This document shows positions 1-64,000 of a DNA stretch of 64,000 nucleotides, one piece after another (the stretch's first letter is position 1; each line of letters opens with the position of its first letter). This DNA comes from Dactylosporangium siamense (GTDB lineage: Bacteria > Actinomycetota > Actinomycetes > Mycobacteriales > Micromonosporaceae), in the NCBI RefSeq assembly GCF_016862795.1, contig NZ_BONQ01000091.1, positions 1 to 64,000 of the forward strand, written 5' to 3'. Made by a program: the position numbers and the translations under genes. The notes under the pieces are model-generated. The model saw only the letters and a program-made list of their open reading frames with translations. It was not told where the DNA came from and made no database searches.

Positions 1-64
1 CCTGGTCATCGAGGGGTCGCGGTGATCCGCGTCCTGGTCATCGAGGGGTCGCGGTGATCCGCGT
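1..64. repeat. 32-bp tandem duplication at the stop/start junction
   Basis: Bases 1-32 and 33-64 are identical. A third, partial and diverged copy (CCTGGTCGTCGAGG) begins at 65, inside the response-regulator gene. Each full copy contains a GTGA overlap of a stop and a GTG start. The second copy supplies the regulator start at 54. The first copy opens an 11-codon frame (22-57) that ends exactly over that start and whose first six residues match the regulator's N-terminus. Confidence 0.9.
2..25 (+). CDS. 3' end of an upstream gene, probably the partner sensor kinase (partial)
   Basis: A frame open from the window edge ends at TGA 23-25, overlapping a GTG in the GTGA style used throughout this window. 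CitB-family response regulators are normally coupled to a DcuS/CitA-type histidine kinase just upstream, so this is most simply the kinase tail. Only seven codons are visible, so identity rests on context alone. Confidence 0.3.
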   Translation: MVIEGSR

Positions 65-728
65 CCTGGTCGTCGAGGACGAGCCGATCGCCGCCGACGC
101 GCACGTCGTCTACGTCGGGCGGGTGCCCGGGTTCGCTGTCGCCGGCCGGGCCGGCACCGGCGCCGACGCGCTGCGCCTGCTCAGCCGGGTGCCGGTCGAC
201 CTGGTGCTGCTCGACATGCACCTGCCGGACCTGCACGGGCTCGAGGTCGTGCGGGCGATGCGGGCGGCCGGTCACCGCGCCGACGTGATCGCCGTGACGT
301 CGGCGCGGGACCTGGCGGTGGTCCGCGCCGCGGTGTCGCAGGGGATCGTGCAGTACCTGCTGAAGCCGTTCGTGTTCGCGACGCTGCGGGACAAGCTCGA
401 CCGGTACCGCGACTACCGCCGGCAGGTCCTCGACGCCGGTTCGGTGTCCGACCAGCACGAGGTCGACCGGCTGCTGGCCACGTTGCGCAGCGCCGACCCG
501 GTCAACCTGCCCAAGGGTATGAGCCAGGAGTCGCTCGACGCGGTCTCCGCGTCCCTGCGCGGCGCCGCCGCCGGCCGGTCGGCCGCCGAGGTCGCCGCGG
601 TGCTCGGCGCGTCGCGGGTGACGGCGCGGCGCTACCTGGAGCACCTCGCCGACGTCGGGCTGGCCTCCCGGCACGCCCGGTACGGCAACGCCGGCCGCCC
701 TGAGGTCGAGTACCGCTGGAAGGCGTGA
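54..728 (+). CDS. CitB/DpiA-type response regulator
   Basis: Cytoplasmic response regulator of 224 residues, expected to control transport or catabolism of an organic acid in response to a membrane kinase. The receiver domain occupies about residues 1-120, with the acidic pocket (VEDE), the phospho-acceptor Asp in LLDMHLPD and the switch Lys in LLKPF. The C-terminal part (about 160-224) carries a helix-turn-helix (AAEVAAVLGASRVTARRYL), as in the CitB/DcuR family. The GTG start overlaps the preceding stop by four bases, suggesting coupling to a kinase outside the window. The 32-bp duplication lies across its translation start. No transporter target is visible nearby. Confidence 0.9.
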   Translation: MIRVLVVEDEPIAADAHVVYVGRVPGFAVAGRAGTGADALRLLSRVPVDLVLLDMHLPDLHGLEVVRAMRAAGHRADVIAVTSARDLAVVRAAVSQGIVQYLLKPFVFATLRDKLDRYRDYRRQVLDAGSVSDQHEVDRLLATLRSADPVNLPKGMSQESLDAVSASLRGAAAGRSAAEVAAVLGASRVTARRYLEHLADVGLASRHARYGNAGRPEVEYRWKA

Positions 729-797
729 CCGCACCGGTCAGCGGGTACAGCGCGCCGGTGCCCAGCAGTGCGGTCCCGGAAGAAGGCAGGTAGGCAG

Positions 798-1385
798 ATG
801 CCCACACGCGTGTTCCTCGCCGGAGCGTCCGGCGTGATCGGCCGGCGGCTGATCCCCCGGCTGGTCGACGCCGGATACGTCGTCGGCGGCATGACCCGCT
901 CACCCGACAAGACCGACCTGATCAGCCGGCTCGGCGCCGAACCGGTCGTCTGCGACGTGTTCGACCGCGCCGCGCTGACCCGGGCCGTCCGGGACTTCGC
1001 CCCGGACGTCATCATCAACCAGCTCACCGACCTGCCGGACGACGTCGCGGACATCGGCGCCCACGCCGAGATGAACGCCCGCGTCCGCACCGAGGGCAAC
1101 CAGAACCTGATCGACGCCGCCCGCACGACCGGCAAGCCCAGGATCCTCGCGCAGACCGTCGCCTGGCAGCTGCCCGACGGCCCGGACGCCGCGGCCGCGG
1201 CGGAGCTGGAGCGTTCCGTCCTCGCCGAAGAGGGCGTCGTGCTGAGCTACGGGCAGTTCTACGGCCCCGGGACCTACCACGAACGCGACGTCCCCGCGCC
1301 GCCCCGCATCCAGATCGACCGCGCCGCCGAACGGACGGTCGAGCTGCTGGACGCGCCGTCGGGGGTCGTCGTCATCACCGACTGA
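798..1385 (+). CDS. NAD(P)-dependent epimerase/dehydratase family protein
   Basis: Rossmann-fold protein of 195 residues. The nucleotide-binding motif GASGVIGRRL is at about residues 8-17, and a later Tyr (LSYGQFYGPGTY) lies where the family places substrate contacts. At 195 residues it is shorter than typical extended SDRs (about 280-320), so the C-terminal substrate domain is reduced. ATG 798 is preferred over an upstream in-frame start at 768 because a GGAAGAAGG purine run precedes it and because the conserved motif then sits at the usual distance. It lies upstream of zwf; a link to NADPH metabolism is only contextual. Confidence 0.75.
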   Translation: MPTRVFLAGASGVIGRRLIPRLVDAGYVVGGMTRSPDKTDLISRLGAEPVVCDVFDRAALTRAVRDFAPDVIINQLTDLPDDVADIGAHAEMNARVRTEGNQNLIDAARTTGKPRILAQTVAWQLPDGPDAAAAAELERSVLAEEGVVLSYGQFYGPGTYHERDVPAPPRIQIDRAAERTVELLDAPSGVVVITD

Positions 1386-1449
1386 CCGTGACGGTGAGAA
1401 ACGGGGTGACGCCGGCGTCTGCCGCCCGCGTGCTCCATACGCTGGGGTG

Positions 1450-2871
1450 ATGTCGACGATCCGTGACGCCGTCGAGCGTGTTCCGCGGCCCACCGTGTTC
1501 GTGCTGTTCGGTGCGACCGGCGACCTCGCCAAGCGGATGGTGCTGCCGGCCTTCGCCACGCTCGCCGCCGAGGGACTCCTGCCGAAGGAGTGGGTACTGA
1601 TCGGCAACGGCCGTGGTGACATCCCGCACGAGGACTTCCGCGACCACGTCCACAAGGCGCTCAGCGAGTTCGGGCCGCGGCCGAAGAAACGGTGGTGGCG
1701 CGACTTCGAGCCGAGGCTGCTGTTCGCCGGCGGCGGGTTCGGGGCCGACGACCCGGGCAGCCTGCTCGACGTCATCGAGCAGGCCCGCTCGCGGACGGGC
1801 GAGGACCCGCAGCTCGTGCACTACCTCGCCGTCCCGCCGGTCGCGTTCGGCGGGCTCACCGAGGCGCTGGGCAGGCACGGGCTGGTGGACGACGCGCGGG
1901 TCGTCTACGAGAAGCCGTTCGGCACCTCACCGGACACCTTCCGCACCCTGAACCGGACGGTGCGGCGGGTGCTGGACGAGTCGCAGGTGTACCGGATCGA
2001 CCACTTCCTCGGCAAGGAGGCGACCCAGGACCTGCACGTGCTGCGCTTCGCCAACGAGGTCTTCTCCGCCATGTGGGACCGCGACCACATCGAGTCCGTG
2101 CAGATCGACGTGCCGGAGACCCTCGGCGTCGACGACCGCGCCGGGTTCTACGACGCCACCGGCGCGGTGCTGGACATGCTGGTGACGCACCTGTTCCAGG
2201 TCGCGGCCGAGGTCGCGATGGAGACCCCGGCCTCGCTCGGCGCCGCCGACCTGCAGGCGGCGCGGGAGAAGGTGATCCGCGCGTTCCGGCCGCTGGATCC
2301 GGCGGAGGTGGTGCTCGGGCAGTTCGCCGGCTACCGGGAGGTGCCCGGCGTGGCGCCCCGGTCGAAGACGGACACGTTCGTCGCCGCGCGGCTGTGGATC
2401 GACAACCCGCGCTGGCGCGGGGTGCCGTTCCTGCTGCGGACCGGCAAGCGGATGGCCGACAGCCAGCAGCGCGTCAGCGTCGTGCTGCGCACCCCCGTGT
2501 GCCCGTTCCCCGGCCTGCCCGAGCAGACCAACCTGCTGTCGTTCTCCCTGTCGGGCACCGGCGAGATCGACCTGCGACTGCTGGCGAAGCAGCCCGGTGT
2601 GGGCCTGCGCGTCGAGCCGGCGACGGCACGGCTGCCGCTGTCCCAGCTGCCCGACGCCGAGCCCCTGCCGCCGTACGTGCGGCTCATCCACGACGTCCTG
2701 CTCGGCGACCGGTCGCTGTTCACCCGGCCGGACGGGCTGTCGGCGGTGTGGAAGGTCGCGCAGCCGCTGCTGGATCACCCGCCCCGCCTCGCCACATACG
2801 CGCAGGGCTCCTGGGGCCCGGCCCGCGCCCGTGCCCTCCCCGCGCCGCAGCGGTGGCTGCTCGGCGAGTAG
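1450..2871 (+). CDS. zwf: glucose-6-phosphate 1-dehydrogenase
   Basis: Catalyses NAD(P)+-dependent oxidation of glucose 6-phosphate to 6-phosphogluconolactone, the entry step of the oxidative pentose phosphate pathway. The 473 residues match the family length. Visible motifs are the N-terminal dinucleotide site GATGDLAKR (about residues 22-30), the active-site signature RIDHFLGKE with its catalytic His (about 180), and the substrate-lysine segment VYEKPFG. Start codons GTG 1447 and ATG 1450 are adjacent; ATG is chosen. No opcA, tal or pgl lies beside it, unlike the usual actinobacterial pentose phosphate operon, so this may be a second, stand-alone copy. Confidence 0.95.
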   Translation: MSTIRDAVERVPRPTVFVLFGATGDLAKRMVLPAFATLAAEGLLPKEWVLIGNGRGDIPHEDFRDHVHKALSEFGPRPKKRWWRDFEPRLLFAGGGFGADDPGSLLDVIEQARSRTGEDPQLVHYLAVPPVAFGGLTEALGRHGLVDDARVVYEKPFGTSPDTFRTLNRTVRRVLDESQVYRIDHFLGKEATQDLHVLRFANEVFSAMWDRDHIESVQIDVPETLGVDDRAGFYDATGAVLDMLVTHLFQVAAEVAMETPASLGAADLQAAREKVIRAFRPLDPAEVVLGQFAGYREVPGVAPRSKTDTFVAARLWIDNPRWRGVPFLLRTGKRMADSQQRVSVVLRTPVCPFPGLPEQTNLLSFSLSGTGEIDLRLLAKQPGVGLRVEPATARLPLSQLPDAEPLPPYVRLIHDVLLGDRSLFTRPDGLSAVWKVAQPLLDHPPRLATYAQGSWGPARARALPAPQRWLLGE

Positions 2872-2926
2872 CGCGCTTCTGCAACGCCGGCGTTTGTGTG
2901 CGGCCGGTGCGGGCAGCTTCCCCGGC

Positions 2927-5215
2927 GTGAGCACCTGGACCAGGCGTGAGGACGAGCGGCTGCTGTCCGGCCGGGGTCGTTACGTGGCCGACATCCAGGT
3001 CCCGGGCTGTCTGGACGCGGCGTTCGTGCGCAGCCGCGTCGCGCACGGCACGCTGCGCGACGTCGACTGCGCCGCCGCCCGGCAGGTGCCCGGGGTGGTC
3101 GGGGCGTGGTCCGCCGCCGACCTGCACGACCTGCCGCCGTGCGCGCACGCAACCGCCGACCTGCCGGACCTGCCGCCCATGCCGCACACGGTGCTGGCGA
3201 ACCTGTCCTCGGACGAGGCGGTCGCCGGCCGGGAATGGCCGGTGCTGGTGAAGGACCGCGTGCGGTACCCGGGTGAGGCCGTCGCCGTGGTCCTGGGCGA
3301 GGACCGGTACCGGGCCGAGGACGGCGCCGCCGAGGTCACGGTCCGGATCGACCCGCTGCCCGCGGTGGTGACGCCCGAGGCGGCCCTGGACGACACGGTC
3401 CGCCTGTTCGAGGGGCTGAGCAACGTCGCCCTCGAGGGCTCCACCGGGCAACCCGTCGACGAGTCGGTGTGGCAGCACGCGGCGGCAGTGGTGGAGGGCA
3501 GGTACCGCCAGGCGCTGCTGCTGCCGACGCCGATGGAGTGCCGGACGCTGCTCGCGGTCCCCGACGGCGACCGGCTGACGGTGTGGTCGGGGCATCAGGC
3601 GCCGCACCGGCTGCGCCGGGAGCTGGCCGCCGCCCTGGGCTGGCCGGCCGAGCGGATCCGGGTCGTGGTGCCCGACACCGGGGGCGCGTTCGGGTCGAAG
3701 AGCGCGTCGTTCCCCGAATACGTCGCGGTCGCGTTCCTGGCGGTGCGGCTCGGACGGCCGGTGCGCTGGATCGAGGACCGGCTGGAGTCGATGCTGGTCG
3801 CGACCCGCGGCCGGGGCCAGGACCAGCGCGTCCGGCTCGCCGCCGACGCCGACGGCCGGCTGCTCGCCTACGAGCTGCACATCGACGCCGACGTGGGCGC
3901 CTACCCGCACATCGGCGCGGGGCTGCCGATGCAGACCGCGTGGATGGCGACCGGCCCGTACACGACGCCACGGGTGCACGCGACGCTGCGGTCGGTGCTG
4001 ACCAACACGATGACCACCTACCCGTACCGCGGGCCCGGCCGGGCCGAGGCGACCATGGCCCTGGAACGGTCGATGGACACCCTCGCCGACCGGCTCGGCA
4101 TCGACCCGGCGGAGCTGCGCCGGCGCAACCTCATCCCGCCCGACCGGTTCCCGTACGAGACGCCGACCGGCCGCCGGTACGACAGCGGCAACTACGCCGC
4201 CGCGCTCGACCTGGCACTGGAGTCGCTCGGCTACGACGCGTGGCGCGCGGAGCAGGCCCGGCGCCGCGCGGACCCGCACGCCCTGCCGCTGGGCATCGGG
4301 CTGTCCTGCTACGTGGAGCGCTCCGGCGGTGAACCCGGCGGGCTGCACGAGTTCGGCAGCCTGGAGGTCGGCGAGGACGGTGTGATCACCGCCCGGTGCG
4401 GCGCCGCCTCCAGCGGCCAGAGCCACGAGACCGTGCTCCCCGCGCTGGTCGCCGCGAGCCTCGGCGTGGACGCGGACCGGGTCCGGCTGGTCGACGGGGA
4501 CACCGGCGAGCAGGCCGACGGGGTCGGCTCCTTCGCCAGCCGGACGGCGCAGGTCTCCGGCGCGTTGCTGAGCCACCTGTCCGCGCTGCTGGCCGACGAG
4601 GCCCGGGACCGGGCCGCGAAGCTGTGGGACCTGCCGCCGGAGACCGTGCGGTGGTCCGGCGGCACCGTGCACGGCCCCCACGACGGCGCACCGGCGATGG
4701 ACCTCGCGGCGCTGGTGCGGGCCACCGGGCCGCTGCGGGTCGACGACCGCTTCGAGTCGGCGATGGCGTTCCCGTTCGGCACTCACGCCGCGGTCGCCGA
4801 GGTCGACCCGGAACTCGGCACCGTCCGGGTGCTGCGGCTGGTGACCGTCGACGACTGCGGTGTGGTCCTGGACCCGGCGGTGGTCCACGCGCAGGCGTTC
4901 GGGTCCGCGGTGCAGGGTCTCGGCCAGGCGCTGTACGAGGGCATGTGCTTCGACGACGACGGCGTGCCGGTGCTCACCGACGGCCTGCTGGACTACCTGC
5001 TGCCCACGGCCGCGGAGGTCCCGCCGTTCGTGGGCCGGGACACCTGCACGCCGAGCCCGGCGACGCGGCTCGGCGCCAAGGGAGCCGGCGAGTCCGGCTG
5101 CATCGGCACCCCCGCCGCCGTGGTCAACGCGGTGGCGGACGCGCTGCGGCCGGCCGACCGCGACGTGCTGCAGCTGCCGCTCACGCCGGAGCGGGTCTGG
5201 CGGGCCGCGCGGTGA
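2927..5215 (+). CDS. molybdenum hydroxylase large subunit (xanthine/aldehyde/CO dehydrogenase family)
   Basis: Molybdopterin-cytosine-dinucleotide-binding catalytic subunit (762 residues) of an aerobic molybdenum hydroxylase. The N-terminal a/b hammerhead domain covers about 1-110. MoCo-binding segments include GGAFGSKS (about 248), PYRGPGR (about 366) and GAKGAGESGC near the C-terminus, whose Glu is the catalytic base. The active-site loop reads PYRGPGR rather than the AYxCSFR of true form-I CO dehydrogenase, so the substrate is probably a heterocycle or aldehyde. The frame opens earlier, but GTG 2927 gives the normal N-terminus. The stop overlaps the FAD subunit start, giving an L-M-S operon. 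Confidence 0.92.
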   Translation: MSTWTRREDERLLSGRGRYVADIQVPGCLDAAFVRSRVAHGTLRDVDCAAARQVPGVVGAWSAADLHDLPPCAHATADLPDLPPMPHTVLANLSSDEAVAGREWPVLVKDRVRYPGEAVAVVLGEDRYRAEDGAAEVTVRIDPLPAVVTPEAALDDTVRLFEGLSNVALEGSTGQPVDESVWQHAAAVVEGRYRQALLLPTPMECRTLLAVPDGDRLTVWSGHQAPHRLRRELAAALGWPAERIRVVVPDTGGAFGSKSASFPEYVAVAFLAVRLGRPVRWIEDRLESMLVATRGRGQDQRVRLAADADGRLLAYELHIDADVGAYPHIGAGLPMQTAWMATGPYTTPRVHATLRSVLTNTMTTYPYRGPGRAEATMALERSMDTLADRLGIDPAELRRRNLIPPDRFPYETPTGRRYDSGNYAAALDLALESLGYDAWRAEQARRRADPHALPLGIGLSCYVERSGGEPGGLHEFGSLEVGEDGVITARCGAASSGQSHETVLPALVAASLGVDADRVRLVDGDTGEQADGVGSFASRTAQVSGALLSHLSALLADEARDRAAKLWDLPPETVRWSGGTVHGPHDGAPAMDLAALVRATGPLRVDDRFESAMAFPFGTHAAVAEVDPELGTVRVLRLVTVDDCGVVLDPAVVHAQAFGSAVQGLGQALYEGMCFDDDGVPVLTDGLLDYLLPTAAEVPPFVGRDTCTPSPATRLGAKGAGESGCIGTPAAVVNAVADALRPADRDVLQLPLTPERVWRAAR

Positions 5216-6114
5216 AGCCACCGGTGTTCGACTACGTCGCGCCGCGGTCGGTCCGCGAGACCGTCGACGCGCTCGGCGACCCCGGACGCACCGCCGCGGT
5301 CATCGCCGGCGGGCAGAGCCTGCTGCTGGAGATGCACCTGTGGCGGCGCAGACCCGACCTGGTGGTCGACGTCAACCGGGTCGCCGGACTCGACGGTCTC
5401 GGCGTCGACGGCGGCTCGCTGCGGGTCGGCGCCCTGGTCCGGCACGCGGCCTTCGAGGCGCCGCAGGCCGTGCCGGGCCCGCTCGGCACGCTGTTCCAGC
5501 AGGCGGTGACCAACATCGCGCACCCGCCGATCCGCGCCCGCGGCACGCTGGTCGGCAGCCTCGCCTGGGCGCACCCGGCCTCGGAGTGGTGTGCGGTCGC
5601 ACTGGCCCTGGACGCCGACCTCACCCTGCGGGACAGCGACGGCGCCCGGCAGGTCCCGGCCCGTGACTACTTCCAGGGGCCGCACCGGACCGCCCGCCGG
5701 CCCCGGGAACTGATCACGTCCGTGCGCTTCCCACTGCTCAGCGACGACACCGGCGTCGCCTTCATCGAGCACCGGCGCACGCACTTCTGCTTCGCGACGG
5801 TGGCCGTCTCCGCGACCCTGACCGTCCGGGACGGCGTGATCACCGGCAGCCGGATCGGACTGGTCAACGCCTCGGACCGGCCGGTGCGGGCACTGGCCGC
5901 CGAGCAGTCGCTGCTCGGCGCCGAGATCGCCGACGACCTGTACCACCGCGCCGGCCGCGCCGCCGCGGAGCAGGACGCCGCACCGGTCGCCGAGCCGTTC
6001 GCCGACCCCGGGTACAAGCGGCAGGCCGTCGCGGTCCTCGTCGGCCGGGCCCTGCGACGGGCGGCGGCGGACCAGCGGTCGCGTGCCGCCGGACGTACGG
6101 AAGGACTCCGATGA
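5212..6114 (+). CDS. molybdenum hydroxylase FAD-binding medium subunit
   Basis: FAD-binding subunit (300 residues) that takes electrons from the iron-sulfur subunit. The PCMH-type FAD site is visible as AVIAGGQSLL (about residues 27-36), followed by the second FAD-contact segment around IRARGTLVGSLAWA (about 107-120). The CO-dehydrogenase flavoprotein C-terminal domain follows (about 175-290). The GTG start lies within GTGA, overlapping the large-subunit stop; the gene's own stop overlaps the ATG of the small subunit. The three genes therefore almost certainly form one translationally coupled unit. No MoCo-insertion chaperone (XdhC/CoxD/CoxF type) is encoded next to them. Confidence 0.92.
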   Translation: MKPPVFDYVAPRSVRETVDALGDPGRTAAVIAGGQSLLLEMHLWRRRPDLVVDVNRVAGLDGLGVDGGSLRVGALVRHAAFEAPQAVPGPLGTLFQQAVTNIAHPPIRARGTLVGSLAWAHPASEWCAVALALDADLTLRDSDGARQVPARDYFQGPHRTARRPRELITSVRFPLLSDDTGVAFIEHRRTHFCFATVAVSATLTVRDGVITGSRIGLVNASDRPVRALAAEQSLLGAEIADDLYHRAGRAAAEQDAAPVAEPFADPGYKRQAVAVLVGRALRRAAADQRSRAAGRTEGLR

Positions 6115-6599
6115 AGATCACCCTCACGGTCAACGCCACGGACTACCCGCTGGACGTGGAGCCGCGCCGGATCCTCGCCGACGTGCTGCGGGAGGACTGC
6201 CGGCTCACCGGCACCCACCTCGGCTGCGAACACGGCGTCTGCGGGGCCTGCACGGTGCTGGTGGACGGCGAGGCGGTCCGGTCCTGCCTCATGCTGGCCG
6301 TCCAGTGCGACGGCAGGTCGGTGCGCACCGTCGAGGGCCTGGCGGGAGCCGACGGCGGACCGCATCCGCTGCAGCGCGCGTTCTCCGCCGAACACGCCCT
6401 GCAGTGCGGCTTCTGCACCCCCGGCTTCCTGATGCTGGCCGCGGGCGCCCTGGACGCCGACCCCGACCTCGCCGAGCACCCGGAGCGCGTCGACAGCCTG
6501 GTCGGCTCCAACCTCTGCCGGTGCACCGGCTACGCACCGATCCGGCGGGCCATCCTGCGCGCGGCCGAGGAGCAACAGCGCCTCGATCTCCAGGCATGA
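6111..6599 (+). CDS. molybdenum hydroxylase [2Fe-2S] small subunit
   Basis: Electron-transfer subunit of 162 residues with two [2Fe-2S] centres. The plant-ferredoxin-like N-terminal cluster is bound by CEHGVCGAC (about residues 40-48) plus a later Cys in RSCLM (about 60). The C-terminal helical domain carries the second set, CGFCTPG (about 99-105) and CRCTGY (about 134-139). All eight ligands are present, so the subunit looks functional. It starts in an ATGA overlap with the FAD subunit and ends the operon. Confidence 0.95.
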   Translation: MKITLTVNATDYPLDVEPRRILADVLREDCRLTGTHLGCEHGVCGACTVLVDGEAVRSCLMLAVQCDGRSVRTVEGLAGADGGPHPLQRAFSAEHALQCGFCTPGFLMLAAGALDADPDLAEHPERVDSLVGSNLCRCTGYAPIRRAILRAAEEQQRLDLQA

Positions 6600-6639
6600 A
6601 TCAGCTGGACACGCCGCACCACCACGGACCGATGGTGGA

Positions 6640-6936
6640 TCAGGCGGGCTGCGAGTCGGGTCCGGCACCCCAGCGGCTGAAGGCGATCCGCTTGCCGTCC
6701 GGGGAGTAGACCGGGCCGAGGTCCACGATCGCCGGCGTGTTGGTCAGCGCCAGTACATTCGTGCCCGCCGAGGTCATCGACATGATCTCGGGCTCGGTGC
6801 CGGGCAGGTCGTCATTGCGCGAGAACACGATACGAGCGCCGCGGACCAGGGCCGCCCCGGCCGGGCTCGCCGGGACGAACGGCAACAGCGCCGACACGAT
6901 CAGCACGGCGAGGCCAGGCACGAACGGTCGCTTCAT
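6640..6936 (-). pseudogene. truncated TolB/PD40-like beta-propeller protein
   Basis: The 98-residue product begins with a clear Sec signal peptide (MKRPF followed by a hydrophobic run to PASPAGA). It continues with about one and a half PD40/TolB-type blades: GARIVFSRNDD, EIMSMTSAGTN, then YSPDGKRIAFSRWG. Secreted propeller proteins of this type normally have 250-400 residues and several such blades, so the gene stops after the second. It is probably the 5' remnant of a longer gene whose 3' part was lost where the molybdenum hydroxylase operon now ends. A secreted short repeat protein cannot be excluded. Confidence 0.6.
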
Positions 6937-7112
6937 CCCGAAACCGGGACCCGCTCATTTCGGTCAATTCTTCGACGAGACCGAGAACCGACAGCAAAGT
7001 ACCTGGTCGCCAGCCGGTGGCGTCCTGCCGAAGGATCTCGTTGCGCCGCGGCAGCGGCGCACAGGTTAGAGTGCGCTGTTCGTATCTTCGTTCCTGTCGA
7101 TAGGGAGCCGCC

Positions 7113-7928
7113 GTGACCGAGCCGACGCAAACGTCGCCAGCGATCGACACGTCCGTCGCGCATCCGGCCAGGCGGTACAACTACTGGCTGGGCGGGAAGG
7201 ACAATTTCGCCGCTGACCGCGAGTCGGCTGACGCGATCGAGCAGAAGTTCCCCGGCATGCGCGCCGGTATCCGCGCCAACCGGGATGTCCTCGGCCGGAT
7301 GACCCGGTTCCTTGCCGCGGACGGCGGCATCCGGCAGTTCCTCGACATCGGCACCGGCCTGCCCACCGAGGACAACACCCACGAAGTGGCCCAGCGCGTC
7401 GCACCGGACAGCCGGGTCATGTATGTCGACAACGACCCGCTCGTCATGACCCACGCCCGTGCGTTGCTGACGAGCACCGGTGAAGGCGTCACCGACTACA
7501 TCGAGGCGGACCTGCGGGACCCACAGGCCATCCTGGCCGCCTTGCGGCAGCGGGACACCCTGGACCTGTCCCGGCCGGTGGCTTTGATGCTGATCGCCAT
7601 TCTGCACTTCATCCCGGGTCAGGGAGAAGCCCGCCCCATCGTGCGGCAGTTGCTGGACGAGCTTCCCTCCGGCAGCTACCTCGCCGCGACACATTTCACG
7701 TTGGACTTCATGCCGGAGCACGAGCAGAACACCTACCGGCAGATGCTCGACTCCGGCATGAGCGACATCTGGCCCCGCGACCGCGCCGAGTTCACCACGT
7801 TGTTCGACGGTCTGGAGATGGTCGATCCCGGCATCGTCCTGGTCTCGAAATGGCGCCCGCAAACCGACGACGACTCGGTCGACCCCAGCCGGATCAGCAT
7901 CTGGGCAGGCGTCGCCCGCAAGCCGTAG
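7113..7928 (+). CDS. DUF574-family SAM-dependent methyltransferase
   Basis: Probable S-adenosylmethionine-dependent methyltransferase of 271 residues from the actinobacteria-specific DUF574 (Methyltransf_19) family. Family hallmarks seen are the N-terminal HPARRYNYWLGGKDNF segment (about 17-32), the SAM-binding glycine motif FLDIGTGLPTEDN (about 77-89) and an acidic ribose contact VMYVDNDP (about 102-109). GTG 7113 is preceded by AGGGAGC. Members are numerous in streptomycetes and relatives; substrates are generally unknown, and nothing next to this gene suggests one. Confidence 0.88.
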   Translation: MTEPTQTSPAIDTSVAHPARRYNYWLGGKDNFAADRESADAIEQKFPGMRAGIRANRDVLGRMTRFLAADGGIRQFLDIGTGLPTEDNTHEVAQRVAPDSRVMYVDNDPLVMTHARALLTSTGEGVTDYIEADLRDPQAILAALRQRDTLDLSRPVALMLIAILHFIPGQGEARPIVRQLLDELPSGSYLAATHFTLDFMPEHEQNTYRQMLDSGMSDIWPRDRAEFTTLFDGLEMVDPGIVLVSKWRPQTDDDSVDPSRISIWAGVARKP

Positions 7929-8037
7929 CGCTCGGCCCGCTGGCGGCGTCGGGTCGTGGCGCCGCCGGACGGGCGAGGGCCGCGTTGCGTTGATCGTGGA
8001 CAATCAACGTGCGTGGTATCCAAAGCAAGGAGCGCGG

Positions 8038-8547
8038 ATGATTGCGGCAATCTTCGGATTCGCGGGCGTGATCCTTGGCTCCCTCACCACGTCGGTCCTC
8101 ACCATCTATCGGGAACGGCTCGTCACGCAACGCGAGAGCGCCGTGCGTGAGCAGCAGCATCAGCGCGAGCGCAAGGCACTGCGCGACACGTTCCAACGCG
8201 ACAGCATCCTGGCGCTGCAATCCGCGGTCACCGAGCTGATCAGAGCCGCATACGCGGAACTGGATCGCCTTCTGGACGAGCTGCGTCGGACCGGAGAGTG
8301 GAAAGCCCGCCAGTGGGAGACGCCCACCGCCACTGGATGGTCCACGGCGCTGCTCAGCCTCGAGTCCTCGCGAGCTCGCATTTTCGACGACGAGATCCGA
8401 TCATTGGCGGATGACCTGAGAACCATCGCGGGCGAATCGGTGTGGGCGAGGGATGTCGAAACCGCGAAGGAAGCCAGTCGAAAGCTCGAGCCTCTGCTTG
8501 GCCGTTTCAACGCAACCATCAATCGCGCCCTGCCGGCCCTCTACTGA
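8038..8547 (+). CDS. hypothetical protein with N-terminal membrane anchor and coiled coil
   Basis: Unrecognised protein of 169 residues. A single N-terminal transmembrane helix (about residues 3-24, IFGFAGVILGSLTTSVLTI) is followed by a charged, Arg/Glu/Gln-rich helix (about 25-60) and mostly helical sequence to the end, suggesting a bitopic protein with a cytoplasmic coiled coil. ATG 8038 is chosen because AAGGAG lies just upstream; an in-frame start at 7990 would add an implausible N-terminus before the membrane helix. GC content looks slightly lower than the neighbours, and it has no apparent operon partner. Confidence 0.7.
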   Translation: MIAAIFGFAGVILGSLTTSVLTIYRERLVTQRESAVREQQHQRERKALRDTFQRDSILALQSAVTELIRAAYAELDRLLDELRRTGEWKARQWETPTATGWSTALLSLESSRARIFDDEIRSLADDLRTIAGESVWARDVETAKEASRKLEPLLGRFNATINRALPALY

Positions 8548-8593
8548 CCGCATGCATGGGCACAGCCCAGCCCTCGCATGCGTCGATCGCCGT

Positions 8594-8621
8594 CCCGGCG
8601 AGTGACACCCGGCGAGTGACA
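8594..8621. repeat. 14-bp tandem duplication (2 copies)
   Basis: The 14-base unit CCCGGCGAGTGACA occurs twice head to tail in the gap between two orphan genes, with a partial third copy (CCCGGCG) after it. It is a small replication-slippage type repeat; no function is evident. Confidence 0.85.
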
Positions 8622-8711
8622 CCCGGCGGGCTGTCGGCACACCCGGTCGACGGCAGGACCGCACGCGATCATCCCCTGCGCCCCCGCGGACGAACGCGCA
8701 ATGATGGTTGA

Positions 8712-9011
8712 GTGAAGGCGATCTACCCAGACGGCGGCGGTGGCGACCCGGAGGCCATGCCCGGCGTGTGTCCCGAAACCCAAGGTGCGGCCGGCGTCAG
8801 GTCACTCACACTTGCCGTCGACGGAGAGTCGTTCGCCCTCAGCCCAAACGAGTTCGGAGGCACCGACTACGCCTGGCTGAGCGGGCCGAACCCTGGCTAC
8901 GGATTCGGCGTGAGTCCGACCCGGAGCCTGTCGCTCGACGAGCACATGGAGAACATCCGCAACTTCCTGGCCCAGGTTGACCCCGCCACGGGATACATCG
9001 AGGACGACTGA
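8712..9011 (+). CDS. small hypothetical protein (99 aa)
   Basis: Not recognised. It opens with a Gly-rich stretch and has a compact, acidic and aromatic second half (YAWLSGPNPGYGFGVS, then SLDEHMENIRNFLAQVDP). Codon third positions look GC-biased in this frame, and the composition is protein-like rather than the Arg/Pro-rich type of shadow frames. GTG 8712 has only a weak ribosome-binding site. Single-domain proteins of this size ending in an acidic helix are common among actinobacterial orphans. No functional claim is made. Confidence 0.5.
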   Translation: MKAIYPDGGGGDPEAMPGVCPETQGAAGVRSLTLAVDGESFALSPNEFGGTDYAWLSGPNPGYGFGVSPTRSLSLDEHMENIRNFLAQVDPATGYIEDD

Positions 9012-9105
9012 ACCCTGCGTGGGCCCCGCCCTGCCGAGCCGGCAGTCATCGCCGGAAAAGTGTCAGGGGGTCCTCGTAGCATCCAGGGCGAGACGGGGGT
9101 GCACG

Positions 9106-10722
9106 ATGGTCGGAGGGCCGTTCGCGGCGCTGGATGAGTGGCGGCTGATCCGCCGGTATGCGGTTCCCGCGTGGATGATCGCCGAATGCGCCGAGGCGCG
9201 GGAGCGCGGCGACTGGCGGGCCGCGTGCGAGGCGGCGCGGGTCACGGTCGCGTTCGACGATGCCGGGCCGGTCGCCGACCTGCTCGCCGGGCTCGCGCCG
9301 GACCTGCTGCGCTGGCACCTGCCGCGGGCGATGGACGGCACGGCGGCGCTGCTGCCGAGGACCCGCTACGTGCTCGCGCCCGAGGGACCGGTCACGGCGG
9401 AAACCGTCGTCCTGGGAGTCCGGTCGCCGCACTGGGTCTCGGCATCGCAACGCCTCACGTTGCAGGCGGTGCGCATCGGCGACATCTCGCCAGGGCCGGT
9501 GTTTCCGGTGCCGCCACACATGTGGGACGCGCGCCGGGCACACGAGCTGCGGGCACTGCCGGTCGACGAGTCGACCTGGGTGAACGATCCGTGGAAGTCG
9601 GCCGGCTGGATCATCGACGCGCCGAGCTCACGGCGGCGGATGCGCGATGGCCACGAGTTGCTCCGCCTCACGAACCCGCGGCTCGCGGCGGTCGAGCTGC
9701 GGCGCGTCGCCGCGCAGTATGGGCAGAGGTCGTGGGAGCTGCGCTCCAGCATCCTCAAGCGGCGGTCGTGGTTCTCCCGGCAGCTGCTGCTCGAGGTCGC
9801 CGGCCGGCGCAACCGGGTCGCTGTCGTCGACGACGAACAGCAAGGGGCGCAGGGAGGGCGGGCGCGGCACGAGGAGCCGGCCTCGGTCGAGTTCTGCCTG
9901 CACCCGTCGCTGCTGCGCGGCGCGGTCGACCTGGAGCTGGTCCAGCACGGGCGGCTCGGCGTCGCGGACGTGCACCCGCTGGTGCGGGCCGCCCTTTTCC
10001 CGTCGAGCGCGCCTGCTCCGGACGTGGTCGCTCCGGGTTTGGCACCGCCTGCGCCCCGCGAGCCGGCCGTGACGCCCGCCGGTTTCAGGGATGGGGAGCG
10101 GGTCAGGGTTCGCTGCGGGCCGGACTGGCACTGGCTTGCCCTGCGGGGCGGGCAGCTGGAGCCGCTCGACCACACCGCCGACGAGCGACGGCGTGAGCTG
10201 GCGCTGCAAGCGTTCGGCGGGATGCTGCGGGGTTGCTTCGCCGCCGAGGTCGCCTGGCACCAGGGTGGGGGCAGGCTGCCCAGGCGGCTCGCCGAGTATC
10301 GCCGCGACCTCTGGCGCCGCATGCACCACGGCGGCGGCAGGGTGGTCAGCTCGTTGCTCGACGAGGGCATGGACCCGCGGGTCCGCGACAATGTCGGCAG
10401 GACGCTGCTGCACCGGATCCACCAGTTCGAGCACGCCGACGTGCTGACCCGCCTGCTCTCCGCGGGCGCCGATGTCAACGCCGTCAACCATCTGGGTTAC
10501 ACGGCGATGTGTGAGGCCCTGGTCCACGGCGCCCCAGCCGATCTGGTCGCCGCCTTGAGCGACGCGGGTGCCATTCCCCGGCTGTCCCGGCTGGACCCGG
10601 CGACCTGGCCGGAGCCGGAGCCGGAACCAGTGCCGGCCGGGCCGCTGGCGGTGGGCCTGGACTGGGCCGACGTGGAGCAGGAGGCCAGGCGCGGCCACGA
10701 CACCGCCGAACGCCCGCCATAG
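9106..10722 (+). CDS. ankyrin-repeat protein with a large uncharacterised N-terminal domain
   Basis: Cytoplasmic protein of 538 residues. Most of it (about 1-420) matches no family recognised here; it is rich in Trp, Arg and charged residues, and a proline-rich linker sits near 300-330. About residues 420-500 form two to three ankyrin repeats: VVSSLLDEGMDPRVRDNVGR, then a LLHRI...ADVLTRLLSAGADVNAVN repeat, then a third beginning LGYTAMCEALVHG. ATG 9106 is preferred over an upstream in-frame start because the upstream extension is low-complexity and the ATG follows a GGGGGTG run. Ankyrin tails usually mediate protein binding; the partner is unknown. Confidence 0.75.
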   Translation: MVGGPFAALDEWRLIRRYAVPAWMIAECAEARERGDWRAACEAARVTVAFDDAGPVADLLAGLAPDLLRWHLPRAMDGTAALLPRTRYVLAPEGPVTAETVVLGVRSPHWVSASQRLTLQAVRIGDISPGPVFPVPPHMWDARRAHELRALPVDESTWVNDPWKSAGWIIDAPSSRRRMRDGHELLRLTNPRLAAVELRRVAAQYGQRSWELRSSILKRRSWFSRQLLLEVAGRRNRVAVVDDEQQGAQGGRARHEEPASVEFCLHPSLLRGAVDLELVQHGRLGVADVHPLVRAALFPSSAPAPDVVAPGLAPPAPREPAVTPAGFRDGERVRVRCGPDWHWLALRGGQLEPLDHTADERRRELALQAFGGMLRGCFAAEVAWHQGGGRLPRRLAEYRRDLWRRMHHGGGRVVSSLLDEGMDPRVRDNVGRTLLHRIHQFEHADVLTRLLSAGADVNAVNHLGYTAMCEALVHGAPADLVAALSDAGAIPRLSRLDPATWPEPEPEPVPAGPLAVGLDWADVEQEARRGHDTAERPP

Positions 10723-10800
10723 TGGATGACCCGCGTGTTGTGATCACCGACGTGCACACCATGCGCAGAGACAGGACCGAGCGGGCGTCGTCGTCGTCCG

Positions 10801-12333
10801 TCAGTCGGTGGTCAGCTGCCGCAGGAGGCGGTGCGCGACGTCGCGGGCGCTCCGGAACGCCGCCCACCGCGCGGCCCGCCCGGCGGGCGTGGTGCCGGCC
10901 GGGATGGTGACGGGGGTGGCGGCGAGGAACAGGTTGACGGTGAAGGGTTCCAGCGCGTCGACGTCGGTGACCCGGTCCAGGATGTGCCAGTGGCCGGCGT
11001 GGTCGTCGTGCGGCAGCGTCACGTACAGGGTGGCGAGGTCGCGGCCGGGAAGGTACATACCGGCCCGGTCGAACCCGGTGAAGGTGAGCCGGCCGGACGG
11101 CAGTTGCTTCACGCAGTGCATGGTCAGGGAGCCGTGGGCGAACATCCGCACCGGTTCGCACCAGCGCACCAGGTCGTGCAGGCGGCGGGCGTCGTCGTCG
11201 GTGATGGTGTGGGCGCGGTGGCGTTCGTCGATCATGCGGTGATGGTCGATCTGCCAGATCTGCGCGTCTTCGTCGTCCGGTCGCCAGGTCGACAGCTGCG
11301 CGGCCGCGGTGACGACGTCGCGCAGGTGCGCGGAGGTGAGGGCCGGGTCGGGCTCCTCGCGGGTCTGCAGCATCGTGCCGGGGCCACCCGACAGGATCAG
11401 GAACCGGTCGTTGTCGCTCCACCGGTAGGCGCCGGCGACGACCGGGGGCGGTGTCGGCCCGAACGCCGAGTACACGTGGATGCGGTGGACGAATCGGGCG
11501 CGGGCCTCGGCGGTGTCGGTGATGCGGATCTTGATGGTGGCGTTCTCGGCGTGGAAGCGGCCACGGAAGACCACCTCGTCGCGCGACATGCGGATCGGCG
11601 GCCGGGCGTCGATGCGGAAGTCGGGGAACAGCGCGGTCGGGTTCCACGAGGCCGGGTTGCCGGCGGCCGGCGGGTGATCCGCCGGTCCGGTGCCCGCCGG
11701 AGGCTGCTGACGCGGGGGCGGGGGATCCGGCTGGTCCGGCTCCGTGTCCTGCCGGCTGAAGCGCTGCCCGCAGCGGGCCGCGTAAGCGGCGATCTGTCGC
11801 AGTTCGCTGCCGGTCCAGGAGCGGGGGGCGCTGTCAGTGGCGCAGAACGCGCCCAGGACGTGGCCGGCGGCGGTGACGATCGGCGCGCCGGCGTAGGCGA
11901 CCGTGTTGAGGTCGCTGATCGCCGGGTTGTCGTGCAGGACGGGATGCCGGCGGGCATCGGTGACGACGAGCGGCCGGCGGGAGCCGACCACGTACTGGCA
12001 GAACGAGTGGGTCAGCGGCGCGACGCGACGGCGCTGCCACTGCGGCGGCAGGCCGAGGGCGCCGGGGAAGCGTTGACCGTGCCGCTCCACGATCGACACG
12101 AGCGCGGCCGAGGTGCCCAGTTGGGTCCGGGCGGATGCGACGAGTTCGTCGCACCAGGCGTCGACGGTGGCCTCGCCGATCGCGGCGACCGCTCTCAGCC
12201 GGGCCGGATCACGGACCGCTGCCGCGGTGCGGACCGGATCGATCGAGTCCAGGGCTGCGTCCAGGTCCAATGGGGTACTCCTTCCGGCCTCGACGGTCTG
12301 CGGGGCGGCACCGTCCAGCGGCGATGCCGACAT
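10801..12333 (-). CDS. GAF-domain protein with a C-terminal degenerate phosphotransferase-like domain
   Basis: A 510-residue two-domain protein. The N-terminal part (about 55-195) is a GAF sensor domain, with the typical FCQYVV, VTDARRHP and AYAGAPI segments. A Pro/Gln-rich linker (about 200-235) follows. The C-terminal half (about 245-500) resembles the aminoglycoside-phosphotransferase/HipA-like fold: the catalytic-loop position reads HGSLTMHC (about 400-407) where active enzymes have HGDLHxxN, and GFDRAGMYLPGRDLATLY retains the later metal-site Asp (about 422) and the PxRDLA segment. Loss of the catalytic Asp and Asn suggests a binding or regulatory pseudo-enzyme. Start ATG 12333. It is divergent from the LuxR regulator. 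Confidence 0.7.
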   Translation of the reverse strand: MSASPLDGAAPQTVEAGRSTPLDLDAALDSIDPVRTAAAVRDPARLRAVAAIGEATVDAWCDELVASARTQLGTSAALVSIVERHGQRFPGALGLPPQWQRRRVAPLTHSFCQYVVGSRRPLVVTDARRHPVLHDNPAISDLNTVAYAGAPIVTAAGHVLGAFCATDSAPRSWTGSELRQIAAYAARCGQRFSRQDTEPDQPDPPPPRQQPPAGTGPADHPPAAGNPASWNPTALFPDFRIDARPPIRMSRDEVVFRGRFHAENATIKIRITDTAEARARFVHRIHVYSAFGPTPPPVVAGAYRWSDNDRFLILSGGPGTMLQTREEPDPALTSAHLRDVVTAAAQLSTWRPDDEDAQIWQIDHHRMIDERHRAHTITDDDARRLHDLVRWCEPVRMFAHGSLTMHCVKQLPSGRLTFTGFDRAGMYLPGRDLATLYVTLPHDDHAGHWHILDRVTDVDALEPFTVNLFLAATPVTIPAGTTPAGRAARWAAFRSARDVAHRLLRQLTTD

Positions 12334-12594
12334 TCATCGCGAGTATGACGCGAGTGGCCCAGTGTTGCGTTTCGGTAATACCGGCGCGAAAAAAGTCTGA
12401 CGATCCGTCGAAGGTAGACACACGTTCCGTTGATACGGCAGGGTGGCCACACGGACCGTCCTATCGATGCTGCCCACCGACTCGATGGGACTAGCGGAAG
12501 ATCGCCAGCGGACGTCGGAGGTGCAAATGGGTTCAAATCCGTGCATCACGTGGCGCAACACCCGCTCAAGGTCGGGCGTTCAGGACGTTTCGTG

Positions 12595-14862
12595 ATGGCG
12601 GGCCTCGAGGATGCGGCATCGCCGGGGAACGCGTTGTCGCCCCGGCACGTGCGCCGGGACCGCCTGCACGACGCCCTCGACCGCGCCGCAGGACACCGAT
12701 GCGTCCTGGTGATCGGGATGGCGGGCATCGGCAAGACCGAGCTGCTGCGGGCCTGGTGCGCCGAACAGGCCGTGGTCACCTTCTACGACCTTGCCCACGA
12801 CAGCCCGGCGCGGTTGCGCCCACCTGTCCGGACCAAGACGTCGATGTCGATGGTATTGGACAACGTACACCGCGCGAGCACGACGCAACTCGACGACATC
12901 ATCGGTCTGCTCGCCCAGCCGGCCGGCCCGAGGCTCGTCCTCGCCGGCCGGTGGGTGCCGCCCCGGCTCCGGGCCGGCCTACCGTCCGCCGGCACCACAG
13001 AGATCGACGGTTCCGCGCTCGCGCTGACCGAGGACGAGACCGCGCGACTCTGCGCCCGCTACGGCCACCTGACGCCGGAGACGCTCGCCGAGGTGTACGC
13101 GGTGACCGGTGGCTGGACCGCGGGCGCGGTCGTCGCCGCCACCAGCATCGCCGGCGATCCGGTCGGCACCGAGCATCATCTGCGCCAGCTGCACGCCATC
13201 GGCGTGACCCTGCACGACTATGTCGTCGGCGACGTCTTGGCGCACCTGTCCGACGACGACCGCCGGGCCGTCGCCGACACCAGCGCGGTGGAGACCGTCT
13301 GCGCGGCGCTGTTCACCGCCCTCACCGGCCGCCCGGACGCCGGGCGGCTCCTGGAGGACCTCGCCCGGGACCGCATGTTCGCGGTGCCCGTCGGTGAGCG
13401 CGGTTGGCACCGGTACCGCCGGCTGTGGCGCACGGCCCTGTACCTGCACGCCCAGCACTTCGAACCGGAACGGCAGCGGACCCTGCATCGCAGCGCCGCC
13501 GACTGGTACCTCGGCCACGGCCGGTATCGCGAAGCGGTCCACCACGCGACCGCCGCCGGCGATCATCTGCTCGCCGCGGAGCTGAGCAACAGGTACCGCT
13601 TCCACCTCATCGCCGACGGCCCGCTGGTCACCGTGACGCCGGCGCCGTCACCCACCTGGCCCGTTCCGCTGACGGTCGTCAACCGACCGTTCCGGCAGGC
13701 CGGACCGGTGACCGCGGCTGCCGGCGTGATGTCGCAGCCGACGGCCGCGGCCCGGGACGCGCCGGACGCGGACGTCGCCCGGCACGTCGTCGAACACGCC
13801 GCGCCCGTCATCGCCGCCCTCGACGCCGGCTGCCCGCTCGAAGCACGGGCGCACCTCGTCACCTGGCTCCACGCCGCCCAACAACTCGGACCGCTCCCCC
13901 ACGCCCGGGCACTGCGGCACTCCGCCGCCACGGAGCTGCAGCTCGGCAACCTCCACCTGGCCGCGGCCCACGCCGGCCAGACCCGCCGGATCCTCGCCGA
14001 GCACGGCGTCGGCGGCGCGCACGACGACGGCTGGGCCCGGATCGTGCTGGCCGCCGTGCACATCCAGCGCGACGAGCTCACCGCCGCCGCCGAGCAGCTC
14101 CGCGGGCTCGCCGTCGACCTGTGGCGCACGGACGCCCCGCTCACCGCCGCCGAGCACCTGCACCACGCCATGATCGAGCAGCAGCGCGGCGACGCCCGGG
14201 CCGCGCTGCGCACCACCCGGCAGCTCGTCGAGACCGAGCCGCCGTCGGCGGAGCTGCTCTACCTGCACATCCAGCTGCTGCTGGCCAACGGGGACGGCGC
14301 CGACGCCGGACGCTGCGCCACGACCCACGCGGCGCGGCTCACCGACCCGCTGCGCCGTCTCGTCGACGCCAACCTGCTGCTCGCCCAACGCCGGGCTGCC
14401 GAGGCCACCGAAACGCTGCAGGCCTTCGTGCAACGCACCGACGGATCCGTCCCGCACCGCATCGACGCCCTGCTCCTGCTCGCGGACGCGGCGGCGCAGA
14501 TCGGTCACCTCGACCACGCCGCCCACCTGCGCCGCCAGGCCGAACGGGTCGCCGCACCGGCCGGCATCCGGCGCCCGTTCCTGCTCAACGCGGCGTACAG
14601 CCTCAACGCGGCGTACAACGGCGCGGACCCGAGCCGATCAGCCCGCGCCGAGCGGCTGCCACCGGCGACGGCCACGCTCACCGACCGCGAACTGACCATC
14701 CTGGGCCTGCTCGACACCCTGCTCACGGTCAGCGAGATCGCCGATGCGCTGCACCTGACCGACAACACCGTGAAATCCCACATCAGCGGCATCTACCGCA
14801 AGCTCAAGGTCCACCGCCGCCGTGACGCCGTGCGGCTGGCCCGCGCGCTCGAGCTGCTGTAG
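12595..14862 (+). CDS. LuxR-family regulator with AAA/NTPase domain (MalT/LAL type)
   Basis: Large ATP-binding transcriptional regulator of about 755 residues. A Walker A motif GMAGIGKTE is at about residues 41-49 and a Walker B-like MVLDNVH at about 84-90. A winged-helix/helical region precedes a TPR-like helical middle (about 370-640). The C-terminus is a GerE/LuxR HTH (about 690-755: LTDRELTILGLL, then SEIADALHLTDNTVKSHISGIYRKL). The frame opens at 12430, but ATG 12595, immediately after a GTG, gives the usual distance to Walker A; the start is uncertain. A ligand-dependent activator role is known for the family; its target is not evident. It is divergent from the GAF protein. Confidence 0.82.
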   Translation: MAGLEDAASPGNALSPRHVRRDRLHDALDRAAGHRCVLVIGMAGIGKTELLRAWCAEQAVVTFYDLAHDSPARLRPPVRTKTSMSMVLDNVHRASTTQLDDIIGLLAQPAGPRLVLAGRWVPPRLRAGLPSAGTTEIDGSALALTEDETARLCARYGHLTPETLAEVYAVTGGWTAGAVVAATSIAGDPVGTEHHLRQLHAIGVTLHDYVVGDVLAHLSDDDRRAVADTSAVETVCAALFTALTGRPDAGRLLEDLARDRMFAVPVGERGWHRYRRLWRTALYLHAQHFEPERQRTLHRSAADWYLGHGRYREAVHHATAAGDHLLAAELSNRYRFHLIADGPLVTVTPAPSPTWPVPLTVVNRPFRQAGPVTAAAGVMSQPTAAARDAPDADVARHVVEHAAPVIAALDAGCPLEARAHLVTWLHAAQQLGPLPHARALRHSAATELQLGNLHLAAAHAGQTRRILAEHGVGGAHDDGWARIVLAAVHIQRDELTAAAEQLRGLAVDLWRTDAPLTAAEHLHHAMIEQQRGDARAALRTTRQLVETEPPSAELLYLHIQLLLANGDGADAGRCATTHAARLTDPLRRLVDANLLLAQRRAAEATETLQAFVQRTDGSVPHRIDALLLLADAAAQIGHLDHAAHLRRQAERVAAPAGIRRPFLLNAAYSLNAAYNGADPSRSARAERLPPATATLTDRELTILGLLDTLLTVSEIADALHLTDNTVKSHISGIYRKLKVHRRRDAVRLARALELL
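14584..14619. repeat. 18-bp in-frame tandem duplication in the LuxR-type gene
   Basis: CTCAACGCGGCGTACAGC at 14584-14601 is repeated at 14602-14619 with one difference, encoding LNAAYS then LNAAYN just before the HTH domain. It lies in the linker between the helical region and the DNA-binding domain. Confidence 0.85.
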
Positions 14863-14864
14863 TG

Positions 14865-14883
14865 GGTCGCGCGAAGCGCGACC
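14865..14883 (+). terminator. hairpin terminator after the LuxR-type gene
   Basis: Arms GGTCGCGC and GCGCGACC form a perfect 8-bp stem with a GAA loop, starting three bases after the stop codon. There is no strong U-run, as usual in high-GC actinobacteria. It separates the convergent regulator and fluoride operon. Confidence 0.65.
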
Positions 14884-14918
14884 GACCCAGGACCGCCGGC
14901 TCCGGCGACGGCCGGCGG

Positions 14919-15276
14919 TCAGGACAACCCGGCCAGGAAGCACAGCCCGGCGGCGAGCAGGCCGGCCTCGACCAGGGACACGTTTCAGCGGGCTCAGTGG
15001 GGCGTGTGTCAGCAGCAACGCGCCGGCCACGGCGAGTGGGACGGCGCCGGCCGCGAACCAGCCCACCAGCGGCCACCGCACCGCGTCGCGGTTGAGCCAC
15101 GTCCGGGAGCCGTTGCTCGACAGTTGCGTGAGGGTCAGCATCGGCACGGCGAAGCGCAGCCCGAACAGTGCCGTGAACACCGGCAGCAGCAGGACACCAC
15201 CGCCGAACCCGGCGACCGCCGACAACACCGCCAGCAGGAACGCCGCCGCCGACGCGATCAGCAACGTGGGTCCCAT
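14919..15276 (-). pseudogene. TauE/SafE-family permease, frameshifted and internally deleted
   Basis: From ATG 15276 the frame encodes a TauE/SafE-type N-terminal half: hydrophobic helix, VAGFGGGVLLLPV signature, then TQLSSNGSRTWLNRD and two more helices up to LSPLKR (about residue 95). There the original frame becomes Arg/Pro-rich. A one-base shift at about 14975-14980 restores a typical C-terminal helix (LVEAGLLAAGLCFLAGLS) ending at TGA 14921-14919. Even rejoined, the product would have about 120 residues against about 250 for the family, so the middle and most of the second half are also missing. It follows crcB by nine bases and was presumably the third gene of that operon. Confidence 0.75.
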
Positions 15277-15285
15277 CAGCCGCTC

Positions 15286-15672
15286 TCAACCGGCGGTGTG
15301 GCCCAGCAACGCCACGGCGGCATGGCCGGCGAGGAAGGCCGCGGTCAGCCCGGCCACGACGCTGCCGATCGCGTAGGCCGCGGCGAGCAGCTTCGCGCCG
15401 GTCTCGGACAACCGCACCGTCTCGAAGGAGAACGTCGAATACGTGCTCAGCGTCGCGCACAGTCCCGGCCCGATCAGGTGCTGCAGGGCGTCGGGCACCG
15501 CCGCCGCGGCGGTGACGCCGGTGAGCAGGCCGAGCACGGTGCAGGCGGTGAGGTTCACGGCGAAGGTCCCCCACGGGAACACGGTGCCGAGCCGGGCCTG
15601 GACGGCGCGGTCCATCAGGTACCGCAGGGGCGCGCCGACAACCGCGCCGGCGATGACCATCAACCAGTTCAC
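15286..15672 (-). CDS. crcB: fluoride efflux channel CrcB (Fluc), shorter paralogue
   Basis: Inner-membrane fluoride channel of 128 residues with four transmembrane helices. Fluc landmarks are [10 protein letters not shown] near the N-terminus (about 12-21), [16 protein letters not shown] (about 34-49) carrying the conserved Asn, and the TM3-break/phenylalanine-box segment STYSTFSFE (about 78-86). The GTG start lies in a GTGA overlap with the stop of the other crcB. Paired crcB genes commonly encode a heterodimeric channel in actinobacteria and firmicutes. No fluoride riboswitch consensus (GGCGATGG-type) was found upstream of the pair. Confidence 0.93.
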
Positions 15673-16160
15673 GAGGCATCTCCACGGGTGCCGGAGGCGG
15701 GTGCGACGAGCCGCCGGGTGAGCGTGGCCGAGGCCCACACGGCGATCAGGGCCGCCACCAGCGTGGCGGTGAGGTACAGCAGGGCGAGCCCGGCCCGGCG
15801 CCCGTCGAACAGGTGCTGCGCGTCGACGGCGTAGGTGGAGAAGGTGGTGTAACCGCCGAGCACGCCGGTGCCGAGGAACGGCCGTGCCAGCGGGTGGGCG
15901 GCGCCCCGTTCGGTGATCAGGACCATGAGCACGCCCATCAGCGTGCAGCCGGTGATGTTGATCCAGAACGTGGTCCACGGGAACGTGCCGGGCGCGGTCG
16001 GCCACACGAGGCTCGCGCCGTAGCGGGCGCAGGCACCGAGCACGCCACCCGCCGCGATCGCCGCGAGGACCTGCGCCTGCCGTCGCTGTTCGGGTGGGCC
16101 CGGCTCGACGGCGGTGTCGGGGTCGAGCGGTTCGCGCTGCCAGCCCGAGTCGCGCTGCAC
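15669..16160 (-). CDS. crcB: fluoride efflux channel CrcB (Fluc), longer paralogue
   Basis: Second fluoride channel subunit, 163 residues, with a hydrophilic N-terminal extension of about 28 residues before the first of four transmembrane helices. Conserved elements are [13 protein letters not shown] (about 38-50), [16 protein letters not shown] (about 60-75, pore Asn) and [12 protein letters not shown] (about 100-111). GTG 16160 is selected because AGGAGG precedes it by a few bases (within GTAGGAGGCCCC); an upstream ATG in frame lacks such a site. It is first in the operon crcB-crcB-TauE remnant. Confidence 0.93.
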
Positions 16161-16420
16161 GGGGCCTCCTACCTGATGCGTTCCACCCCGCACGCGGGCG
16201 CGCACGAGGAAGGTCAGGTAGGGACTGTTGGCGGCCGGTCACGGCCACGGTTCGGGTCCGGCGAGCCCCACCGCCGTGCGGTCACCCCGGGAGATGTCCG
16301 CACGCCTACGGTACCAAGCCCGCCCGGTATCGTGAATCGGGTCCTGACCTCGAAGGGCGGCGGTACCGGGCGGCGACCGTACCGTGGACCGACATCGCCG
16401 GCGGGCGGCAGCTCGCACCG

Positions 16421-16672
16421 GTGCACCGCACCTGGGACGGCCGGTTCTCGGTCCTGCCGCTGACCGAACTGACCATCGACGTCGTCGGCACCACGGCGCG
16501 AGGCCTGGACGACCTCGACGAGCACCTCGACGACGACCCTCTCGACGACCTGCGCGACCTGTACGGGCCGCTGTGGCGGCCCGGCACCGTCCCGCTGACC
16601 GCCTGGCTGTCCTCACCGGCGGGCCTGCTCGACCTGATCACCGCCCGGGCGCAGGGCCGGCCGAGCCGGTGA
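16421..16672 (+). CDS. hypothetical acidic protein, start unresolved
   Basis: Not recognised. From GTG 16421 it encodes 83 residues with a strongly acidic central stretch (LDDLDEHLDDDPLDDLRDL) and a plausible globular look (VLPLTELTIDVVG, then PLTAWLSSPAGLLDLI). Protein-like sequence continues upstream in frame to about 16364 (TVPWTDIAGGRQLAPV) without any ATG, GTG or TTG, so either the true start was lost to a frameshift or the gene begins at 16421 without a good ribosome-binding site. It may be a fragment. Confidence 0.4.
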   Translation: MHRTWDGRFSVLPLTELTIDVVGTTARGLDDLDEHLDDDPLDDLRDLYGPLWRPGTVPLTAWLSSPAGLLDLITARAQGRPSR

Positions 16673-16745
16673 TCGGCGCTCGTGGTCCAGGTGTCCGGTC
16701 ACCTCGCGCATTGCGGTGCGCCGGTCGGGCGGCGACAGTGGACAC

Positions 16746-18005
16746 ATGAGGAGGCGGGGGCGCATCGACGCGCCGGTCCCGCCTCGCCTCACCGGGTGGC
16801 TGTGGATCGACCGCAAGCTGTTGCGCCAGGCGCTGCGGCGTGACGAGGCGCTCGTCACCGCCCTCGCCGGGCTCGTGCCGGCCCGGCCGGGCTGGAGTTT
16901 CCGCCGGGCCGGTGTCACGGCGGTGGCGGTGCTGGTCCACCTCGTCGCGCTCGGCGCCCTCGTGTTCGGTGGATGGCTGTCGACCCGCGACTTCCCCGGC
17001 GTCGGGCTGTTGCCCGGCGTGATCTCCCTCGCGTTCGGCGCGCTGTTGCTGCCACGTCCGGCGAGCCTCCCCCGCTACGCCACCCGCCTGCGCCGCGCCG
17101 ACGCGCCGGACCTGTTCTCGTTCGTCACCGCTGTCGCCGGGGCGGTCGGCGTCCGCTGCCCCGACCTCATCGTCGTCGACGACCGGTTCGCCGCCGACGG
17201 TGGCACGGCCGGCCTGCTGCGCCGGCGGCACCTGCGGCTGGGCGCACCGTTGCTGGCGGCGCTGGACGGGCAGCAGCGGGCCGCGGTCGTGGCGCATCAG
17301 CTCGCGCACTTCAGCAACGGCGACCCGCTGCGCGGGCCGGTGGTCGGCTCGGTCGACCGGAGCATGAGCGCCCTCGTCGAACTGTTCGAGCCGCGCAAGG
17401 ACACCACGTTGCGGGCCTTCCAGGACCCGGCGATCCTGAAGGCAAAGCTGGGCATCGGCGGCGGCGCGGGCAACGCCGGCACCACCGTCGCCGCCGTCTG
17501 GTACGCCGAGCTGCTCGTGCGCCCGTTCATCGCGGTGCTGCGGTGGGCGTCGGTGCTGGGACGGTTCCTGCTCGCCCTGCTGGTCAAGCCGGACGTCCAC
17601 CGCGCCGAGTATCACGCCGACGCCGTCGCCGCCCGGGTCGCCGGCACCGCCGCCGTCCTCGAGGTGCTCGACGTCATGACCCTGCGCGAGTCGGTGCTGA
17701 CCGTCCTGCGCCGGGAGGTCCGCGCCGCCGACGGCGACACTCCGGACCCGCCGGCCTGGCGGGCCGCCACGCGGCAGGTGCTGGAACACTCGGCGGCCCG
17801 CCTGCCGCAGTTGCGTGCCGCGGCTCTTCCGGCGTCCACCTCACCGTTCGCCGACCACCCGCCCCTGGCGCTTCGGGTGCGGCTGCTGCGTACCCAACCC
17901 ACCGCCGAACCGGCATTGCACTTCACCGAAGCCGACTGCGCGGCGATGGACCGCGAGCTCGCCGACGAGCACCGGCGTTTCGCCCGGGACCTCCGCCACG
18001 GCTGA
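16746..18005 (+). CDS. M48-like membrane protein with HQxxH in place of HExxH
   Basis: Integral membrane protein of 419 residues resembling M48 (Ste24/HtpX) metallopeptidases. Two transmembrane helices near residues 45-100 precede a soluble domain, and another hydrophobic segment (about 255-285) follows. The zinc motif position reads AVVAHQLAHFSNGD (H184, Q185, H188), so the catalytic Glu is Gln. The third ligand region RAEYHADAVAARVAG keeps its Glu and the ExxAD pattern. Metal may still bind, but peptidase activity is doubtful. ATG 16746 is the second in-frame ATG and gives a clean basic N-terminus. No operon partner is seen. Confidence 0.75.
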   Translation: MRRRGRIDAPVPPRLTGWLWIDRKLLRQALRRDEALVTALAGLVPARPGWSFRRAGVTAVAVLVHLVALGALVFGGWLSTRDFPGVGLLPGVISLAFGALLLPRPASLPRYATRLRRADAPDLFSFVTAVAGAVGVRCPDLIVVDDRFAADGGTAGLLRRRHLRLGAPLLAALDGQQRAAVVAHQLAHFSNGDPLRGPVVGSVDRSMSALVELFEPRKDTTLRAFQDPAILKAKLGIGGGAGNAGTTVAAVWYAELLVRPFIAVLRWASVLGRFLLALLVKPDVHRAEYHADAVAARVAGTAAVLEVLDVMTLRESVLTVLRREVRAADGDTPDPPAWRAATRQVLEHSAARLPQLRAAALPASTSPFADHPPLALRVRLLRTQPTAEPALHFTEADCAAMDRELADEHRRFARDLRHG

Positions 18006-18050
18006 GTGCGGCGGGTGGTCAGGGATCGGCAGCCCGTCACACCACCGGCG

Positions 18051-19049
18051 TCAGGGGCGGCGCTGCGATGACGATGTCGGGCCGTGCACCACCGGCCGGC
18101 CGCCCTCCCAGGTGACCTCGTCGAGCCACAGCTGCCGGCCGGGAGCGATCGAGCCTTCCATGCCGGCCGGCCACGCGTGGTACAGCAGCCAGGTCCGCCC
18201 GTCGTGCTCCACCATGGACGCGTGGCCGGGCCCGGAGGCGCCGTTGCCGGACGTGAGGATCGGGTTGCCGGCGGGCTTGTGGCAGGGGCCGAGCGGGGTG
18301 TCGCACAGCGCGTAGCCCTCGGCGTAGTCGGCCTTGTCGTAGGCGTTGGCCGCGTAGAACAGGAACAGCTGTCCGTCGTGCCGCCAGAGGAACGGGCCCT
18401 CCACGACGTGGCCCTCCCACGCCTCGGTTTGCCGGAGCAGCCGCGACGGCTGTCCCAGCAGCGTCAGGCCGTCCGGGGACAGGCGCTGCGACCACAGCCA
18501 CGTGTCCTGGCCGATGGCGTTGCCGTCGTTCTTCCACAGCAGGTAGAGGCTGCCGTCGGTGTCGCGGAACGGGCTGGCGTCGATCGAGCCGCCGAGGTCC
18601 GCCTGGCACACCAGCGGACCGGCGGCATGGTCCACGTAGGGTCCGCCGGGGGCGGTCGCGGTTGCCCGGCCGATGCACTGCCGTCCGGAGGCGCGGTCGG
18701 CGACCGTCGGGTAGAGCACGTAGCGCCCACGGTCGAGCGCGAGCACCTCCGGCGCCCAGGTCTTGCCGGGCGCGGCCCAGGCCGGCAGGGCCGGGAGCGC
18801 GTCCCCGGCCGGCGTCCAGGTGACCAGGTCCGGCGACGTGAGGACGGGGACGTTCGCGCCGGCGGCGTTGGTGTGGAAGAGGTGCCAGGTGCCGTCGACG
18901 AGGATCGCCTGCGGGTCCGGGGTGTCGGCGGTGTGGACCGGGTTGGTGAACATGCTGGGACCTTCCGCGGCGGGTGGGGGGCCGCCGCCGGCACAGCCGC
19001 CAAGGCAGAGCGCGGCGACGACGGCGGCGGCCAGGAGCGGGCGGTTCAC
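18051..19049 (-). CDS. secreted GH43-family glycoside hydrolase lipoprotein
   Basis: Extracellular, membrane-anchored glycosidase of 332 residues. The N-terminus has a lipoprotein signal with lipobox LGGC (about 16-19), then a five-bladed propeller of GH43 type: the catalytic-base motif TADTPDPQAIL (about 40), the WAPEVLAL segment (about 97) and the acid motif EGPFLW (about 218). GH43 enzymes cleave arabinan, arabinoxylan or xylan side chains. The GTG start overlaps the permease stop by three bases (GTGA), placing it last in the SBP-permease-permease-GH43 operon beside a GH51 arabinofuranosidase. The substrate is therefore probably an arabinose-containing polysaccharide. Confidence 0.87.
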   Translation of the reverse strand: MNRPLLAAAVVAALCLGGCAGGGPPPAAEGPSMFTNPVHTADTPDPQAILVDGTWHLFHTNAAGANVPVLTSPDLVTWTPAGDALPALPAWAAPGKTWAPEVLALDRGRYVLYPTVADRASGRQCIGRATATAPGGPYVDHAAGPLVCQADLGGSIDASPFRDTDGSLYLLWKNDGNAIGQDTWLWSQRLSPDGLTLLGQPSRLLRQTEAWEGHVVEGPFLWRHDGQLFLFYAANAYDKADYAEGYALCDTPLGPCHKPAGNPILTSGNGASGPGHASMVEHDGRTWLLYHAWPAGMEGSIAPGRQLWLDEVTWEGGRPVVHGPTSSSQRRP

Positions 19050-19870
19050 CCCTTCAGCCCGCTGCGTGAGATGCCCTCGATCACGTACCGCTGGGCGAGG
19101 ACGAAGAGCACCAGCGCCGGGACGCTGGCCAGGACGGCGCCGGCCATGACGACGGGGTAGTCGGTGACGTAGGCGCCCTGCAGCAGGCCCAGGCCGGCGG
19201 GCAGGGTCAGGTGGTCGGCGCTGAACAGGGTGAAGACCGGCCAGATGAAGTCGTTCCAGTTGGTGAGGAACGACAGCACGAGCAGCGTCGCGAGGGCCGG
19301 CCGGGACAGCGGCAGGACGACCTTGACGAACACCTGCCACTGGTTCGCGCCGTCGAGGATCGCGGCCTCCTCCAGTTCGCGGGGCAGCGACAGGAAGAAC
19401 TGGCGCAGGAAGAAGACGCCGAAGGCCGAGGCCGCCGTGGGTACGACCAGCACGGTGAGCGTGTCGAGCCAGCCGATGGTGTCCACGATGAGGAAGCTCG
19501 GGATGATCAGGGTGGCCGGGGGCACGAACAGGGTGGCGACGATGAGCCCGAACATCGCGCCCCGGCCGCGGAACCGCATCCGGGCCAGGGCGTAGGCGGC
19601 GGTGGAGGCGGTGCCGAGCACGAGCGCGGCGTGCAGGGTGGCGGCGAGCATGCTGTTGGCGAACCAGCGCAGCACCGGGTTCTGCGAGCCGGCCTCGAAC
19701 AGCCGGCCGTAGCCGTAGGTCGAGGCCGGGTCCGGCAGCCAGGTCGGCGGGCTCTGCTGGGCGGCAGGGTAGGTCTTGAACGAGGTCAGCACCATCCACA
19801 CCAGGGGAATGACGAAGACGGCGGTGAAGACCAGGAGGGTGGCGTACAGCGCGATGCGGCGGATCGTCAC
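19046..19870 (-). CDS. ABC sugar transporter permease (MalG type)
   Basis: Inner-membrane permease (274 residues, six predicted helices) of a CUT1-type carbohydrate importer. The EAA loop that contacts the ATPase reads ELEEAAILDGANQWQVFVKV (about 172-191). The C-terminal YVIEGISRSGLKG is typical of MalG homologues. GTG 19870 follows AGGAGGA and overlaps the stop of the first permease. No ATPase gene is in the operon, so it presumably shares a general MsiK-type ATPase encoded elsewhere, as is known for actinobacterial CUT1 systems. Confidence 0.93.
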   Translation of the reverse strand: MTIRRIALYATLLVFTAVFVIPLVWMVLTSFKTYPAAQQSPPTWLPDPASTYGYGRLFEAGSQNPVLRWFANSMLAATLHAALVLGTASTAAYALARMRFRGRGAMFGLIVATLFVPPATLIIPSFLIVDTIGWLDTLTVLVVPTAASAFGVFFLRQFFLSLPRELEEAAILDGANQWQVFVKVVLPLSRPALATLLVLSFLTNWNDFIWPVFTLFSADHLTLPAGLGLLQGAYVTDYPVVMAGAVLASVPALVLFVLAQRYVIEGISRSGLKG

Positions 19871-20775
19871 GAGTCCTCCTGGTAGCGGAAGATCCGGAAG
19901 TTGGCGATGCTGACGACCGCGAGCATGAGCGTGAGGGTGACGCTCATCGCGGCCGCGCGGCCGGCGTCGTTCTGGCCGATGCCGAGGGCGACGACGTAGG
20001 ACACGACGGTGCGGGTCTCGTTGCCCGGCGCGCCCTGGGTGATCAGGTAGGACTGGCCGAACATGTTGGCCGAGGCGAGGATCGTGGTGGTGATGACGAA
20101 CAGCAGCACCGGCCGCAGCCCGGGCAGCGTGACGTGCCAGAACCGCTGCCAGGCGGAGGCGCCGTCCATCTTGGACGCCTCGTAGAGCTCGGCGGGGATG
20201 TCCTGCAGCCCGGCGAGGTAGATGACGGCGTTGAAGCCGCAGGTCCACCAGACGGTGACGCCGACGAGGGACACCCACGCCCACGGGGTCGCGGTCAGCC
20301 ACGGGGTGTGGGTGCCGAAGAGGTGGTTGACGAAGCCGAGGTTCGCATCGAGCAGAAACCGCCACAGCAGCCCGACGACGGCGACGCCGAGCACGTAGGG
20401 CGCGAAGTACACCGCCCGGAAGAACGTGCGGCCCGGGAACCGCCGGTTGAGCAGCATCGCGATGCCGAGCGGCAGCGCGACGAGCAGCGGCACCGAGAGC
20501 ACGGTGAAGATCGCGGTGGCGCGGACGCTCTCCCACCAGTCGCTGTAGACGAGCGAGTCGGGCGTGAACAGCTCCGTGTAGTTGTCCAGGCCGGTGAACG
20601 GCTTGTTGGGCAGCTGGAAGTCCCACTGGTGCAGGCTCAGCCACACGCCCAGCCCGATCGGCAGCAGCCCGAACACGCCGAAGATCAGCAGGTACGGCAG
20701 CAGGAACAGGTACGGCGTCGACGTGCCGTGCATCACCCGGGCCGACGATCCGGGTGATGCCACGGGCGTTGGCAT
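19867..20775 (-). CDS. ABC sugar transporter permease (MalF type)
   Basis: Inner-membrane permease of 302 residues with six hydrophobic helices and the large periplasmic loop typical of MalF homologues (about 55-85). The EAA motif is in LYEASKMDGASAWQRFWHVT (about 192-211). ATG 20775 sits five bases after the binding-protein stop and the gene's own stop overlaps the next GTG, so binding protein and both permeases are co-translated. It imports the arabino-oligosaccharide presumed for this cluster. Confidence 0.93.
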   Translation of the reverse strand: MPTPVASPGSSARVMHGTSTPYLFLLPYLLIFGVFGLLPIGLGVWLSLHQWDFQLPNKPFTGLDNYTELFTPDSLVYSDWWESVRATAIFTVLSVPLLVALPLGIAMLLNRRFPGRTFFRAVYFAPYVLGVAVVGLLWRFLLDANLGFVNHLFGTHTPWLTATPWAWVSLVGVTVWWTCGFNAVIYLAGLQDIPAELYEASKMDGASAWQRFWHVTLPGLRPVLLFVITTTILASANMFGQSYLITQGAPGNETRTVVSYVVALGIGQNDAGRAAAMSVTLTLMLAVVSIANFRIFRYQEDS

Positions 20776-20780
20776 CCCGG

Positions 20781-22094
20781 TCAGCTCCCGTACTTCTTGC
20801 GGTTGTCCTCGAGGAGCTTGTCGGCCTTGGCCACGCCGTCGTCGAGGGCCTGCTTCGGTGCCTTCTTGCCCAGTACCGCCTCGTTGAACGCCGTGTAGAA
20901 CAGGTTGGTGACGTCGCCGATGCCGGGTGCGGCCGGCGGGAACGCGGCGTCGGGCAGCTCCGCGGCGAGGGTGTTGACCTCGGTGAGCTCCTTGAACTTC
21001 GGGTCGTCGCGGACCGCGTTGCGGGCCGGGACCTGCCCGCCGGCGGCCCAGTCCAGGGAGTGCTGGCTGAGCCAGTTGATGAAGACCTTCGCGCCGGCGA
21101 CCTTGTTCGCGTCGGTAGTCTTCTGCTGCACGATGGTGAAGTTGTGCGAGTTGGCCCAGACGGCCTTCCTGGTGCCGATCTGCGGCACGGGCGCGACCCC
21201 CCACTGCACGTCGGGGCTCTTCTTGAGGTCGTTGACCTGCCAGATGCCGTTGATGTTGATGGCGTTCTGATTGCTCTTGAGCGCCAGGTAGTCCGCGTCC
21301 TGGCCGACGTTGGCCGGTGAGTGCCCGTCGGCGATGAGCTTGGTGAGCCAGCTGACGGCCTCGACGGCCTGGTCGGAGTTGAAGGTGGCCTTGGTCGCGT
21401 CGGCGTTGTAGAGCGCGCCGCCGAACTGGTGGACCAGTGAGTAGCCGGTCATGCCGCCGGTGAACTGGAACGGGCTGATCCAGAAGCCCTGGATGCCGGC
21501 TCCCTTCAGCGCGGTGAGCGTGGCCTCGAACTCGCTGCGGTTCGTCGGCGGCTTGGCCGGGTCGAGCCCGGCCTTCTGGAACAGGGCCTTGTTGTAGTAC
21601 ATGCCGACGGGGTGCATGTCGAGCGGGATGCCGTAGCGCTTGCTCTGGTAGAGGCCGCCCTTCCAGACCGTCGCGGCGAAGTCGGACTCGCTCAGGCCGA
21701 GCGCGGAGGCGACGTCGTCGACCGGCTGGATGACCTTGCGGGCGGCGAATGTGGCGATCATGTCCATGTGCATGACCGCGATGTCGGGGCCGTTGCCGCT
21801 GGACACCGCGCCGGGGAGTTTCGCGTAGTAGTCCTCCCACTTGTACGTGGCGACGGTGATCGCGATGTTGGCGTGCTCGGTGTTGAACTGGTCGACGAGC
21901 TTCTTGAAGATGTCGCCGTCGCCGCCGGTGAAGCCGTTCCACAGGTTGATGGTGACCTTGGGGCCGGTGTAGTCCTTGCCACCGTTGCCCGTGGTGGCGG
22001 GTCCCTTGTCGTCATCGCCGCAGGCGGCCAGGGAGACCGCGGCGGCGGCACCGAGGCCCAGGCCCAGCAGCTGTCGTCGGTTGAAGGTGGTCAT
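20781..22094 (-). CDS. ABC sugar transporter substrate-binding lipoprotein
   Basis: Extracellular carbohydrate-binding protein (437 residues, family 1). The signal sequence combines an RR pair (FNRRQLLGLGLG) with a lipobox LAAC (about 23-26), so export may be by Tat with lipid anchoring. The mature protein begins with VTINLWNGFTGGDGD, the classic first strand and hinge of family-1 sugar-binding proteins; the C-terminal half has the usual EAVLGKKAPKQALDD segment. It is second in the operon, four bases after the GH51 stop. The linked GH51 and GH43 enzymes suggest arabino-oligosaccharides as ligand. Confidence 0.93.
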   Translation of the reverse strand: MTTFNRRQLLGLGLGAAAAVSLAACGDDDKGPATTGNGGKDYTGPKVTINLWNGFTGGDGDIFKKLVDQFNTEHANIAITVATYKWEDYYAKLPGAVSSGNGPDIAVMHMDMIATFAARKVIQPVDDVASALGLSESDFAATVWKGGLYQSKRYGIPLDMHPVGMYYNKALFQKAGLDPAKPPTNRSEFEATLTALKGAGIQGFWISPFQFTGGMTGYSLVHQFGGALYNADATKATFNSDQAVEAVSWLTKLIADGHSPANVGQDADYLALKSNQNAININGIWQVNDLKKSPDVQWGVAPVPQIGTRKAVWANSHNFTIVQQKTTDANKVAGAKVFINWLSQHSLDWAAGGQVPARNAVRDDPKFKELTEVNTLAAELPDAAFPPAAPGIGDVTNLFYTAFNEAVLGKKAPKQALDDGVAKADKLLEDNRKKYGS

Positions 22095-22097
22095 GGT

Positions 22098-23606
22098 TCA
22101 GCGCTCCTCGTGGGGGTGTGCGAAGCGGATGAGGTTCCAGGAGGCGGCCTCGAGTCGGACCAGGCCGTCGGTGGGCGGTGCGAGCAGGCGTGGGGTGACG
22201 CGGTCGGGCGTTTCGGCGGTGTTGGTGGCGTCGCCGGCGGCGATGCTGAGGTGTTCGTGGGCGACGAGCCCGGGCAGGGCACGCAGGTCCAGCTGCAGCT
22301 GGATGTCGGTGTCGCCGCGGTTGACCGCGAAGACGGCGAGGGCGCCGGTCTCCTCGTCGTGGACGGCGACGGTGTCCACGGAGGGCACCCGGCCGTAGCG
22401 GGCGGTGTCGTGGGAGGGGCCGGTCGGCTCGGTGCGCAGGACCGTGCCGCGGGCGTGCCGGGCGGTGAGGGCGAACGGGTGGAAGATGCTCTGCCGCCAG
22501 GCCGACCCGCCGGTGACGGTGCGGATCGGCGCGATGACGTTGGCCAGTTGCGCCTGGCAGGCGACGCCGACCCGGTCGGCGTGCCGCAGCAGCGTGATGA
22601 GCAGGTCGCCGACGACGACGGCGTCGGTCGCGGTGAACGTGTCCTCGATGAGTGCGGGCGCCTCGGCCCAGTCGCGGTCCAGGTCGGCGGCGAGGCGCTG
22701 CTGGTACCAGACATTCCACTCGTCGAAGGAGATCTTGAGCCGGCGGGCGCGGCGCTGCTTCGCCGCGACCTGGTCGGCGGTCGCCACGACCTCGGTGATG
22801 AACGCGTCCATGTCGACCGCGGAGGCCAGGATGCTGGCGCGGTCGCCGTCGGTCGGGTCGTAGTAGGTGTGCGCGGAGATGTAGTCGACGTGCTCGTAGG
22901 TGTGTTCGAGGACCGTGGCCTCCCAGGCGGCGAAGGTGGGCATCCCCCGGTTGGAGCTGCCGCAGGCGACGAGACTGACCCGCGGGTCGACCATCTTCAT
23001 CGCGCGGGCCGTCTCGGCGGCGAGCCGGCCGTATTCGTCGGCGGTCTTGTGCCCGACCTGCCAGGGGCCGTCCATCTCGTTGCCGAGGCACCAGAGGCGG
23101 ATGTCGTACGGGTCCTCGGCGCCGTGTTTGCGCCGCAGGTCCGACAGGTGCGTGCCGCCGGGGTGGTTGGCGTACTCCAGCAGGTCGCACGCCTCCTGCA
23201 CGCCGCGGGTGCCGAGGTTGACCGCCATCATCGGCTCGACGCCGGCCGCCCGCGCCCACACCATGAACTCGTCCAGGCCGAAGGCGTTGGTCTCGATGCT
23301 CTTCCAGGCCAGGTCGAGGCGGCGGGGCCGGTCGCCGGTGGGGCCGACGCCGTCCTCCCAGCGGTATCCGGAGACGAAGTTGCCGCCGGGGTAGCGCACC
23401 ACCGACACCCCGAGCTCCCGGGTCAGTTCCAGCACGTCGCCGCGCAGCCCGAGCGGGTCGGCGGTGGGGTGGCCGGGCTCGAAGACGCCGCCGTAGACGC
23501 AGCGGCCCATGTGCTCGACGAAGGAGCCGAACAGCCGCCGGTCGGCAGGGCCGATGCGGAACGCCGGATCGATCGTGACCTTCGCGGTGTCCTTCGCCGT
23601 GTCCAA
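22098..23606 (-). CDS. abfA: GH51 alpha-L-arabinofuranosidase
   Basis: Intracellular GH51 enzyme (502 residues) releasing terminal arabinofuranose from imported oligosaccharides. The catalytic acid/base Glu is in LWCLGNEMDGPWQ (about 172-184) and the nucleophile Glu in KISFDEWNVWY (about 290-300), both matching the family. The start is TTG 23606, supported by GGAAGG eight bases upstream. It lacks a signal peptide, consistent with action after uptake. First gene of the operon abfA-SBP-permease-permease-GH43, divergent from the LacI regulator, with a double operator between. Confidence 0.95.
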   Translation of the reverse strand: MDTAKDTAKVTIDPAFRIGPADRRLFGSFVEHMGRCVYGGVFEPGHPTADPLGLRGDVLELTRELGVSVVRYPGGNFVSGYRWEDGVGPTGDRPRRLDLAWKSIETNAFGLDEFMVWARAAGVEPMMAVNLGTRGVQEACDLLEYANHPGGTHLSDLRRKHGAEDPYDIRLWCLGNEMDGPWQVGHKTADEYGRLAAETARAMKMVDPRVSLVACGSSNRGMPTFAAWEATVLEHTYEHVDYISAHTYYDPTDGDRASILASAVDMDAFITEVVATADQVAAKQRRARRLKISFDEWNVWYQQRLAADLDRDWAEAPALIEDTFTATDAVVVGDLLITLLRHADRVGVACQAQLANVIAPIRTVTGGSAWRQSIFHPFALTARHARGTVLRTEPTGPSHDTARYGRVPSVDTVAVHDEETGALAVFAVNRGDTDIQLQLDLRALPGLVAHEHLSIAAGDATNTAETPDRVTPRLLAPPTDGLVRLEAASWNLIRFAHPHEER

Positions 23607-23642
23607 TGCTGTCGCCTTCCGTTCGAACGTGATGACTTTCTA

Positions 23643-23662
23643 CAACGTTGAATACAACGTTG
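23643..23662. promoter_or_regulatory. double CAACGTTG operator for the arabinose LacI regulator
   Basis: Two copies of the perfect palindrome CAACGTTG (23643-23650 and 23655-23662) are spaced 12 bp centre to centre in the 87-bp gap between divergent abfA and lacI genes. AT-rich flanks make them stand out. LacI family operators are central CG palindromes of this type; the tandem arrangement is directly visible. It probably controls both promoters. Confidence 0.8.
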
Positions 23663-23693
23663 TAAAGAGCTGGACACACGGTAGAGTCCTCGC

Positions 23694-24695
23694 GTGCGCC
23701 ACAGACTGAAGGACGTCGCCGAGCGCGCCGGGGTGTCGGTGAAGACGGTGTCCAATGTGGTCAACGGATATCCGCACGTCCGGCCGGACACCCGTGCCAA
23801 GGTCGAAGAGGCGATCGCGGCCCTGGAGTACCGGCCCAATCTCTCCGCCCGCAACCTGCGCCGCGGCCGCACCGGCATCATCGCCCTCGCCGTGCCCGAG
23901 ATCGGCCTGCCCTACTTCGCCGAGCTGGCCCGGCACGTCGTCGACGCCGCGGCCGAGCACGACTGGACCGTGCTCATCGACCAGACGAACGGCTCCGCCG
24001 AGCAGGAGCGCATGGTCGCCCTCGGCATCCGCGACCACCTCATCGACGGGATCATCTTCAGCCCGCTCGCCCTGACCGCCGCCGACCTGGCCACGGGCTC
24101 CGAGCGGGCGCCGATGGTGCTGCTCGGCGAGCGCGTGCACCACGGACCGGCCGACCACGTCGCGATCGACAACGTCGCCGCCGCCCGCGACATGACCGCG
24201 CACCTGATCGCGCTCGGCCGGCGCAGGATCGCCGCGATCGGCGCCCAGCACACCGCCGAGGGCGTCACCGCCCGGCTCCGCCTGGCCGGCTACACCGCCG
24301 CGCTGACCGCCGCCGGGCTACCCGTCGACGAGACCCTGATCGTGCCGGCCTCGGCCTGGCACCGCACCGACGGCGCCGCCGGCATGCGCGCCCTGCTGGC
24401 CACCGGCACCCGCCCCGACGCCGTGTTCTGCTTCAACGACACCCTCGCCCTCGGCGCGCTGCGCGCGCTGCACGAGGCCGGCCTGCGGGTCCCCGACGAC
24501 GTTGCGGTCGCCGGCTTCGACGGCATCGAGGACGGCCGCTTCAGCGTGCCGACGCTGACCACGATCGCCCCGGACAAGGAGCGCCTGGCCCAGGTAGCGG
24601 TCGAGCTGCTCGCCGCGCGGCTCGCGGACCCCGACGGCGCGCCGCCCCAGGAGCGCCTCGTCGACTACGAGCTCCGCCGGGGCGAGAGCGCCTGA
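23694..24695 (+). CDS. LacI-family repressor of the arabinose cluster
   Basis: DNA-binding repressor of 333 residues. The N-terminal HTH with hinge is LKDVAERAGVSVKTVSNVVNG (see residues about 5-25) and LSARNLRRG (about 51-59); the periplasmic-binding-protein-like effector domain covers 60-330 with the FCFNDTLALGALRAL and VAGFDGIEDG landmarks. GTG 23694 is the only sensible start. It is divergent from abfA and is expected to bind the CAACGTTG pair and be released by arabinose or an arabino-oligosaccharide. Confidence 0.93.
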   Translation: MRHRLKDVAERAGVSVKTVSNVVNGYPHVRPDTRAKVEEAIAALEYRPNLSARNLRRGRTGIIALAVPEIGLPYFAELARHVVDAAAEHDWTVLIDQTNGSAEQERMVALGIRDHLIDGIIFSPLALTAADLATGSERAPMVLLGERVHHGPADHVAIDNVAAARDMTAHLIALGRRRIAAIGAQHTAEGVTARLRLAGYTAALTAAGLPVDETLIVPASAWHRTDGAAGMRALLATGTRPDAVFCFNDTLALGALRALHEAGLRVPDDVAVAGFDGIEDGRFSVPTLTTIAPDKERLAQVAVELLAARLADPDGAPPQERLVDYELRRGESA

Positions 24696-24703
24696 CCCCG
24701 GCG
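24675..24703. terminator. bidirectional hairpin between convergent lacI and fadR-type genes
   Basis: Arms CGCCGGGG (24675-24682) and CCCCGGCG (24696-24703) form a perfect 8-bp stem with a 13-base loop spanning the lacI stop codon. The position between converging stops suggests a shared terminator. Confidence 0.5.
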
Positions 24704-24706
24704 ACG

Positions 24707-25435
24707 CTATTTCCGGCGTCCGGGCGCGCTCACGGTGTCCTCCACGGCGGCCAGGTGCAGCTTCATCGCATTGGCCGCCCCGTTGGCGTCGCGCTGCGAG
24801 ATGGCGGCGAGGATGGCGTCGTGCTCGTCGGCCGCCTGGACCGCCCGGCCCGGGACGGCTGCCGCGGCGATGGCCTGCTCCTGCAGGACCGAGCGGAGTT
24901 CCGAGACCAGCCGGGGAAACAGCGGGTTGGCGGTCGCGGTGGCGATGGCCACGTGGAAGTCGGCGTCGATGCCGACCCGGATGGAGGGGTTCTGCTCCTC
25001 ACGGAACCGCACGAGCAGCGCGGTCATCGTCTTGAGGTCGGTCCGCGAACGGCGCTCGGCCGCGAGGGCGGCCAACGGCACCTCCAGCGTCCGGCGGACC
25101 TCGTGCAGGTCGCGGGGAAGGTACTTGCCGGTCAGCAGCTGGGACGGCGCGAACTGCGCGTCGACGAAGGTCCCCTTGCCCGCATATGAACGGGTGAGGC
25201 CGAGCGCGCTCACGCTGTGCAGCGCCTCACGGATCACCGAACGGCTGACCTCGAACGACTTGGACAGCTCGGCCTCGGAGGGCAGCCGCTGACCCACCGC
25301 GAACTCGCCCGACTCGATGAGTTCGATGAGTTGCGATCGCACGTGTTCCGCGGCGGTGCGCTGCGCGACGGGGATCACCTTCACGGCTGCCAGGTTAACA
25401 GCCTGTCGGGCAGCCGTACGGTCAGAACTAGGCAT
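24707..25435 (-). CDS. FadR-subfamily (FCD) GntR transcriptional regulator
   Basis: Regulator of 242 residues. The winged HTH is at about 28-85 (GQRLPSEAELSKSFEVSRSV core) and an FCD ligand domain at about 110-230, with the metal-binding acidic/His positions in DADFHVAIATATANP, DEHDAILAAI and KLHL. Start ATG 25435 overlaps the end of the upstream acylase gene by eight bases; an internal GTG at 25384 would give 225 residues and fits the family start equally well. It is co-transcribed with the C45 acylase and divergent from the esterase-amidohydrolase pair, and probably binds the CTGTC-N-GACAG sites. FCD regulators usually sense small carboxylates or sugar acids. Confidence 0.9.
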   Translation of the reverse strand: MPSSDRTAARQAVNLAAVKVIPVAQRTAAEHVRSQLIELIESGEFAVGQRLPSEAELSKSFEVSRSVIREALHSVSALGLTRSYAGKGTFVDAQFAPSQLLTGKYLPRDLHEVRRTLEVPLAALAAERRSRTDLKTMTALLVRFREEQNPSIRVGIDADFHVAIATATANPLFPRLVSELRSVLQEQAIAAAAVPGRAVQAADEHDAILAAISQRDANGAANAMKLHLAAVEDTVSAPGRRK

Positions 25436-26540
25436 CGATGCGCACCGGCGCTGACCAGGTCGACTCGCACGGGCTGCCGGCGGCGTACACCAGCGAGCGG
25501 GCCGAAAGGTCCATCACGATCCCCGCGACGGTGCAGGTGCGCTCGGCCACGGGCTGAGCCGCGTCCGGGTGCTGGCACACGCTGTGCGGTGCGTCCGCGT
25601 GGTCGGCGAGGGCCTCCTGCAGGCTCTCGATCGTGTGCGTGTCGTGTTGCCGCACGCGCGCGGTCAGGTGGTGCAGCCGGTTGCGGGTGTGCGCCTTGCG
25701 CTCGAGGTAGCGGTCCACCCCCGTGAGACCGTCGACCAGGAAGTGGTTGGCGTGCGTGACCGCACCGTCGACGGGAGTGATCACGCCGCACGGGCCGTCG
25801 CCCGGTCCGGTCTCCAGGTCCGCACAGAACCCGCCCACGTCCGCGATGAGATAATTCGCGGAGTTTGCCCGCGACGTGGATTGGATCCGCTGGACGGCCT
25901 CCGCACCGCTGTCGCTGTCGAGCACCGATCGCAGCAGCACGTGGTATGGGACGCCGAACCGGCCCTCGTCCCCGTCCGAGATGAGGGTGTTGGTGCACAG
26001 GCCGACCCCGCTGGAGTTGATCCCGACCTTCGCCAGCATCCCGGCCTCGACCACCGTGACGAAGTCCGGGCCGTCGTCCCGGCGCACCCGCAGCACGATC
26101 GCGGTTTCCCGGGCCCCCTCGATCCAGTCCCAGTTCTGCCCCATCAGCGCGGCGCCGGAGGTCGTGCGCTCGGGGGTCAGCGCGAACGACGTGCACTCGG
26201 TGGATGCCACCGCCCGGGCCCGTCCGGGAGCGGCGAACATGATCTCGCTGCGGGTGTTCAGGGCCAGGATGTCGGCCACCTCGACGCCGGCCCCGCGGGC
26301 GATCGCCCGGATCTCCCGCGCGGACGCCGGCGAGAAGTCCTCGATGGGACCGGCGAACCGGAGTCCATGTCGCCGCACGGTGTCCCAGTCCCACGACGCG
26401 TAGTGCCGGAACACGCCGGCATAGGTCCGCAACGCGTGCTCGATCCGGGACTTCGCGGCGAGGCCGTACTGGTATCCCCGCTCGTCCGGGTCACCCGCGA
26501 CGGCGATGACGTCGTACCCGGAGGCGACTGTCCGCGCCAT
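25428..26540 (-). CDS. C45-family autoproteolytic acyltransferase/amidohydrolase
   Basis: Ntn-hydrolase of 370 residues related to isopenicillin-N acyltransferase (peptidase family C45). The nucleophilic Cys expected to become N-terminal after self-cleavage is in ASTECTSFAL (about residue 115), followed by MGQNWDW (about 133-139), a typical C45 signature. The C-terminal half keeps ANHF and the RxRL helix. ATG 26540 is preceded by GGAGG, whereas an upstream GTG in frame would place that site inside the gene. Known relatives cleave or transfer acyl groups on amides; here the neighbouring esterase, amidohydrolase and transporter suggest hydrolysis of an acylated sugar or amide substrate. Confidence 0.85.
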   Translation of the reverse strand: MARTVASGYDVIAVAGDPDERGYQYGLAAKSRIEHALRTYAGVFRHYASWDWDTVRRHGLRFAGPIEDFSPASAREIRAIARGAGVEVADILALNTRSEIMFAAPGRARAVASTECTSFALTPERTTSGAALMGQNWDWIEGARETAIVLRVRRDDGPDFVTVVEAGMLAKVGINSSGVGLCTNTLISDGDEGRFGVPYHVLLRSVLDSDSGAEAVQRIQSTSRANSANYLIADVGGFCADLETGPGDGPCGVITPVDGAVTHANHFLVDGLTGVDRYLERKAHTRNRLHHLTARVRQHDTHTIESLQEALADHADAPHSVCQHPDAAQPVAERTCTVAGIVMDLSARSLVYAAGSPCESTWSAPVRIDA

Positions 26541-26599
26541 GCCCGCACCTCCACTCGTAGCTCCTGGCTTCACTCGCCTGGCAGGCTATCAGGTTGCAT

Positions 26600-26610
26600 G
26601 ACAAGTTGTC
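26600..26610. promoter_or_regulatory. palindrome GACAA-G-TTGTC in the divergent promoter region
   Basis: A perfect 11-bp palindrome lies between the C45 acylase and the esterase. A related half (GACAACTTATCC) is at 30371-30382 upstream of the ABC transporter. FCD-type regulators bind short inverted repeats of this kind; assignment is inference. Confidence 0.5.
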
Positions 26611-26638
26611 CCTTCCCCGGCGGGGTCGCCGTTGCTTA

Positions 26639-26667
26639 GACTCCTGTCGGACTGTCGGACAGGAGTC
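26639..26667. promoter_or_regulatory. nested inverted repeat with CTGTC-G-GACAG core before the esterase
   Basis: Arms GACTCCTGTC (26639-26648) and GACAGGAGTC (26658-26667) are exact complements. Inside them CTGTCGGACAG (26652-26662) is itself a perfect palindrome. The right arm contains AGGAG, just upstream of ATG 26673, so a bound repressor or mRNA hairpin would hide the ribosome-binding site. The CTGTC-N-GACAG core recurs at 30385-30395. Confidence 0.7.
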
Positions 26668-26672
26668 GCGCA

Positions 26673-27635
26673 ATGCGGGTGGACCTTCCCCTCGATCAAC
26701 TGGTGCGGTACGAGTACCCGCACCCCGAGCCCGGGGACTTCGACGCCTTCTGGAGCCGGACCCTGCGCGAACAGGGCGCGCATGCCCTCGATCCGCGGTT
26801 CGAGCGGGTGGACGCGCTGGTTCGGACCGTTGACGTGTACGACGTCACCTTCGGCGGATATGCCGGGGACGAGGTACGGGGCTGGCTGCTGCTGCCACAC
26901 GAGCGAACCGGTCCCCTGCCGCTGGTGGTGGAGTATCTTGGCTACGGCAGCGGACGCGGGCACCCGGTCGAGTCGCTCGCCTACGCCAGTGCCGGCTTCG
27001 CGCACGCCGTCATGGACTCCCGCGGCCAGGGCAGCGCCCTACGGGCCGGCCACACCGCGGACCCCCATGGGGCCGGCCCGTCCGCGCCGGGGTTCATGAC
27101 CCGGGACATCCTCGATCCCGAGCGGTACTACTACCGCCGCCTGTTCACCGACGCGTACCGGTTCGTCGACGCCGTGGCGACCCATGAGGCCGTGGCGGGC
27201 GACCGGATCGCGGTGACGGGACGCAGCCAGGGGGGTGCCCTGGCGCTCGTGGCAGCCGGCCTGCGGGACGATGTCCGGCTGGCCATGCCGCATGTGCCGT
27301 TCCTGTCCGCCTTCCGGCGCGCGCTAGAGGTGACGGACCACAATCCCCATGGGGAGATCGTCAGGTGGCTGGCCGCCCACCGCGGTTCGGTGGAGCGCGC
27401 CTTCGAGACCCTCGCCTATTTCGACGCCGTGTCCTTCGCCCGCCGGGCCGCCTGTCCCGGCCGGTTCTGCGTCGCCCTGCACGACGTCGTAAGCCCGCCT
27501 TCCACCGTTTTCGCTGCATACAATGCCTACGCCGGGCCCAAGGAGATGACCGTGTGGCAGTTCAACGCCCACGAGGCGGGCGGGCCCGAAGACCTCTTGC
27601 GAACCATCCATGCCGTCCGAGAGCTGGTGTCATGA
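26673..27635 (+). CDS. acetyl xylan esterase/cephalosporin-C deacetylase-like hydrolase
   Basis: Alpha/beta hydrolase of 320 residues in the AXE1/CAH family, removing acetyl or other acyl groups from sugars. The nucleophile elbow is GRSQGG (about 181-186), with the catalytic Asp in VALHDVVSPPSTVFAAYN (about 268) and the His in QFNAHEAGG (about 297). The N-terminal DFDAFWSRTL is the family's conserved opening. The length matches the roughly 320 residues of characterised hexameric enzymes. There is no signal peptide, so it acts after uptake. It overlaps the following amidohydrolase by four bases (ATGA). Expression is probably controlled at the inverted repeat overlapping its ribosome-binding site. 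Confidence 0.88.
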   Translation: MRVDLPLDQLVRYEYPHPEPGDFDAFWSRTLREQGAHALDPRFERVDALVRTVDVYDVTFGGYAGDEVRGWLLLPHERTGPLPLVVEYLGYGSGRGHPVESLAYASAGFAHAVMDSRGQGSALRAGHTADPHGAGPSAPGFMTRDILDPERYYYRRLFTDAYRFVDAVATHEAVAGDRIAVTGRSQGGALALVAAGLRDDVRLAMPHVPFLSAFRRALEVTDHNPHGEIVRWLAAHRGSVERAFETLAYFDAVSFARRAACPGRFCVALHDVVSPPSTVFAAYNAYAGPKEMTVWQFNAHEAGGPEDLLRTIHAVRELVS

Positions 27636-28579
27636 CCATCGTCGACTTTCACCACCACGCGCCACTGGCGTCCTATGTCAGCCGGTTGACGGCACTGGGC
27701 ATCCAGGCTCAGCCGGGCGCCCCGTTTCCGGTGTGGGAGCCGGCCGACTCGGTCCGGATGATGGATCGGCTGGGCATCGACCTGGCCGTGCTGTCCGTCG
27801 CCTCACCCGGGTTCTACTTCGGCGATCAGACCTTCACCACGGCCCTGTGCCGGGACACCAACGACGAGCTGACCGAAGTGGTCCGCGATGGCGACGGGCG
27901 GTTCGCGGCGGTTGCCTGCCTGCCGCTGCCCTCGGTGGATGCCGCGCTCGCGGAGGTCGAGCGGGTGTTCGACCGGCCGGAGTTCGTCGGCGTCGGCCTG
28001 CTCACCAGCTACGCCGGGTCCTACGTCGGCCATCCCAAGTTCGACGGCCTGCTGGAAACCCTGAACGACCGCGGTGCGTTCATCCACGTGCATCCGGTGC
28101 TGCCCGCATGGTGGCCCGAGGGCGAGATCCCCATCCGGCCGTCGGTCCTGGAGTATCTCTTCGACTCGACGCGCCTCATCACGAACCTGCTCCTCACCGA
28201 TGTGCCGCGCCGGTTTCCGCGAATCCGGTGGGTCTTCTCGCACTGCGGCGGCGCGATGCCGGTCGTCGCTCCGCGCATGGTGCTGGCCGAGGGCATGCCG
28301 GAGCTCGCGGCCGTCGCTGCGCAGGGCGGCGTCCTGCGCGCGCTGGCGGCGTTCCGCTATGACACCGCCCTGTCCCACACCGCCGCCGACCTCGGCGCGC
28401 TGCTGTCCTTCATCGACGACTCGCGGGTCGTGCTGGGAACGGACTTCCCGTTCTCGTCGCTCGACGAGGTGGCCGAGCGCTTCGCCCTGTTGCGCGAGTA
28501 TCTCGGCGACACGCACCGGTCGGCCGTGCTCAGCGAGAACGCCCGCGAGCTCCTCGGCGACCGGGGGCGGACGCGGTGA
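27632..28579 (+). CDS. amidohydrolase-2 family metal-dependent hydrolase (ACMSD-like)
   Basis: TIM-barrel metalloenzyme of 315 residues. The metal motif is DFHHH at about 5-9. A strand-5/6 His is in FIHVHPV (about 150-156), another in FSHCGG (about 202-207), and the catalytic Asp in VLGTDFPF (about 280-287). The closest functional relatives are 2-amino-3-carboxymuconate semialdehyde decarboxylase and related hydrolases or decarboxylases; the substrate is unknown. The start overlaps the esterase stop. The last residues coincide with the start of an inserted transposase element, so the C-terminal few residues may not be original. Confidence 0.85.
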   Translation: MTIVDFHHHAPLASYVSRLTALGIQAQPGAPFPVWEPADSVRMMDRLGIDLAVLSVASPGFYFGDQTFTTALCRDTNDELTEVVRDGDGRFAAVACLPLPSVDAALAEVERVFDRPEFVGVGLLTSYAGSYVGHPKFDGLLETLNDRGAFIHVHPVLPAWWPEGEIPIRPSVLEYLFDSTRLITNLLLTDVPRRFPRIRWVFSHCGGAMPVVAPRMVLAEGMPELAAVAAQGGVLRALAAFRYDTALSHTAADLGALLSFIDDSRVVLGTDFPFSSLDEVAERFALLREYLGDTHRSAVLSENARELLGDRGRTR

Positions 28580-30134
28580 CCCGGGCCGGCGGCTGGATGG
28601 TCAGCGCCCGGTAGATGGCCGCCTGCTCGGGGCCCAGCGGCGTGGTCTGCGTGACGGTGCCGGCCGGACCGGTGAGGGTCACCTGCGCCACCCGCCCGAG
28701 CTGCCGGTTGATGGTCCGCCAGGGTTGACCGCTGGAGTGCTCGGCGACGCGGATCAGCAGCAGGGCCAGCCACCAGATCAGCACGTGCGCGCGGATGCGC
28801 TGTCCCGAGCGGCGGGCGGCCGCTCCGGGCAGCAGCCACGCCTTGAGGTCACGGGCCTCCAGAAGATTCTTGTAGCCCAGGGCGACATCTTCGGCGCTGA
28901 TGTGCGGGTCGGAGGTGGCGATGAGGTGCTTGCCGTCGAGCCTGGCCTCGGCCCTGGCCTTCGCCAGGTCCACCTTCAGGCGCCCGTCGGGCAGCCGGAT
29001 CAGCCAGCGGCCGAGGGTGGGGTGGGCGCGGAGGGTGCACTCGGCCCGCACGCGGGCGGCTTCGTCTCGGGCGTGCTGGTCGGCGATCCGGGTCAGTTCG
29101 GTTTGGAGGTGGACGATGGCCTCGTCGCGCTCCCGGCGGTCGTGCTGTGCCTGGTCCAGATCGTGGCAGACGACGAACCGGGCGTCCTGGCCGTCGAGGC
29201 GGACCTCCCGGACGCGCAGGTCGTCGCGGACGTGCCGGTAACGGCCCGGGCGGGACAGCACCGCCGCGACGAGGCGGTTGCCGTCGGACATGCGCATTCC
29301 GGCGATGTAGTGTTCGCCGGCGCGGCGGAGGCCGGCCAGGTCGTCCGCGCCGGAGAAGGCACGCTCGACCACGGTGATGACCCGCCCCGGATGCCGGTCC
29401 AGCAGGTCGTCGCGGACCTCGGCCGGGACGGCGTCGTCACCGGCGCCACCCGGCCAGCACCAGCAGCGGACCGGGATGCCCTCCTTGGTCACGGCCAGGC
29501 CGATGACGATCTGCTCCCCGTCGTCGCAGGCGAACTGGATGGTGTCGAAGAACAACGGGTCGAGCCGGTCGGTCCCGGCGAGGGACAGCGACTCCTGCAC
29601 CCGCGCCTGCGTGTCCGCGCCCACGAGCAGATCCATCGCCCGGCGGACGTGTTCATCGTCCATCGTGGATAGTCCCGGCACGGCGGCCTCCTCGCGCACC
29701 CATTCCGCGGCCGGCAGCCCGCTCATCGGGGCCACCGCCCGGTGGGCGACCAGCGCGAACAACGCCCGTTCCAGGCCGGCGGTGAACCGCCGCGCGCCGG
29801 TGGCCGCACGCACCGCCGCGCCCACGTCGAGGCGGCGCCACAGCGCGTCGAGCAGCCAGGTGGCTCCGATGGTCCGGACGTCGATGACCTCCAGCGACGC
29901 GGCCCGGGCGGCCGCACCCGCCGGCGCGGCTCCGGCCGGCTCGTCGCCGCCGAAGTGCCTGCCGATCGACGCGGCCAGCCGCTGCAGCCCGGCCACGTCA
30001 ACCTGGTCCTCCCGGCCCAGATTCATCAGCACGTCCGGCTTGATCTGCCCGTCCACCCGCCGGTTGTGGGCCAGCGCGACATAGCGCACCACCGCGCCGT
30101 CGGCGTTGGTCCGCGAGGTGAATCGCAGGAACAT
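28530..30134 (-). mobile_element. IS1634-like transposase; element ends not resolved
   Basis: The 534-residue product has the layout of IS1634-type DDE transposases: LFFDTIQFACDD (first Asp, about 208), a second acidic strand VITVVERAFSG (about 257) where the usual Asp is replaced by Glu, and late GYKNLLEARDLKAWL followed by RIRAHVLIWWLALLL (Glu and flanking helices, about 440-475). ATG 30134 is chosen; an upstream TTG at 30146 is possible. The 3' end runs 50 bp into the amidohydrolase frame and the last dozen codons are Arg/Gly-rich read-through, so the element border lies at about 28560-28590. Matching terminal repeats could not be found by eye. Confidence 0.75.
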
Positions 30135-30146
30135 GCCTACGACCAA

Positions 30147-30475
30147 ACCATTCTTGACCTGCTAACACAAGGTCAAGATACTGAGTCGTGTTACTACATG
30201 TTCATCCTTCCGAGCCGTTCGCGACCGGTCGATACCGCTGCTGACCAGCGGCGATCCGAAACCGATCACTCCCGCGTGTGTACCAAACTGCGGGCCCCGG
30301 ACGCAAGGAAACTTCGTAACGAACCGAGCGGAGGCCCTTGCGATCCACCTCACCACGGTGCACCCTGAGGGACAACTTATCCGGCTGTCTGACAGCCGGG
30401 CAGGTGGACAGGTCCGGAGGCACCGCGTACCCCGCGCTTTGGCAGGTCTTCGGTCCCCAGCAGAGGAGAGCAGCG
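30147..30475. other. intergenic region between transposase and ABC transporter
   Basis: Contains a perfect 8-bp inverted repeat, CTTGACCT (30153-30160) and AGGTCAAG (30170-30177), just outside the transposase start, possibly part of the element's end or its promoter. GC content is visibly lower here (for example TACTACATGTTC). The distal part holds the palindromic operator at 30381-30399 and an AGAGGAGAG ribosome-binding site at about 30462-30470. No coding sequence is apparent. Confidence 0.6.
30381..30399. promoter_or_regulatory. 19-bp palindrome with CTGTC-T-GACAG core before the transporter
   Basis: Arms CCGGCTGTC and GACAGCCGG flank a single T. The inner 11 bp (30385-30395) match the CTGTC-N-GACAG core found before the esterase gene 3.7 kb away. 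This suggests one regulator, most likely the FadR-type protein, governs both units. Confidence 0.7.
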
Positions 30476-31777
30476 ATGCGTGCAAGGAACTTATGGCGCG
30501 GCCGTGTCGCCGTGGCCATCGGCCTGGCGGGGGCCCTGGCCCTCGCGGCCTGTGGTGGAGCAAGCGACTCGGGCGCGAACAGCTCGGGCGAGATCAAGGG
30601 AACCATTGACTTCTGGATGGGCGACCCCATCGGGGATGCCCAGCAGCCAATCATGCAGAAACTGGCGGACGACTACGCCGCCGCACATCCGGGGACCAAG
30701 GTGAACCTCCGGTTCCTCGGCAAGGACGCACACCAGACGTACCTGACCTCGATCGCCGGTGGCAGCGTTCCCTGTGTCGCGCTCATCGGCAACACCTGGA
30801 CCCCCGAATTCGCGGCGCTCAACGCCCTCGAGGTCTACGCGAACGACCCCAAGACGCTGCAGGGCACCTACGTGCCCGGCATGATCGAGTCGACCATCTT
30901 CAAGGGCAAGTCCTACGCCGTTCCCTACGACACCGGTGTCCGCGCCCTGATCTACCGCAAGGACATGCTCGAGGCGATCGGCAAGACCGCGGCCCCCGCC
31001 ACCTGGCAGGAGCTGCGCGAGGACGCCCTGGCCATTCAGGCCAAGAACCAGGGCGTCAACGGGTTCGGCATCATCGGCGGCGCGCATTGGTACTACCTGC
31101 CGCTGATCTGGAACTGGGGCGGGGAGATCGCCAAGCAGAGCGGTGACAAGTGGGTCTCCGAGGCCGGCTCGACGCAGTCCGTCCAGGCGTTCCAGTTCTA
31201 CTCCGACCTGCTGACCAAGGACCGCCTGTCGCCCGCCGGCGCCTCGGCCTGGACCGCGGCCGACGTCGACAAGTCCATGGGCCTGGGCCAGACGGCGATG
31301 ATGGTCGGCGGATCGTGGGACCTGCGGACCATTCTCAAGCAGAGCCCCGATCTGGAGGGCAAGCTGGGCACGGCCGTCCTGCCCAAGGGGCCGGGCGGGA
31401 ACAACGACACGTTCGCCGGCGGCAGCAACCTCGCCGTGTTCCGCGAGTGCAACAACAAGGCGGTGGCGAACGACTTCGTGAAGTTCATGATGACCAAGGA
31501 AAACCTCGTGCCGGTCACGTCGAACCTGGGCCTGCTCCCGGCGACGAACGACGCGCTGGCGCAGGAGAAGGCCACCGGGTCGTTCTCCGCCCCGCTGTTC
31601 AAGGCGTACGCCGAACAGGCCGACCACACCCGTTCCATTCCTCCGGTGGCCAGCTGGGGCAAGGTCGAGGGGGCCAACTCCATCGTGAACGCCATGCAAT
31701 CGATCATGAGCGGCAAGAAGACGGCCGACGTCGCCATGAAGGAACTCGCGGACCAGGTGAACCAGGCAATTGGCTAA
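30476..31777 (+). CDS. ABC transporter substrate-binding lipoprotein (CUT1 type)
   Basis: Extracellular binding protein of 433 residues. The lipoprotein signal ends at lipobox LAAC (about 22-25). The mature protein opens with GTIDFWMGDPIGDAQQP, typical of family-1 carbohydrate-binding proteins, and includes the conserved aromatic-rich NWGGEI and MMVGGSWDL segments. ATG 30476 follows AGAGGAG. It starts an operon with two permeases; no ATPase is present. The ligand is unknown, but the shared operator with the acylase/esterase unit suggests an acylated or amide-linked sugar. Confidence 0.92.
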   Translation: MRARNLWRGRVAVAIGLAGALALAACGGASDSGANSSGEIKGTIDFWMGDPIGDAQQPIMQKLADDYAAAHPGTKVNLRFLGKDAHQTYLTSIAGGSVPCVALIGNTWTPEFAALNALEVYANDPKTLQGTYVPGMIESTIFKGKSYAVPYDTGVRALIYRKDMLEAIGKTAAPATWQELREDALAIQAKNQGVNGFGIIGGAHWYYLPLIWNWGGEIAKQSGDKWVSEAGSTQSVQAFQFYSDLLTKDRLSPAGASAWTAADVDKSMGLGQTAMMVGGSWDLRTILKQSPDLEGKLGTAVLPKGPGGNNDTFAGGSNLAVFRECNNKAVANDFVKFMMTKENLVPVTSNLGLLPATNDALAQEKATGSFSAPLFKAYAEQADHTRSIPPVASWGKVEGANSIVNAMQSIMSGKKTADVAMKELADQVNQAIG

Positions 31778-31781
31778 GACT

Positions 31782-32741
31782 GTGAAGACCACGATCCGTC
31801 GCGCGGCGTCCTCGGCCATCCCGAGGGCGCTGCGCGAGCGGCGCTTGCTGCAGGGGCAGCAGGGCTTCGAGAGACGATTCCTGCCGTGGGCCTTCCTGGC
31901 GCCGCTGCTCGCGGTGATCGTCGGCGTGGTCGGATATCCTGTGGCGCGCACGATCTGGCTGTCGTTCTTCGACGGTGAGTACCTGCAGAGCGGACCGTTC
32001 GTCGGGCTGCAGAACTACCGCGACATCTTCGCCGACCCGTACTACACCGGCGCGCTGGTGCGCACGACCCTGTTCGCGGCAGCGGTGGTCGTCACCACGA
32101 TCCTGCTGAGTCTGGCCATCGCCCTGGTCCTTGACGCCGCACCCCGCGCGGCCAGGGTGCTCAGCGTCATCGTGCTGCTCCCCTGGGCCATGCCGCGGGT
32201 CGCGTCGGGCATCGTCTGGAAGTGGATGTTCGACGACCAGTACGGCGTGGTCAACTGGCTGCTGGTCAACTGGTTCGGCCTCGACTCCTTCAACGGCTAC
32301 TCCTGGTTCAGCACGGGCACGCCGGCCATGGTCGCCATCACCGTCGCTGTCGTCTGGCACTCGGTCCCCTTCGTGGCGGTCTCCCTGTTCGCCGGGTTGC
32401 GCGGCACCCACGGTGAAGTGGTGGAGGCGGCCCGGGTCGACGGTGCCAGCGCCTGGCAGATCCTGCGACGGATCCGGCTGCCCATGATCCGTCCCCTGCT
32501 GGTCGTGATGACCACGATCTCGACCATCTGGGCGTATCAGTCCTTCGACCACTTCCTGGTGATGACCACACCGCCTGGCGGGCCGGACCACTCGACCGAG
32601 GTGTTGTCCCTGCTGACCTGGCTCGAGGCGTTCGCCCAGCTCGACCAGGGCTCCGCCGCGGCCATGGCCGTGGTCTTGTTCCTCATGCTGGCCGCGGTGA
32701 GCGTGCTGTACGTCCGGCTGAACCGAGAGGACGTTCGATGA
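31782..32741 (+). CDS. ABC transporter permease (MalF type)
   Basis: Inner-membrane permease of 319 residues with six helices. The EAA motif is in VVEAARVDGASAWQILRRIR (about 216-235). GTG 31782 is chosen; an in-frame TTG at 31770, overlapping the binding-protein stop, is an alternative. The N-terminal 30 residues are basic and cytoplasmic. The stop overlaps the next gene's ATG (ATGA). Confidence 0.88.
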   Translation: MKTTIRRAASSAIPRALRERRLLQGQQGFERRFLPWAFLAPLLAVIVGVVGYPVARTIWLSFFDGEYLQSGPFVGLQNYRDIFADPYYTGALVRTTLFAAAVVVTTILLSLAIALVLDAAPRAARVLSVIVLLPWAMPRVASGIVWKWMFDDQYGVVNWLLVNWFGLDSFNGYSWFSTGTPAMVAITVAVVWHSVPFVAVSLFAGLRGTHGEVVEAARVDGASAWQILRRIRLPMIRPLLVVMTTISTIWAYQSFDHFLVMTTPPGGPDHSTEVLSLLTWLEAFAQLDQGSAAAMAVVLFLMLAAVSVLYVRLNREDVR

Positions 32742-33562
32742 CGTCGCTGTTGCGCCGTGGGGCGCTGTTCCTGCTCGTTGCCGTGATCGTGGTGAGCAGC
32801 CTGTTCCCGTTCTTCTGGATGCTGGTCACGTCGGTCAAGCCCGACAGCGAGCTGTTCACCCGCACCCCGCGGTTCATCGTCACGTCGCCGACCGTGGAGC
32901 GGTACACGCACCTGCTCGACGGCAACATCCCCACCCAGTTCCGCAACTCCCTCATCGTCGCCGTGGCGACGACGGTATTGACCGGCCTGATCGCTCTGCT
33001 GGCGGGCTACGCTCTGGCCCGCTACCGGCTGCGGACCCGGCACATCCTCACGGTCGTCATCCTCGTCACGCAGTTGCTGCCGCAGACCATCCTCGTCATC
33101 CCGTTGTTCACGCTGTTCCGCAACGCCGGCCTGCTCAACACGTTTCAGGGGCTGACCCTGAGCCACCTGGCCCTGACCGTGGGCCTGTGCACGTTCATGC
33201 TGCGCTCGTTCGTGGTGGAGATCCCGTTCGAGCTCGAAGAGGCCGCTCTGGTCGACGGGGCGAGCCGGCTGCGCGCCGTCTGGTCGATCGTGTTTCCGCT
33301 GGCGTGGCCGGGGCTCGCCGCGAGCTCCGTCTACGCGTTCATCACGTCGTGGAACGAGCTCATGTTCTCGGCGACGTACATGCAGCGGCCCGCGATCGAA
33401 ACACTCCCCGTCGCCCTGCAGCAGTACTTCTCCAGCTACTACACCGACTGGGGCGGGGTGATGGCGGCGAGCGTGATCTTCACGATCCCCGTGGTGATCT
33501 TCTTCCTCATCGTGCAGAAGCGGCTGATGCAGGGAATGGCATCGGGCGCGATGAAGGGCTAG
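32738..33562 (+). CDS. ABC transporter permease (MalG type)
   Basis: Second permease (274 residues, six helices) of the importer. The EAA loop is ELEEAALVDGASRLRAVWSI (about 165-184), and the C-terminus QKRLMQGMASGAMKG is typical of MalG homologues. It is translationally coupled to the first permease through ATGA. It ends 27 bp before the convergent GntR regulator. ATP hydrolysis must be supplied by an ATPase encoded elsewhere. Confidence 0.93.
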   Translation: MTSLLRRGALFLLVAVIVVSSLFPFFWMLVTSVKPDSELFTRTPRFIVTSPTVERYTHLLDGNIPTQFRNSLIVAVATTVLTGLIALLAGYALARYRLRTRHILTVVILVTQLLPQTILVIPLFTLFRNAGLLNTFQGLTLSHLALTVGLCTFMLRSFVVEIPFELEEAALVDGASRLRAVWSIVFPLAWPGLAASSVYAFITSWNELMFSATYMQRPAIETLPVALQQYFSSYYTDWGGVMAASVIFTIPVVIFFLIVQKRLMQGMASGAMKG

Positions 33563-33589
33563 ACAGAAGAGGGGATAGAAGATGAAGGG

Positions 33590-34345
33590 TCAGAAGCGGA
33601 ACAGCGACGCCTGGAACCGGTAGGAGTCCCCGCGGTACAGCTGGCGGCCCACGTCAAAGCACTGATCGTGCTGGTCGAAGGTCTTCTGGTAGCCGACCAG
33701 CACCGGATCGCCGGGCGCGAGGCCGAGCACCTTGGCCTCGCGCGACTTGACCGCCTCCGCCGCGAGCTCGTAGTCGCACCGGCTGGCCGCGATGTCATAC
33801 CGGTCGCGCAGCACGTCGTAGAGCGACTGCCCGGTGAAGTCGACGTCCTCGATGCCGGGCACCCGGGCGGCGTCGAGGCACGACTGGTCGACGCTGAGCG
33901 GCGAGCCGTCCAGGAACCTGACCCGGCGCAGGTCGACCACCGGCTGGGCGGCGTCGATGCCCAGGACCTCCGCCTCGGCCAGGGTGGCCGGGCGGACCAC
34001 GGCCCGCATGACCCGGGACGTCGCCTCCATGCCGCGCTCGCGCGCGACCTCGCTGAGCCCGCGCAGCCGGTTGGGCTCGTGCACGAGCCGGTTCTCCGCG
34101 ACGAACCAGCCGCGCTGCGGCGACGGCACGATCCGGCCGGCATCGGCCAGGGCGCTGAGCACCTTCCGCAGCGTCACCCGGCTGACCCCGAGATCGGCGG
34201 CCAGGGTGCGCTCACCGGGCAGCCGGGTGCCGGCCGGGAACTGCCCCACGGTCAGCGCTTCCTGGAGGGCACGGTAGGCCTCGACCGCGTTGTTGCGGCC
34301 CTCCACCCGGGCCGGGGAGACCTTGAGGTCGAGTGCCTTCGCCAC
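33590..34345 (-). CDS. HutC-subfamily GntR regulator
   Basis: Transcriptional regulator of 251 residues. The winged HTH is at about 22-85 (GTRLPGERTLAADLGVSRVT). The UTRA/HutC ligand domain (about 95-245) has the features DVDFTGQSLYDVLRDRY and VLGLAPGDPVLVGYQKTF. GTG 34345 is selected because GAGGAG lies eight bases upstream; in-frame codons further up (to 34381) lack this. It is divergent from the cupin gene, with an ACTGGTC/GACCAGT palindrome between, which resembles known HutC/DasR-type operators. The ligand is probably a phosphorylated sugar or sugar acid from the downstream pathway. Confidence 0.92.
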   Translation of the reverse strand: MAKALDLKVSPARVEGRNNAVEAYRALQEALTVGQFPAGTRLPGERTLAADLGVSRVTLRKVLSALADAGRIVPSPQRGWFVAENRLVHEPNRLRGLSEVARERGMEATSRVMRAVVRPATLAEAEVLGIDAAQPVVDLRRVRFLDGSPLSVDQSCLDAARVPGIEDVDFTGQSLYDVLRDRYDIAASRCDYELAAEAVKSREAKVLGLAPGDPVLVGYQKTFDQHDQCFDVGRQLYRGDSYRFQASLFRF

Positions 34346-34418
34346 GGCTGCCACTCCTCGGTTGGTTCGTGTGCGCTGCATCCTAACGCCCTTGACACGC
34401 ATGACCCGTTCTCTCCAG

Positions 34419-34441
34419 ACTGGTCTACTATACAGACCAGT
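34419..34441. promoter_or_regulatory. HutC-type operator 1 (cupin promoter)
   Basis: Arms ACTGGTCT (34419-34426) and AGACCAGT (34434-34441) are exact complements separated by 7 bp. A TTGACA hexamer at 34392-34397 lies upstream. The arms match the half-sites known for HutC/DasR-type regulators, and an identically spaced site precedes the DJ-1 gene. Confidence 0.85.
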
Positions 34442-34459
34442 TCGGCACGAGAGGGCGAC

Positions 34460-35308
34460 ATGACAGACGAGAGCATCCGCGAGCCGCAGGTCCTTCGATA
34501 CCGGGACCTCGAGCGGCGCACGTGGGGCGACGAGACCACCGGACGGCTGTGCGACTGGTTCTACGCCGACGACGCGACGATGAACCTCAACATCGTCGGC
34601 ATGCCGCCGAACGGGTCCGCGATCTCCTCGCCCGAGCACCCCACCGTGTTCGGCGCCGACGAGCTCTTCTACGTGCTCGAGGGGCGCATGGTCCAGAGCA
34701 ACCCGGTCACCGGCGAGGTCTTCGTCGTCAACCCGGGTGAGGCCATCTTCTTCCGCAAGGACACCTGGCACTACCAGTGGAACCACAGCAACGTGCAGCT
34801 GCGCATGTTGGAGTTCTTCCAGCCCGCCCCCAAGGCCGGCACGGGCGGCGCCTACGCGCGGGCCCAACCCCCGCTGGACGGCCCGCCGAAGCAGGGCCAG
34901 GACGAGCTGCTCGGCAACTGGCCGATGGCCCGTGACACTCCGCGCGAGCGGACCACCTGGATGATCCGGGAGGCCGACATCCTCTGGCGGATGGAGGGCA
35001 CCACGCGGGGCCGCGAGATCCTCGTGGGCATCCTGGCCAGCACCGAGCACCTCACCGGCGGGAAGATGTCGTTCCTGGGCGGCCAGCGCAGCGACGTCTA
35101 CAGCCACGGCGCCGACAAGGTGATCTTCGTGGAGTCGGGCAACCTGCACGTCGAGCTGACCGGCACGAAGAAGTGGGTCGAGCTGGACGCCTGGGACGGT
35201 GTGCGGATCCCGGCCGGCACGCCGCACTCGTTCTACAACATGAGCCACGAACCCGCCACGTGCCTCTTCTCGGTGGCCGGCGAGTACCGGCCGGGCTGCG
35301 TTGCCTGA
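34460..35308 (+). CDS. double-domain cupin protein
   Basis: Bicupin of 282 residues. The first cupin (about 35-125) has DELFYVLEGRM and PGEAIFFRKDTWHYQWNHS; the second (about 190-280) has HGADKVIFVESGNLHVEL and IPAGTPHSFYN. Several His and Glu metal-ligand positions are present in each half. Bicupins include sugar isomerases, dioxygenases and decarboxylases, so the reaction cannot be fixed. ATG 34460 lies 18 bp after the operator. It overlaps the ROK kinase by eight bases and opens the HutC-controlled operon. Confidence 0.85.
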   Translation: MTDESIREPQVLRYRDLERRTWGDETTGRLCDWFYADDATMNLNIVGMPPNGSAISSPEHPTVFGADELFYVLEGRMVQSNPVTGEVFVVNPGEAIFFRKDTWHYQWNHSNVQLRMLEFFQPAPKAGTGGAYARAQPPLDGPPKQGQDELLGNWPMARDTPRERTTWMIREADILWRMEGTTRGREILVGILASTEHLTGGKMSFLGGQRSDVYSHGADKVIFVESGNLHVELTGTKKWVELDAWDGVRIPAGTPHSFYNMSHEPATCLFSVAGEYRPGCVA

Positions 35309-36266
35309 CATCGCGGTCGGCGGCGGTCACGACACCATCGTGGCCGCCGTCGACTGGGGTGGGACCTGGATCCGGGCGGCCGCCGTGTCCGGCGACCGGA
35401 TCGTGCGCAAGGACCGCCGCGCCAAGCCGGCGAGCCTGGCCGAGCAGTACGTCACCGTCGCCGAGATGGTCCTGCACGCCACCGCGGACCTGGCCCAGCC
35501 TCCGGCGGCGGTGGGCGTGGGACTCGCGGGCGTGGTGCAGGACGGCATCGTCGGCACCGCCGTCAACCTCGGTTTCACCGACGGGACCGACGTCGCGGCG
35601 GCACTGCGCCCGCACCTGCCGCTGCCCACCTATCTGCTCAACGACGCGCAGGCCACCGCGCTGGGTGTGGCGGCGCGCTGGCCGCACGGCACGACCGCCG
35701 TCCTGACCATGGGCACCGGCATCGGCGGAGCGGTGATCAGGGACGGCTCGCTGGACTCCGGGCTCGGCGGCGCCGGCGACTTCGGCCATGTGGTGGTCGA
35801 CGTGTACGGCCCCCGCTGCCCCTGCGGCGGCACCGGCTGCCTCGAGGCGCTGGTCTCCGGACGGGCCCTGGCCGAAGCCGCGGGCGCGCTCGCGGAGGAC
35901 GGGTTGAGTCCCCTGCTCGCCGCCCGCGCACAACTCGGACGCGCCCTGCACGCCGGAGACCTGCAGGACGCCGCCGAGAACGGCGACGGCCAGGCGGCCG
36001 GCGTGCTCGACCGGTCCGCGTTCGCCCTGTCCGCCGGCCTGCGCACGATCGTCGCGACGCACGATCCGCAGCGCATCGTCCTGGCCGGGGCGCCGCTGGC
36101 CCCGGACACGTGGTTCGGCCGGGCGGTGCGAACGCACTGGGATCGCGCCCGGCCGCGCTGGGCCCGCACGGAGCTGCACCACGTGGCGGAGGACGAGGAC
36201 GCGGCACTGCGTGGAGCCGCGTCCTACGCGCTCGGCAGGCTCGCCGCGGCCCGGTCCGGCTCCTGA
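35301..36266 (+). CDS. ROK-family sugar kinase
   Basis: Probable carbohydrate kinase of 321 residues. The ATP-phosphate loop is AVDWGGTWIRAA (about 16-27), the catalytic Asp is in LLNDAQATALG (about 112-122), and the phosphate-2 segment is TMGTGIGGAVI (about 135-145). The zinc-binding ROK signature is intact: GHVVVDVYGPRCPCGGTGC (about 158-176). TTG 35301 overlaps the cupin stop. Without an N-terminal HTH it is an enzyme rather than a repressor. It likely phosphorylates the sugar imported by the nearby transporter. Confidence 0.9.
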   Translation: MPDIAVGGGHDTIVAAVDWGGTWIRAAAVSGDRIVRKDRRAKPASLAEQYVTVAEMVLHATADLAQPPAAVGVGLAGVVQDGIVGTAVNLGFTDGTDVAAALRPHLPLPTYLLNDAQATALGVAARWPHGTTAVLTMGTGIGGAVIRDGSLDSGLGGAGDFGHVVVDVYGPRCPCGGTGCLEALVSGRALAEAAGALAEDGLSPLLAARAQLGRALHAGDLQDAAENGDGQAAGVLDRSAFALSAGLRTIVATHDPQRIVLAGAPLAPDTWFGRAVRTHWDRARPRWARTELHHVAEDEDAALRGAASYALGRLAAARSGS

Positions 36267-36303
36267 CGACCTTCCCTGCCCATCCTTCGTGTGACACACT
36301 CCA

Positions 36304-36326
36304 ACTGGTCCTTCTTGTAGACCAGT
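36304..36326. promoter_or_regulatory. HutC-type operator 2 (DJ-1 gene promoter)
   Basis: ACTGGTC (36304-36310) and GACCAGT (36320-36326) repeat the arms of the first site with the same overall spacing (23 bp end to end). It lies in the 86-bp gap before the DJ-1-like gene at 36353, showing that the second half of the cluster has its own HutC-controlled promoter. Confidence 0.85.
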
Positions 36327-36352
36327 TTTCCTGAGAGGCCAGGTCACTCCTC

Positions 36353-36781
36353 ATGAGTTTGTCCAACCGTTCGATCGTCGTCTTCGCCTTCGACGGCTAC
36401 CAGGAGCTCGAGTTCTGGTATCCGGTCCTGCGCGCTCGGGAGGAGGGGGCGGAGGTCAAGGTCGTCGCTCCGGGGGACGGTCCGTGCGAGAGCCACCTGG
36501 GCTACCCGATCCTCGGGGACACGGTCCCGGACGAGGTCGTGTCCGAGGACGTGGACGCACTGGTGGTGCCGGGGACGGTGACCGGTCGCCCGGCGGTCAG
36601 CGACGAGCAGGTGGCGCTCCTGCGCCGGTTGCGCGCCGCGGAGGTGCCCATCTTCGCCAGCGGCTCCGGCGCCCACCTGGTCCGGGAGCTCGTCCTCGAC
36701 GTCGATCCCGACCGCGTCGCGGTGGACGCCGACGCCCTTCCCTCCCTGTTCACCCGGCTGCGGACCGAGCTGGCCGGCTGA
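36353..36781 (+). CDS. DJ-1/PfpI-family protein lacking the nucleophilic cysteine
   Basis: Short DJ-1 superfamily member (142 residues; family usually about 170-220). The N-terminal FDGYQELEFWYPVL (about 13-26) carries the conserved Glu. The nucleophile-elbow position reads IFASGSGAHL (about 102-111), with no Cys where paralogues have AICHAG. The C-terminal sheet is also shortened. It is probably not catalytic through the usual Cys, and might act as a partner for its full-length paralogue at 37868. First gene after the second HutC operator. Confidence 0.82.
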   Translation: MSLSNRSIVVFAFDGYQELEFWYPVLRAREEGAEVKVVAPGDGPCESHLGYPILGDTVPDEVVSEDVDALVVPGTVTGRPAVSDEQVALLRRLRAAEVPIFASGSGAHLVRELVLDVDPDRVAVDADALPSLFTRLRTELAG

Positions 36782-36815
36782 GCCTCCGCTCGCCGACGTC
36801 GAAGGAGCGTTCGTC

Positions 36816-37856
36816 ATGCAGATCTTCCGTACCGTGCTCGGTGACGTCCCGGCCGAGGAGTCGGGCCGCATCCTCACCCACGAGCACCTGCTCTACGGCT
36901 ACCCCGGGGCCGAGCTGGACCACCGGACCGCGTTCGACCACCCCGCCGCCGTCGAGCGGGTCAGTCGCCAGGTCATCGACGGCATGATTCCCAACGGGTA
37001 CAACACCCTCATCGACATGACCCCGGCCGAGGTCGGCCGCCACCCGCAGTTCATGGTGGACGTCGCCAAGCGCACCGGCATCAACGTCGTGGCGATCACC
37101 GGGTTCTTCCCGGAGCGTATGGGCGTGCCGTACTACTGGCGCCGGCAGACCATCGAGGAGCTCACCGAGTTCTTCGTGCGCGACCTCACCGAGGGCATGG
37201 TGTTCGCGTGGCAGCAGACGCCGTACAAGGCCGGCGCCATCAAGATCGCCACCGGTCAGGAGAGCGTCTTCCCCAAGCCGAGCCCGGTGGGCGCGTACGG
37301 TCGCCACGTCCACGAGGTGGAGGACCGCCTGATCCGGGCGGCCGGCAAGGCGGCCATGGCAACCGGCTGCGGCATCAACACCCACATCGACCCGATGGAC
37401 TTCGAGGTCACGAACCCCGGGCGCGAGCAGCTCGAGATCCTCGACGAGGTCGGCATGGACCTGTCCAAGGTGATCATCGGCCACGCCTTCGTGCCACCGC
37501 AGGTCAACATGATGCGCGAGATCCTCAAGATGGGCGCGAACGTCCAGCTGGATCACATCGGCATCCCCTGGCGCGTCGGCAGCGCCGAGGAGCTGGACGA
37601 GGCGATGGCCAATGCCCTCATCGAGCTCATCGAGGACGGCTACCTGGATCGCATCGTCCTGTCGTTCGACCGGTGGTTCTTCAACCCCCGGGCGACGGTC
37701 ACCGAGTCCGACCCGCAGCTGGAGAACGAGAAGGTCAACCTCAACTACATGTTCACCAGCTGGGTGCCGCGCCTGAAGGCCAAGGGCGTCACCGACGCAC
37801 AGCTCGACCAGATCATGATTCACAACCCCCGACGCATCCTGTCGATCGCGGTCTGA
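36816..37856 (+). CDS. phosphotriesterase-family metal-dependent hydrolase (lactonase-like)
   Basis: TIM-barrel hydrolase of 346 residues with the complete binuclear-metal set of the phosphotriesterase family: HEH in ILTHEHLLYG (about 20-25), bridging Lys in GAIKIATG (about 146), His in INTHIDPM (about 188), His in VIIGHAFV (about 217) and the catalytic Asp in VLSFDRWFF (about 284). Natural members in sugar clusters are usually lactonases or sugar-phosphate/ester hydrolases rather than organophosphatases. ATG 36816 follows GAAGGAG. It lies between two DJ-1 paralogues in one operon. Confidence 0.9.
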   Translation: MQIFRTVLGDVPAEESGRILTHEHLLYGYPGAELDHRTAFDHPAAVERVSRQVIDGMIPNGYNTLIDMTPAEVGRHPQFMVDVAKRTGINVVAITGFFPERMGVPYYWRRQTIEELTEFFVRDLTEGMVFAWQQTPYKAGAIKIATGQESVFPKPSPVGAYGRHVHEVEDRLIRAAGKAAMATGCGINTHIDPMDFEVTNPGREQLEILDEVGMDLSKVIIGHAFVPPQVNMMREILKMGANVQLDHIGIPWRVGSAEELDEAMANALIELIEDGYLDRIVLSFDRWFFNPRATVTESDPQLENEKVNLNYMFTSWVPRLKAKGVTDAQLDQIMIHNPRRILSIAV

Positions 37857-37867
37857 CGGAGGACTGA

Positions 37868-38533
37868 ATGGAACTGCAGAAGGCTCGAGTGGCCGTCCTG
37901 GCCGAGAACCTGTACCAGGAGCTGGAGCTGTGGTACCCGGTCCTGCGACTGCGTGAGGCCGGTGTACAGGTCACGATCGTGGGCTCCCGCGCGGGCGAGG
38001 TGTACGCCAGCAAGCTGGGCTACCCGGCGGTGGCCGAGGTCGGCATCGCGGATGTGTCGCCCGACGACTTCGACGCGGTGATCGTGCCCGGCGGCTTCTC
38101 GCCCGAGTACCTGCGCCGGGAACCGCGCTTCGTCGAGTTCGTCCGCGCCCTGAACGACCGGGCCGCCCCGGTCGCGGCGATCTGCCACGCGGGGTGGCTG
38201 CTGGCGACGGCGGACATCGTGAAGGGGCGGGCCGTCACGTCGGTCCCCGTCATCAAGGACGACGTGATCCACGCCGGCGGCGACTGGCGCAACGAGGCCG
38301 TCGTGGTCGACGGCAACCTCATCACCTCGCAGCTGCCCAACGACCTGCCCCAGTTCCTCACCCGGATCCTCGACGCCCTGGCCGACAGCGACGCGAAGGG
38401 TGGTGAGGTCCCGGCCGTCGTCCGTGATGCCACGCCGAGCTCGGCGGTCTACCGCGCGGCCGCCGTGGTGAAGAACCGCGCGGCCGGGCCGGGATCGGCC
38501 AACTACCGGGCCTACGCGGTGGCCGGCGAGTGA
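37868..38533 (+). CDS. DJ-1/PfpI-family protein with intact Cys elbow
   Basis: DJ-1 superfamily protein of 221 residues. The N-terminal NLYQELELWYPVLRLREAGV (about 12-31) contains the active-site Glu. The nucleophile elbow AAICHAGWLLA (about 101-111) retains Cys and the following His. The C-terminal region (about 170-221) extends past the usual family end. Possible activities include glyoxalase-like hydration, amidase or isomerase chemistry; context suggests sugar-derivative processing. It overlaps the SDR by four bases and is 11 bp after the phosphotriesterase-fold gene. Its N-terminus is clearly homologous to the protein at 36353. Confidence 0.87.
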   Translation: MELQKARVAVLAENLYQELELWYPVLRLREAGVQVTIVGSRAGEVYASKLGYPAVAEVGIADVSPDDFDAVIVPGGFSPEYLRREPRFVEFVRALNDRAAPVAAICHAGWLLATADIVKGRAVTSVPVIKDDVIHAGGDWRNEAVVVDGNLITSQLPNDLPQFLTRILDALADSDAKGGEVPAVVRDATPSSAVYRAAAVVKNRAAGPGSANYRAYAVAGE

Positions 38534-39270
38534 CCGTCGCGCTGGTCGCCGGCGGCGCCACCGGCATCGGACGGGCAACCGTCCGGGCCCTGCGCGCCGC
38601 CGGGACCGACGTCTACCTGGCCGACGTCAACGACTCGGCGGCCCGGGAGGTGGCCGCGCAGGAGGCCCCGGGGCGGATCGTCGTGGGGCACCACGACCTG
38701 GCCGACCGGCACGCGCCGAAGGCCGCGGTGGACGCCGCCCTGGAGGCGTTCGAGCGGCTCGACCACGTCGTCGTGACCGCCGGTCTGCACGTCGTCGCTC
38801 CCCTGGAGGCCTTCGCGTTCGAGGCGTGGGAAGCGACCATGGCGGTGAACGTGCGGGCGCCCTACCTGCTGGCTCAGGCGGCCGTGGCGGCGCTGGCCGA
38901 CACCCGCGGCAGCATCGTGTTCACGGGCTCGACCGCGGCCCACCGCGGCAGCCCCGGCACGTTTGCCTATGCCGCGTCCAAGGGCGCGCTCATCAGCCTG
39001 ACCCGATCATTGGCGGTCGAGCTCGCGGGCCGTGGAGTTCGCGTCAACAGCGTGTGCCCTGGGTGGATCGACACCCCGTTCAACGATCCGTACTGGAGTG
39101 CCCAGGCCGACACCGAGGCCGCCCTGAACGGCATCGTCACGCGGGTGCCGCTGGGCCGGCAGGGCGATCCGGAGGAGGTGGCCGCCCTCATCGTGTACCT
39201 GCTCGGTCCGGGCTCCGCCTATCTGACCGGACAATCCGTGGTCATCGATGGTGGTCTGCTCTCCGCCTGA
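38530..39270 (+). CDS. short-chain dehydrogenase/reductase
   Basis: Classical SDR of 246 residues. The cofactor motif GGATGIGRA (about 8-16), the acidic ADVND after beta-2 (about 36-40, suggesting NAD preference), the Ser of VFTGSTAAH (about 136) and YAASK (about 150-154) are all present. Family end motif VVIDGGLLSA closes the protein. The GTG start overlaps the DJ-1 stop. Last gene of the HutC-controlled cluster; probably oxidises a sugar or sugar-acid hydroxyl. Confidence 0.92.
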   Translation: MTVALVAGGATGIGRATVRALRAAGTDVYLADVNDSAAREVAAQEAPGRIVVGHHDLADRHAPKAAVDAALEAFERLDHVVVTAGLHVVAPLEAFAFEAWEATMAVNVRAPYLLAQAAVAALADTRGSIVFTGSTAAHRGSPGTFAYAASKGALISLTRSLAVELAGRGVRVNSVCPGWIDTPFNDPYWSAQADTEAALNGIVTRVPLGRQGDPEEVAALIVYLLGPGSAYLTGQSVVIDGGLLSA

Positions 39271-39331
39271 GCTACGCCAGGCGGGAGACCGGGAGGTGCG
39301 ACGTCACCTTCCGGTGGAAACCCCTGGCTGG

Positions 39332-39643
39332 TCACGGTGGGTCGCGCGGCAGCAGCGGACCGAGCGGACCGAGGTCGAGGTTGAGGTCCTCGGGCGACAG
39401 GCCGAAGTGCTCGCGCAGTTCGGCCATCTGTTCCTCCAGCGCCATGAGGGTCTCGCCGATCCGCTCGATCTGGTCGTCGGTGAGGTCACCGACGTCGACC
39501 CGGCGCAGGGCCTGCCGCTCCATCAGCTGGCGCAGGAGCTCGACGACGGTCAGCACCAGGCTGGCGAACCCGTGCTCGACCGCGTCGCGGTCGACCTCGA
39601 TCCGGCGGCCCAGCCGACGGACCGGCGGCTCGGCCCCGGTCAC
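39332..39643 (-). CDS. gvpK: gas vesicle protein GvpK
   Basis: Accessory gas-vesicle protein of 103 residues. The core RIEVDRDAVEHGFASLVLTV (about 14-33), then LLRQLMERQALRRVD and the acidic helix LTDDQIERIGETLM are typical of GvpK. It is the last gene of the minus-strand operon, overlapping gvpS by four bases. Confidence 0.93.
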   Translation of the reverse strand: MTGAEPPVRRLGRRIEVDRDAVEHGFASLVLTVVELLRQLMERQALRRVDVGDLTDDQIERIGETLMALEEQMAELREHFGLSPEDLNLDLGPLGPLLPRDPP

Positions 39644-39855
39644 GGCGCCCAGTCCCGGCCGACGGGCGGGTCGGCAGCGACCGTGCCGGCCGACGCGATG
39701 AGCGCGCGGAGCGAGATGTACACCAGGTCGACGTCGGCGATGGACAGCGTCACCTCGCCCGTGACGACCACGCCCGTGGAGAGCAGCCGGTCGAGCAGGT
39801 CGACCAGGGCGACCCGTTCGGGCGTCGCCACGGTGCCGTTCGCCGGCGGCGTCAT
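39640..39855 (-). CDS. gvpS: GvpA/GvpS-family gas vesicle protein
   Basis: Short GvpA-fold protein of 71 residues: LVDLLDRLLSTGVVVTGEVT followed by SIADVDLVYISLRALIAS replaces the canonical shell sequence. Position between gvpL and gvpK matches gvpS of Streptomyces. As a divergent minor homologue it is thought to be a shell component or tip/nucleation factor. Overlaps on both sides indicate coupling. Confidence 0.82.
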   Translation of the reverse strand: MTPPANGTVATPERVALVDLLDRLLSTGVVVTGEVTLSIADVDLVYISLRALIASAGTVAADPPVGRDWAP

Positions 39856-40655
39856 CGCGGCGGCTCCTCTTCAGCCGTGACGAATTCGTTCGTGACGAAC
39901 GAGTAGGGCGGCCACGGTCCGGTCAGCTCCAGGTGGAGCCCTGGATGGCGGGCCGCCTGCGCGGTGACCGCGGCGCCGAACCGGTCCGCGTCCCGCCGTT
40001 CGACCAGGTACGCGCCGTTGAGCAGCATCGGCTCCGTCCGGCCGCTGAGGCGGCGGTCCTGTGGCGGATGACGCCGGGCCGCGGCCGCGCAGCCGGTGAG
40101 CGCCGCGTGCACCTCCTCGGCGCCGGCCACCGCCAGTTGCCACCGCTGGTCCTCGGCGGACAGCTGCGCGCGGCGCCGCTGGAGATAGGCCGTTCCCGGG
40201 CGGGCCGTTTCGGCGGGTGGCGTGCCGCTGAGACGTTCGGACGTCGGCACGGCGTATGTCTTCACGCCCCATTCCGTCCGGCCGCTGACCCGGTCCAGCA
40301 CGGCGTCGAAGTCACCGCGCCGCTGCTCGAGCATGGCCCGCAGCCCGGCGTCGTCGCGGTAGACGGTGGTGAGCCGGGCCGGAACCACCGGGCGGGAACG
40401 GCCGACCGTCTCGACGACGGAGTGATGGGCCCGGGCGACCGTCTCCAGCCAGTCCAGGTCCTCGAGGTTGCGGCGCAGGGGCTCCTCCCCGAACTGCGCC
40501 AGGTCCACGGAGCTGACCACCGCGACCAGTCCCCCGGCGTGGACGGTGCGCACGGCGCGACCGCCGATCCCGGCGACGCCGTCCAGCTCGCACGGACCGG
40601 CGTCACGGGTCACGGCGTGCAGCCAGACACCGGCGGGTTGCCGGTTGTCATCCAC
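39852..40655 (-). CDS. gvpL: GvpL/GvpF-family gas vesicle protein
   Basis: A 267-residue GvpL/F protein with two alpha/beta domains: the first has the ferredoxin-like VWLHAVTRD...VHAGGLVAVVSSVDL start and the family segment HHSVVETV...VVPARLTTVY; the last part ends with LTGPWPPYSFV, matching the family motif GPWPPYxF. GTG 40655 overlaps the gvpJ stop by eight bases; a TTG at 40688 is less likely. GvpL is a small scaffold/assembly component that interacts with several minor Gvp proteins. Confidence 0.9.
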   Translation of the reverse strand: MDDNRQPAGVWLHAVTRDAGPCELDGVAGIGGRAVRTVHAGGLVAVVSSVDLAQFGEEPLRRNLEDLDWLETVARAHHSVVETVGRSRPVVPARLTTVYRDDAGLRAMLEQRRGDFDAVLDRVSGRTEWGVKTYAVPTSERLSGTPPAETARPGTAYLQRRRAQLSAEDQRWQLAVAGAEEVHAALTGCAAAARRHPPQDRRLSGRTEPMLLNGAYLVERRDADRFGAAVTAQAARHPGLHLELTGPWPPYSFVTNEFVTAEEEPPR

Positions 40656-41055
40656 GCCGGACCTGCCGGTGTGCTGGCCGGGTGTCAATCGCCCCGGCCC
40701 CAGCCTCCGACGATTCGGCGCCGGCCTCCAACGACTCGGCCCCGGCCTCCAGCGGTTCGGCGCCGGCGGAGCCCGCGGGCAGCTCGCCTCGCGCGCGGGA
40801 CGTGAGCCACGGGTCGTGCTCCCACCAGTCGATGCCCATCTGGCGCGCGGTGTCGACCGAGGCGACCACCAGCCGCAGCTTGAGCGTGAGGAGTTCGATG
40901 TCCAGCAGGCTCACCCGGATGTCGCCCACGATCACGATGCCACGGTCGAGGACGCGCTCCAGGATGTCGCCGAGGTTGGCCGGCTCGTGCCCGGACGTCG
41001 CCGGGCTCGCTGAGCTCGGACCGAACATCGCGCCGGAGTGGGAGGCCTGGGTCAT
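40648..41055 (-). CDS. gvpJ: GvpJ (GvpA-family minor shell protein)
   Basis: GvpA-fold protein of 135 residues. The N-terminal half has the family core LGDILERVLDRGIVIVGDIR and LLDIELLTLKLRLVVASVDTA. The C-terminus is unusual: about residues 95-118 form repeats of the type GAEPLEA / GAESLEA / GAESSEA, encoded by 21-bp DNA repeats. GvpJ is a nucleation/tip protein in other systems. It lies 10 bp after gvpO. Confidence 0.9.
   Translation of the reverse strand: MTQASHSGAMFGPSSASPATSGHEPANLGDILERVLDRGIVIVGDIRVSLLDIELLTLKLRLVVASVDTARQMGIDWWEHDPWLTSRARGELPAGSAGAEPLEAGAESLEAGAESSEAGAGAIDTRPAHRQVRRG
40703..40765. repeat. 21-bp triplicated repeat inside gvpJ
   Basis: Three consecutive 21-bp units (40703-40723, 40724-40744, 40745-40765) share GCCTCC...TCGGC...CCG and encode the Ala/Glu/Ser-rich heptads of the GvpJ tail. 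In-frame units permit length variation without disrupting the gene. Confidence 0.85.
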
Positions 41056-41065
41056 CGCGTGCCAC

Positions 41066-41419
41066 CTAGTCGTCGCCGTGTCCGCGCTGATAGCGGCGGA
41101 CCCGGCGGAACCCGGTCAAGGCCCCGGCGGCGCTGGCCTGCGCCCGGTAGATCGACAGGATGTCGCCGGACGACGGGACGCGCCGCTCCTCGACGACCTC
41201 GACCTCGACCACCCAGCCGTCATCGTCGCGCTCCAGGGCCGTGACACCCGACGGTTGTTTGCCGGTCAGCTCCGCGACGTCCCGCAGGACGGCCTGGGTC
41301 ACGGTCGCCGGTGACAGCGCCTCCCGGGGTCGCCGTTGCGACCTCTCGGCCCGCTCGTCGTAGTCTTCGTCGTACACCTCATCCGCGCGCCTGTCCGCAG
41401 CGGTGCGTCCACCAGGCAC
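41066..41419 (-). CDS. gvpO: gas vesicle protein GvpO
   Basis: GvpO-family protein of 117 residues: an acidic/basic N-terminal tail (DEVYDEDYDERAERSQRR), then VTQAVLRDVAELTGKQP and WVVEVEVVEERRVPSSGDIL, then the conserved Tyr/Arg segment RRYQRG. In streptomycetes gvpO is normally first in the cluster; here it is between gvpG and gvpJ. Start GTG 41419, three bases after the gvpG stop. Confidence 0.9.
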   Translation of the reverse strand: MPGGRTAADRRADEVYDEDYDERAERSQRRPREALSPATVTQAVLRDVAELTGKQPSGVTALERDDDGWVVEVEVVEERRVPSSGDILSIYRAQASAAGALTGFRRVRRYQRGHGDD

Positions 41420-41422
41420 GGA

Positions 41423-41701
41423 TCAGCCCTCCTGCCTCCTGCCGGTCGCAGTCGTCGGTTCCGGTTGCCCGACCGGCCGGACCAGCCGGGCGATGAGTTC
41501 CCGCTGCCGCCGGTCGGCCTCCTCGGGGGCGATCCGACCGGCCGATCTGTCCTGATCGAGCTGCTCGATCTGGCCCCGGATCACGGCCGGGTCGTACAGC
41601 TCGTGCTCGACCTGCTCGCGGATCAGCTCGCCCACCCAGAGCGCCACCCGAACCGGCGCGAAGGGCAGGGTCACGATCCCGCCGATGAGTCCCATGCTCA
41701 C
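41423..41701 (-). CDS. gvpG: gas vesicle protein GvpG
   Basis: Small helical accessory protein of 92 residues. The opening GLIGGIVTLPFAPVRVALWV and following amphipathic helix LIREQVEHELYDPAVIRGQI are typical of GvpG. The GTG start overlaps the gvpF stop. Proposed role is in assembly with GvpF. Confidence 0.93.
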   Translation of the reverse strand: MSMGLIGGIVTLPFAPVRVALWVGELIREQVEHELYDPAVIRGQIEQLDQDRSAGRIAPEEADRRQRELIARLVRPVGQPEPTTATGRRQEG

Positions 41702-42492
41702 TCCCCCGGCTGCAGTTCCGTGACGAAGTCGTATGGTGCCAGCGGGCCGAGCAGCCGGACCTCGACCCGTCCCGCCCAGTCCCGGGCCAGATCCCGCACC
41801 ACCTGTTCCAGCTCCGGCTCCCGGCTGGTCTCGGCGAGCACTGCCACGTTGGCGGCGTCGAGCTCGCCGGCCGCCTCGCGCACGACGACGCCGGCGGTCG
41901 ACGGCTCGATCGCCTGCGCCACCCGTGCGCCGTCCGCCTGCCGCCGAGCGTCGATCGCGGTGTTGATGGCTTCACCGAGCGCGATGCGTTCGCTGCGGGT
42001 CGTCTCCTCCGGCTTGTCCCGGATGCGCACACGGAGCCGTTCGAGCGCCGGATCCGACTCGATCACCTCGCGCAGCACCGCTCCTTCCACGTAGCGGGCG
42101 CGCACGACGTATTCGGCCTTGCCCTCCAGTTCGCGCAGCGCCGCGGCGAACCAGTCGTGGTGGGGCGCGAGGAGCTCGTCGACCGTGGCCTGCCGGTCCG
42201 CCAGCACCGCACCGAAGCGCGCCGGCAGCACCGGCACCACGGCCGCGGTGGCGTCCAGCAGCCGTTCGTGCCCGAGCAGATCATCGGGTGTCCCGAGTGG
42301 ACGGTCGAGGGCCAGCTCGGTCACCAGGGCCGCGATCCGGCCGTGGCGCACCACCGTCACGGTTGCCGACTCGCCGCCAACACCGTGGGCCTCGGGGTCC
42401 GTCTCGACGTCCTCCGGAACGATGCCGTAGACGTAGACTCCCGTTGCCTGCGCCTGTCCGGCCGTGCCGGCGGGTGCGGTGGCCGTCGACAT
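41698..42492 (-). CDS. gvpF: GvpF/GvpL-family gas vesicle protein
   Basis: A 264-residue GvpF/L family protein with GVYVYGIVPEDVE near the N-terminus, the HERLLDATAAVVPVLPARFG signature (about 83-102) and terminal LLGPLAPYDFV. ATG 42492 lies two bases after the gvpA stop region; the frame extends upstream but the ATG begins the conserved protein. GvpF is essential for gas-vesicle initiation in other systems. The cluster thus has one gvpF and one gvpL. Confidence 0.93.
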   Translation of the reverse strand: MSTATAPAGTAGQAQATGVYVYGIVPEDVETDPEAHGVGGESATVTVVRHGRIAALVTELALDRPLGTPDDLLGHERLLDATAAVVPVLPARFGAVLADRQATVDELLAPHHDWFAAALRELEGKAEYVVRARYVEGAVLREVIESDPALERLRVRIRDKPEETTRSERIALGEAINTAIDARRQADGARVAQAIEPSTAGVVVREAAGELDAANVAVLAETSREPELEQVVRDLARDWAGRVEVRLLGPLAPYDFVTELQPGE

Positions 42493-42493
42493 G

Positions 42494-42898
42494 TCACTCC
42501 TCCTCCGCCTGGCGTCGGCGACGCGGAACACGTTCCGGTTCGGCGGGTTCGTCGATCACGTCCCGCACCTTCTCCCCGGCCGCCTCCAGAACGCCCTGGA
42601 CTCCGCCCTTCACCTTGTGCTTGGCGCCGCCCTGCGTCATGTCCTGCATGAGCTCGGGCAGCCCCTCCTTCTCCTGCGAGATGTCCATGCGGTTCACCGC
42701 CTCCGCGAACCGCAGATACGTGTCGACGCTGGCCACGACGATGCGCGCGTCGATCGTCAACAGTTCGATGCCGACCAGCGACACCCGCACGTAGGCGTCG
42801 ATGACGAGTCCCTTGTCGAGAATCGTGTCGATCACGTCGGCCAGCGACGCGGACGTCGGCCGGTCGACGGCGCCGCTCTGCTGGAGGGCCGAGGTCAT
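42494..42898 (-). CDS. gvpA: gas vesicle structural protein GvpA
   Basis: Main shell protein of 134 residues. The canonical GvpA core is present: [20 protein letters not shown], then [20 protein letters not shown] and [10 protein letters not shown] (about 18-72). The C-terminal extension (about 75-134), basic then acidic, is longer than in cyanobacterial GvpA but usual for streptomycete-type homologues. ATG 42898 overlaps the stop of the preceding gene. Role: polymerises into the gas-permeable, water-excluding wall. Confidence 0.93.
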
Positions 42899-44004
42899 CG
42901 CGCCGGCACCTCGCGCCTCTGGTCCTCGCTGTCACGGTCGGCGCCGGCGTCATCGTCCGGCCGGCGGGATCGGACGTTCTCCCGCCGTTGCCGCAGCGGC
43001 CGCTTCTGCTTGCGGCTCGCCGTTTCCTCCGCTTCATCCTCACGGCCGCCTTGCTCCCGCTCGGACGCTTCCGGCTCCGCCGGCTCCTCAGGCTCCTCAG
43101 GCTCCTCAGGCTCCTCCGGCTCCTCCGGCTCCCGCTCCGGTGCTTCCTGCTCTTCTGCTTCCTGCTCCTCGCGCATCGCGGTCTCGTGGTCCTTGACGAC
43201 CTCACCGTCGCGGATCTCGCCGCGCCAGCCCTCGACCTCATCCGGTTTGAGGATCGTCTGCGTCATCACGTGCCGGCGGAAGTGCTTGAACTCCAGACGG
43301 GCCCGGCGACCCTGCGCCCGCCACAGGTTCCCGGTGCGTTCGAAGAGCCCCTGCGGGTGGTACTCCATGACCAGCATGATGCGCGTCAGGTCCGGCGACA
43401 GCTCGTGGAACGTGACGGCCCCGTCGACGTGCCCCTTCGGTCCCTTGGAACGCCAGACGATGTTCTGGTCCGGCACCTGCTGGATGGTCGTGGCCTCCCA
43501 GGTGCGGTGCGACCAGAAGACCTGCGCCTTCCAGTTGGTCTTCTCGTCCGACGGGCGATCGACGTTCTCGACCTTCTTCATGAAGCTGGGGAAGTCCTCG
43601 TACTGGGTCCACTGGTTGTAGGCGACCCGCACCGGCACACCGACATCGATCGTCTCCTCGATGTTGGTCATCTTCAGCTTCTTGGCCTTGCCGCCCTTGC
43701 CCCCGCCGAACAGGCCCTTGACCTTCTCCTTCATGCCGGCCAGCCCTCCGCTGAACGCCGCCCGCAGCGGCGACTTGCCTTCGGCGACCTTCTTCGCGCC
43801 GGCCGCCGCGGCGGCGAGACCCGCTCCGCCCTGACCGTTCGCGTACTCGGTCAGGCGATCCGTCATCGAACCGACCTTCTGGCCGGCCGCGTCGACCGCG
43901 CGCTGCCCGACTGCCGAGAGGAGGTTCCCCAGCTCCCGCACGAGCAACTCGGCGACCTTCTCGCCGATACCCCCGGCGGCGTTGGTGCTCGATTGCCCAG
44001 CCAT
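42895..44004 (-). CDS. SRPBCC-family protein of the gas-vesicle operon with acidic repeat tail
   Basis: A 369-residue protein with three parts. About 1-105 is helical and Ala/Gly-rich, with [15 protein letters not shown]. About 110-260 is a polyketide-cyclase/SRPBCC (START-like) domain: [39 protein letters not shown] and LMVMEYHP-type strands. About 275-369 is a highly charged tail with an EEP tripeptide repeated five times. SRPBCC genes accompany gvp operons in other actinobacteria, but no specific role is established to my knowledge. Overlaps gvpA by four bases. Confidence 0.85.
43082..43126. repeat. 9-bp tandem repeat encoding the EEP run
   Basis: Five consecutive 9-bp units of GGCTCCTCA/GGCTCCTCC (plus strand) encode the acidic EEP repeat in the tail of the SRPBCC gene. 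The neighbouring gene carries a shorter version of the same repeat at about 44233-44258. Confidence 0.88.
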
Positions 44005-44010
44005 GGCACG

Positions 44011-44586
44011 CTACCTTTCCCTGCGGCGCACCGGTGGCCGCCGCCCGTCCGACCGCCCACGGGCCGGCACCAGCTCCTCTTCGTCGTCGTCACGCTCGTA
44101 GTCCTCTGCGGGCGGTGATCGACGGGCGGCCCGGTCGTCGCCACGCTCGGCGTACTCTTCCTCGTCGTCTCGTCGCGACTCGGGCGATGCCGCTCGCGGG
44201 CGCCGGGCCGGACGCTCACGCACGTCCTCCTCCGGCTCCTCAGGCTCCTCGGGCTCACGGGCCTCGGGCTTGCGTGCCTTGCGCGGCTCGCGGAGCGCGT
44301 CTGCCCGGCCGCGGATCCGGTCGCTCATCGAGCCGATCCGGCCGGTCACCGCGGCCTTGGCCGCATCCTTCGTCGCCTCCACCAGCGGCGCACCCAGCTC
44401 GCCGAGCTTGCCGATCTCCGGTGACGAACCGAGCGCCCGAATCCCGTGGTGCAACAATCCGCCCGGGCGGCTGAGCCGGCCAGTGGCCGCGGCGGCGCCC
44501 AGCAACAGTCCCCATCGCAGCTTGCGCTGTCGCCCCAGCAGATAGCCGATACCGGCCGCCATCACCACCTGCGTCCTGCAGTTCAC
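44011..44586 (-). CDS. gas-vesicle-operon leader protein with acidic/arginine tail
   Basis: First gene of the operon, 191 residues, not assigned to a named family. After a short N-terminus comes a hydrophobic, glycine-rich helix (AAGIGYLLGRQRKLRWGLLL, about 10-29), then an amphipathic helical part with GRIGSMSDRIRGRA, which resembles the [11 protein letters not shown] segment of the next protein. The rest (about 110-191) is a low-complexity acidic/Arg tail with [11 protein letters not shown] 44586 is preferred because an AAGGGGG site precedes it. The shared motif and tail suggest the two leader genes are related. Confidence 0.75.
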   Translation of the reverse strand: MNCRTQVVMAAGIGYLLGRQRKLRWGLLLGAAAATGRLSRPGGLLHHGIRALGSSPEIGKLGELGAPLVEATKDAAKAAVTGRIGSMSDRIRGRADALREPRKARKPEAREPEEPEEPEEDVRERPARRPRAASPESRRDDEEEYAERGDDRAARRSPPAEDYERDDDEEELVPARGRSDGRRPPVRRRER

Positions 44587-44984
44587 GGTGTCCCCCTTCG
44601 GCCCAGGTCCACCCGGCCGGCATGTGCGGCGACCCGTGCGACGTAGGGAAGGCAAGCAACCGGCCCGCGAACATGAACAAAAAACTCTCGTCCTGCCGCA
44701 CTCAACGCGTTCTACCGCACAAGATCCGCTACCCCACCCTCCAGGGGCGAAACCCGCATCGCACCGCCAACGCGACGCGCGACGTCACCCGCGACGTCCA
44801 GCCGCCGCAACGACAGGTGTGCGGCAGCGACGTGCACCACGTGGCGTGGCATCGTCGCGTGCCGGGGCGCTGCGATCGCCACGCGCACCGGTGGTCGGGT
44901 CGACCACCGGTGCGCGGGCGCCCGCCGGAACTGCCGGCGCCGGTCCCGCTCTTGAACCGCCGCCAAGGTTCCCGGGCGGGCCGG
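44587..44984. other. intergenic region upstream of the gas-vesicle operon
   Basis: A 398-bp non-coding gap between the divergent/upstream gvp start and the 3' end of the Gfo/Idh gene. An AT-rich patch (AACATGAACAAAAAACTC, 44668-44685) lies about 90 bp upstream of the gvp start and probably belongs to its promoter, although no clear -35/-10 pair could be assigned. The distal part holds the long hairpin at 44882-44916. No credible ORF on either strand. Confidence 0.6.
44882..44916. terminator. perfect 16-bp-stem hairpin
   Basis: Arms CGCGCACCGGTGGTCG (44882-44897) and its exact complement (44901-44916) enclose a GGT loop, 70 bp past the Gfo/Idh stop on the minus strand. It is the strongest hairpin noticed in the window and most likely terminates the 49.8-45.0 kb operon, insulating the gas-vesicle promoter. 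Confidence 0.8.
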
Positions 44985-46082
44985 CTACGGCAGGAGTGTC
45001 CGCTGCGTCGGGTCCCACCCCGACGGCAGCGGCTCCGGTCGAGCCGTTGTGCTCGCCACCTCGACCGGCCGACCGAGTCTCGCCGATTCCTCGATGGACA
45101 GCATGATGTCGAGCACGTGGAACGCGAACCGTCCGGTCGCCCGCTCGGGACGGCCGGCCCGGATCGCGCGGGCCAGTTCGAGCACGCCGATGCCCCGGCC
45201 CTGCTGTGATCCGACCTCGGCGACCTCCTGCTCGGGGTCACCGCGACGGAACACCGTGGTGGGTCCGGTGAACTGGTTGGGGTCGGGCAGCAGGGTCGTG
45301 CCGTCGACGCCGGTGACCTCGATGCTCGCGCGGTACACCGGGTTGTCGAAGCTGAACAGGACCGTTGCCGAGCCGCCGTCCTCGAACTGCACCAGCGCGC
45401 TGTGGTAGGTGGGCACCTCGACCGGGAACACCGTCCCGGCCCGCGGACCCGACCCGATCACGCGGCTGGTGCGCGCCGTGGAGGACACCGCGGAGACCCG
45501 GCTGGCCGGCCCGAAGACCTGCACGAGTGCGGTGAGGTAGTACGGGCCCAGGTCGAGCAGCGGCCCGGCCCCGGCGAGGTAGAGGAACTCCGGATCGGGG
45601 TGCCAGCTCTCCGGGCCGTCGCACTGGAAGACGGCCGTGGCGGTCAGCGGCCGCCCGATCCGTCCGGCGTCGATCAGTCGCTGGGCCGACTGCAGACCGG
45701 CGCCGAGGAAGGTGTCTGGTGCGCACGCGACGCGCAGGCCGTTCTCCTCGGCGTAGCGCAGCAGCTCCGCGCCGGACTCGCGGTCGGTGGCGAACGGCTT
45801 CTCGCTCCAGACGTGCTTGCCGGCGGCGATGGCGTGGCGACCGACCTCCACGTGCACGGCGGGCACGGTCAGGTTGACGACGATCTCGATGTCGTCGCGG
45901 GCCAGCAGCTCCTCGACACTGCCGTGGGCCGGCACGCCGAACTCCTCCGCCCGGACCTTCGCCCGGTCGAGGTCGAGATCGGCGACGAAGCGCACCTCGA
46001 CGTCGGGGAACCCCGAGAGCGTCTCGAGGTACTGGCCGCTGATGACGCCCGCACCGACGACACCCACACCGACGGCGGTCAT
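44985..46082 (-). CDS. Gfo/Idh/MocA-family sugar dehydrogenase
   Basis: NAD(P)-dependent oxidoreductase of 365 residues acting on a sugar, inositol or sugar derivative. The Rossmann motif VGVVGAGVISGQYL (about 6-19), the catalytic Lys in VWSEKPFATD (about 91-100) and the two-domain layout are typical. ATG 46082 begins the protein. It is the last gene of a four-gene minus-strand group; a 76-bp gap separates it from the isomerase. Confidence 0.9.
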   Translation of the reverse strand: MTAVGVGVVGAGVISGQYLETLSGFPDVEVRFVADLDLDRAKVRAEEFGVPAHGSVEELLARDDIEIVVNLTVPAVHVEVGRHAIAAGKHVWSEKPFATDRESGAELLRYAEENGLRVACAPDTFLGAGLQSAQRLIDAGRIGRPLTATAVFQCDGPESWHPDPEFLYLAGAGPLLDLGPYYLTALVQVFGPASRVSAVSSTARTSRVIGSGPRAGTVFPVEVPTYHSALVQFEDGGSATVLFSFDNPVYRASIEVTGVDGTTLLPDPNQFTGPTTVFRRGDPEQEVAEVGSQQGRGIGVLELARAIRAGRPERATGRFAFHVLDIMLSIEESARLGRPVEVASTTARPEPLPSGWDPTQRTLLP

Positions 46083-46158
46083 GCGTCCTCACTTCGTTCC
46101 GGGCGCCTGACCCAACACTGACCTTCTGATGACCGGCCCGAGACGCTCCGCTGGCCGG

Positions 46159-46899
46159 TCATGCCGCGATCCCGGACAGGTGGCGCAGGCTCGTCTCGAC
46201 GGCCTCGAACAGGTCACCCTGGAACGCGTCGAGCTCGACGATCGGCCTCGCCTGGGGCGCCGCGGCGAGGATGGCCTCGACCGGCATCCGGCCGCTGCCG
46301 ACGGGCTGCTGCAGCTCGGCGTCCGGCGTCACGGGCCCGTCCTTGATGTGCAGGAGGCGGACCCGGTCGCCGAGCCGCTGGAGCAGGGCGGGCACGTCGG
46401 CACCGCCGACCGCGGCCCAGTAGGTGTCCACCTCGAGCACCACGTCCGGGTCCAGCGACGCCGCGAGGACCTCCAGGCCGTGCCGGCCGTCGACGGACGA
46501 GGACAGCTCCCAGACGTGGTTGTGGTAGCCGATCGCCACGCCGGTGCCGCGGGCCACGCGGGCCAGGGCATTCAGCCGCTCGGCGGTCCGGGCGATCGAC
46601 GCCGCGTCGGCCCACCGCTCGGCCGGGGTGTAGGGGTCCACCAGGATCTCGACGCCGAGCCCGGCCGCGATCTCGATCGTGCCGGCCGGCTCGGGGTTGT
46701 CGATCAGCCAGGCGTGGGCCGCGGGTGCCGTCAGGCCGGTCTCGCGCAACGCGTCGGCCATCTCCTCGGCGCGATCGACGAAGCCGAACAGCTCGATCTC
46801 GCGGTAGCCCATCGCCGCCACGCGGCGCAGTGTGCCGCGGAGGTCCTCGCCGACGGCGTCGCGCAGCGTGTACAGCTGCAGGGCTGGGGAACGGGGCAT
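46159..46899 (-). CDS. sugar phosphate isomerase/epimerase (xylose-isomerase-like TIM barrel)
   Basis: Protein of 246 residues of the AP-endonuclease-2/xylose-isomerase-like barrel family. Metal-site elements are Glu in YREIELFGF (about 36), His in IGYHNHVWEL (about 135-144), Glu/Asp in VVLEVDTYWA (about 166-175) and HIKDG (about 199-203), ending with VELDAFQG. ATG 46899 is chosen because GAGGAGA precedes it; an in-frame GTG at 46932 would overlap the next gene. With two Gfo/Idh enzymes it resembles inositol- or keto-sugar-type pathways. Confidence 0.9.
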   Translation of the reverse strand: MPRSPALQLYTLRDAVGEDLRGTLRRVAAMGYREIELFGFVDRAEEMADALRETGLTAPAAHAWLIDNPEPAGTIEIAAGLGVEILVDPYTPAERWADAASIARTAERLNALARVARGTGVAIGYHNHVWELSSSVDGRHGLEVLAASLDPDVVLEVDTYWAAVGGADVPALLQRLGDRVRLLHIKDGPVTPDAELQQPVGSGRMPVEAILAAAPQARPIVELDAFQGDLFEAVETSLRHLSGIAA

Positions 46900-46928
46900 C
46901 AGGTCGGTTCTCCTCGGACGGGGGTCGT

Positions 46929-48605
46929 TCACAGGTAATGGGCGGCGAGCACCAGGAACACGCTCGCCGTCCAGGTGTACGCACTGTCGCGCAGGCCGCG
47001 ACCCGTGCGGGCGTCATAGTTCTCCGCCATGTCGCTGCCGGCGACCATGTCGCAGAACCGGCGCGCGATCTCGGCGGCCAGCGGCGCGTGGCCGGCCCGC
47101 CGGAGCCCGTCGACCACGATGAGCGTCGACGGCGCCCAGATCGGGCCGCGCCAGTATCCGTCGGCCTCGTAGCAGGGGCTGGTCGGCAGCTCGGTGGCCA
47201 GGCCGTGCCCGGTGAGGTAGCCGGCGGTGACCAGTTCGCCGACGACGCTGTCGGCGACCGGCCGGGGCAGCCGCTCGCCGAGGACGAGCGGCATGAACCG
47301 TAGGAGGGTGTCGGGGTGGTACAGCTCCCCCGTGTCCGCCCGGCGCACGCCGAACCTGCCGTCGGCGAAGCACCCGCGCATCAGGCGGTCCAGCATCGCG
47401 TCGGCGTCGGCCGTCCACCGGTCGGCCTCGTCGTCCCGGCCGAGCAGCCGGGCGAGGCGGGCCAGGCAGTCCAGCTGCAGGACGAGATAGGCGGGCAGGT
47501 CGGGGCTCTGGAACGGCACCCCGTCGCGGAACGCCGTGCTGTTGTCCCAGCCCGAGTCGTTGCCGTGCTCGTAGTGGGGAACGCCGTCGCCGTGCGGGTC
47601 GCGCGCCGTGAGCCACCAGCGGGTCCAGCGGCGCAACGGCTCGTAGCAGGCCTCGACCTGCTGCCGCGACACGTCGGCGTGGTCCAGCAGCCAGCTCAGC
47701 GCCCAGCCGTGCACGGGTGGCTTGACGAAGGACCAGGCCGCGTGGGCGTCGTTGACGTAGTCGGGCAGCGCACCGTCGTCACGCTGCTGGTCGAAGACCG
47801 TCAGGAACTGATCGATCGCGGCCGGCGCGTCGGCGGCGAGCGCCATCGCGTTGAAGCAGTGGTCCCAGCTCCAGACGTTGGTCATCCCGTTCTTCGACAT
47901 GAGCATTGTCGGTCGCCTGAGCAGCCCGGCCGGTGCCACCACCGACGACCAGGTGACGTAGTCGGCCAGCTGCGCGGCGTCGTGGTATCGGTCTGGCACC
48001 TCGGGTGTCGCGGCCCGCCAGGCGGCGAAGTCCGCCCGTGCTCCCGCCTTCACGGTGGCGAACAGCCCGCCGGCCGGGTCCGGGTGTCGGGTCCCGCCGA
48101 TCCGGATCACGAACGGGCCGTCGGCCGCCGGCCGGGCCACGAAGGCGATCCGGGTGTGCCGGCTGCCGTTCCAGACGCGGTCCACGTCGAACGCGCCGGC
48201 GTGCCGGGTGATGGTGAGGTCGAGGCCCGCGCCGCAGGCGATGTACCGGGCGCTGTCGGTGCCGTTCGGCACGACGTGATCGTAGGGGTTGGAGATCAGC
48301 CCGGTCAGCCGGAGGGCCGCGCCGTGGCCGGTCGCCACGACGCTGCCGTCGTCGTCGAACGCGAGCTCGACGCGGGCGCCCGCGGCGCCGGTCAGGGCCA
48401 GGGACTCCGGGTGGAGCTCCGCCGTCTCCTGGACCGGCTGCCCGTCCACGAGCAGCTCGATCAGCAGCAGCTCCCGGACGCCGGCGTGGCCGCGCACCGT
48501 GCGCAGGTACAGGCCGCCGGGGCGCTCGGCCGTCGCGTCCCGGCGCGACAGCGCGAAGTAGGAGCCGCGCCGGCTGAACGGGACGCGGTGCAGGTCGACG
48601 CGCAC
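46929..48605 (-). CDS. GH63-like (six-hairpin) glycosidase
   Basis: A 558-residue protein: an N-terminal beta-rich domain (about 1-200), then an (alpha/alpha)6 barrel (about 210-555). Family-like segments are TNVWSWDHCFNAMAL (about 242-256), GNDSGWDNS (about 345-353) and YWRGPIWAPSTLIV (about 485-498), as seen in GH63 and mannosylglycerate-hydrolase-type enzymes. No signal peptide, so intracellular. The exact substrate is unknown; neighbours suggest an imported oligosaccharide or glycoside. It starts one base after the preceding stop codon region and is in the same operon as both dehydrogenases. Confidence 0.85.
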   Translation of the reverse strand: MRVDLHRVPFSRRGSYFALSRRDATAERPGGLYLRTVRGHAGVRELLLIELLVDGQPVQETAELHPESLALTGAAGARVELAFDDDGSVVATGHGAALRLTGLISNPYDHVVPNGTDSARYIACGAGLDLTITRHAGAFDVDRVWNGSRHTRIAFVARPAADGPFVIRIGGTRHPDPAGGLFATVKAGARADFAAWRAATPEVPDRYHDAAQLADYVTWSSVVAPAGLLRRPTMLMSKNGMTNVWSWDHCFNAMALAADAPAAIDQFLTVFDQQRDDGALPDYVNDAHAAWSFVKPPVHGWALSWLLDHADVSRQQVEACYEPLRRWTRWWLTARDPHGDGVPHYEHGNDSGWDNSTAFRDGVPFQSPDLPAYLVLQLDCLARLARLLGRDDEADRWTADADAMLDRLMRGCFADGRFGVRRADTGELYHPDTLLRFMPLVLGERLPRPVADSVVGELVTAGYLTGHGLATELPTSPCYEADGYWRGPIWAPSTLIVVDGLRRAGHAPLAAEIARRFCDMVAGSDMAENYDARTGRGLRDSAYTWTASVFLVLAAHYL

Positions 48606-48606
48606 G

Positions 48607-49818
48607 TCAGTCCGTGGCCGCCGCCGGCCCGTCGCCGAAGTCGGGAATGCTCAGGCGCTCCCCGTGCCGGCGGGCGGACTCGTGCGCGATGATGCCGGGC
48701 AGCGTGTACCGCGCCGCCGTCCAGGCGTCGACCGGTGGCCGGCCGCCGGTGTTGACGGCGGTGACGAAGTCGTCGGCCAGGAAGTGGTGGCTGCCCTCGT
48801 GGCCGTTGTGGGCCCCGGTGTATTCACGCGGGAGGCGGGAGCGGTCGTGGACCGGTGCGCAGCCGGACACGAACGCGTCGCGCAGCGCCGGGGAGATGTG
48901 CGCGAGCGACGGGTCCTCGACGGACACCGTGTGGGACGACTCGAGCAGCTCGGTGACGTCCTCGACGCCCTTGCGGTCCTGCCACAGCGCCGTGGTGGTG
49001 GCCTGTTCGAAGGTCGCTTCGGTGCCGAAGAACCGGAAGCGCGACTCCCGCAGGGACGACGGGAACCCCACCCGCCGGAACTCGTTGATGCGGAACGATC
49101 CGCCTCCGGCCACCTCGAACAGCGCGGTCGCGTTGGAGAAGTCGTTGTCGAACAGGCTTACGCCGCGGTCGAACACACCGTCGCCCCGGTCGTCGACGAC
49201 GCCGATGGCGCTCACCGACACCGCGTGGGTGCTCCAGGCGCCGAGCACCCCGCCGATGGAGTGGGTCGGGTAGAGCAGGGGCGGATAGCTGGCGGTCGCC
49301 TTCCAGTCCGCGCCGCCGCTGTAGCGGTACGCGTCGTAGAAGCCGAGGTCCATGTCGTGGACGTAGTCGCCCTCGGCGTAGAACAGCCGGCCGAAGGCGC
49401 CGGCCTCGGCCTTCGCCCGGGCGTAGACCGTCGCCGGGTTGTAGTGGCTCGTCTCGCCCATCATGTAGGTCAGGCCGGTGGCCTGGACGGCTTCGACGAT
49501 CGCGGCGATCTCGGCCGTGCTGACGGCCATCGGCACCGCCGAGTACACGTGCTTACCGGCCTCGAGCGCGGCCACGACCAGCGGTCCGTGCGTCCATCGC
49601 TGGGTGAAGACGGCAACCGCGTCGATCGCCGGGGAGGCGATCATCTCCTCGAAGCTCGCCATGGTGCCGGCGAGGCCCAGGTCCTCGACCATCGCCGTCG
49701 CGCGTTCCGGCAGCAGGTCGGTGCCGTAGACCGCGTCGACGCCCGGATGCAGGTTGAACAGGTTGGCGAACGAGCCGGCGAACTGGCCGGCGCCCACGAT
49801 TCCCAGGGTGAAGCCCAT
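48607..49818 (-). CDS. Gfo/Idh/MocA-family oxidoreductase
   Basis: Second Gfo/Idh dehydrogenase (403 residues). The cofactor motif is LGIVGAGQFAGSFA (about 5-18). The usual catalytic EKP reads HVYSAVPMAVS (about 90-100), so the conserved Lys is absent, while the distal His-rich part (HNGHEGSHHFLADDF, about 345) contributes the other active-site residues. It may therefore use a variant mechanism. ATG 49818 is the first gene of the operon, divergent from the ROK repressor; an AT-rich element lies between. Confidence 0.87.
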   Translation of the reverse strand: MGFTLGIVGAGQFAGSFANLFNLHPGVDAVYGTDLLPERATAMVEDLGLAGTMASFEEMIASPAIDAVAVFTQRWTHGPLVVAALEAGKHVYSAVPMAVSTAEIAAIVEAVQATGLTYMMGETSHYNPATVYARAKAEAGAFGRLFYAEGDYVHDMDLGFYDAYRYSGGADWKATASYPPLLYPTHSIGGVLGAWSTHAVSVSAIGVVDDRGDGVFDRGVSLFDNDFSNATALFEVAGGGSFRINEFRRVGFPSSLRESRFRFFGTEATFEQATTTALWQDRKGVEDVTELLESSHTVSVEDPSLAHISPALRDAFVSGCAPVHDRSRLPREYTGAHNGHEGSHHFLADDFVTAVNTGGRPPVDAWTAARYTLPGIIAHESARRHGERLSIPDFGDGPAAATD

Positions 49819-49902
49819 GCGGATTCCTTGCCGTGCGCGGGGATGGCGTCCTGACTGGTGCCGATGCGGTTCGACGGGGCGGGGACCCTGGCTCGAACTC
49901 CG

Positions 49903-49930
49903 ATTTAGTTTCACAGTAGAATTTATTGGT
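49903..49930. promoter_or_regulatory. AT-rich candidate ROK-repressor site
   Basis: The stretch beginning GATTTAGTTTCACAGTAGAA is strikingly AT-rich for this window and lies between the divergent Gfo/Idh and ROK genes. A related sequence (GTTTCAGTGAAAGTATTAGG on the minus strand, 51993-52012) precedes the alpha/beta hydrolase. XylR/NagC-type ROK repressors bind AT-rich inverted repeats. The assignment is inference. Confidence 0.4.
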
Positions 49931-49984
49931 GTCAAGCCGCTGCGCCTACTCCCAGCCAGCGCGTCGCGAACCTAGGATGCGTCC

Positions 49985-51139
49985 ATGACCGACCAAGCCA
50001 CGCCGCTCGGCGTGACACCCGCCGCCGGGGATCTGCCGGAGAGTGCCGGGCGGGTCCTTCTCGAAATCCTGATCAACGGGCCCTTGCCGCGCGTCGAGCT
50101 GGCCCGCCGGCTGGGCCTGTCCGGCCCGAGCCTGACCCGGCTGACGCGACCGCTGATCGCGTCCGGCCGGCTCATCGAAGGGGTGGCGCGCCACCAGTCG
50201 GTCGGCCGGCCGTTGCAGCCGCTGGACATCGACGTCAGCTCCGAGCACTTCATCGGCATCAAGCTGACCGGCGGCGCGCTCTACGCGGTCGTCACGGACC
50301 TGCGCGGCGAGGTCCTGGCCGAGAGCGAACGCTCCCTGAACGGCAACGACCCCGCCGTCGTCGCGGCCGAGATCGCCACCGAGGTGGCCCGGTTCGGCAC
50401 GACGTTCGCCGGGCTGACCGGGGTCGGCATCGCCCTGGGGGGCCGCTCACCGGACGGGCGGGTCGTCGGCGAGGCCAACTTCCTCGGCTGGCGCAACGTG
50501 CCGCTCGCCGATCTCGTCGAGGTCGCCTGCAACCTCCCGGTCGTCGTCGCCAACGACGTCAACGCCCTCACCCAGGCCCAGCACTGGTTCGGCGCCGGCC
50601 GGGGCCTGGACAGCTTCGCCGTCGTCACCGTCGGCGCCGGTGTCGGGCTGGGTCTGGTGATGCACGGCCGGCTGGTGCAGGGCGTGCACGGCGGGGCCGG
50701 CAGCATCGGTCACCAGGTGCTCACCAACTCCGACGCCACCTGCTGGCGCGGCCACCGCGGCTGCGCCAACGCGCTGCTGTCCGCGCAGGCGATCGAGGCG
50801 GCGACCGAACGGGCCACCGGATCACCGGCTCCACTGGACGTGATCCTGCGCGGCGCCGAACGCGGCGACCCGGCGCTGCGCGCGATCGTCGACCAGGCCG
50901 GCGAGGCGCTCGGCCTGCTCATCGCGGGCGTCGCCAACTTCGCCGATCCCCAGAAGATCCTGATCGCGGGCGAGGGCGCCCGGCTGGGCACGGTCGGCGG
51001 GCACGCGATGCTGCGCGCCTTCCACCGGGCCGGCGCCTGGGAGACGACGGAGACGCCGATCGACGTTCAGCCCTTCGCGTTCAACGAGTGGGCCCGGGGC
51101 GCGGCGGCCAGCGCCATCTACGCGCGGGTCATGGCCTGA
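49985..51139 (+). CDS. ROK-family transcriptional repressor (NagC/XylR type)
   Basis: Protein of 384 residues with an N-terminal winged HTH (about 20-75: LPRVELARRLGLSGPSLTRL) and a C-terminal ROK sugar-binding domain with GIALGGRSPDG and VVVANDVNALTQAQ. The ROK zinc motif is degenerate: GHQVLTNSDATCWRGHRGC has lost one of three cysteines, and the Glu after it is Asn. It probably represses the divergent Gfo/Idh-GH63-isomerase operon, with a sugar as inducer. It overlaps the convergent alpha/beta hydrolase by 11 bp. Confidence 0.92.
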   Translation: MTDQATPLGVTPAAGDLPESAGRVLLEILINGPLPRVELARRLGLSGPSLTRLTRPLIASGRLIEGVARHQSVGRPLQPLDIDVSSEHFIGIKLTGGALYAVVTDLRGEVLAESERSLNGNDPAVVAAEIATEVARFGTTFAGLTGVGIALGGRSPDGRVVGEANFLGWRNVPLADLVEVACNLPVVVANDVNALTQAQHWFGAGRGLDSFAVVTVGAGVGLGLVMHGRLVQGVHGGAGSIGHQVLTNSDATCWRGHRGCANALLSAQAIEAATERATGSPAPLDVILRGAERGDPALRAIVDQAGEALGLLIAGVANFADPQKILIAGEGARLGTVGGHAMLRAFHRAGAWETTETPIDVQPFAFNEWARGAAASAIYARVMA

Positions 51140-51977
51140 CCGGCGGCCCGTCGCCGCCGCTCCAGCCGTCGCCGTCGCTGTCGCCTTTGCCGTCCAGCCA
51201 CGACGCGATCCGGGCAATCGAGCGGTCGGCATCGGGCTCGGCCGTGTTGAGGTGCCCGTGCCGGGCACCGGGCTCGAGGTGCCGCCACACCGGCCGGCCC
51301 GCCGTCCGCCGCGCCGCCACCAGCGCCTCGGCGGACGGCCGGAAGATGTCGTATTCGCTGATGAGCACCAGGGCCGGCGGCAACGCGGCGAGGTCGCTGG
51401 GCGCCGGCACGACCGCGGCGGGCGCGGCGTCGACCGGCCCGCCCAGGTAGTTCTCGTACATCTGCCGGATGCCGGTGAGCTCGTCGGCCACCTGCTCCGG
51501 GGTCAGCTCCAGCGCGGCGCACACCTGCGGGTCCGGGGGGTCCTGCCGGGCGTGCAGCGTCGGATACGCCAGCACCAGCGAGGCGGGCCGGGGGCCGGGC
51601 ACCTGCCCGGCCGCGATCCGCACGGTGACGCCGACCGCCAGGTTGGCGCCCGCGCTGGCACCGCCGAGGTGCGCCCGGGACACCCCGGGCCGCTCGCCGA
51701 GCCACTGCCAGGCGGTCAGGACGTCGTCGGACGGCACCGGATAGTGCGTCGCGCCGTCGGCGAGCCGGTAGTCGACGGCGAGCACGTGGTGACCGTGCTC
51801 GGCGAGCCGCCGGGCGACCCGGTCGGACTCCGGCATGTCCAGGTCACCGTGGCCGAACCCGCCGCCGTGCACCCAGAGCAGGTGCGCGCCACCGGACGCC
51901 GCCGTGCCGTACTCGCGCACCGGCACCGGTCCGTGCGGTCCGTCCAGCGCCAGATCGCGGATCGTCACCTCGGCCAC
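51129..51977 (-). CDS. alpha/beta hydrolase (HSL/arylesterase type)
   Basis: Esterase-like protein of 282 residues. The oxyanion-hole motif HGGGFGHG (about 36-43) and nucleophile elbow GGASAGAN (about 104-111) define the hormone-sensitive-lipase family; the catalytic Asp is in ISEYDIFRP (about 215) and His in ARHGHLN (about 245). Cytoplasmic. Its last codons overlap the convergent ROK gene. Context suggests deacylation of a plant-derived glycoside. Confidence 0.88.
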   Translation of the reverse strand: MAEVTIRDLALDGPHGPVPVREYGTAASGGAHLLWVHGGGFGHGDLDMPESDRVARRLAEHGHHVLAVDYRLADGATHYPVPSDDVLTAWQWLGERPGVSRAHLGGASAGANLAVGVTVRIAAGQVPGPRPASLVLAYPTLHARQDPPDPQVCAALELTPEQVADELTGIRQMYENYLGGPVDAAPAAVVPAPSDLAALPPALVLISEYDIFRPSAEALVAARRTAGRPVWRHLEPGARHGHLNTAEPDADRSIARIASWLDGKGDSDGDGWSGGDGPPVRP

Positions 51978-52023
51978 CTCCAGGCATCACCCTAATACTT
52001 TCACTGAAACACAAATAGGGGCT

Positions 52024-53001
52024 TCAGCGCCTCGACGCGCCGGCGACGAGGAGGTCGGTGAGCGCGTCGACGTGCGGGTCGACGCGCCGGCGGCCGGGAT
52101 CCGCGTCGAACCACGCCACGATCTCACGGGCGCCCCGGGAGAACGGGACGTCCGGCCGGAACGCCGGCACCAGCGACCGCAGGGCGGCGGTGTCGTAGCT
52201 GGCGGAGTGCGCCTGGTTGTCCAGGAGCAGGGCGCCCCACTCCGGGTCGGCGGCGGCGATGACGTCCGACGGCACGTGCACGATCCGCGGCCGGACACCG
52301 GCGGCTTCGGCGAGGTGCCCGACGATCGCGTCCCAGGTGAGCAGCTCGTCGGAGACGATCTGGAACGCCCGGCCCAGCGCCGCCGGGTGCCCGAGCAGCG
52401 GCACGAACCCGGCGGCGAAGTCGGTGTGGTGGGTGAGCGTCCACAGCGAGAGCCCGTCGCCGTGGACCACGACCGGCCGCCCCTCGCGCAGCCGGGCCAG
52501 GGCCGTCCACCCGCCGACCAGCGGCACGAGCGTCCGGTCGTACGTGTGCCCGGGCCGCACGATGGTGACCGGCAGCGAGCCGTCGGCGGCCAGCAGCTCC
52601 TCGCAGGCGATCTTGTCGCGGGCGTACTGCCAGCCGGGTGTGCCCAGCGGGCTCGACTCGGTCAGCGGGAGCCGGGCGGCCGGCAGCCGGTAGACCGAGG
52701 TGGTGCTGATGAACACGTACTGGCCGGTCCGGCCGGCGAAGAGCGCGATGTCGGCCCGCACGTGCTGCGGGGTGAAGGCGATCCAGTCGACCACGACGTC
52801 GTATTCGCGGCCTCGCAGCGCCGCCCTGACCGCGGCCGGGTCGCGGTGGTCGGCCCGCAGCGTCGTGACCCCGGCCGGCAGCGGGCGGCTCGTGACACCC
52901 CGGTTGAGCACGGTCAGGTCGTGCCCGGCCCGCACCGCCACGTCGGCGCAGGCCGAGCTGATCACGCCGCTGCCCCCGATGAACAGCACCCGCAGTGCCA
53001 C
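52024..53001 (-). CDS. NAD-dependent epimerase/dehydratase family protein
   Basis: Extended SDR-like protein of 325 residues. The Rossmann motif is VLFIGGSGVISSACA (about 5-19), similar to but not identical with the standard GxxGxxG. The Tyr-Lys pair appears in QYARDKIACE (about 124-133), and VRPGHTYD follows. A role in sugar-nucleotide or sugar modification is likely. It is separated by one base from the GH1 gene and follows it in the same operon; the alpha/beta hydrolase is downstream by 46 bp. Confidence 0.85.
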   Translation of the reverse strand: MALRVLFIGGSGVISSACADVAVRAGHDLTVLNRGVTSRPLPAGVTTLRADHRDPAAVRAALRGREYDVVVDWIAFTPQHVRADIALFAGRTGQYVFISTTSVYRLPAARLPLTESSPLGTPGWQYARDKIACEELLAADGSLPVTIVRPGHTYDRTLVPLVGGWTALARLREGRPVVVHGDGLSLWTLTHHTDFAAGFVPLLGHPAALGRAFQIVSDELLTWDAIVGHLAEAAGVRPRIVHVPSDVIAAADPEWGALLLDNQAHSASYDTAALRSLVPAFRPDVPFSRGAREIVAWFDADPGRRRVDPHVDALTDLLVAGASRR

Positions 53002-53002
53002 C

Positions 53003-54343
53003 TCAGGCCGGCCCGTTGGCCCTGATCACGTCGCGGTACCAGCCGGCGCTGGCTTTCGGCACCCGCCGCTGGGAGCCGTACTCGACATAGATGAGGCCGA
53101 ACCGCTTGCTGTACCCCTCGGCCCACTCGAAGTTGTCCAGGAACGACCAGACGAAGTAGCCCCGCAGGTCGACGCCCTCGCCGATGGCCGTGTGCGCGGC
53201 CCGCAGGTGGGCGTCGAGGTAGGCGATCCGCTCCGGGTCCTCGACCCGGCCGGCCGGGTCGAGGTAGTCGTGGAAGGCGGCGCCGTTCTCGGTGATGTAC
53301 AGCGGGACCGGACCGTACTCGCGCCGCAGCCGCAGCAGCAGCTCGGTGAGCCCGTCCGGCTGGATCGGCCAGTCCATCGCGGTGACCGGGACGCCCGGCG
53401 GCAGGCGCAGGCCGGCGGCGACGGGATCCGCGCCGGGGGGCTCGGCGGCGGCCAGGTTGGGGCGGTAGTAGTTGACGCCGAGGAAGTCCAGCGGGGCGGC
53501 GATCGTCGCCAGGTCGCCGTCCTGCACGAAGGCGAAGTCGCTGACCGGACGGTAGAGCTCGACGACGTCGGCCGGGTAGGCGCCGCGCAGCACCGGGTCC
53601 AGGAACAGGCGGTTGAGCTGCCCGTCCATCCGGTCCGCGGCGGCCTGGTCGGCGGGGTCGGCGGTGGCCGGGCCGACCGGGGCGAGGTTGAGGGTGATGC
53701 CGACCTGGGCCGACGGATCGCGGCGGCGGATCGCCTCGGCCGCGAGGCCGTGGCCGAGCAGCAGGTGATGGGTGGCGGCGAGTGCGGCGGCCGGCTCGGC
53801 CCGGCCCGGGGCATGCCAGCCGTAGCCGTAGCCCAGCCAGGCCGAGACCCACGGCTCGTTGAGCGTGGTGTAGTGGGCGACACCGTCGGCGAGGGCCTCG
53901 TGCACGATGTCGGCGTACTCGGCGAAGCGCTCCGCGGTCGCCCGCTCGACCCAACCGCCCTCGTCCTCCAGGTACTGCGGGAGGTCCCAGTGGTAGAGCG
54001 TGGCGTAGGGGGTGACGCCGCGCTCGTGCAGCCCGTCGACGAGGCGGCGGTAGAAGTCGAGCCCCTTCTGGTTGACCTGCCCGGGCTCCGGCACGATCCG
54101 GGGCCAGGAGATCGAGAACCGGTAGGCGCCCACCCCGAGCCGCGCGATGAGGTCCAGGTCGGGGTCCAGCCGGTGGTAGTGGTCGCAGGCGATCTCGCCG
54201 GTGTCACCGTTGCGGACCGCGCCCGGGGTCGCGGCGAACGTGTCCCAGATGGATGGTGTGCGGCCGTCGTCGCGGGCCGCGCCCTCGATCTGGTAGGCCG
54301 CCGTGGCGGTGCCCCAGACGAAACCCTCCGGGAACCGGAACAT
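53003..54343 (-). CDS. GH1-family beta-glucosidase
   Basis: Intracellular beta-glycosidase of 446 residues. The N-terminal signature [15 protein letters not shown] (about 8-22), acid/base Glu in TTLNEPW (about 158-164) and nucleophile Glu in LYITENG (about 349-355) are all intact. The likely substrate is a beta-linked disaccharide or aryl glycoside. ATG 54343 lies 14 bp from the 25-bp palindromic operator and is divergent from a LacI regulator. First gene of the operon with the epimerase. Confidence 0.95.
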
Positions 54344-54357
54344 GCACCCTCCCTCGT

Positions 54358-54382
54358 ACCGATCGAAAGTCTTTCGATCGGT
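54358..54382. promoter_or_regulatory. 25-bp perfect palindromic operator
   Basis: Arms ACCGATCGAAAG (54358-54369) and CTTTCGATCGGT (54371-54382) flank a single T in the 84-bp gap between divergent bgl and lacI. Perfect symmetry over 12 bp per arm is the strongest operator in the window. The site overlaps the bgl promoter/leader region and should bind the adjacent LacI regulator. Confidence 0.88.
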
Positions 54383-54427
54383 GCTCAGGGTACGGTTCTG
54401 GCAATCTGTCGGTCAATGGAGGCACGG

Positions 54428-55426
54428 ATGTCGCGATCCACCCGTCTGCCGCTGGCGGCCATCGCCGCCGAGGTCGGCGTCTCCGCGCCCACCGTCTCCA
54501 AGGTGCTCAACGGCAGGTTCGACGTGGCCGAGGCGACCCGGGTCCGGGTCGAGGCCGCCCTGGCCCGGCACGGTTACGCCGTGCAGCGGTCCCGGGCCGG
54601 CGGCCTGATCGACCTGCTGCTCAGCGATGTGCACAGCCCCTGGGCGGACGCGATCGTGCGCGCCACCGTGGACGCCGCCGCGCAGGCGGAGCTCAGCGTC
54701 GTGGTCTCCACCGAGCGCGCCCGCGTCGCCCGCGGCGACTGGCTGGAGGCGATGCTGCGCCGGGGCACCGACGGACTGGTCGCGGTCGTCGACCCGGTCC
54801 GCCCAGCCGACCGCGACCGGCTCATCGGCTGCGGGGTCCCGGTGGTCCTGCTGGATCCGCTCGGCGGGCCCACCGACACGCTGCCGTCGGTGGGGGTGAC
54901 CAACTGGGAGGGCGGGCTCGTCGCCACCGAGCACCTGATCGGGCTGGGGCACCGGCGGATCGGAATGATCGGCGGCCCCCGGGAGTTCTGGTCGACCCGG
55001 GCCCGGGTCGAGGGCTACCGGGCCGCGCTCGGCGGCGCCGGCCTGCCGGCCGACGAGCGCCTGATCCGGTACGGCACGTTCAGCGAGCCCGGCGGGCTGG
55101 AGCACACCCACACGCTGCTGGATCTGGCCGAGCCCCCGACGGCGATCTTCTGCGGCAACGACGAGCAGGCCGTCGGCGCGCTACGGGCGGCGTTGGACCG
55201 GGGCCTGCGGGTGCCGCAGGACCTCAGCCTCGTCGGCTTCGACGACATTCCCGTCGCCCGTTGGCTGAGCCCGGCCCTCACGACGGTCCGGCAGCCACTG
55301 GAGGCCATGGCCGCCGCTGCGGTGCGGATGCTGGCCCGGCAGGTGGAGGGGACAGCACTGGACACGCACCGCGTGGAGCTGTCGACCTCGCTGGTGGTCC
55401 GGGAGAGCTCGGGCCCGCCGCGCTGA
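54428..55426 (+). CDS. LacI-family repressor of the beta-glucosidase operon
   Basis: Repressor of 332 residues. The N-terminal HTH LAAIAAEVGVSAPTVSKVLN (about 8-27) is followed by a full effector domain with FCGNDEQAVGALRAAL and LVGFDDIPVARWL. ATG 54428 is chosen because GGAGG lies five bases upstream; an in-frame ATG at 54416 is a weaker candidate. Divergent from the GH1 gene, with the 25-bp palindrome between. The inducer is expected to be a beta-glucoside or its hydrolysis product. Confidence 0.93.
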   Translation: MSRSTRLPLAAIAAEVGVSAPTVSKVLNGRFDVAEATRVRVEAALARHGYAVQRSRAGGLIDLLLSDVHSPWADAIVRATVDAAAQAELSVVVSTERARVARGDWLEAMLRRGTDGLVAVVDPVRPADRDRLIGCGVPVVLLDPLGGPTDTLPSVGVTNWEGGLVATEHLIGLGHRRIGMIGGPREFWSTRARVEGYRAALGGAGLPADERLIRYGTFSEPGGLEHTHTLLDLAEPPTAIFCGNDEQAVGALRAALDRGLRVPQDLSLVGFDDIPVARWLSPALTTVRQPLEAMAAAAVRMLARQVEGTALDTHRVELSTSLVVRESSGPPR

Positions 55427-55464
55427 CGTTCCCGCGGCCCGGCGATCAGCGCGTCGGCGGTCGA

Positions 55465-56508
55465 TCAGCGCGTCGGCGGGGCGGCGGTCGAGGCGCGGTG
55501 GACCAGCCGCACCGCGAGGCTGGTGTCGCGGCTGCTCAGCCTGGGCTGCTGGATGCGCTCCAGCAGATGCCAGACGGCCTGCGCCCCGAGCAGCTCCTTG
55601 TCGGCGGCCACCGTGGTGAGCGGCGGCACCGTGTGCGCGGCCATGGCGATGTCGTCGTAGCCGATCAGGCTGATGTCCTCCGGGACCCGCAGCCCCCGCG
55701 CCCGCACGGCCTCCAGGGCGCCCAGCGCCGACTCGTCGTTGGCGCAGAAGACCGCCGTCGGCGGCTGTCGCAGGTCGAGCAGCTCCGCCATCGCGGCCGC
55801 CCCGGTGCGGGTGTCGAAGTTGCTCCGCCGCACGTGCTCGGGGCGCTCGGTCAGCCCGCGTTCGGCCAGCGCGCGGCGGTAGCCGGCGAGCCGGACCTGG
55901 GCAGGCAGCACCTCGGCCCGACCGGTGATGATCGCCGGCGCCGGATCGGTGTGGCCGAGGTCGAGCAGGTGCGTGGTGGCCTGGTATGCCCCGGCCTCGT
56001 CGTCGTGGCGCACGTAGTCGACCGGCAGGTCGGTCACCTCGTGCTCGAGCAGGACGCACGGCATGCCGGTGTCGATGATGCGGCGCAGGAACGCCCGGTC
56101 GCTGGCGTGGCTGAGCACGAGCAGCCCGCCGACCTGCCGGCGCTGCACCGAGAGCGGGAGCCCGCCGGCGGCCGGGTCGAACACCTCGTAGTTGGTGGAG
56201 ATGTTGAACCGGGCGCAGGCCTGCTGCGCGCCGAACAGCACCGAGGCGAAGTACGGGCTGGTGGGGACGAACATCTCACTGATCTGCGAGACGAAGCCGA
56301 TGCTGCTGACACCGGGCGCGGCGGCGGCGGTCACGGGACGGCTGCTGCGCGGCCGGTAGCCCAGCTCGTCGACGGCCGAGCGGACCGCCGCGCGGGCCTT
56401 CGCCGAGACCCAGGTCTTGTCGGACAGGACCGCCGAAGCCGTGCCGATCGAGACGCCCGCGCGCTCCGCCACCTCCCGCAGCGTCGACCGTCCTTGTGCC
56501 TCGGTCAC
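55465..56508 (-). CDS. LacI-family regulator, paralogue 1 of a three-member set
   Basis: Regulator of 347 residues. HTH: LREVAERAGVSIGTASAVLS (about 9-28). The effector domain has VFCANDESALGALEAV and LIGYDDIAMAAH, then the sequence LLGAQAVWHLLERIQQP shared with the other two LacI proteins in this cluster. GTG 56508 is preceded by a G-rich site. It follows the next LacI gene on the same strand by 68 bp, so the two could be co-transcribed. The regulated sugar is unknown. Confidence 0.9.
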   Translation of the reverse strand: MTEAQGRSTLREVAERAGVSIGTASAVLSDKTWVSAKARAAVRSAVDELGYRPRSSRPVTAAAAPGVSSIGFVSQISEMFVPTSPYFASVLFGAQQACARFNISTNYEVFDPAAGGLPLSVQRRQVGGLLVLSHASDRAFLRRIIDTGMPCVLLEHEVTDLPVDYVRHDDEAGAYQATTHLLDLGHTDPAPAIITGRAEVLPAQVRLAGYRRALAERGLTERPEHVRRSNFDTRTGAAAMAELLDLRQPPTAVFCANDESALGALEAVRARGLRVPEDISLIGYDDIAMAAHTVPPLTTVAADKELLGAQAVWHLLERIQQPRLSSRDTSLAVRLVHRASTAAPPTR

Positions 56509-56576
56509 CGCTGCCCCCCATCGTCGTTCATCGAGTGCCAACCTTATCGAACTGCCGAGATCCGACCCTGGCGCCG

Positions 56577-57629
56577 TCAACCCCGGCGCTGAGCGACCTG
56601 CCCGCCGCCGGTGGCACGGGTGGTCGCGGCGGCGGCGCGCAGCGAGACATCGACGAGCGTGACCCGCCGGGGCAGGTCGGGCTGGCGGACGCGCTGCGCC
56701 AGGTGCCGGATCCCTTCGGCGCCGAGCAGCAGCCGGTCCGCGCCCACGACCGTCAGCGGCGCCGGATCGGGCGCGCCGATGCGGTCCAGCGGGTCGGGAG
56801 ATGAGCTGGTGAGACCGTCGAGCGCGACCACCGAGACGGCGCCGGGAACGGCGATGCCACGCTCGGCGAGTGCGGCCAGGACGCCGCGCGCCAGTGCGAC
56901 GCTGCCGCACACCACGGCGGTGGGTGGCCGGACCAGGTCGAACAGCGCGTCGGCGGCGGCGCGGCCGTCGGCCGTCGCGCTCCCGGCCGGCAGCCGCAGG
57001 TAGTCGGCGTGACCGCTGCGCTGGTGGTGCCGCAGCGCCGCGCGGTGCCCGGCGAGCTGGTCGGCGGCGGCGCCGTCCCGGCCGATCACCAGGGCGGGCG
57101 GCGGGATCCGGTGGCCGAGCCGCAGCAGGTGGTCGGTGGCGAGGAAGGCGGCGCGCCGGTCGTGCGGGCGCACGGCGTCCGCCGGCTGGTCGATGCCGCC
57201 GGGCTGGATCACCACGCACGGCACACCGGCCTCGCGCAGGTGACGGACCAGTCGCGGGTCAGGGGCGCCGACGAGGAGCGCGCCCTGCGGCCGGTCGCGT
57301 GGCACGGCCCACCGCACGACGGCGTCGCCGACCGGAACGACGGTGAGGGCCGCGCCCAGCTCCGTCGCCGCCTGATGGGCACCGACGTGCAGCGGGTCCG
57401 GCGAGCTGGTCGGCGGGTCGGTCAGCAGGGCGAGCGCGGTCACCGGCCGGCCGAGCGGCACCGCACGGCCGCGGGGGCGGTAGCCGAGGGCGTCGGCGGC
57501 CTTCAGCACGGCGTCGCGGGTCTGCCGGGCCACCGGCTGGCGGCGGGTGAACGTGCTCGACGCGGTCCCCATGGAGACCCCGGCCAGCGTCGCGACCTCC
57601 TGCAGCGTCGGTCGGCCACCGCCACGCAT
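56577..57629 (-). CDS. LacI-family regulator, paralogue 2 with a diverged effector domain
   Basis: Regulator of 350 residues. HTH: LQEVATLAGVSMGTASSTFT (about 9-28). The effector domain follows the layout of the two paralogues (TVVGADRLLLGAEGIRHL near the end). The usual CxND and GFDD effector contacts are replaced by VVCGSVALARG and VVALDGLTSSS, so ligand binding may differ or be lost. ATG 57629 lies 16 bp from a TGAAC-N-TTCA site, compatible with autoregulation. Confidence 0.88.
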   Translation of the reverse strand: MRGGGRPTLQEVATLAGVSMGTASSTFTRRQPVARQTRDAVLKAADALGYRPRGRAVPLGRPVTALALLTDPPTSSPDPLHVGAHQAATELGAALTVVPVGDAVVRWAVPRDRPQGALLVGAPDPRLVRHLREAGVPCVVIQPGGIDQPADAVRPHDRRAAFLATDHLLRLGHRIPPPALVIGRDGAAADQLAGHRAALRHHQRSGHADYLRLPAGSATADGRAAADALFDLVRPPTAVVCGSVALARGVLAALAERGIAVPGAVSVVALDGLTSSSPDPLDRIGAPDPAPLTVVGADRLLLGAEGIRHLAQRVRQPDLPRRVTLVDVSLRAAAATTRATGGGQVAQRRG

Positions 57630-57644
57630 CGCGCGCCTCCAGAA

Positions 57645-57654
57645 TGAACTTTCA
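57645..57654. promoter_or_regulatory. TGAAC-N-TTCA site 1
   Basis: TGAACTTTCA between the divergent LacI paralogue 2 and the DUF4038 gene. Shortly after it, CGTTCAATCGGGA (57660-57672) is identical to the sequence at 60380-60392 upstream of the dehydrogenase, giving a wider shared element. Confidence 0.7.
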
Positions 57655-57765
57655 AATTTCGTTCAATCGGGACGGTACGCCGACCCGGCCGAGCGGCGCA
57701 ACGGCTGCCTGATCCGGCCGCGGATATTTCCAGGTGAAGCGGTCCCCGACGGCGGGTCGGGAACC

Positions 57766-57775
57766 TGAACCTTCA
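57766..57775. promoter_or_regulatory. TGAAC-N-TTCA site 2
   Basis: TGAACCTTCA lies 83 bp before the DUF4038 start. It shares the TGAAC-N-TTCA pattern with sites 1 and 4 and is a candidate operator for one of the flanking LacI paralogues. Confidence 0.65.
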
Positions 57776-57857
57776 ACTCGATCGTCGCCGGTCGGGGTTG
57801 AACGTGTCAGGGTGGCCGCGGTCCGCTCCCCCACCAGCCATCCGTCAGGAGCCACCG

Positions 57858-59168
57858 TTGACCCGACCCGCCGTTGCCGACCCCGCGTCCGCCATCCGTC
57901 CCGGCGTCTTCACCCGCGTCGGCCACCGGCTGTTGCGCGACGGCCGGCGGACGTTCCTGCTCGCCGACACCGCCTGGGCCGCCTTCGTGCGCGCCGAACC
58001 CGACGAGTGGTCCGGCTATCTGGCCCTGCGCCGCGACCAGGGGTTCAACGCCGTGCTGATCAGCGTGCTGCCGATCCCGCACGACCAGTCCGTCGGGCCG
58101 GCGGACCGCCACCCGTTCCCGGTCGACACCGCTGGGCGGCGCCGCTCGACCGAACCGGACCCCGGGTACCTGCAACGGGCCCGGCGGATGGTCGAGGCCG
58201 CGCTCGAGCACGGCATCACCCCGGTGCTCGCCCTGGTCTGGAACAACTACGTGCCCGGCACCTGGGGAGCCGAGCTCACCCCGCACGCACCGATGGACGC
58301 CGAGCAGACCCGCGCGTACGTCCGGCGCGCGCTCGCGGCCTTCGCCGGGCTCGACGTCATCTACTCGATCAGCGGCGACGAGGCGTACGCCGACACCGCC
58401 CAGACGGCCCGCTATCAACAGGTCCTCGACGAGGTCCGCGCGCACGTCCCCACCGGCCTGGTCACCGCACACCCGGCGACCGGGCTGCTGCCCCCGCCGG
58501 CGCTCACCCACCAGCTCGACCTGCTCGGCTACCAGTCGGGCCACGACGTCGAGCACCTCGGGCGCTGCCCGGACCTGGCCGGCGAACTCCTGCGCCGGCT
58601 GCCGGCGCGGCCGGTGCTCAACCTCGAGCCCTGCTACGAGGCGCACGGGCGGGTCGACGGCGTGGGCCGGCACGGCCGTGGTGCCGTGCGCGCCGCGATC
58701 TGGTCGTCGGTGCTCGGCGGCGCCACCGCCGGGGTCGGGTACGGCGCGCACGGGGTCTGGTCCTGGCACCGCCAGGGCGACACCTTCGGCAACGTGGCGT
58801 TCTCCCGCCTGCCCTACCCCATCGGCCAGGCCATGCACCTCGACGGCGCCCACGACGCCGCCCTCGTCCGGCAACTCGTCGAGCTGCACGACCTGTTCGA
58901 TCTGCGGCCCTGCCAGGAGCTGCTGGTCGGCGGACAGCCCCGGGTCCGGGCCGCCGCCACCGCCGGCCTCGCGACGGTGGCGGTCTACGCCCCGCCGAAC
59001 CTGCCGGTGCTGCTGCCCGATGCCGTCGCCGATCACTCGGTGCTCACCATCGACCTGAGCCGTCGCCGCCCGGTCGCGGCCCGGCGCGGCATCGACCCGT
59101 CGCGGCGACTCGTCCTGGACCCGGAGCCGTCCGGGACCGACCTGCTGCACCTGCTGCGCCGCCGGTGA
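57858..59168 (+). CDS. DUF4038-family glycosidase-like protein (apiosidase-like)
   Basis: Intracellular TIM-barrel-like protein of 436 residues. The DUF4038 opening is recognisable (RRTFLLADTAWAAFVRA, about 31-47), followed by QGFNAVLISVLP, VLALVWNNYVPGTW and YSISGDEAY; the last has Asp-Glu in the position used by related GH140-type enzymes for catalysis. A late barrel strand contains GYGAHGVWSWH. A C-terminal beta domain (about 350-436) follows, as in the family. TTG 57858 is selected because CAGGAG precedes it; TTG 57798 is alternative. It sits between LacI regulators in a cluster with a dehydrogenase. The substrate is probably an unusual pentose- or uronide-containing glycan. Confidence 0.8.
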   Translation: MTRPAVADPASAIRPGVFTRVGHRLLRDGRRTFLLADTAWAAFVRAEPDEWSGYLALRRDQGFNAVLISVLPIPHDQSVGPADRHPFPVDTAGRRRSTEPDPGYLQRARRMVEAALEHGITPVLALVWNNYVPGTWGAELTPHAPMDAEQTRAYVRRALAAFAGLDVIYSISGDEAYADTAQTARYQQVLDEVRAHVPTGLVTAHPATGLLPPPALTHQLDLLGYQSGHDVEHLGRCPDLAGELLRRLPARPVLNLEPCYEAHGRVDGVGRHGRGAVRAAIWSSVLGGATAGVGYGAHGVWSWHRQGDTFGNVAFSRLPYPIGQAMHLDGAHDAALVRQLVELHDLFDLRPCQELLVGGQPRVRAAATAGLATVAVYAPPNLPVLLPDAVADHSVLTIDLSRRRPVAARRGIDPSRRLVLDPEPSGTDLLHLLRRR

Positions 59169-59181
59169 CGGCGGGTCCACC

Positions 59182-60225
59182 TCAGCCGCGGGCCGGCGGC
59201 GGGGCGACGGACTCGCGCAGGGCGAGCTGCACGTCGACGTAGGTGAGCCGCGGCGGCAGCTGCGGTTCGCGGATGCGCTGCACGAGGTGCCAGATGCCCT
59301 GCGCGCCGAGGAGCCGCTTGTCGACCCGGACCGTGGTCAGCGCCGGGCTGGTGTGACCGGCCAGGTCGATGTCGTCGAAGCCGAACACCGAGCACTGGCG
59401 CGGCACCGCGATCTGCCGCTCGCGCATCGACTGCAGCGCGCCGATGGCCGCGGTGTCGCTCCAGCAGAAGACCGCCGTCGGCGGGCGGGGCAGGTCGAGC
59501 AGCTGGTGCATCGCCAGCCGGCCACCGTACGGCTCGGCGTCCGGTGCCCGGCGCACGTACCGCGGGTCGAGCGTGACGCCGCTGGCGTGCAGCGCGGCCC
59601 GGTAGCCGGCGTACCGGTCGGCGATCGGCAGCAGATCGGTCGGTCCGGTGATGAGGGCGGGCGGCGGGTCCCGGTGGCCGAGCCGGATCATGTGCTTCGT
59701 GGCCAGGGCGGCGCCGCGCGCGTCGTCGGCGCGCACGCTGTCGACCGGCAACCCCTCCGCCGTGTGGTCGACCAGAACGCACGGGATCCCGGTGGCGACG
59801 ATGCGCTCCAGCAGCCGGGGGTGGACCCAGCCGAGGATGAGCAGGCCCTGCGCGGCCCGGCGCCGGACCACCAGCGGCAGGGCGGCACCGGCACCGTCCA
59901 CCGGTAGCGCCTCGTAGGTCATGGTGAGCCCGAGGTCCGCCGCGGCCCGCTGGGCACCCTGCAGGACCACCGAGTAGTAGGGGTTGGTGGGGCCCGGGTA
60001 GTGGATGGGCCGGGCCAGCAGCCCGACGGTCTGCAGCCCGGGCACGTCGGGAGCGCCGAACCGCGGCCGGGGGCGGTAGCCGAGCTGGGCGGCCGCGCCG
60101 AGCACCGCTTCGCGGGTCCGGGCGGCGACCGGCTGCCGCCGCGAGAAGACGCTGGAGGCAGTGCCGATCGAGACACCGGCCAGCGTCGCAACGTCCTGCA
60201 GGGTCGGACGGCCCGAGGAGCGCAC
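59182..60225 (-). CDS. LacI-family regulator, paralogue 3
   Basis: Regulator of 347 residues with HTH LQDVATLAGVSIGTASSVFS (about 9-28) and an intact effector domain (FCWSDTAAIGAL and VFGFDDIDLAGH, then LLGAQGIWHLVQRIREP). It is most similar to the two upstream LacI proteins, sharing motifs at both ends. GTG 60225 starts the gene; the short TGAAC-TTCA palindrome at 60242 lies just upstream. It is divergent from the dehydrogenase at 60400 and convergent to the DUF4038 gene. Confidence 0.92.
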   Translation of the reverse strand: MRSSGRPTLQDVATLAGVSIGTASSVFSRRQPVAARTREAVLGAAAQLGYRPRPRFGAPDVPGLQTVGLLARPIHYPGPTNPYYSVVLQGAQRAAADLGLTMTYEALPVDGAGAALPLVVRRRAAQGLLILGWVHPRLLERIVATGIPCVLVDHTAEGLPVDSVRADDARGAALATKHMIRLGHRDPPPALITGPTDLLPIADRYAGYRAALHASGVTLDPRYVRRAPDAEPYGGRLAMHQLLDLPRPPTAVFCWSDTAAIGALQSMRERQIAVPRQCSVFGFDDIDLAGHTSPALTTVRVDKRLLGAQGIWHLVQRIREPQLPPRLTYVDVQLALRESVAPPPARG

Positions 60226-60241
60226 GTACCCTCCTCGTCAC

Positions 60242-60250
60242 TGAACTTCA
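60242..60250. promoter_or_regulatory. TGAA-C-TTCA palindrome (variant site 3)
   Basis: A perfect 9-bp palindrome, one base shorter than the TGAAC-N-TTCA pattern, 16 bp from the LacI paralogue 3 start. The spacing to that start matches site 1 relative to paralogue 2. Confidence 0.5.
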
Positions 60251-60372
60251 TTATGGATTTCAAACGATAGGGCGGCCATTCGACGGCGTCAACGCTCGGT
60301 TTCAGATTGTTCAGTCGTCCGCCAGCATGGAATCTGCCTGGAATTACGCTGCTCCGGCCAACGCGTACACGT

Positions 60373-60386
60373 ATTGAACGTTCAAT
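60373..60386. promoter_or_regulatory. ATTGAACGTTCAAT operator (site 4)
   Basis: A perfect 14-bp palindrome 13 bp before the dehydrogenase start. Its core TGAACGTTCA matches sites 1 and 2, and its right flank continues into the 13-base CGTTCAATCGGGA shared with 57660-57672. A likely LacI operator. Confidence 0.8.
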
Positions 60387-60399
60387 CGGGAGCTGCCGC

Positions 60400-61398
60400 A
60401 TGACCACCGCCATCGCCTTCACCGGTGTCGACCGGGTGGAGGTCCGCCAGGAGACCGACGTTCCACCCGGCCCCGGCGAGTTCACCGTGGCGAGCACCGT
60501 CTCGCTCATCAGTTCCGGCACCGAGGGGATCTGCCTCGGGCGCCGCTTCGAGGCGGGCACGCACTGGGACGAGTGGGTGCGCTACCCGTTCGCCCCGGGC
60601 TACAGCCTCGTCGGCGTGGTGGCGGAGCTGGGACCGGGGACGACCCGGGTGTCGCTCGGTGACCGGGTCGCCGTCCGCAAACCGCACCGGGGCCGGGTCG
60701 TCGTGACCGCCGACGACGACGTCTACCCCATCCCCGACGAGGTCGACGATCTGGCCGCCAGCTGGTTCCACCTGGCGACGATCGCCCAGGTCGGGGTGCG
60801 GCGGGCCGCCCACCGGCTGGGCGACCGGGTCGCCGTGGTGGGGCTCGGCCCGGTCGGTCAGCTCGTCGTGCGCTATGTGCGGGCGGCCGGCGCCGCCGAG
60901 GTGATCGCCGTCGACCCGATCGTCCACCGGGTCGAGCTGGCGCGGGCGGGCGGCGCCACGGTGGGTCTCGCCATGGGCGTCACGGAGGCCGTCGAGGCGA
61001 TCCGCGAGCACTGCGGCGGCGTCGACGTCCTCTACGACGTCACCGGGGCGGCCCCGGTGCTGGGTCAGGCACTCGGCGCCCTGGACCGCTTCGGCCGCCT
61101 CGTCCTGCTCGGCGACACCGGCAGCCCGTCGGCGCAGCACCTCAGCAAACACGTCATCGTCGAAGGTCTGACCATCGTCGGCGCCCACGACATGCACGGC
61201 GAGCACCCCGCGTCGGCGCACGCGCCGTGGAACAACCCGCGGATGGGCGAGCTCTTCTTCCGGTACCTGGCCCGCGGCGACCTGCGGGTCGCGGAACTGG
61301 TCAGCCACCGCTTCCCGGCGCACCGCGCCGGCGAGGCGTACGAGCTGGTCAGCCGCCGCGACCCAGCGGCCATGGGCATCGCCTTCGACTGGTCCTGA
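60400..61398 (+). CDS. medium-chain alcohol dehydrogenase-like protein lacking catalytic zinc ligands
   Basis: MDR-family oxidoreductase of 332 residues. The nucleotide-binding motif VAVVGLGPVGQLVVRY (about 146-161) and acidic IAVDPIVHR (about 168-176) imply NAD(H) use. The catalytic-zinc region reads SLISSGTEGICL (about 41-52) and FAPGYSLVG (about 66-74) in place of the CxxD and GHE elements, so it belongs to the zinc-independent BchC-like subset seen in sugar clusters. Probably oxidises a sugar hydroxyl. ATG 60400 lies 13 bp from the palindromic operator. Confidence 0.87.
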   Translation: MTTAIAFTGVDRVEVRQETDVPPGPGEFTVASTVSLISSGTEGICLGRRFEAGTHWDEWVRYPFAPGYSLVGVVAELGPGTTRVSLGDRVAVRKPHRGRVVVTADDDVYPIPDEVDDLAASWFHLATIAQVGVRRAAHRLGDRVAVVGLGPVGQLVVRYVRAAGAAEVIAVDPIVHRVELARAGGATVGLAMGVTEAVEAIREHCGGVDVLYDVTGAAPVLGQALGALDRFGRLVLLGDTGSPSAQHLSKHVIVEGLTIVGAHDMHGEHPASAHAPWNNPRMGELFFRYLARGDLRVAELVSHRFPAHRAGEAYELVSRRDPAAMGIAFDWS

Positions 61399-61406
61399 TC
61401 GGCGTC

Positions 61407-61503
61407 TTAGTCCGCGGCGCCGAGCACCCGGACCCCGCCGGGCGGCAGCGTCACCGCGGTGCCGGCGTCGCCGCCGATGATCAGGTCCGGCCGCGACGCC
61501 GGG
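61407..61503 (-). pseudogene. 3' remnant of a glycoside hydrolase gene
   Basis: A minus-strand frame ends at TAA 61409-61407. Its last 31 codons read SRPDLIIGGDAGTAVTLPPG followed by GVRVLGAAD. This pattern (TLPPGGVRVL near the end) is typical of C-terminal beta-sandwich domains of GH42 beta-galactosidases and similar enzymes. Upstream of about 61500 the sequence loses this character, so the rest of the gene is missing. It was probably part of the 55-61 kb sugar cluster before a deletion or insertion. Confidence 0.55.
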
Positions 61504-61836
61504 CTAGGAAATCCAGAAACTGGCCTCTGAACTGCAAGAACGGTGGTGCCCTCGGCCAGAGACCAACCTGCACGGCTCGACCTTGCCGTTGCCTACGTCG
61601 AGCTGGACCGATGCGCGTGTTGACCTCGTGTTTGAGCTGCCGAGAAGATTGCAGGTTGGTGGTTCCGAGCTGGCCTCGTGTGCACGGCCGACCCGTGGCC
61701 GGCAGGTCGCGGCGGATCGGGGACAGGTGGCGGCCAGATCGGCGATTATGGATGGGTCAGGTGTTTCGGCTGGGGGTGGGGGTAGGGCTCCGGCAAAGTC
61801 GTGCGGGTGATGCCGAGTCGGTTAGGGCGTTGTGAG
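61504..61836. other. non-coding breakpoint region with an IS end-like sequence
   Basis: No convincing ORF. The first part (GAAATCCAGAAACTGGCCTC onwards) looks unlike the flanks and may be an interspersed repeat. At 61784-61804 AGGGCTCCGGCAAAGTCGTG closely resembles the terminal repeat of the ISAs1-type element at 62430 and lies in the same orientation. It is probably a relic of another insertion. Confidence 0.5.
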
Positions 61837-62406
61837 TCAGCGGAGGTCGGCTGCGGGTGCGGGCGGGCGGGCCTCTGGGACGCCTCGGGCGCGTAGTGCG
61901 GCCGTCACCTCGGCTGGGCCGCCCGGGAAGAGTCCGACCTGCACGAAGTAGCTCCGCCGGCCGTCGCGTGTGCGCGTCCGGGGTAGCTGGCCGTCCGCGT
62001 CCTGCAACGCCGCTATCGCCGTCGATTGCGGGACAACGTCAAGGCCGGCAAGGACCGACCGACTACGGAGTGTCGCCGACTCCACGGCCGACCACGGAAT
62101 CAGGACCGCCCGAGCGTGGGGCGTACCGATCTCCACGCCGGCCGCGGAGAGCCGGACCCAGGGCGGGCTGCGGATCAGCAGCGCGAGCGACACGCTGACG
62201 ATGGTGACCAACGGCATGAAGACAGGCAGAAGGGTGATGAGGTCGACCGTGCGATCGACCGGCCGGCCGAGCAGCGCCGCCAGCCCCACGTAGACCCCGG
62301 CGGCGGAAAGCCCGACCAGAACGGCGACGCCGGCAGAAAACGCGAGGATCCGGCCCGTGGAGCTACGAAACAAGACAGCGTCAGGCGCTGGCGGCGGTGG
62401 GATCAC
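61837..62406 (-). CDS. small membrane protein with PH-like domain (hypothetical)
   Basis: Not assigned to a named family. From GTG 62406 it encodes 189 residues with two transmembrane helices (about 18-45 and 55-82) and a soluble C-terminal part: PPWVRLSAAGVEIGTPHARA, then VLIPWSAVESATL, a pattern common to bacterial PH-like (bPH/DUF) membrane proteins. The track frame extends upstream into the insertion element, so this start is preferred. It is bounded by an IS repeat on each side. Confidence 0.6.
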   Translation of the reverse strand: MIPPPPAPDAVLFRSSTGRILAFSAGVAVLVGLSAAGVYVGLAALLGRPVDRTVDLITLLPVFMPLVTIVSVSLALLIRSPPWVRLSAAGVEIGTPHARAVLIPWSAVESATLRSRSVLAGLDVVPQSTAIAALQDADGQLPRTRTRDGRRSYFVQVGLFPGGPAEVTAALRARGVPEARPPAPAADLR

Positions 62407-62429
62407 CGCCTCATTGTGAGGGGAAGGAT

Positions 62430-63766
62430 CCCAGGTCTTGGCAAAGTCGTAACTGCTGTCCGGCTTGAGATGATTGGCGAAGACACGCCCCTGCGGGCGG
62501 CAGCAGGGCGGGCATGACCGGTTCAACAGATCATCGAGGTTCCTACGCCTGGTGATCGTTTCCGAAGTGAGTCATGCCCGCGTCCCCGTCATCGCTGATC
62601 GCCTCGTTGTCTGCCGCACCGGCCGGATTGAGCCCACCGGCCGTGAGCACGGGTCTTCCCGCAGCCCTCGCCGCGGTGCCGGATCCACGTGCCCGCCGCG
62701 GTATCCGCCACCAGCTGACGGTCGTGGTCACTGCCGCGATCTGCGCGGTCGTGGCCGGCCACCGTTCCTACACCGCGATCGGCGAGTGGGTCGCGGACCT
62801 GCCAGAGGATACCGCGACACTGCTGGGCATCGACACCGGTCGCAGACCGTCGGAAGCGATGATCCGCAGACTGCTGCAGGCGATCGACCCCGACCTGCTC
62901 GCCACGGCGATCGGCGCCTGGCTCGCCGCCCACCTTCCCGCACCGGAACCCGGATCACGGCGGGCGATCGCCGTGGACGGCAAGACATTGCGAGGTTCCG
63001 GACCCGCGACCAGGCCACGCAGCACGTCCTGGCCGCCGCAGACCAGGACAGCGGCGTCGTCCTCGCGAGCACCGGCGTGGACACCAAGACCAACGAGATC
63101 ACCCGCTTCGGCATCCTGCTCGACCAGATCAGCGACCTGACCGGCGTCGTGGTGACCGCTGACGCGTTGCACTGCCAGCGCGAGCACGTCACCTACCTCG
63201 CCGGCCGCGGCGCGCACTGGATCCTGACCGCGAAGGGCAACCAGCCCGCTCTCCACCAGCAACTCACCAACCTGCCGTGGCATCAGGCCCCTGTCGCCGA
63301 CCGCGACACCGCACGCGGTCACGGCCGCCGCGAGATCCGCACCCTGAAGACCCTTTCGGTGTCCATCGGGATCGCTTTCACCGGCGCGGCCCAGGCGATA
63401 CAGATCCGCCGTCGTCGGCGACGCCTCAATCAGCCCCGCCGGTTCACCACCGAGACGCTCTACGCCGTCACCGATCTTCTTGCCCACCAAGCGAAACCGT
63501 GGCAACTCGCCGACTACACCCGCAGGCACTGGTCGATCGAGAACCAGACCCACTGGGTCCGCGACGTCACCTACGACGAAGACCGCTCCCAGATCCGCAC
63601 CGGCACCGGCCCCCAGGTCATGGCCATCCTCCGCAACGCCGCCATCGGCGCCCTCCGCTTGACCGGCGCCACCAACATCGCCGCCGCCAACCGCCACCAT
63701 GCCCGCAACCCCAACCGATCACTGGCAATACTCGGGATCACCTAAGCACTTTGCCGGGGCCCTGGG
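62430..63766 (+). mobile_element. ISAs1-type insertion sequence
   Basis: Left end CCCAGGTCTTGGCAAAGTCG (from 62430) matches the complement of the right end, CCCAGGGCCCCGGCAAAGTG (reading back from 63765), allowing one gap and a few changes. The enclosed 1.34 kb contains one frameshifted transposase, the normal size and layout for the family. The flanking target duplication was not identified. A third end-like copy lies at 61784. Confidence 0.75.
62574..63745 (+). pseudogene. ISAs1-family transposase, frameshifted
   Basis: ATG 62574 opens a frame with the family N-terminus (LAAVPDPRARRGIRHQLTV, SYTAIGEWV, and IAVDGKTLRGS with the first catalytic Asp). Around 62997-63000 a single C appears lost from TCCCGG, and the reading shifts to the +2 frame, which continues with TRDQATQHVLAAADQ, then GVVVTADALHCQ (second Asp) and HWSIENQTHWVRDVTYDED (Glu). 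All catalytic residues are present, so one base would restore an ORF of about 390 residues. Whether this is inactivation or a sequencing error in a C-run cannot be decided here. Confidence 0.82.
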
Positions 63767-64000
63767 GTGGGGGTTGGGTGTTGTCCGCTGGCTCGCCATT
63801 CGAGGGCTTCGGGTTGATCGCGGTATTCGATGAGGTGTTGGCCGGCGATGCGGGCCAGCGTCTGTCGGACTTCGGCGGGTGTGGCGTAGAAGAACTCGCG
63901 GTGGGTGTTGACGCGGTTGACACGTTGGGTGGTGAACTCGGTGTGGAGCCGGTTCTCCAGGCCGACGGCGTCATGGCTGAAGATCAGGGCATGGACGTCG
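63742..64000 (-). CDS. 3' end of a T5orf172/GIY-YIG-type protein (partial)
   Basis: An open minus-strand frame enters from the window edge and ends at TAG 63744-63742. Its residues include DVHALIFSHDAVGLENRLHT followed by EFTTQRVNRVNTHREFFYATPAEV, matching the C-terminal half of DUF4041/T5orf172 (Mug113) proteins, which often carry a GIY-YIG-nuclease-like domain. The last ten or so codons (TPGPRQSA) come from the terminal repeat of the ISAs1-type element, so the original C-terminus has been replaced. The start lies outside the window. Confidence 0.75.
   Translation of the reverse strand, partial: DVHALIFSHDAVGLENRLHTEFTTQRVNRVNTHREFFYATPAEVRQTLARIAGQHLIEYRDQPEALEWRASGQHPTPTPGPRQSA

Follow-up and report, generated by a model that had tools for sequence, protein, structure and literature searches.

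A bounded, recurrent gene module in Dactylosporangium siamense: a candidate catabolic regulon for an acylated, carbohydrate-derived compound

What compound might be consumed by a set of genes that places a C45 amidase, an AXE1 esterase, a phosphotriesterase-fold hydrolase and a pair of DJ-1 proteins beside a sugar importer and a sugar kinase, and do these genes belong together at all? In Dactylosporangium siamense they occupy positions 24707-39270 of the 64,000-nucleotide stretch that was analysed (the window), as five short operons (C45-GntR; AXE1-AMH; SBP-P1-P2; bicupin-ROK; DJa-PTE-DJb-SDR) and one IS1634-like transposase, with the following features:

24707-25435, minus strand: GntR, GntR/FadR-type (FCD) regulator with GntR and FCD domains
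25428-26573, minus strand: C45, autoproteolytic Ntn amidase/acyltransferase (NF040521), overlapping GntR
26653-26661, unstranded: putative operator A (TGTCGGACA; consensus TGTCTGACA) in the divergent C45/AXE1 promoter
26673-27635, plus strand: AXE1/CE7 esterase (PF05448)
27632-28579, plus strand: AMH, ACMSD-like Amidohydro_2 metal hydrolase/decarboxylase (PF04909), with an ATGA overlap with AXE1
28530-30146, minus strand: IS1634-type transposase (NF033559, 187.5 bits, cut-off 100)
30386-30394, unstranded: putative operator A (TGTCTGACA), an exact match in the window, upstream of SBP
30476-31777, plus strand: SBP, sugar-type ABC solute-binding lipoprotein (PF01547/PF13416)
31770-32741, plus strand: P1, ABC permease 1 (PF00528)
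32738-33562, plus strand: P2, ABC permease 2 (PF00528)
34419-34441, unstranded: putative operator B (ACTGGT-N11-ACCAGT), upstream of the bicupin
34460-35308, plus strand: bicupin with two Cupin_2 stretches
35301-36266, plus strand: ROK sugar kinase, NanK-like (PF00480)
36304-36326, unstranded: putative operator B, second exact genomic copy, upstream of DJa
36353-36781, plus strand: DJa, short member of the DJ-1/PfpI family lacking the catalytic Cys-His (PF01965)
36816-37856, plus strand: PTE-fold binuclear metal hydrolase, lactonase-like (PF02126)
37868-38533, plus strand: DJb, DJ-1/PfpI family member whose nucleophile elbow (AICHAGW) is intact (TIGR01382)
38530-39270, plus strand: SDR, sugar 1-dehydrogenase-like (PF13561), overlapping DJb

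Every gene named in the initial annotation was found where it had been placed, as an intact frame with a family match, and third-position GC is high in all of them (0.91 for AMH, 0.96 for the bicupin). The start of the bicupin had been put at 33668, which is an artefact of a longer frame; the real start lies near 34460. Catalytic or metal-ligand motifs were found in C45, AXE1, AMH, PTE, DJb, ROK and SDR. There is no ATPase gene in the block, the importer consisting of SBP and the two permeases only. The transposase, which the initial annotation did not list, is also present between AMH and SBP in loci L023, L024 and L026; a search for terminal inverted repeats of this element found none. It is probably an insertion and not a functional part of the block.

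The surroundings of the PTE gene were compared among 21 genomes from four families of soil actinobacteria, which were picked for carrying this PTE, so that PTE itself is present by choice. DJb is a neighbour in all 21, SDR in 20, AXE1 in 19, and C45 and AMH in 18 each; a carbohydrate-type SBP adjoins the core in 17 neighbourhoods and is linked to it in two more by a common operator B. Gene order is rearranged between families while the block recurs, and identities in other genera, where called, are 44-63% for GntR and 42-65% for SBP. In three other Dactylosporangium genomes the block likewise ends with GntR and SDR, with unrelated flanks, and the limits proposed at the outset thus hold. Recurrence in relatives, and ends that coincide with those coordinates, show the block to be more than a chance assembly: these genes are a bounded, recurrent module and constitute one system. 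Neither of the two outcomes named at the outset as refuting was encountered: the clustering is kept outside this strain, and word searches of an open-access library brought up no published gene set or pathway of such make-up.

C45 scores 248.5 bits against NF040521 (cut-off 85) and has the N-terminal nucleophile cysteine in all 18 aligned rows; its closest solved structure is the acyltransferase 2x1c. AXE1 (PF05448, E 7e-96; structure 1vlq, E 9.8e-94) possesses the Ser-Asp-His motifs GxSQGG, D and HE, and CE7 enzymes have wide activity on acetylated sugars. AMH belongs to PF04909, and its nearest structure is the uncharacterised 2f6k, followed by ACMSD; there is no close similarity to ACMSD proper (best chain E 2.9e-16, no NCBIfam match). 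PTE is assigned to its family by a PF02126 match together with the HxH, Lys, His, His and Asp ligands, and its metal ligands H22, H24, K143, H190, H223 and D285 align with those of two solved PTE-family chains; as a phospho-furanose lactonase (NF045706) it scores 83.2 bits, below the cut-off of 630. Its best homologue in plasmid records is about 30% identical among the matches listed, and such distant homologues (188 plasmid records matched, of which 20 were listed and two, H1 and H7, inspected) were rejected as relatives, the loci of these two, L003 and L004, being without C45, DJ-1 or AMH neighbours. The best NCBIfam match of SDR is 'glucose 1-dehydrogenase' (197.9 bits, under the cut-off of 215). 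DJb exceeds the TIGR01382 cut-off (162 bits against 139) and has the Cys-His pair in 21 of 21 rows, whereas the pair is missing from all 20 DJa rows and from the DJa of locus L108. DJa is a degenerate partner of DJb, and the loss of Cys-His from so constant a companion suggests a heteromer.

The bicupin and ROK genes are one of two alternative lower branches and not a fixed part of the module. They were found in 5 of the 21 genomes, while two Zn-dehydrogenases with a DhnA-type aldolase were found in 13 (11 of these with an FGGY kinase), and no genome among the 21 had both. ROK combines PF00480 with an ATP-site motif and the CxCGxxGC zinc motif, and scores 111.9 bits, below the cut-off of 450, as an N-acetylmannosamine kinase (NanK equivalog NF047821). 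Genome searches with the bicupin gave 14 matches, of which two (the Dactylosporangium genome itself and G147) are full-length orthologues and 12 weak partial ones were dropped; in our reading of the alignment, each barrel of the Dactylosporangium and G147 bicupins lacks one likely metal ligand. In G147 a matching permease, of which the tail is present (12 of 14 residues), stops 72 bp before bicupin-ROK, so importer and bicupin are joined there; there was no bicupin match in G107 and G153 of the same PTE clade, whose contigs end inside the importer. A scan of 84,980 genomes with two patterns yielded at least 36 bicupin loci. Within the fetched 10 kb, a ROK-like kinase is present in 30 of 37 loci; 12 kinases of a second type, in the alphaproteobacterial loci, were called ROK-like on visual inspection and not with Pfam. 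In 14 of the 37 there is also a gene resembling a Glucosamine_iso-family protein (Pfam was run on one). The bicupin was rejected as a guide to more than a part of the system: the alphaproteobacterial loci contain other sugar genes, with no C45, PTE or DJ-1 match in the fetched stretch.

The separate operons have conserved operator-like sites in common. Putative operator A is present in 16 of 17 C45-divergent regions (15 with both the TGT and ACA ends) against about 0.014 expected per region, and at the SBP promoter, with at most one mismatch, in four of four Dactylosporangium loci. As an over-represented word it was rejected, with 14 matches (at most two mismatches) against 16.2 expected in the window; since there is no enrichment in the window as a whole, the case for operator A rests on position. 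Across the 12.7 Mb genome, putative operator B is matched exactly just twice, ahead of the bicupin and ahead of DJa; copies with at most one mismatch, exact ones included, number 22, fewer than for the reversed control (37), and in some genomes an exact copy also lies away from the cluster. The site before DJa is found in seven of seven genomes of this PTE clade (including loci L023, L024, L026, L025, L106 and L107), and that before the bicupin is conserved in L023, L024 and L026 and absent from the 136 bp before the bicupin of G147. In both G107 and G153, the remaining exact operator B lies in front of an SBP_bac_1 gene, and in G107 a UTRA GntR gene (L138:3040-3876) lies beside it.

The initial annotation had placed the block under two regulators, and two different operators make such control plausible, but just one regulator gene, GntR (24707-25435), was found in the range. 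A LacI gene (23694-24695) was rejected as the second; it is convergent with GntR and beside an arabinofuranosidase, and neither of these has a match in the GntR-side flanks of the three other Dactylosporangium genomes (pieces of 11-15 kb). FadR-type regulators are described in passages of PMC4494728 as binding carboxylic acids and recognizing mostly GT-N3-AC sites, and the FCD-type GntR likely senses a carboxylate. DasR and NagR bind sugar phosphates, according to a portion of PMC4918961, and the DasR site is given in part of PMC4398421 as A(G/C)TGGTCTAGACCA(G/C)T, with half-sites that operator B matches. Operator B was rejected as an ordinary dre site, the spacing between ACTGGT and ACCAGT being 11 bp, not 4, in the cluster copies.

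The reading that we favour, with a confidence just short of even, is that the block forms an inducible regulon for the breakdown of a small carbohydrate derivative bearing acyl groups, the most economical guess being an N-acyl amino sugar derivative. The compound would be imported intact by SBP-P1-P2 with an ATPase encoded elsewhere; in the cytosol C45 would release an acyl group held by an amide bond, and AXE1 would cleave an ester; SDR would oxidize the sugar to a lactone for PTE to open; and the product would be processed by AMH and by DJb, the latter forming a heteromer with the inactive DJa. ROK would phosphorylate a released sugar, which the bicupin may isomerise or condition, and in relatives the dehydrogenase and DhnA-aldolase set, mostly with the FGGY kinase, would take the place of these two in leading into central metabolism. 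Operator A is probably the binding site of GntR, whose effector would be an acid intermediate; operator B is probably bound by a HutC/UTRA-type GntR encoded outside the block, with a sugar phosphate as effector. The route first suggested, in which an imported sugar conjugate is stripped of acyl groups, phosphorylated, oxidized and opened as a lactone, is borne out in its parts list (a sugar-type importer, a sugar kinase, two acyl hydrolases, a sugar-type SDR and a lactonase-type PTE) but not by the relative G049, whose core is without sugar genes.

G049 retains GntR, C45, the DJ-1 pair, PTE and AMH beside an amino-acid-type importer (SBP_bac_3), a second PTE-family gene, an M19 dipeptidase and an Amidohydro_1 protein, and no AXE1, SDR, ROK, FGGY or bicupin gene was found within its 40 kb. 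The core chemistry may therefore not be sugar-directed. It is conceivable, and on balance rather unlikely, that the core breaks a non-sugar compound containing an amide and a lactone, for instance an N-acyl amino-acid derivative or a lactone of peptide-like character, while the sugar importer, kinase, aldolase or bicupin serves the glycosyl part of some substrates; the attachment of two alternative sugar branches to one core, and the acyl-homoserine lactones named as substrates of PTE-type lactonases in part of PMC5120315, are consistent with this. The near-constant SDR and AXE1 and the carbohydrate-type SBP, adjoining or sharing operator B, argue against it, and G049, which lies farthest out among the members (PTE 43% identity), may have changed substrate. 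The sugar regulon reading has in turn to accommodate the fact that the PTE, C45, AMH and DJ-1 families, to which these proteins are assigned by similarity, each include non-sugar enzymes. A more tentative proposal, less probable than the sugar regulon itself, is that this is an undescribed pathway in which the substrate is an amide-linked compound and the committed chemistry falls to a conserved unit of C45 amidase, PTE-fold hydrolase, active/inactive DJ-1 heteromer and ACMSD-like enzyme, the two lower branches serving as exits that can replace each other.

It is improbable that the substrates are sugar-amino conjugates, either Amadori products or compounds of the opine kind, which C45 and the DJ-1 pair would split into sugar and amine. 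The same core does occur with sugar-type importers and, in G049, with an amino-acid-type one, and a deglycase role has been proposed, and debated, for DJ-1; however, the family matches of the block name neither a fructosamine kinase nor any opine-type gene, and AXE1 would have no role. It is very improbable that the system detoxifies or exploits an acylated antibiotic. The likeness of C45 to penicillin acyltransferase (2x1c) and of AXE1 to cephalosporin C deacetylase (1vlq) might point that way, but these names derive from the relatives that were characterised first, acetylated sugars are widely used as substrates by CE7 enzymes, and the importer, kinases and aldolases point to food use. That unrelated genes are neighbours by accident is scarcely credible: the adjacent region also contains sugar genes, such as an arabinofuranosidase and an SBP at 20781-23606, but recurrence across families in rearranged order, common operators and common block ends contradict it.

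What PfpI/DJ-1 proteins, bacterial C45 amidases and most PTE-like proteins catalyse is, to our knowledge, poorly understood or contested. As the module unites the three families in a small regulon for which operators and effector classes are predicted, one induction screen could be enough to identify the substrate and to assign a natural reaction to each family. If the committed chemistry does lie in the conserved unit, DJ-1/PfpI proteins would gain a defined metabolic reaction along with a pseudoenzyme partner; the constant pairing of an active with an inactive DJ-1 protein is unusual and directly testable.

Among known systems, the GlcNAc (nag/das) regulons under DasR/NagR resemble the block in having a NanK-kind ROK kinase and a carbohydrate ABC importer, in half-sites like ACTGGTCT/AGACCAGT, and in the UTRA regulator beside the site in G107. 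They differ in that the half-sites of the 16-bp DasR site abut whereas those of the block are 7 bp further apart, and the block has no nagA or nagB match; C45, PTE, the DJ-1 pair, AMH and AXE1 are, as far as we know, foreign to these regulons. Oxidative sugar pathways proceed through a dehydrogenase and a lactonase to an aldonate, and the block similarly encodes, within a single operon, a PTE-type lactonase and an SDR that resembles sugar 1-dehydrogenases, but without a dehydratase or KDG-type aldolase and with an extra amidase, esterase and DJ-1 pair. FGGY kinase and DhnA-type aldolase exits occur in the AI-2 Lsr system, and relatives of the block have an FGGY kinase and a PF01791 aldolase (LsrF model 104 bits, below the cut-off of 297), whereas in the window bicupin and ROK stand in for them. 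The block's PTE shares all six aligned metal ligands with phosphotriesterase-like lactonases (GkaP and others), but forms its own conserved subfamily, tied to DJ-1 partners. DJb, finally, resembles PfpI/DJ-1 proteins in scoring above the PfpI cut-off and in its Cys-His elbow, and is distinguished from them by its constant companion DJa, which lacks Cys-His.

The window covers bases 1-64000 of a contig of 100,174 bases, in a genome of 12.7 Mb. Coding frames were picked via third-position GC, and the ACMSD-like amidohydrolase (AMH; third-position GC 0.91) was added from translation. The block at 24707-39270 contains five operons, with overlapping genes in most, and a transposase:

Minus strand: C45 acylase and GntR regulator (C45-GntR)
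Plus strand: AXE1-type deacylase and amidohydrolase (AXE1-AMH)
Plus strand: sugar importer, binding protein and two permeases (SBP-P1-P2)
Plus strand: bicupin and ROK kinase (bicupin-ROK)
Plus strand: DJ-1/PfpI protein, phosphotriesterase-fold hydrolase, second DJ-1/PfpI protein and SDR (DJa-PTE-DJb-SDR)
28530-30146: IS1634-type transposase, between AMH and SBP

The bicupin, starting at about 34460, is 92-98% identical to copies in Dactylosporangium contigs. No ABC ATPase is encoded within the block; actinobacteria usually have a shared ABC ATPase of the MsiK type. No signal peptide was obvious by eye in C45 or AXE1, so deacylation would be cytosolic. The transposase fills the AMH-SBP gap in all four Dactylosporangium loci examined (the window and three others), is less conserved (68-87%) than the adjacent genes, has no detected terminal repeats at 28530-30146, and adjoins an AMH gene that is intact; perhaps it is an old fixed insertion. 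In the cluster of another relative, G373, a 468-aa gene that is transposase-like by eye occurs twice, with the same start, between PTE and DJa (locus L061, 10997-14081). Elsewhere in the held sequence of G373 (locus L064, 3442-5310), a sialidase-like BNR protein (Pfam BNR_2) adjoins an SBP-P1-P2 importer (42-49% identical).

The extent of the unit, 24707-39270 in the initial annotation, was confirmed, because its ends recur in three other Dactylosporangium genomes, with GntR (88-96%) at one end and the SDR at the other, and the flanks beyond are nearly without matches. Neighbouring frames of at least 100 aa (from 9000-24700 and 39280-54000) had no match in the three GntR-side pieces of these genomes or in two of the three SDR-side pieces, and a single partial match (35%) in the third. 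Outside the block are an adjacent unit of an SBP, an Alpha-L-AF_C arabinofuranosidase and a LacI regulator (20781-24695), gas vesicle genes (GvpL/F and gas vesicle protein) directly past it (39852-42898), and a further sugar region with two Gfo/Idh dehydrogenases, an MGH1-like glycoside hydrolase, a ROK-type regulator and GH1 (44985-54343).

With PTE as probe, the PTE-bearing cluster is rare: it turned up in 4 of 7 genomes from the genus, 6 of 230 from the family, 3 of 394 from the class (own genome counted), and only the own genome in a draw from the phylum (n=396), with 10 of 150, 1 of 22 and 4 of 24 in families f31, f34 and f2, a total of 21 genomes in four families (the own family with two genera). 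The initial annotation proposed a search for co-occurring C45, AXE1, bicupin, PTE and DJ-1 genes; among the 21 neighbourhoods, the window included (PTE in all by choice; identity thresholds our choice, gene by gene), C45 is found in 18, AXE1 in 19, DJb in 21 and the bicupin, with ROK, in 5. SDR is present in 20, AMH in 18, DJa in 19 by script and by sight in the remaining two, and GntR in 17 by script, with one more in G963. C45 and AMH are missing from three genomes, all of them fragmented assemblies of family f2 (G147, a MAG by its title, and G153 and G107, in hundreds of contigs each), where the absence covers contigs of 9.9, 4.4 and 15.3 kb only. Two distant plasmid PTE homologues, taken as a control, have no neighbouring C45, DJ-1 or AMH. 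The most distant member, G049, carries a variant operon (locus L108, 2987-14642) of the core with an SBP_bac_3 importer, a second PTE-family gene, an M19 dipeptidase and Amidohydro_1.

An alternative lower branch (HbpS-like protein, two Zn-dehydrogenases and PF01791 aldolase) is present in 13 of the 21, with an FGGY kinase above the 35% threshold in 11 of these 13 (that of G1161, at 32.5%, falls under it); no genome has both branches. In the PTE tree, Dactylosporangium clusters with the f2 genomes G147, G107 and G153 (support 0.997), apart from the other genus of its family, which suggests horizontal transfer. This clade contains all five bicupin genomes; the bicupin search gave no match in G107 and G153.

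Operator A, the palindrome TGTCTGACA, is found with at most one mismatch in 16 of 17 C45-divergent regions (ends placed by hand), and 15 of these 16 have both TGT and ACA. The rate across 539 kb of cluster loci gives about 0.014 expected per region, which is not a probability since the loci are related. The site also lies upstream of SBP in 4/4 Dactylosporangium loci and adjoins GntR in G049; it is not enriched across the whole window.

For operator B (ACTGGT-N11-ACCAGT) the evidence is the position of its copies. The own genome has two exact copies, at 34419 and 36304, and 22 with at most one mismatch versus 37 for the reversed control; 11 of 17 further genomes have exact copies (control 0-2), and some genomes with the other branch type or without the cluster carry one or two. 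It lies upstream of DJa in all seven Dactylosporangium/f2-clade genomes (G147, G153, G107, the own and three others) and of the bicupin in four of five bicupin genomes. In the fifth, G147, the 136 bp upstream of the bicupin lack it, and a permease gene tail ends there, matching the permease end of the G153 importer at 12 of 14 residues. In G153 and G107 a second exact copy sits upstream of this SBP_bac_1 importer, adjoined in G107 by a GntR-UTRA gene. Because of these sites and the permease-bicupin join, operator B appears common to importer, bicupin-ROK and DJa-PTE-DJb-SDR in this clade, in varying arrangements.

The metal ligands of PTE can be aligned to those of two chains of known structure, and the C45 nucleophile (18/18 alignment rows) and DJb Cys-His (21/21) are kept; DJa lacks Cys-His in 20/20 rows. 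The L108 row of that set proved to be DJb and was left out; the DJa of L108, checked separately, lacks Cys-His too. By our reading of the alignment, Dactylosporangium and G147 bicupins lack a barrel 1 His and a barrel 2 Glu that most alphaproteobacterial bicupins keep. A ROK-like kinase lies near the bicupin in 30 of 37 loci (within the retrieved stretch). Alphaproteobacterial bicupin loci with ROK-like kinases are L002, L021 and L027-L051. One group of these (L002, L021 and others), which adds a glucosamine-isomerase/6PGL-family protein, a xylose-isomerase-like TIM barrel, Gfo/Idh and TetR, is apparently a separate sugar pathway.

Beyond the observed gene presence, conservation and common sites, we infer every reaction of a pathway in which a compound would be imported intact and deacylated by C45 (amide) and AXE1 (ester), the SDR would oxidise, PTE would open a lactone, and the DJ-1 pair and AMH would cleave further; ROK would phosphorylate, where relatives would use an aldol exit instead. 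FCD and UTRA regulator classes are associated with acid and sugar phosphate signals, respectively, in PMC4494728 and PMC4918961, and suggest such signals here. An N-acyl amino sugar would fit as substrate: ROK is NanK-like, the operator B half-sites resemble those of DasR, and alphaproteobacterial bicupins have neighbours of the glucosamine-isomerase family, though none of this is proof. The core reaction may instead act on a non-sugar amide or lactone, since G049 retains the core without sugar genes, with an amino-acid-type importer, second PTE and M19 dipeptidase.

Word searches of the open-access literature (listings and starts of abstracts) gave, among the matches listed, no paper on this gene set and no characterised pathway sharing it; the initial annotation had not recognised the combination. 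The block is best read as a catabolic regulon, a known kind, its make-up without match to a described one in those searches. In its operator B the half-sites correspond to those that PMC4398421 gives for the DasR site, with 7 bp more between them.
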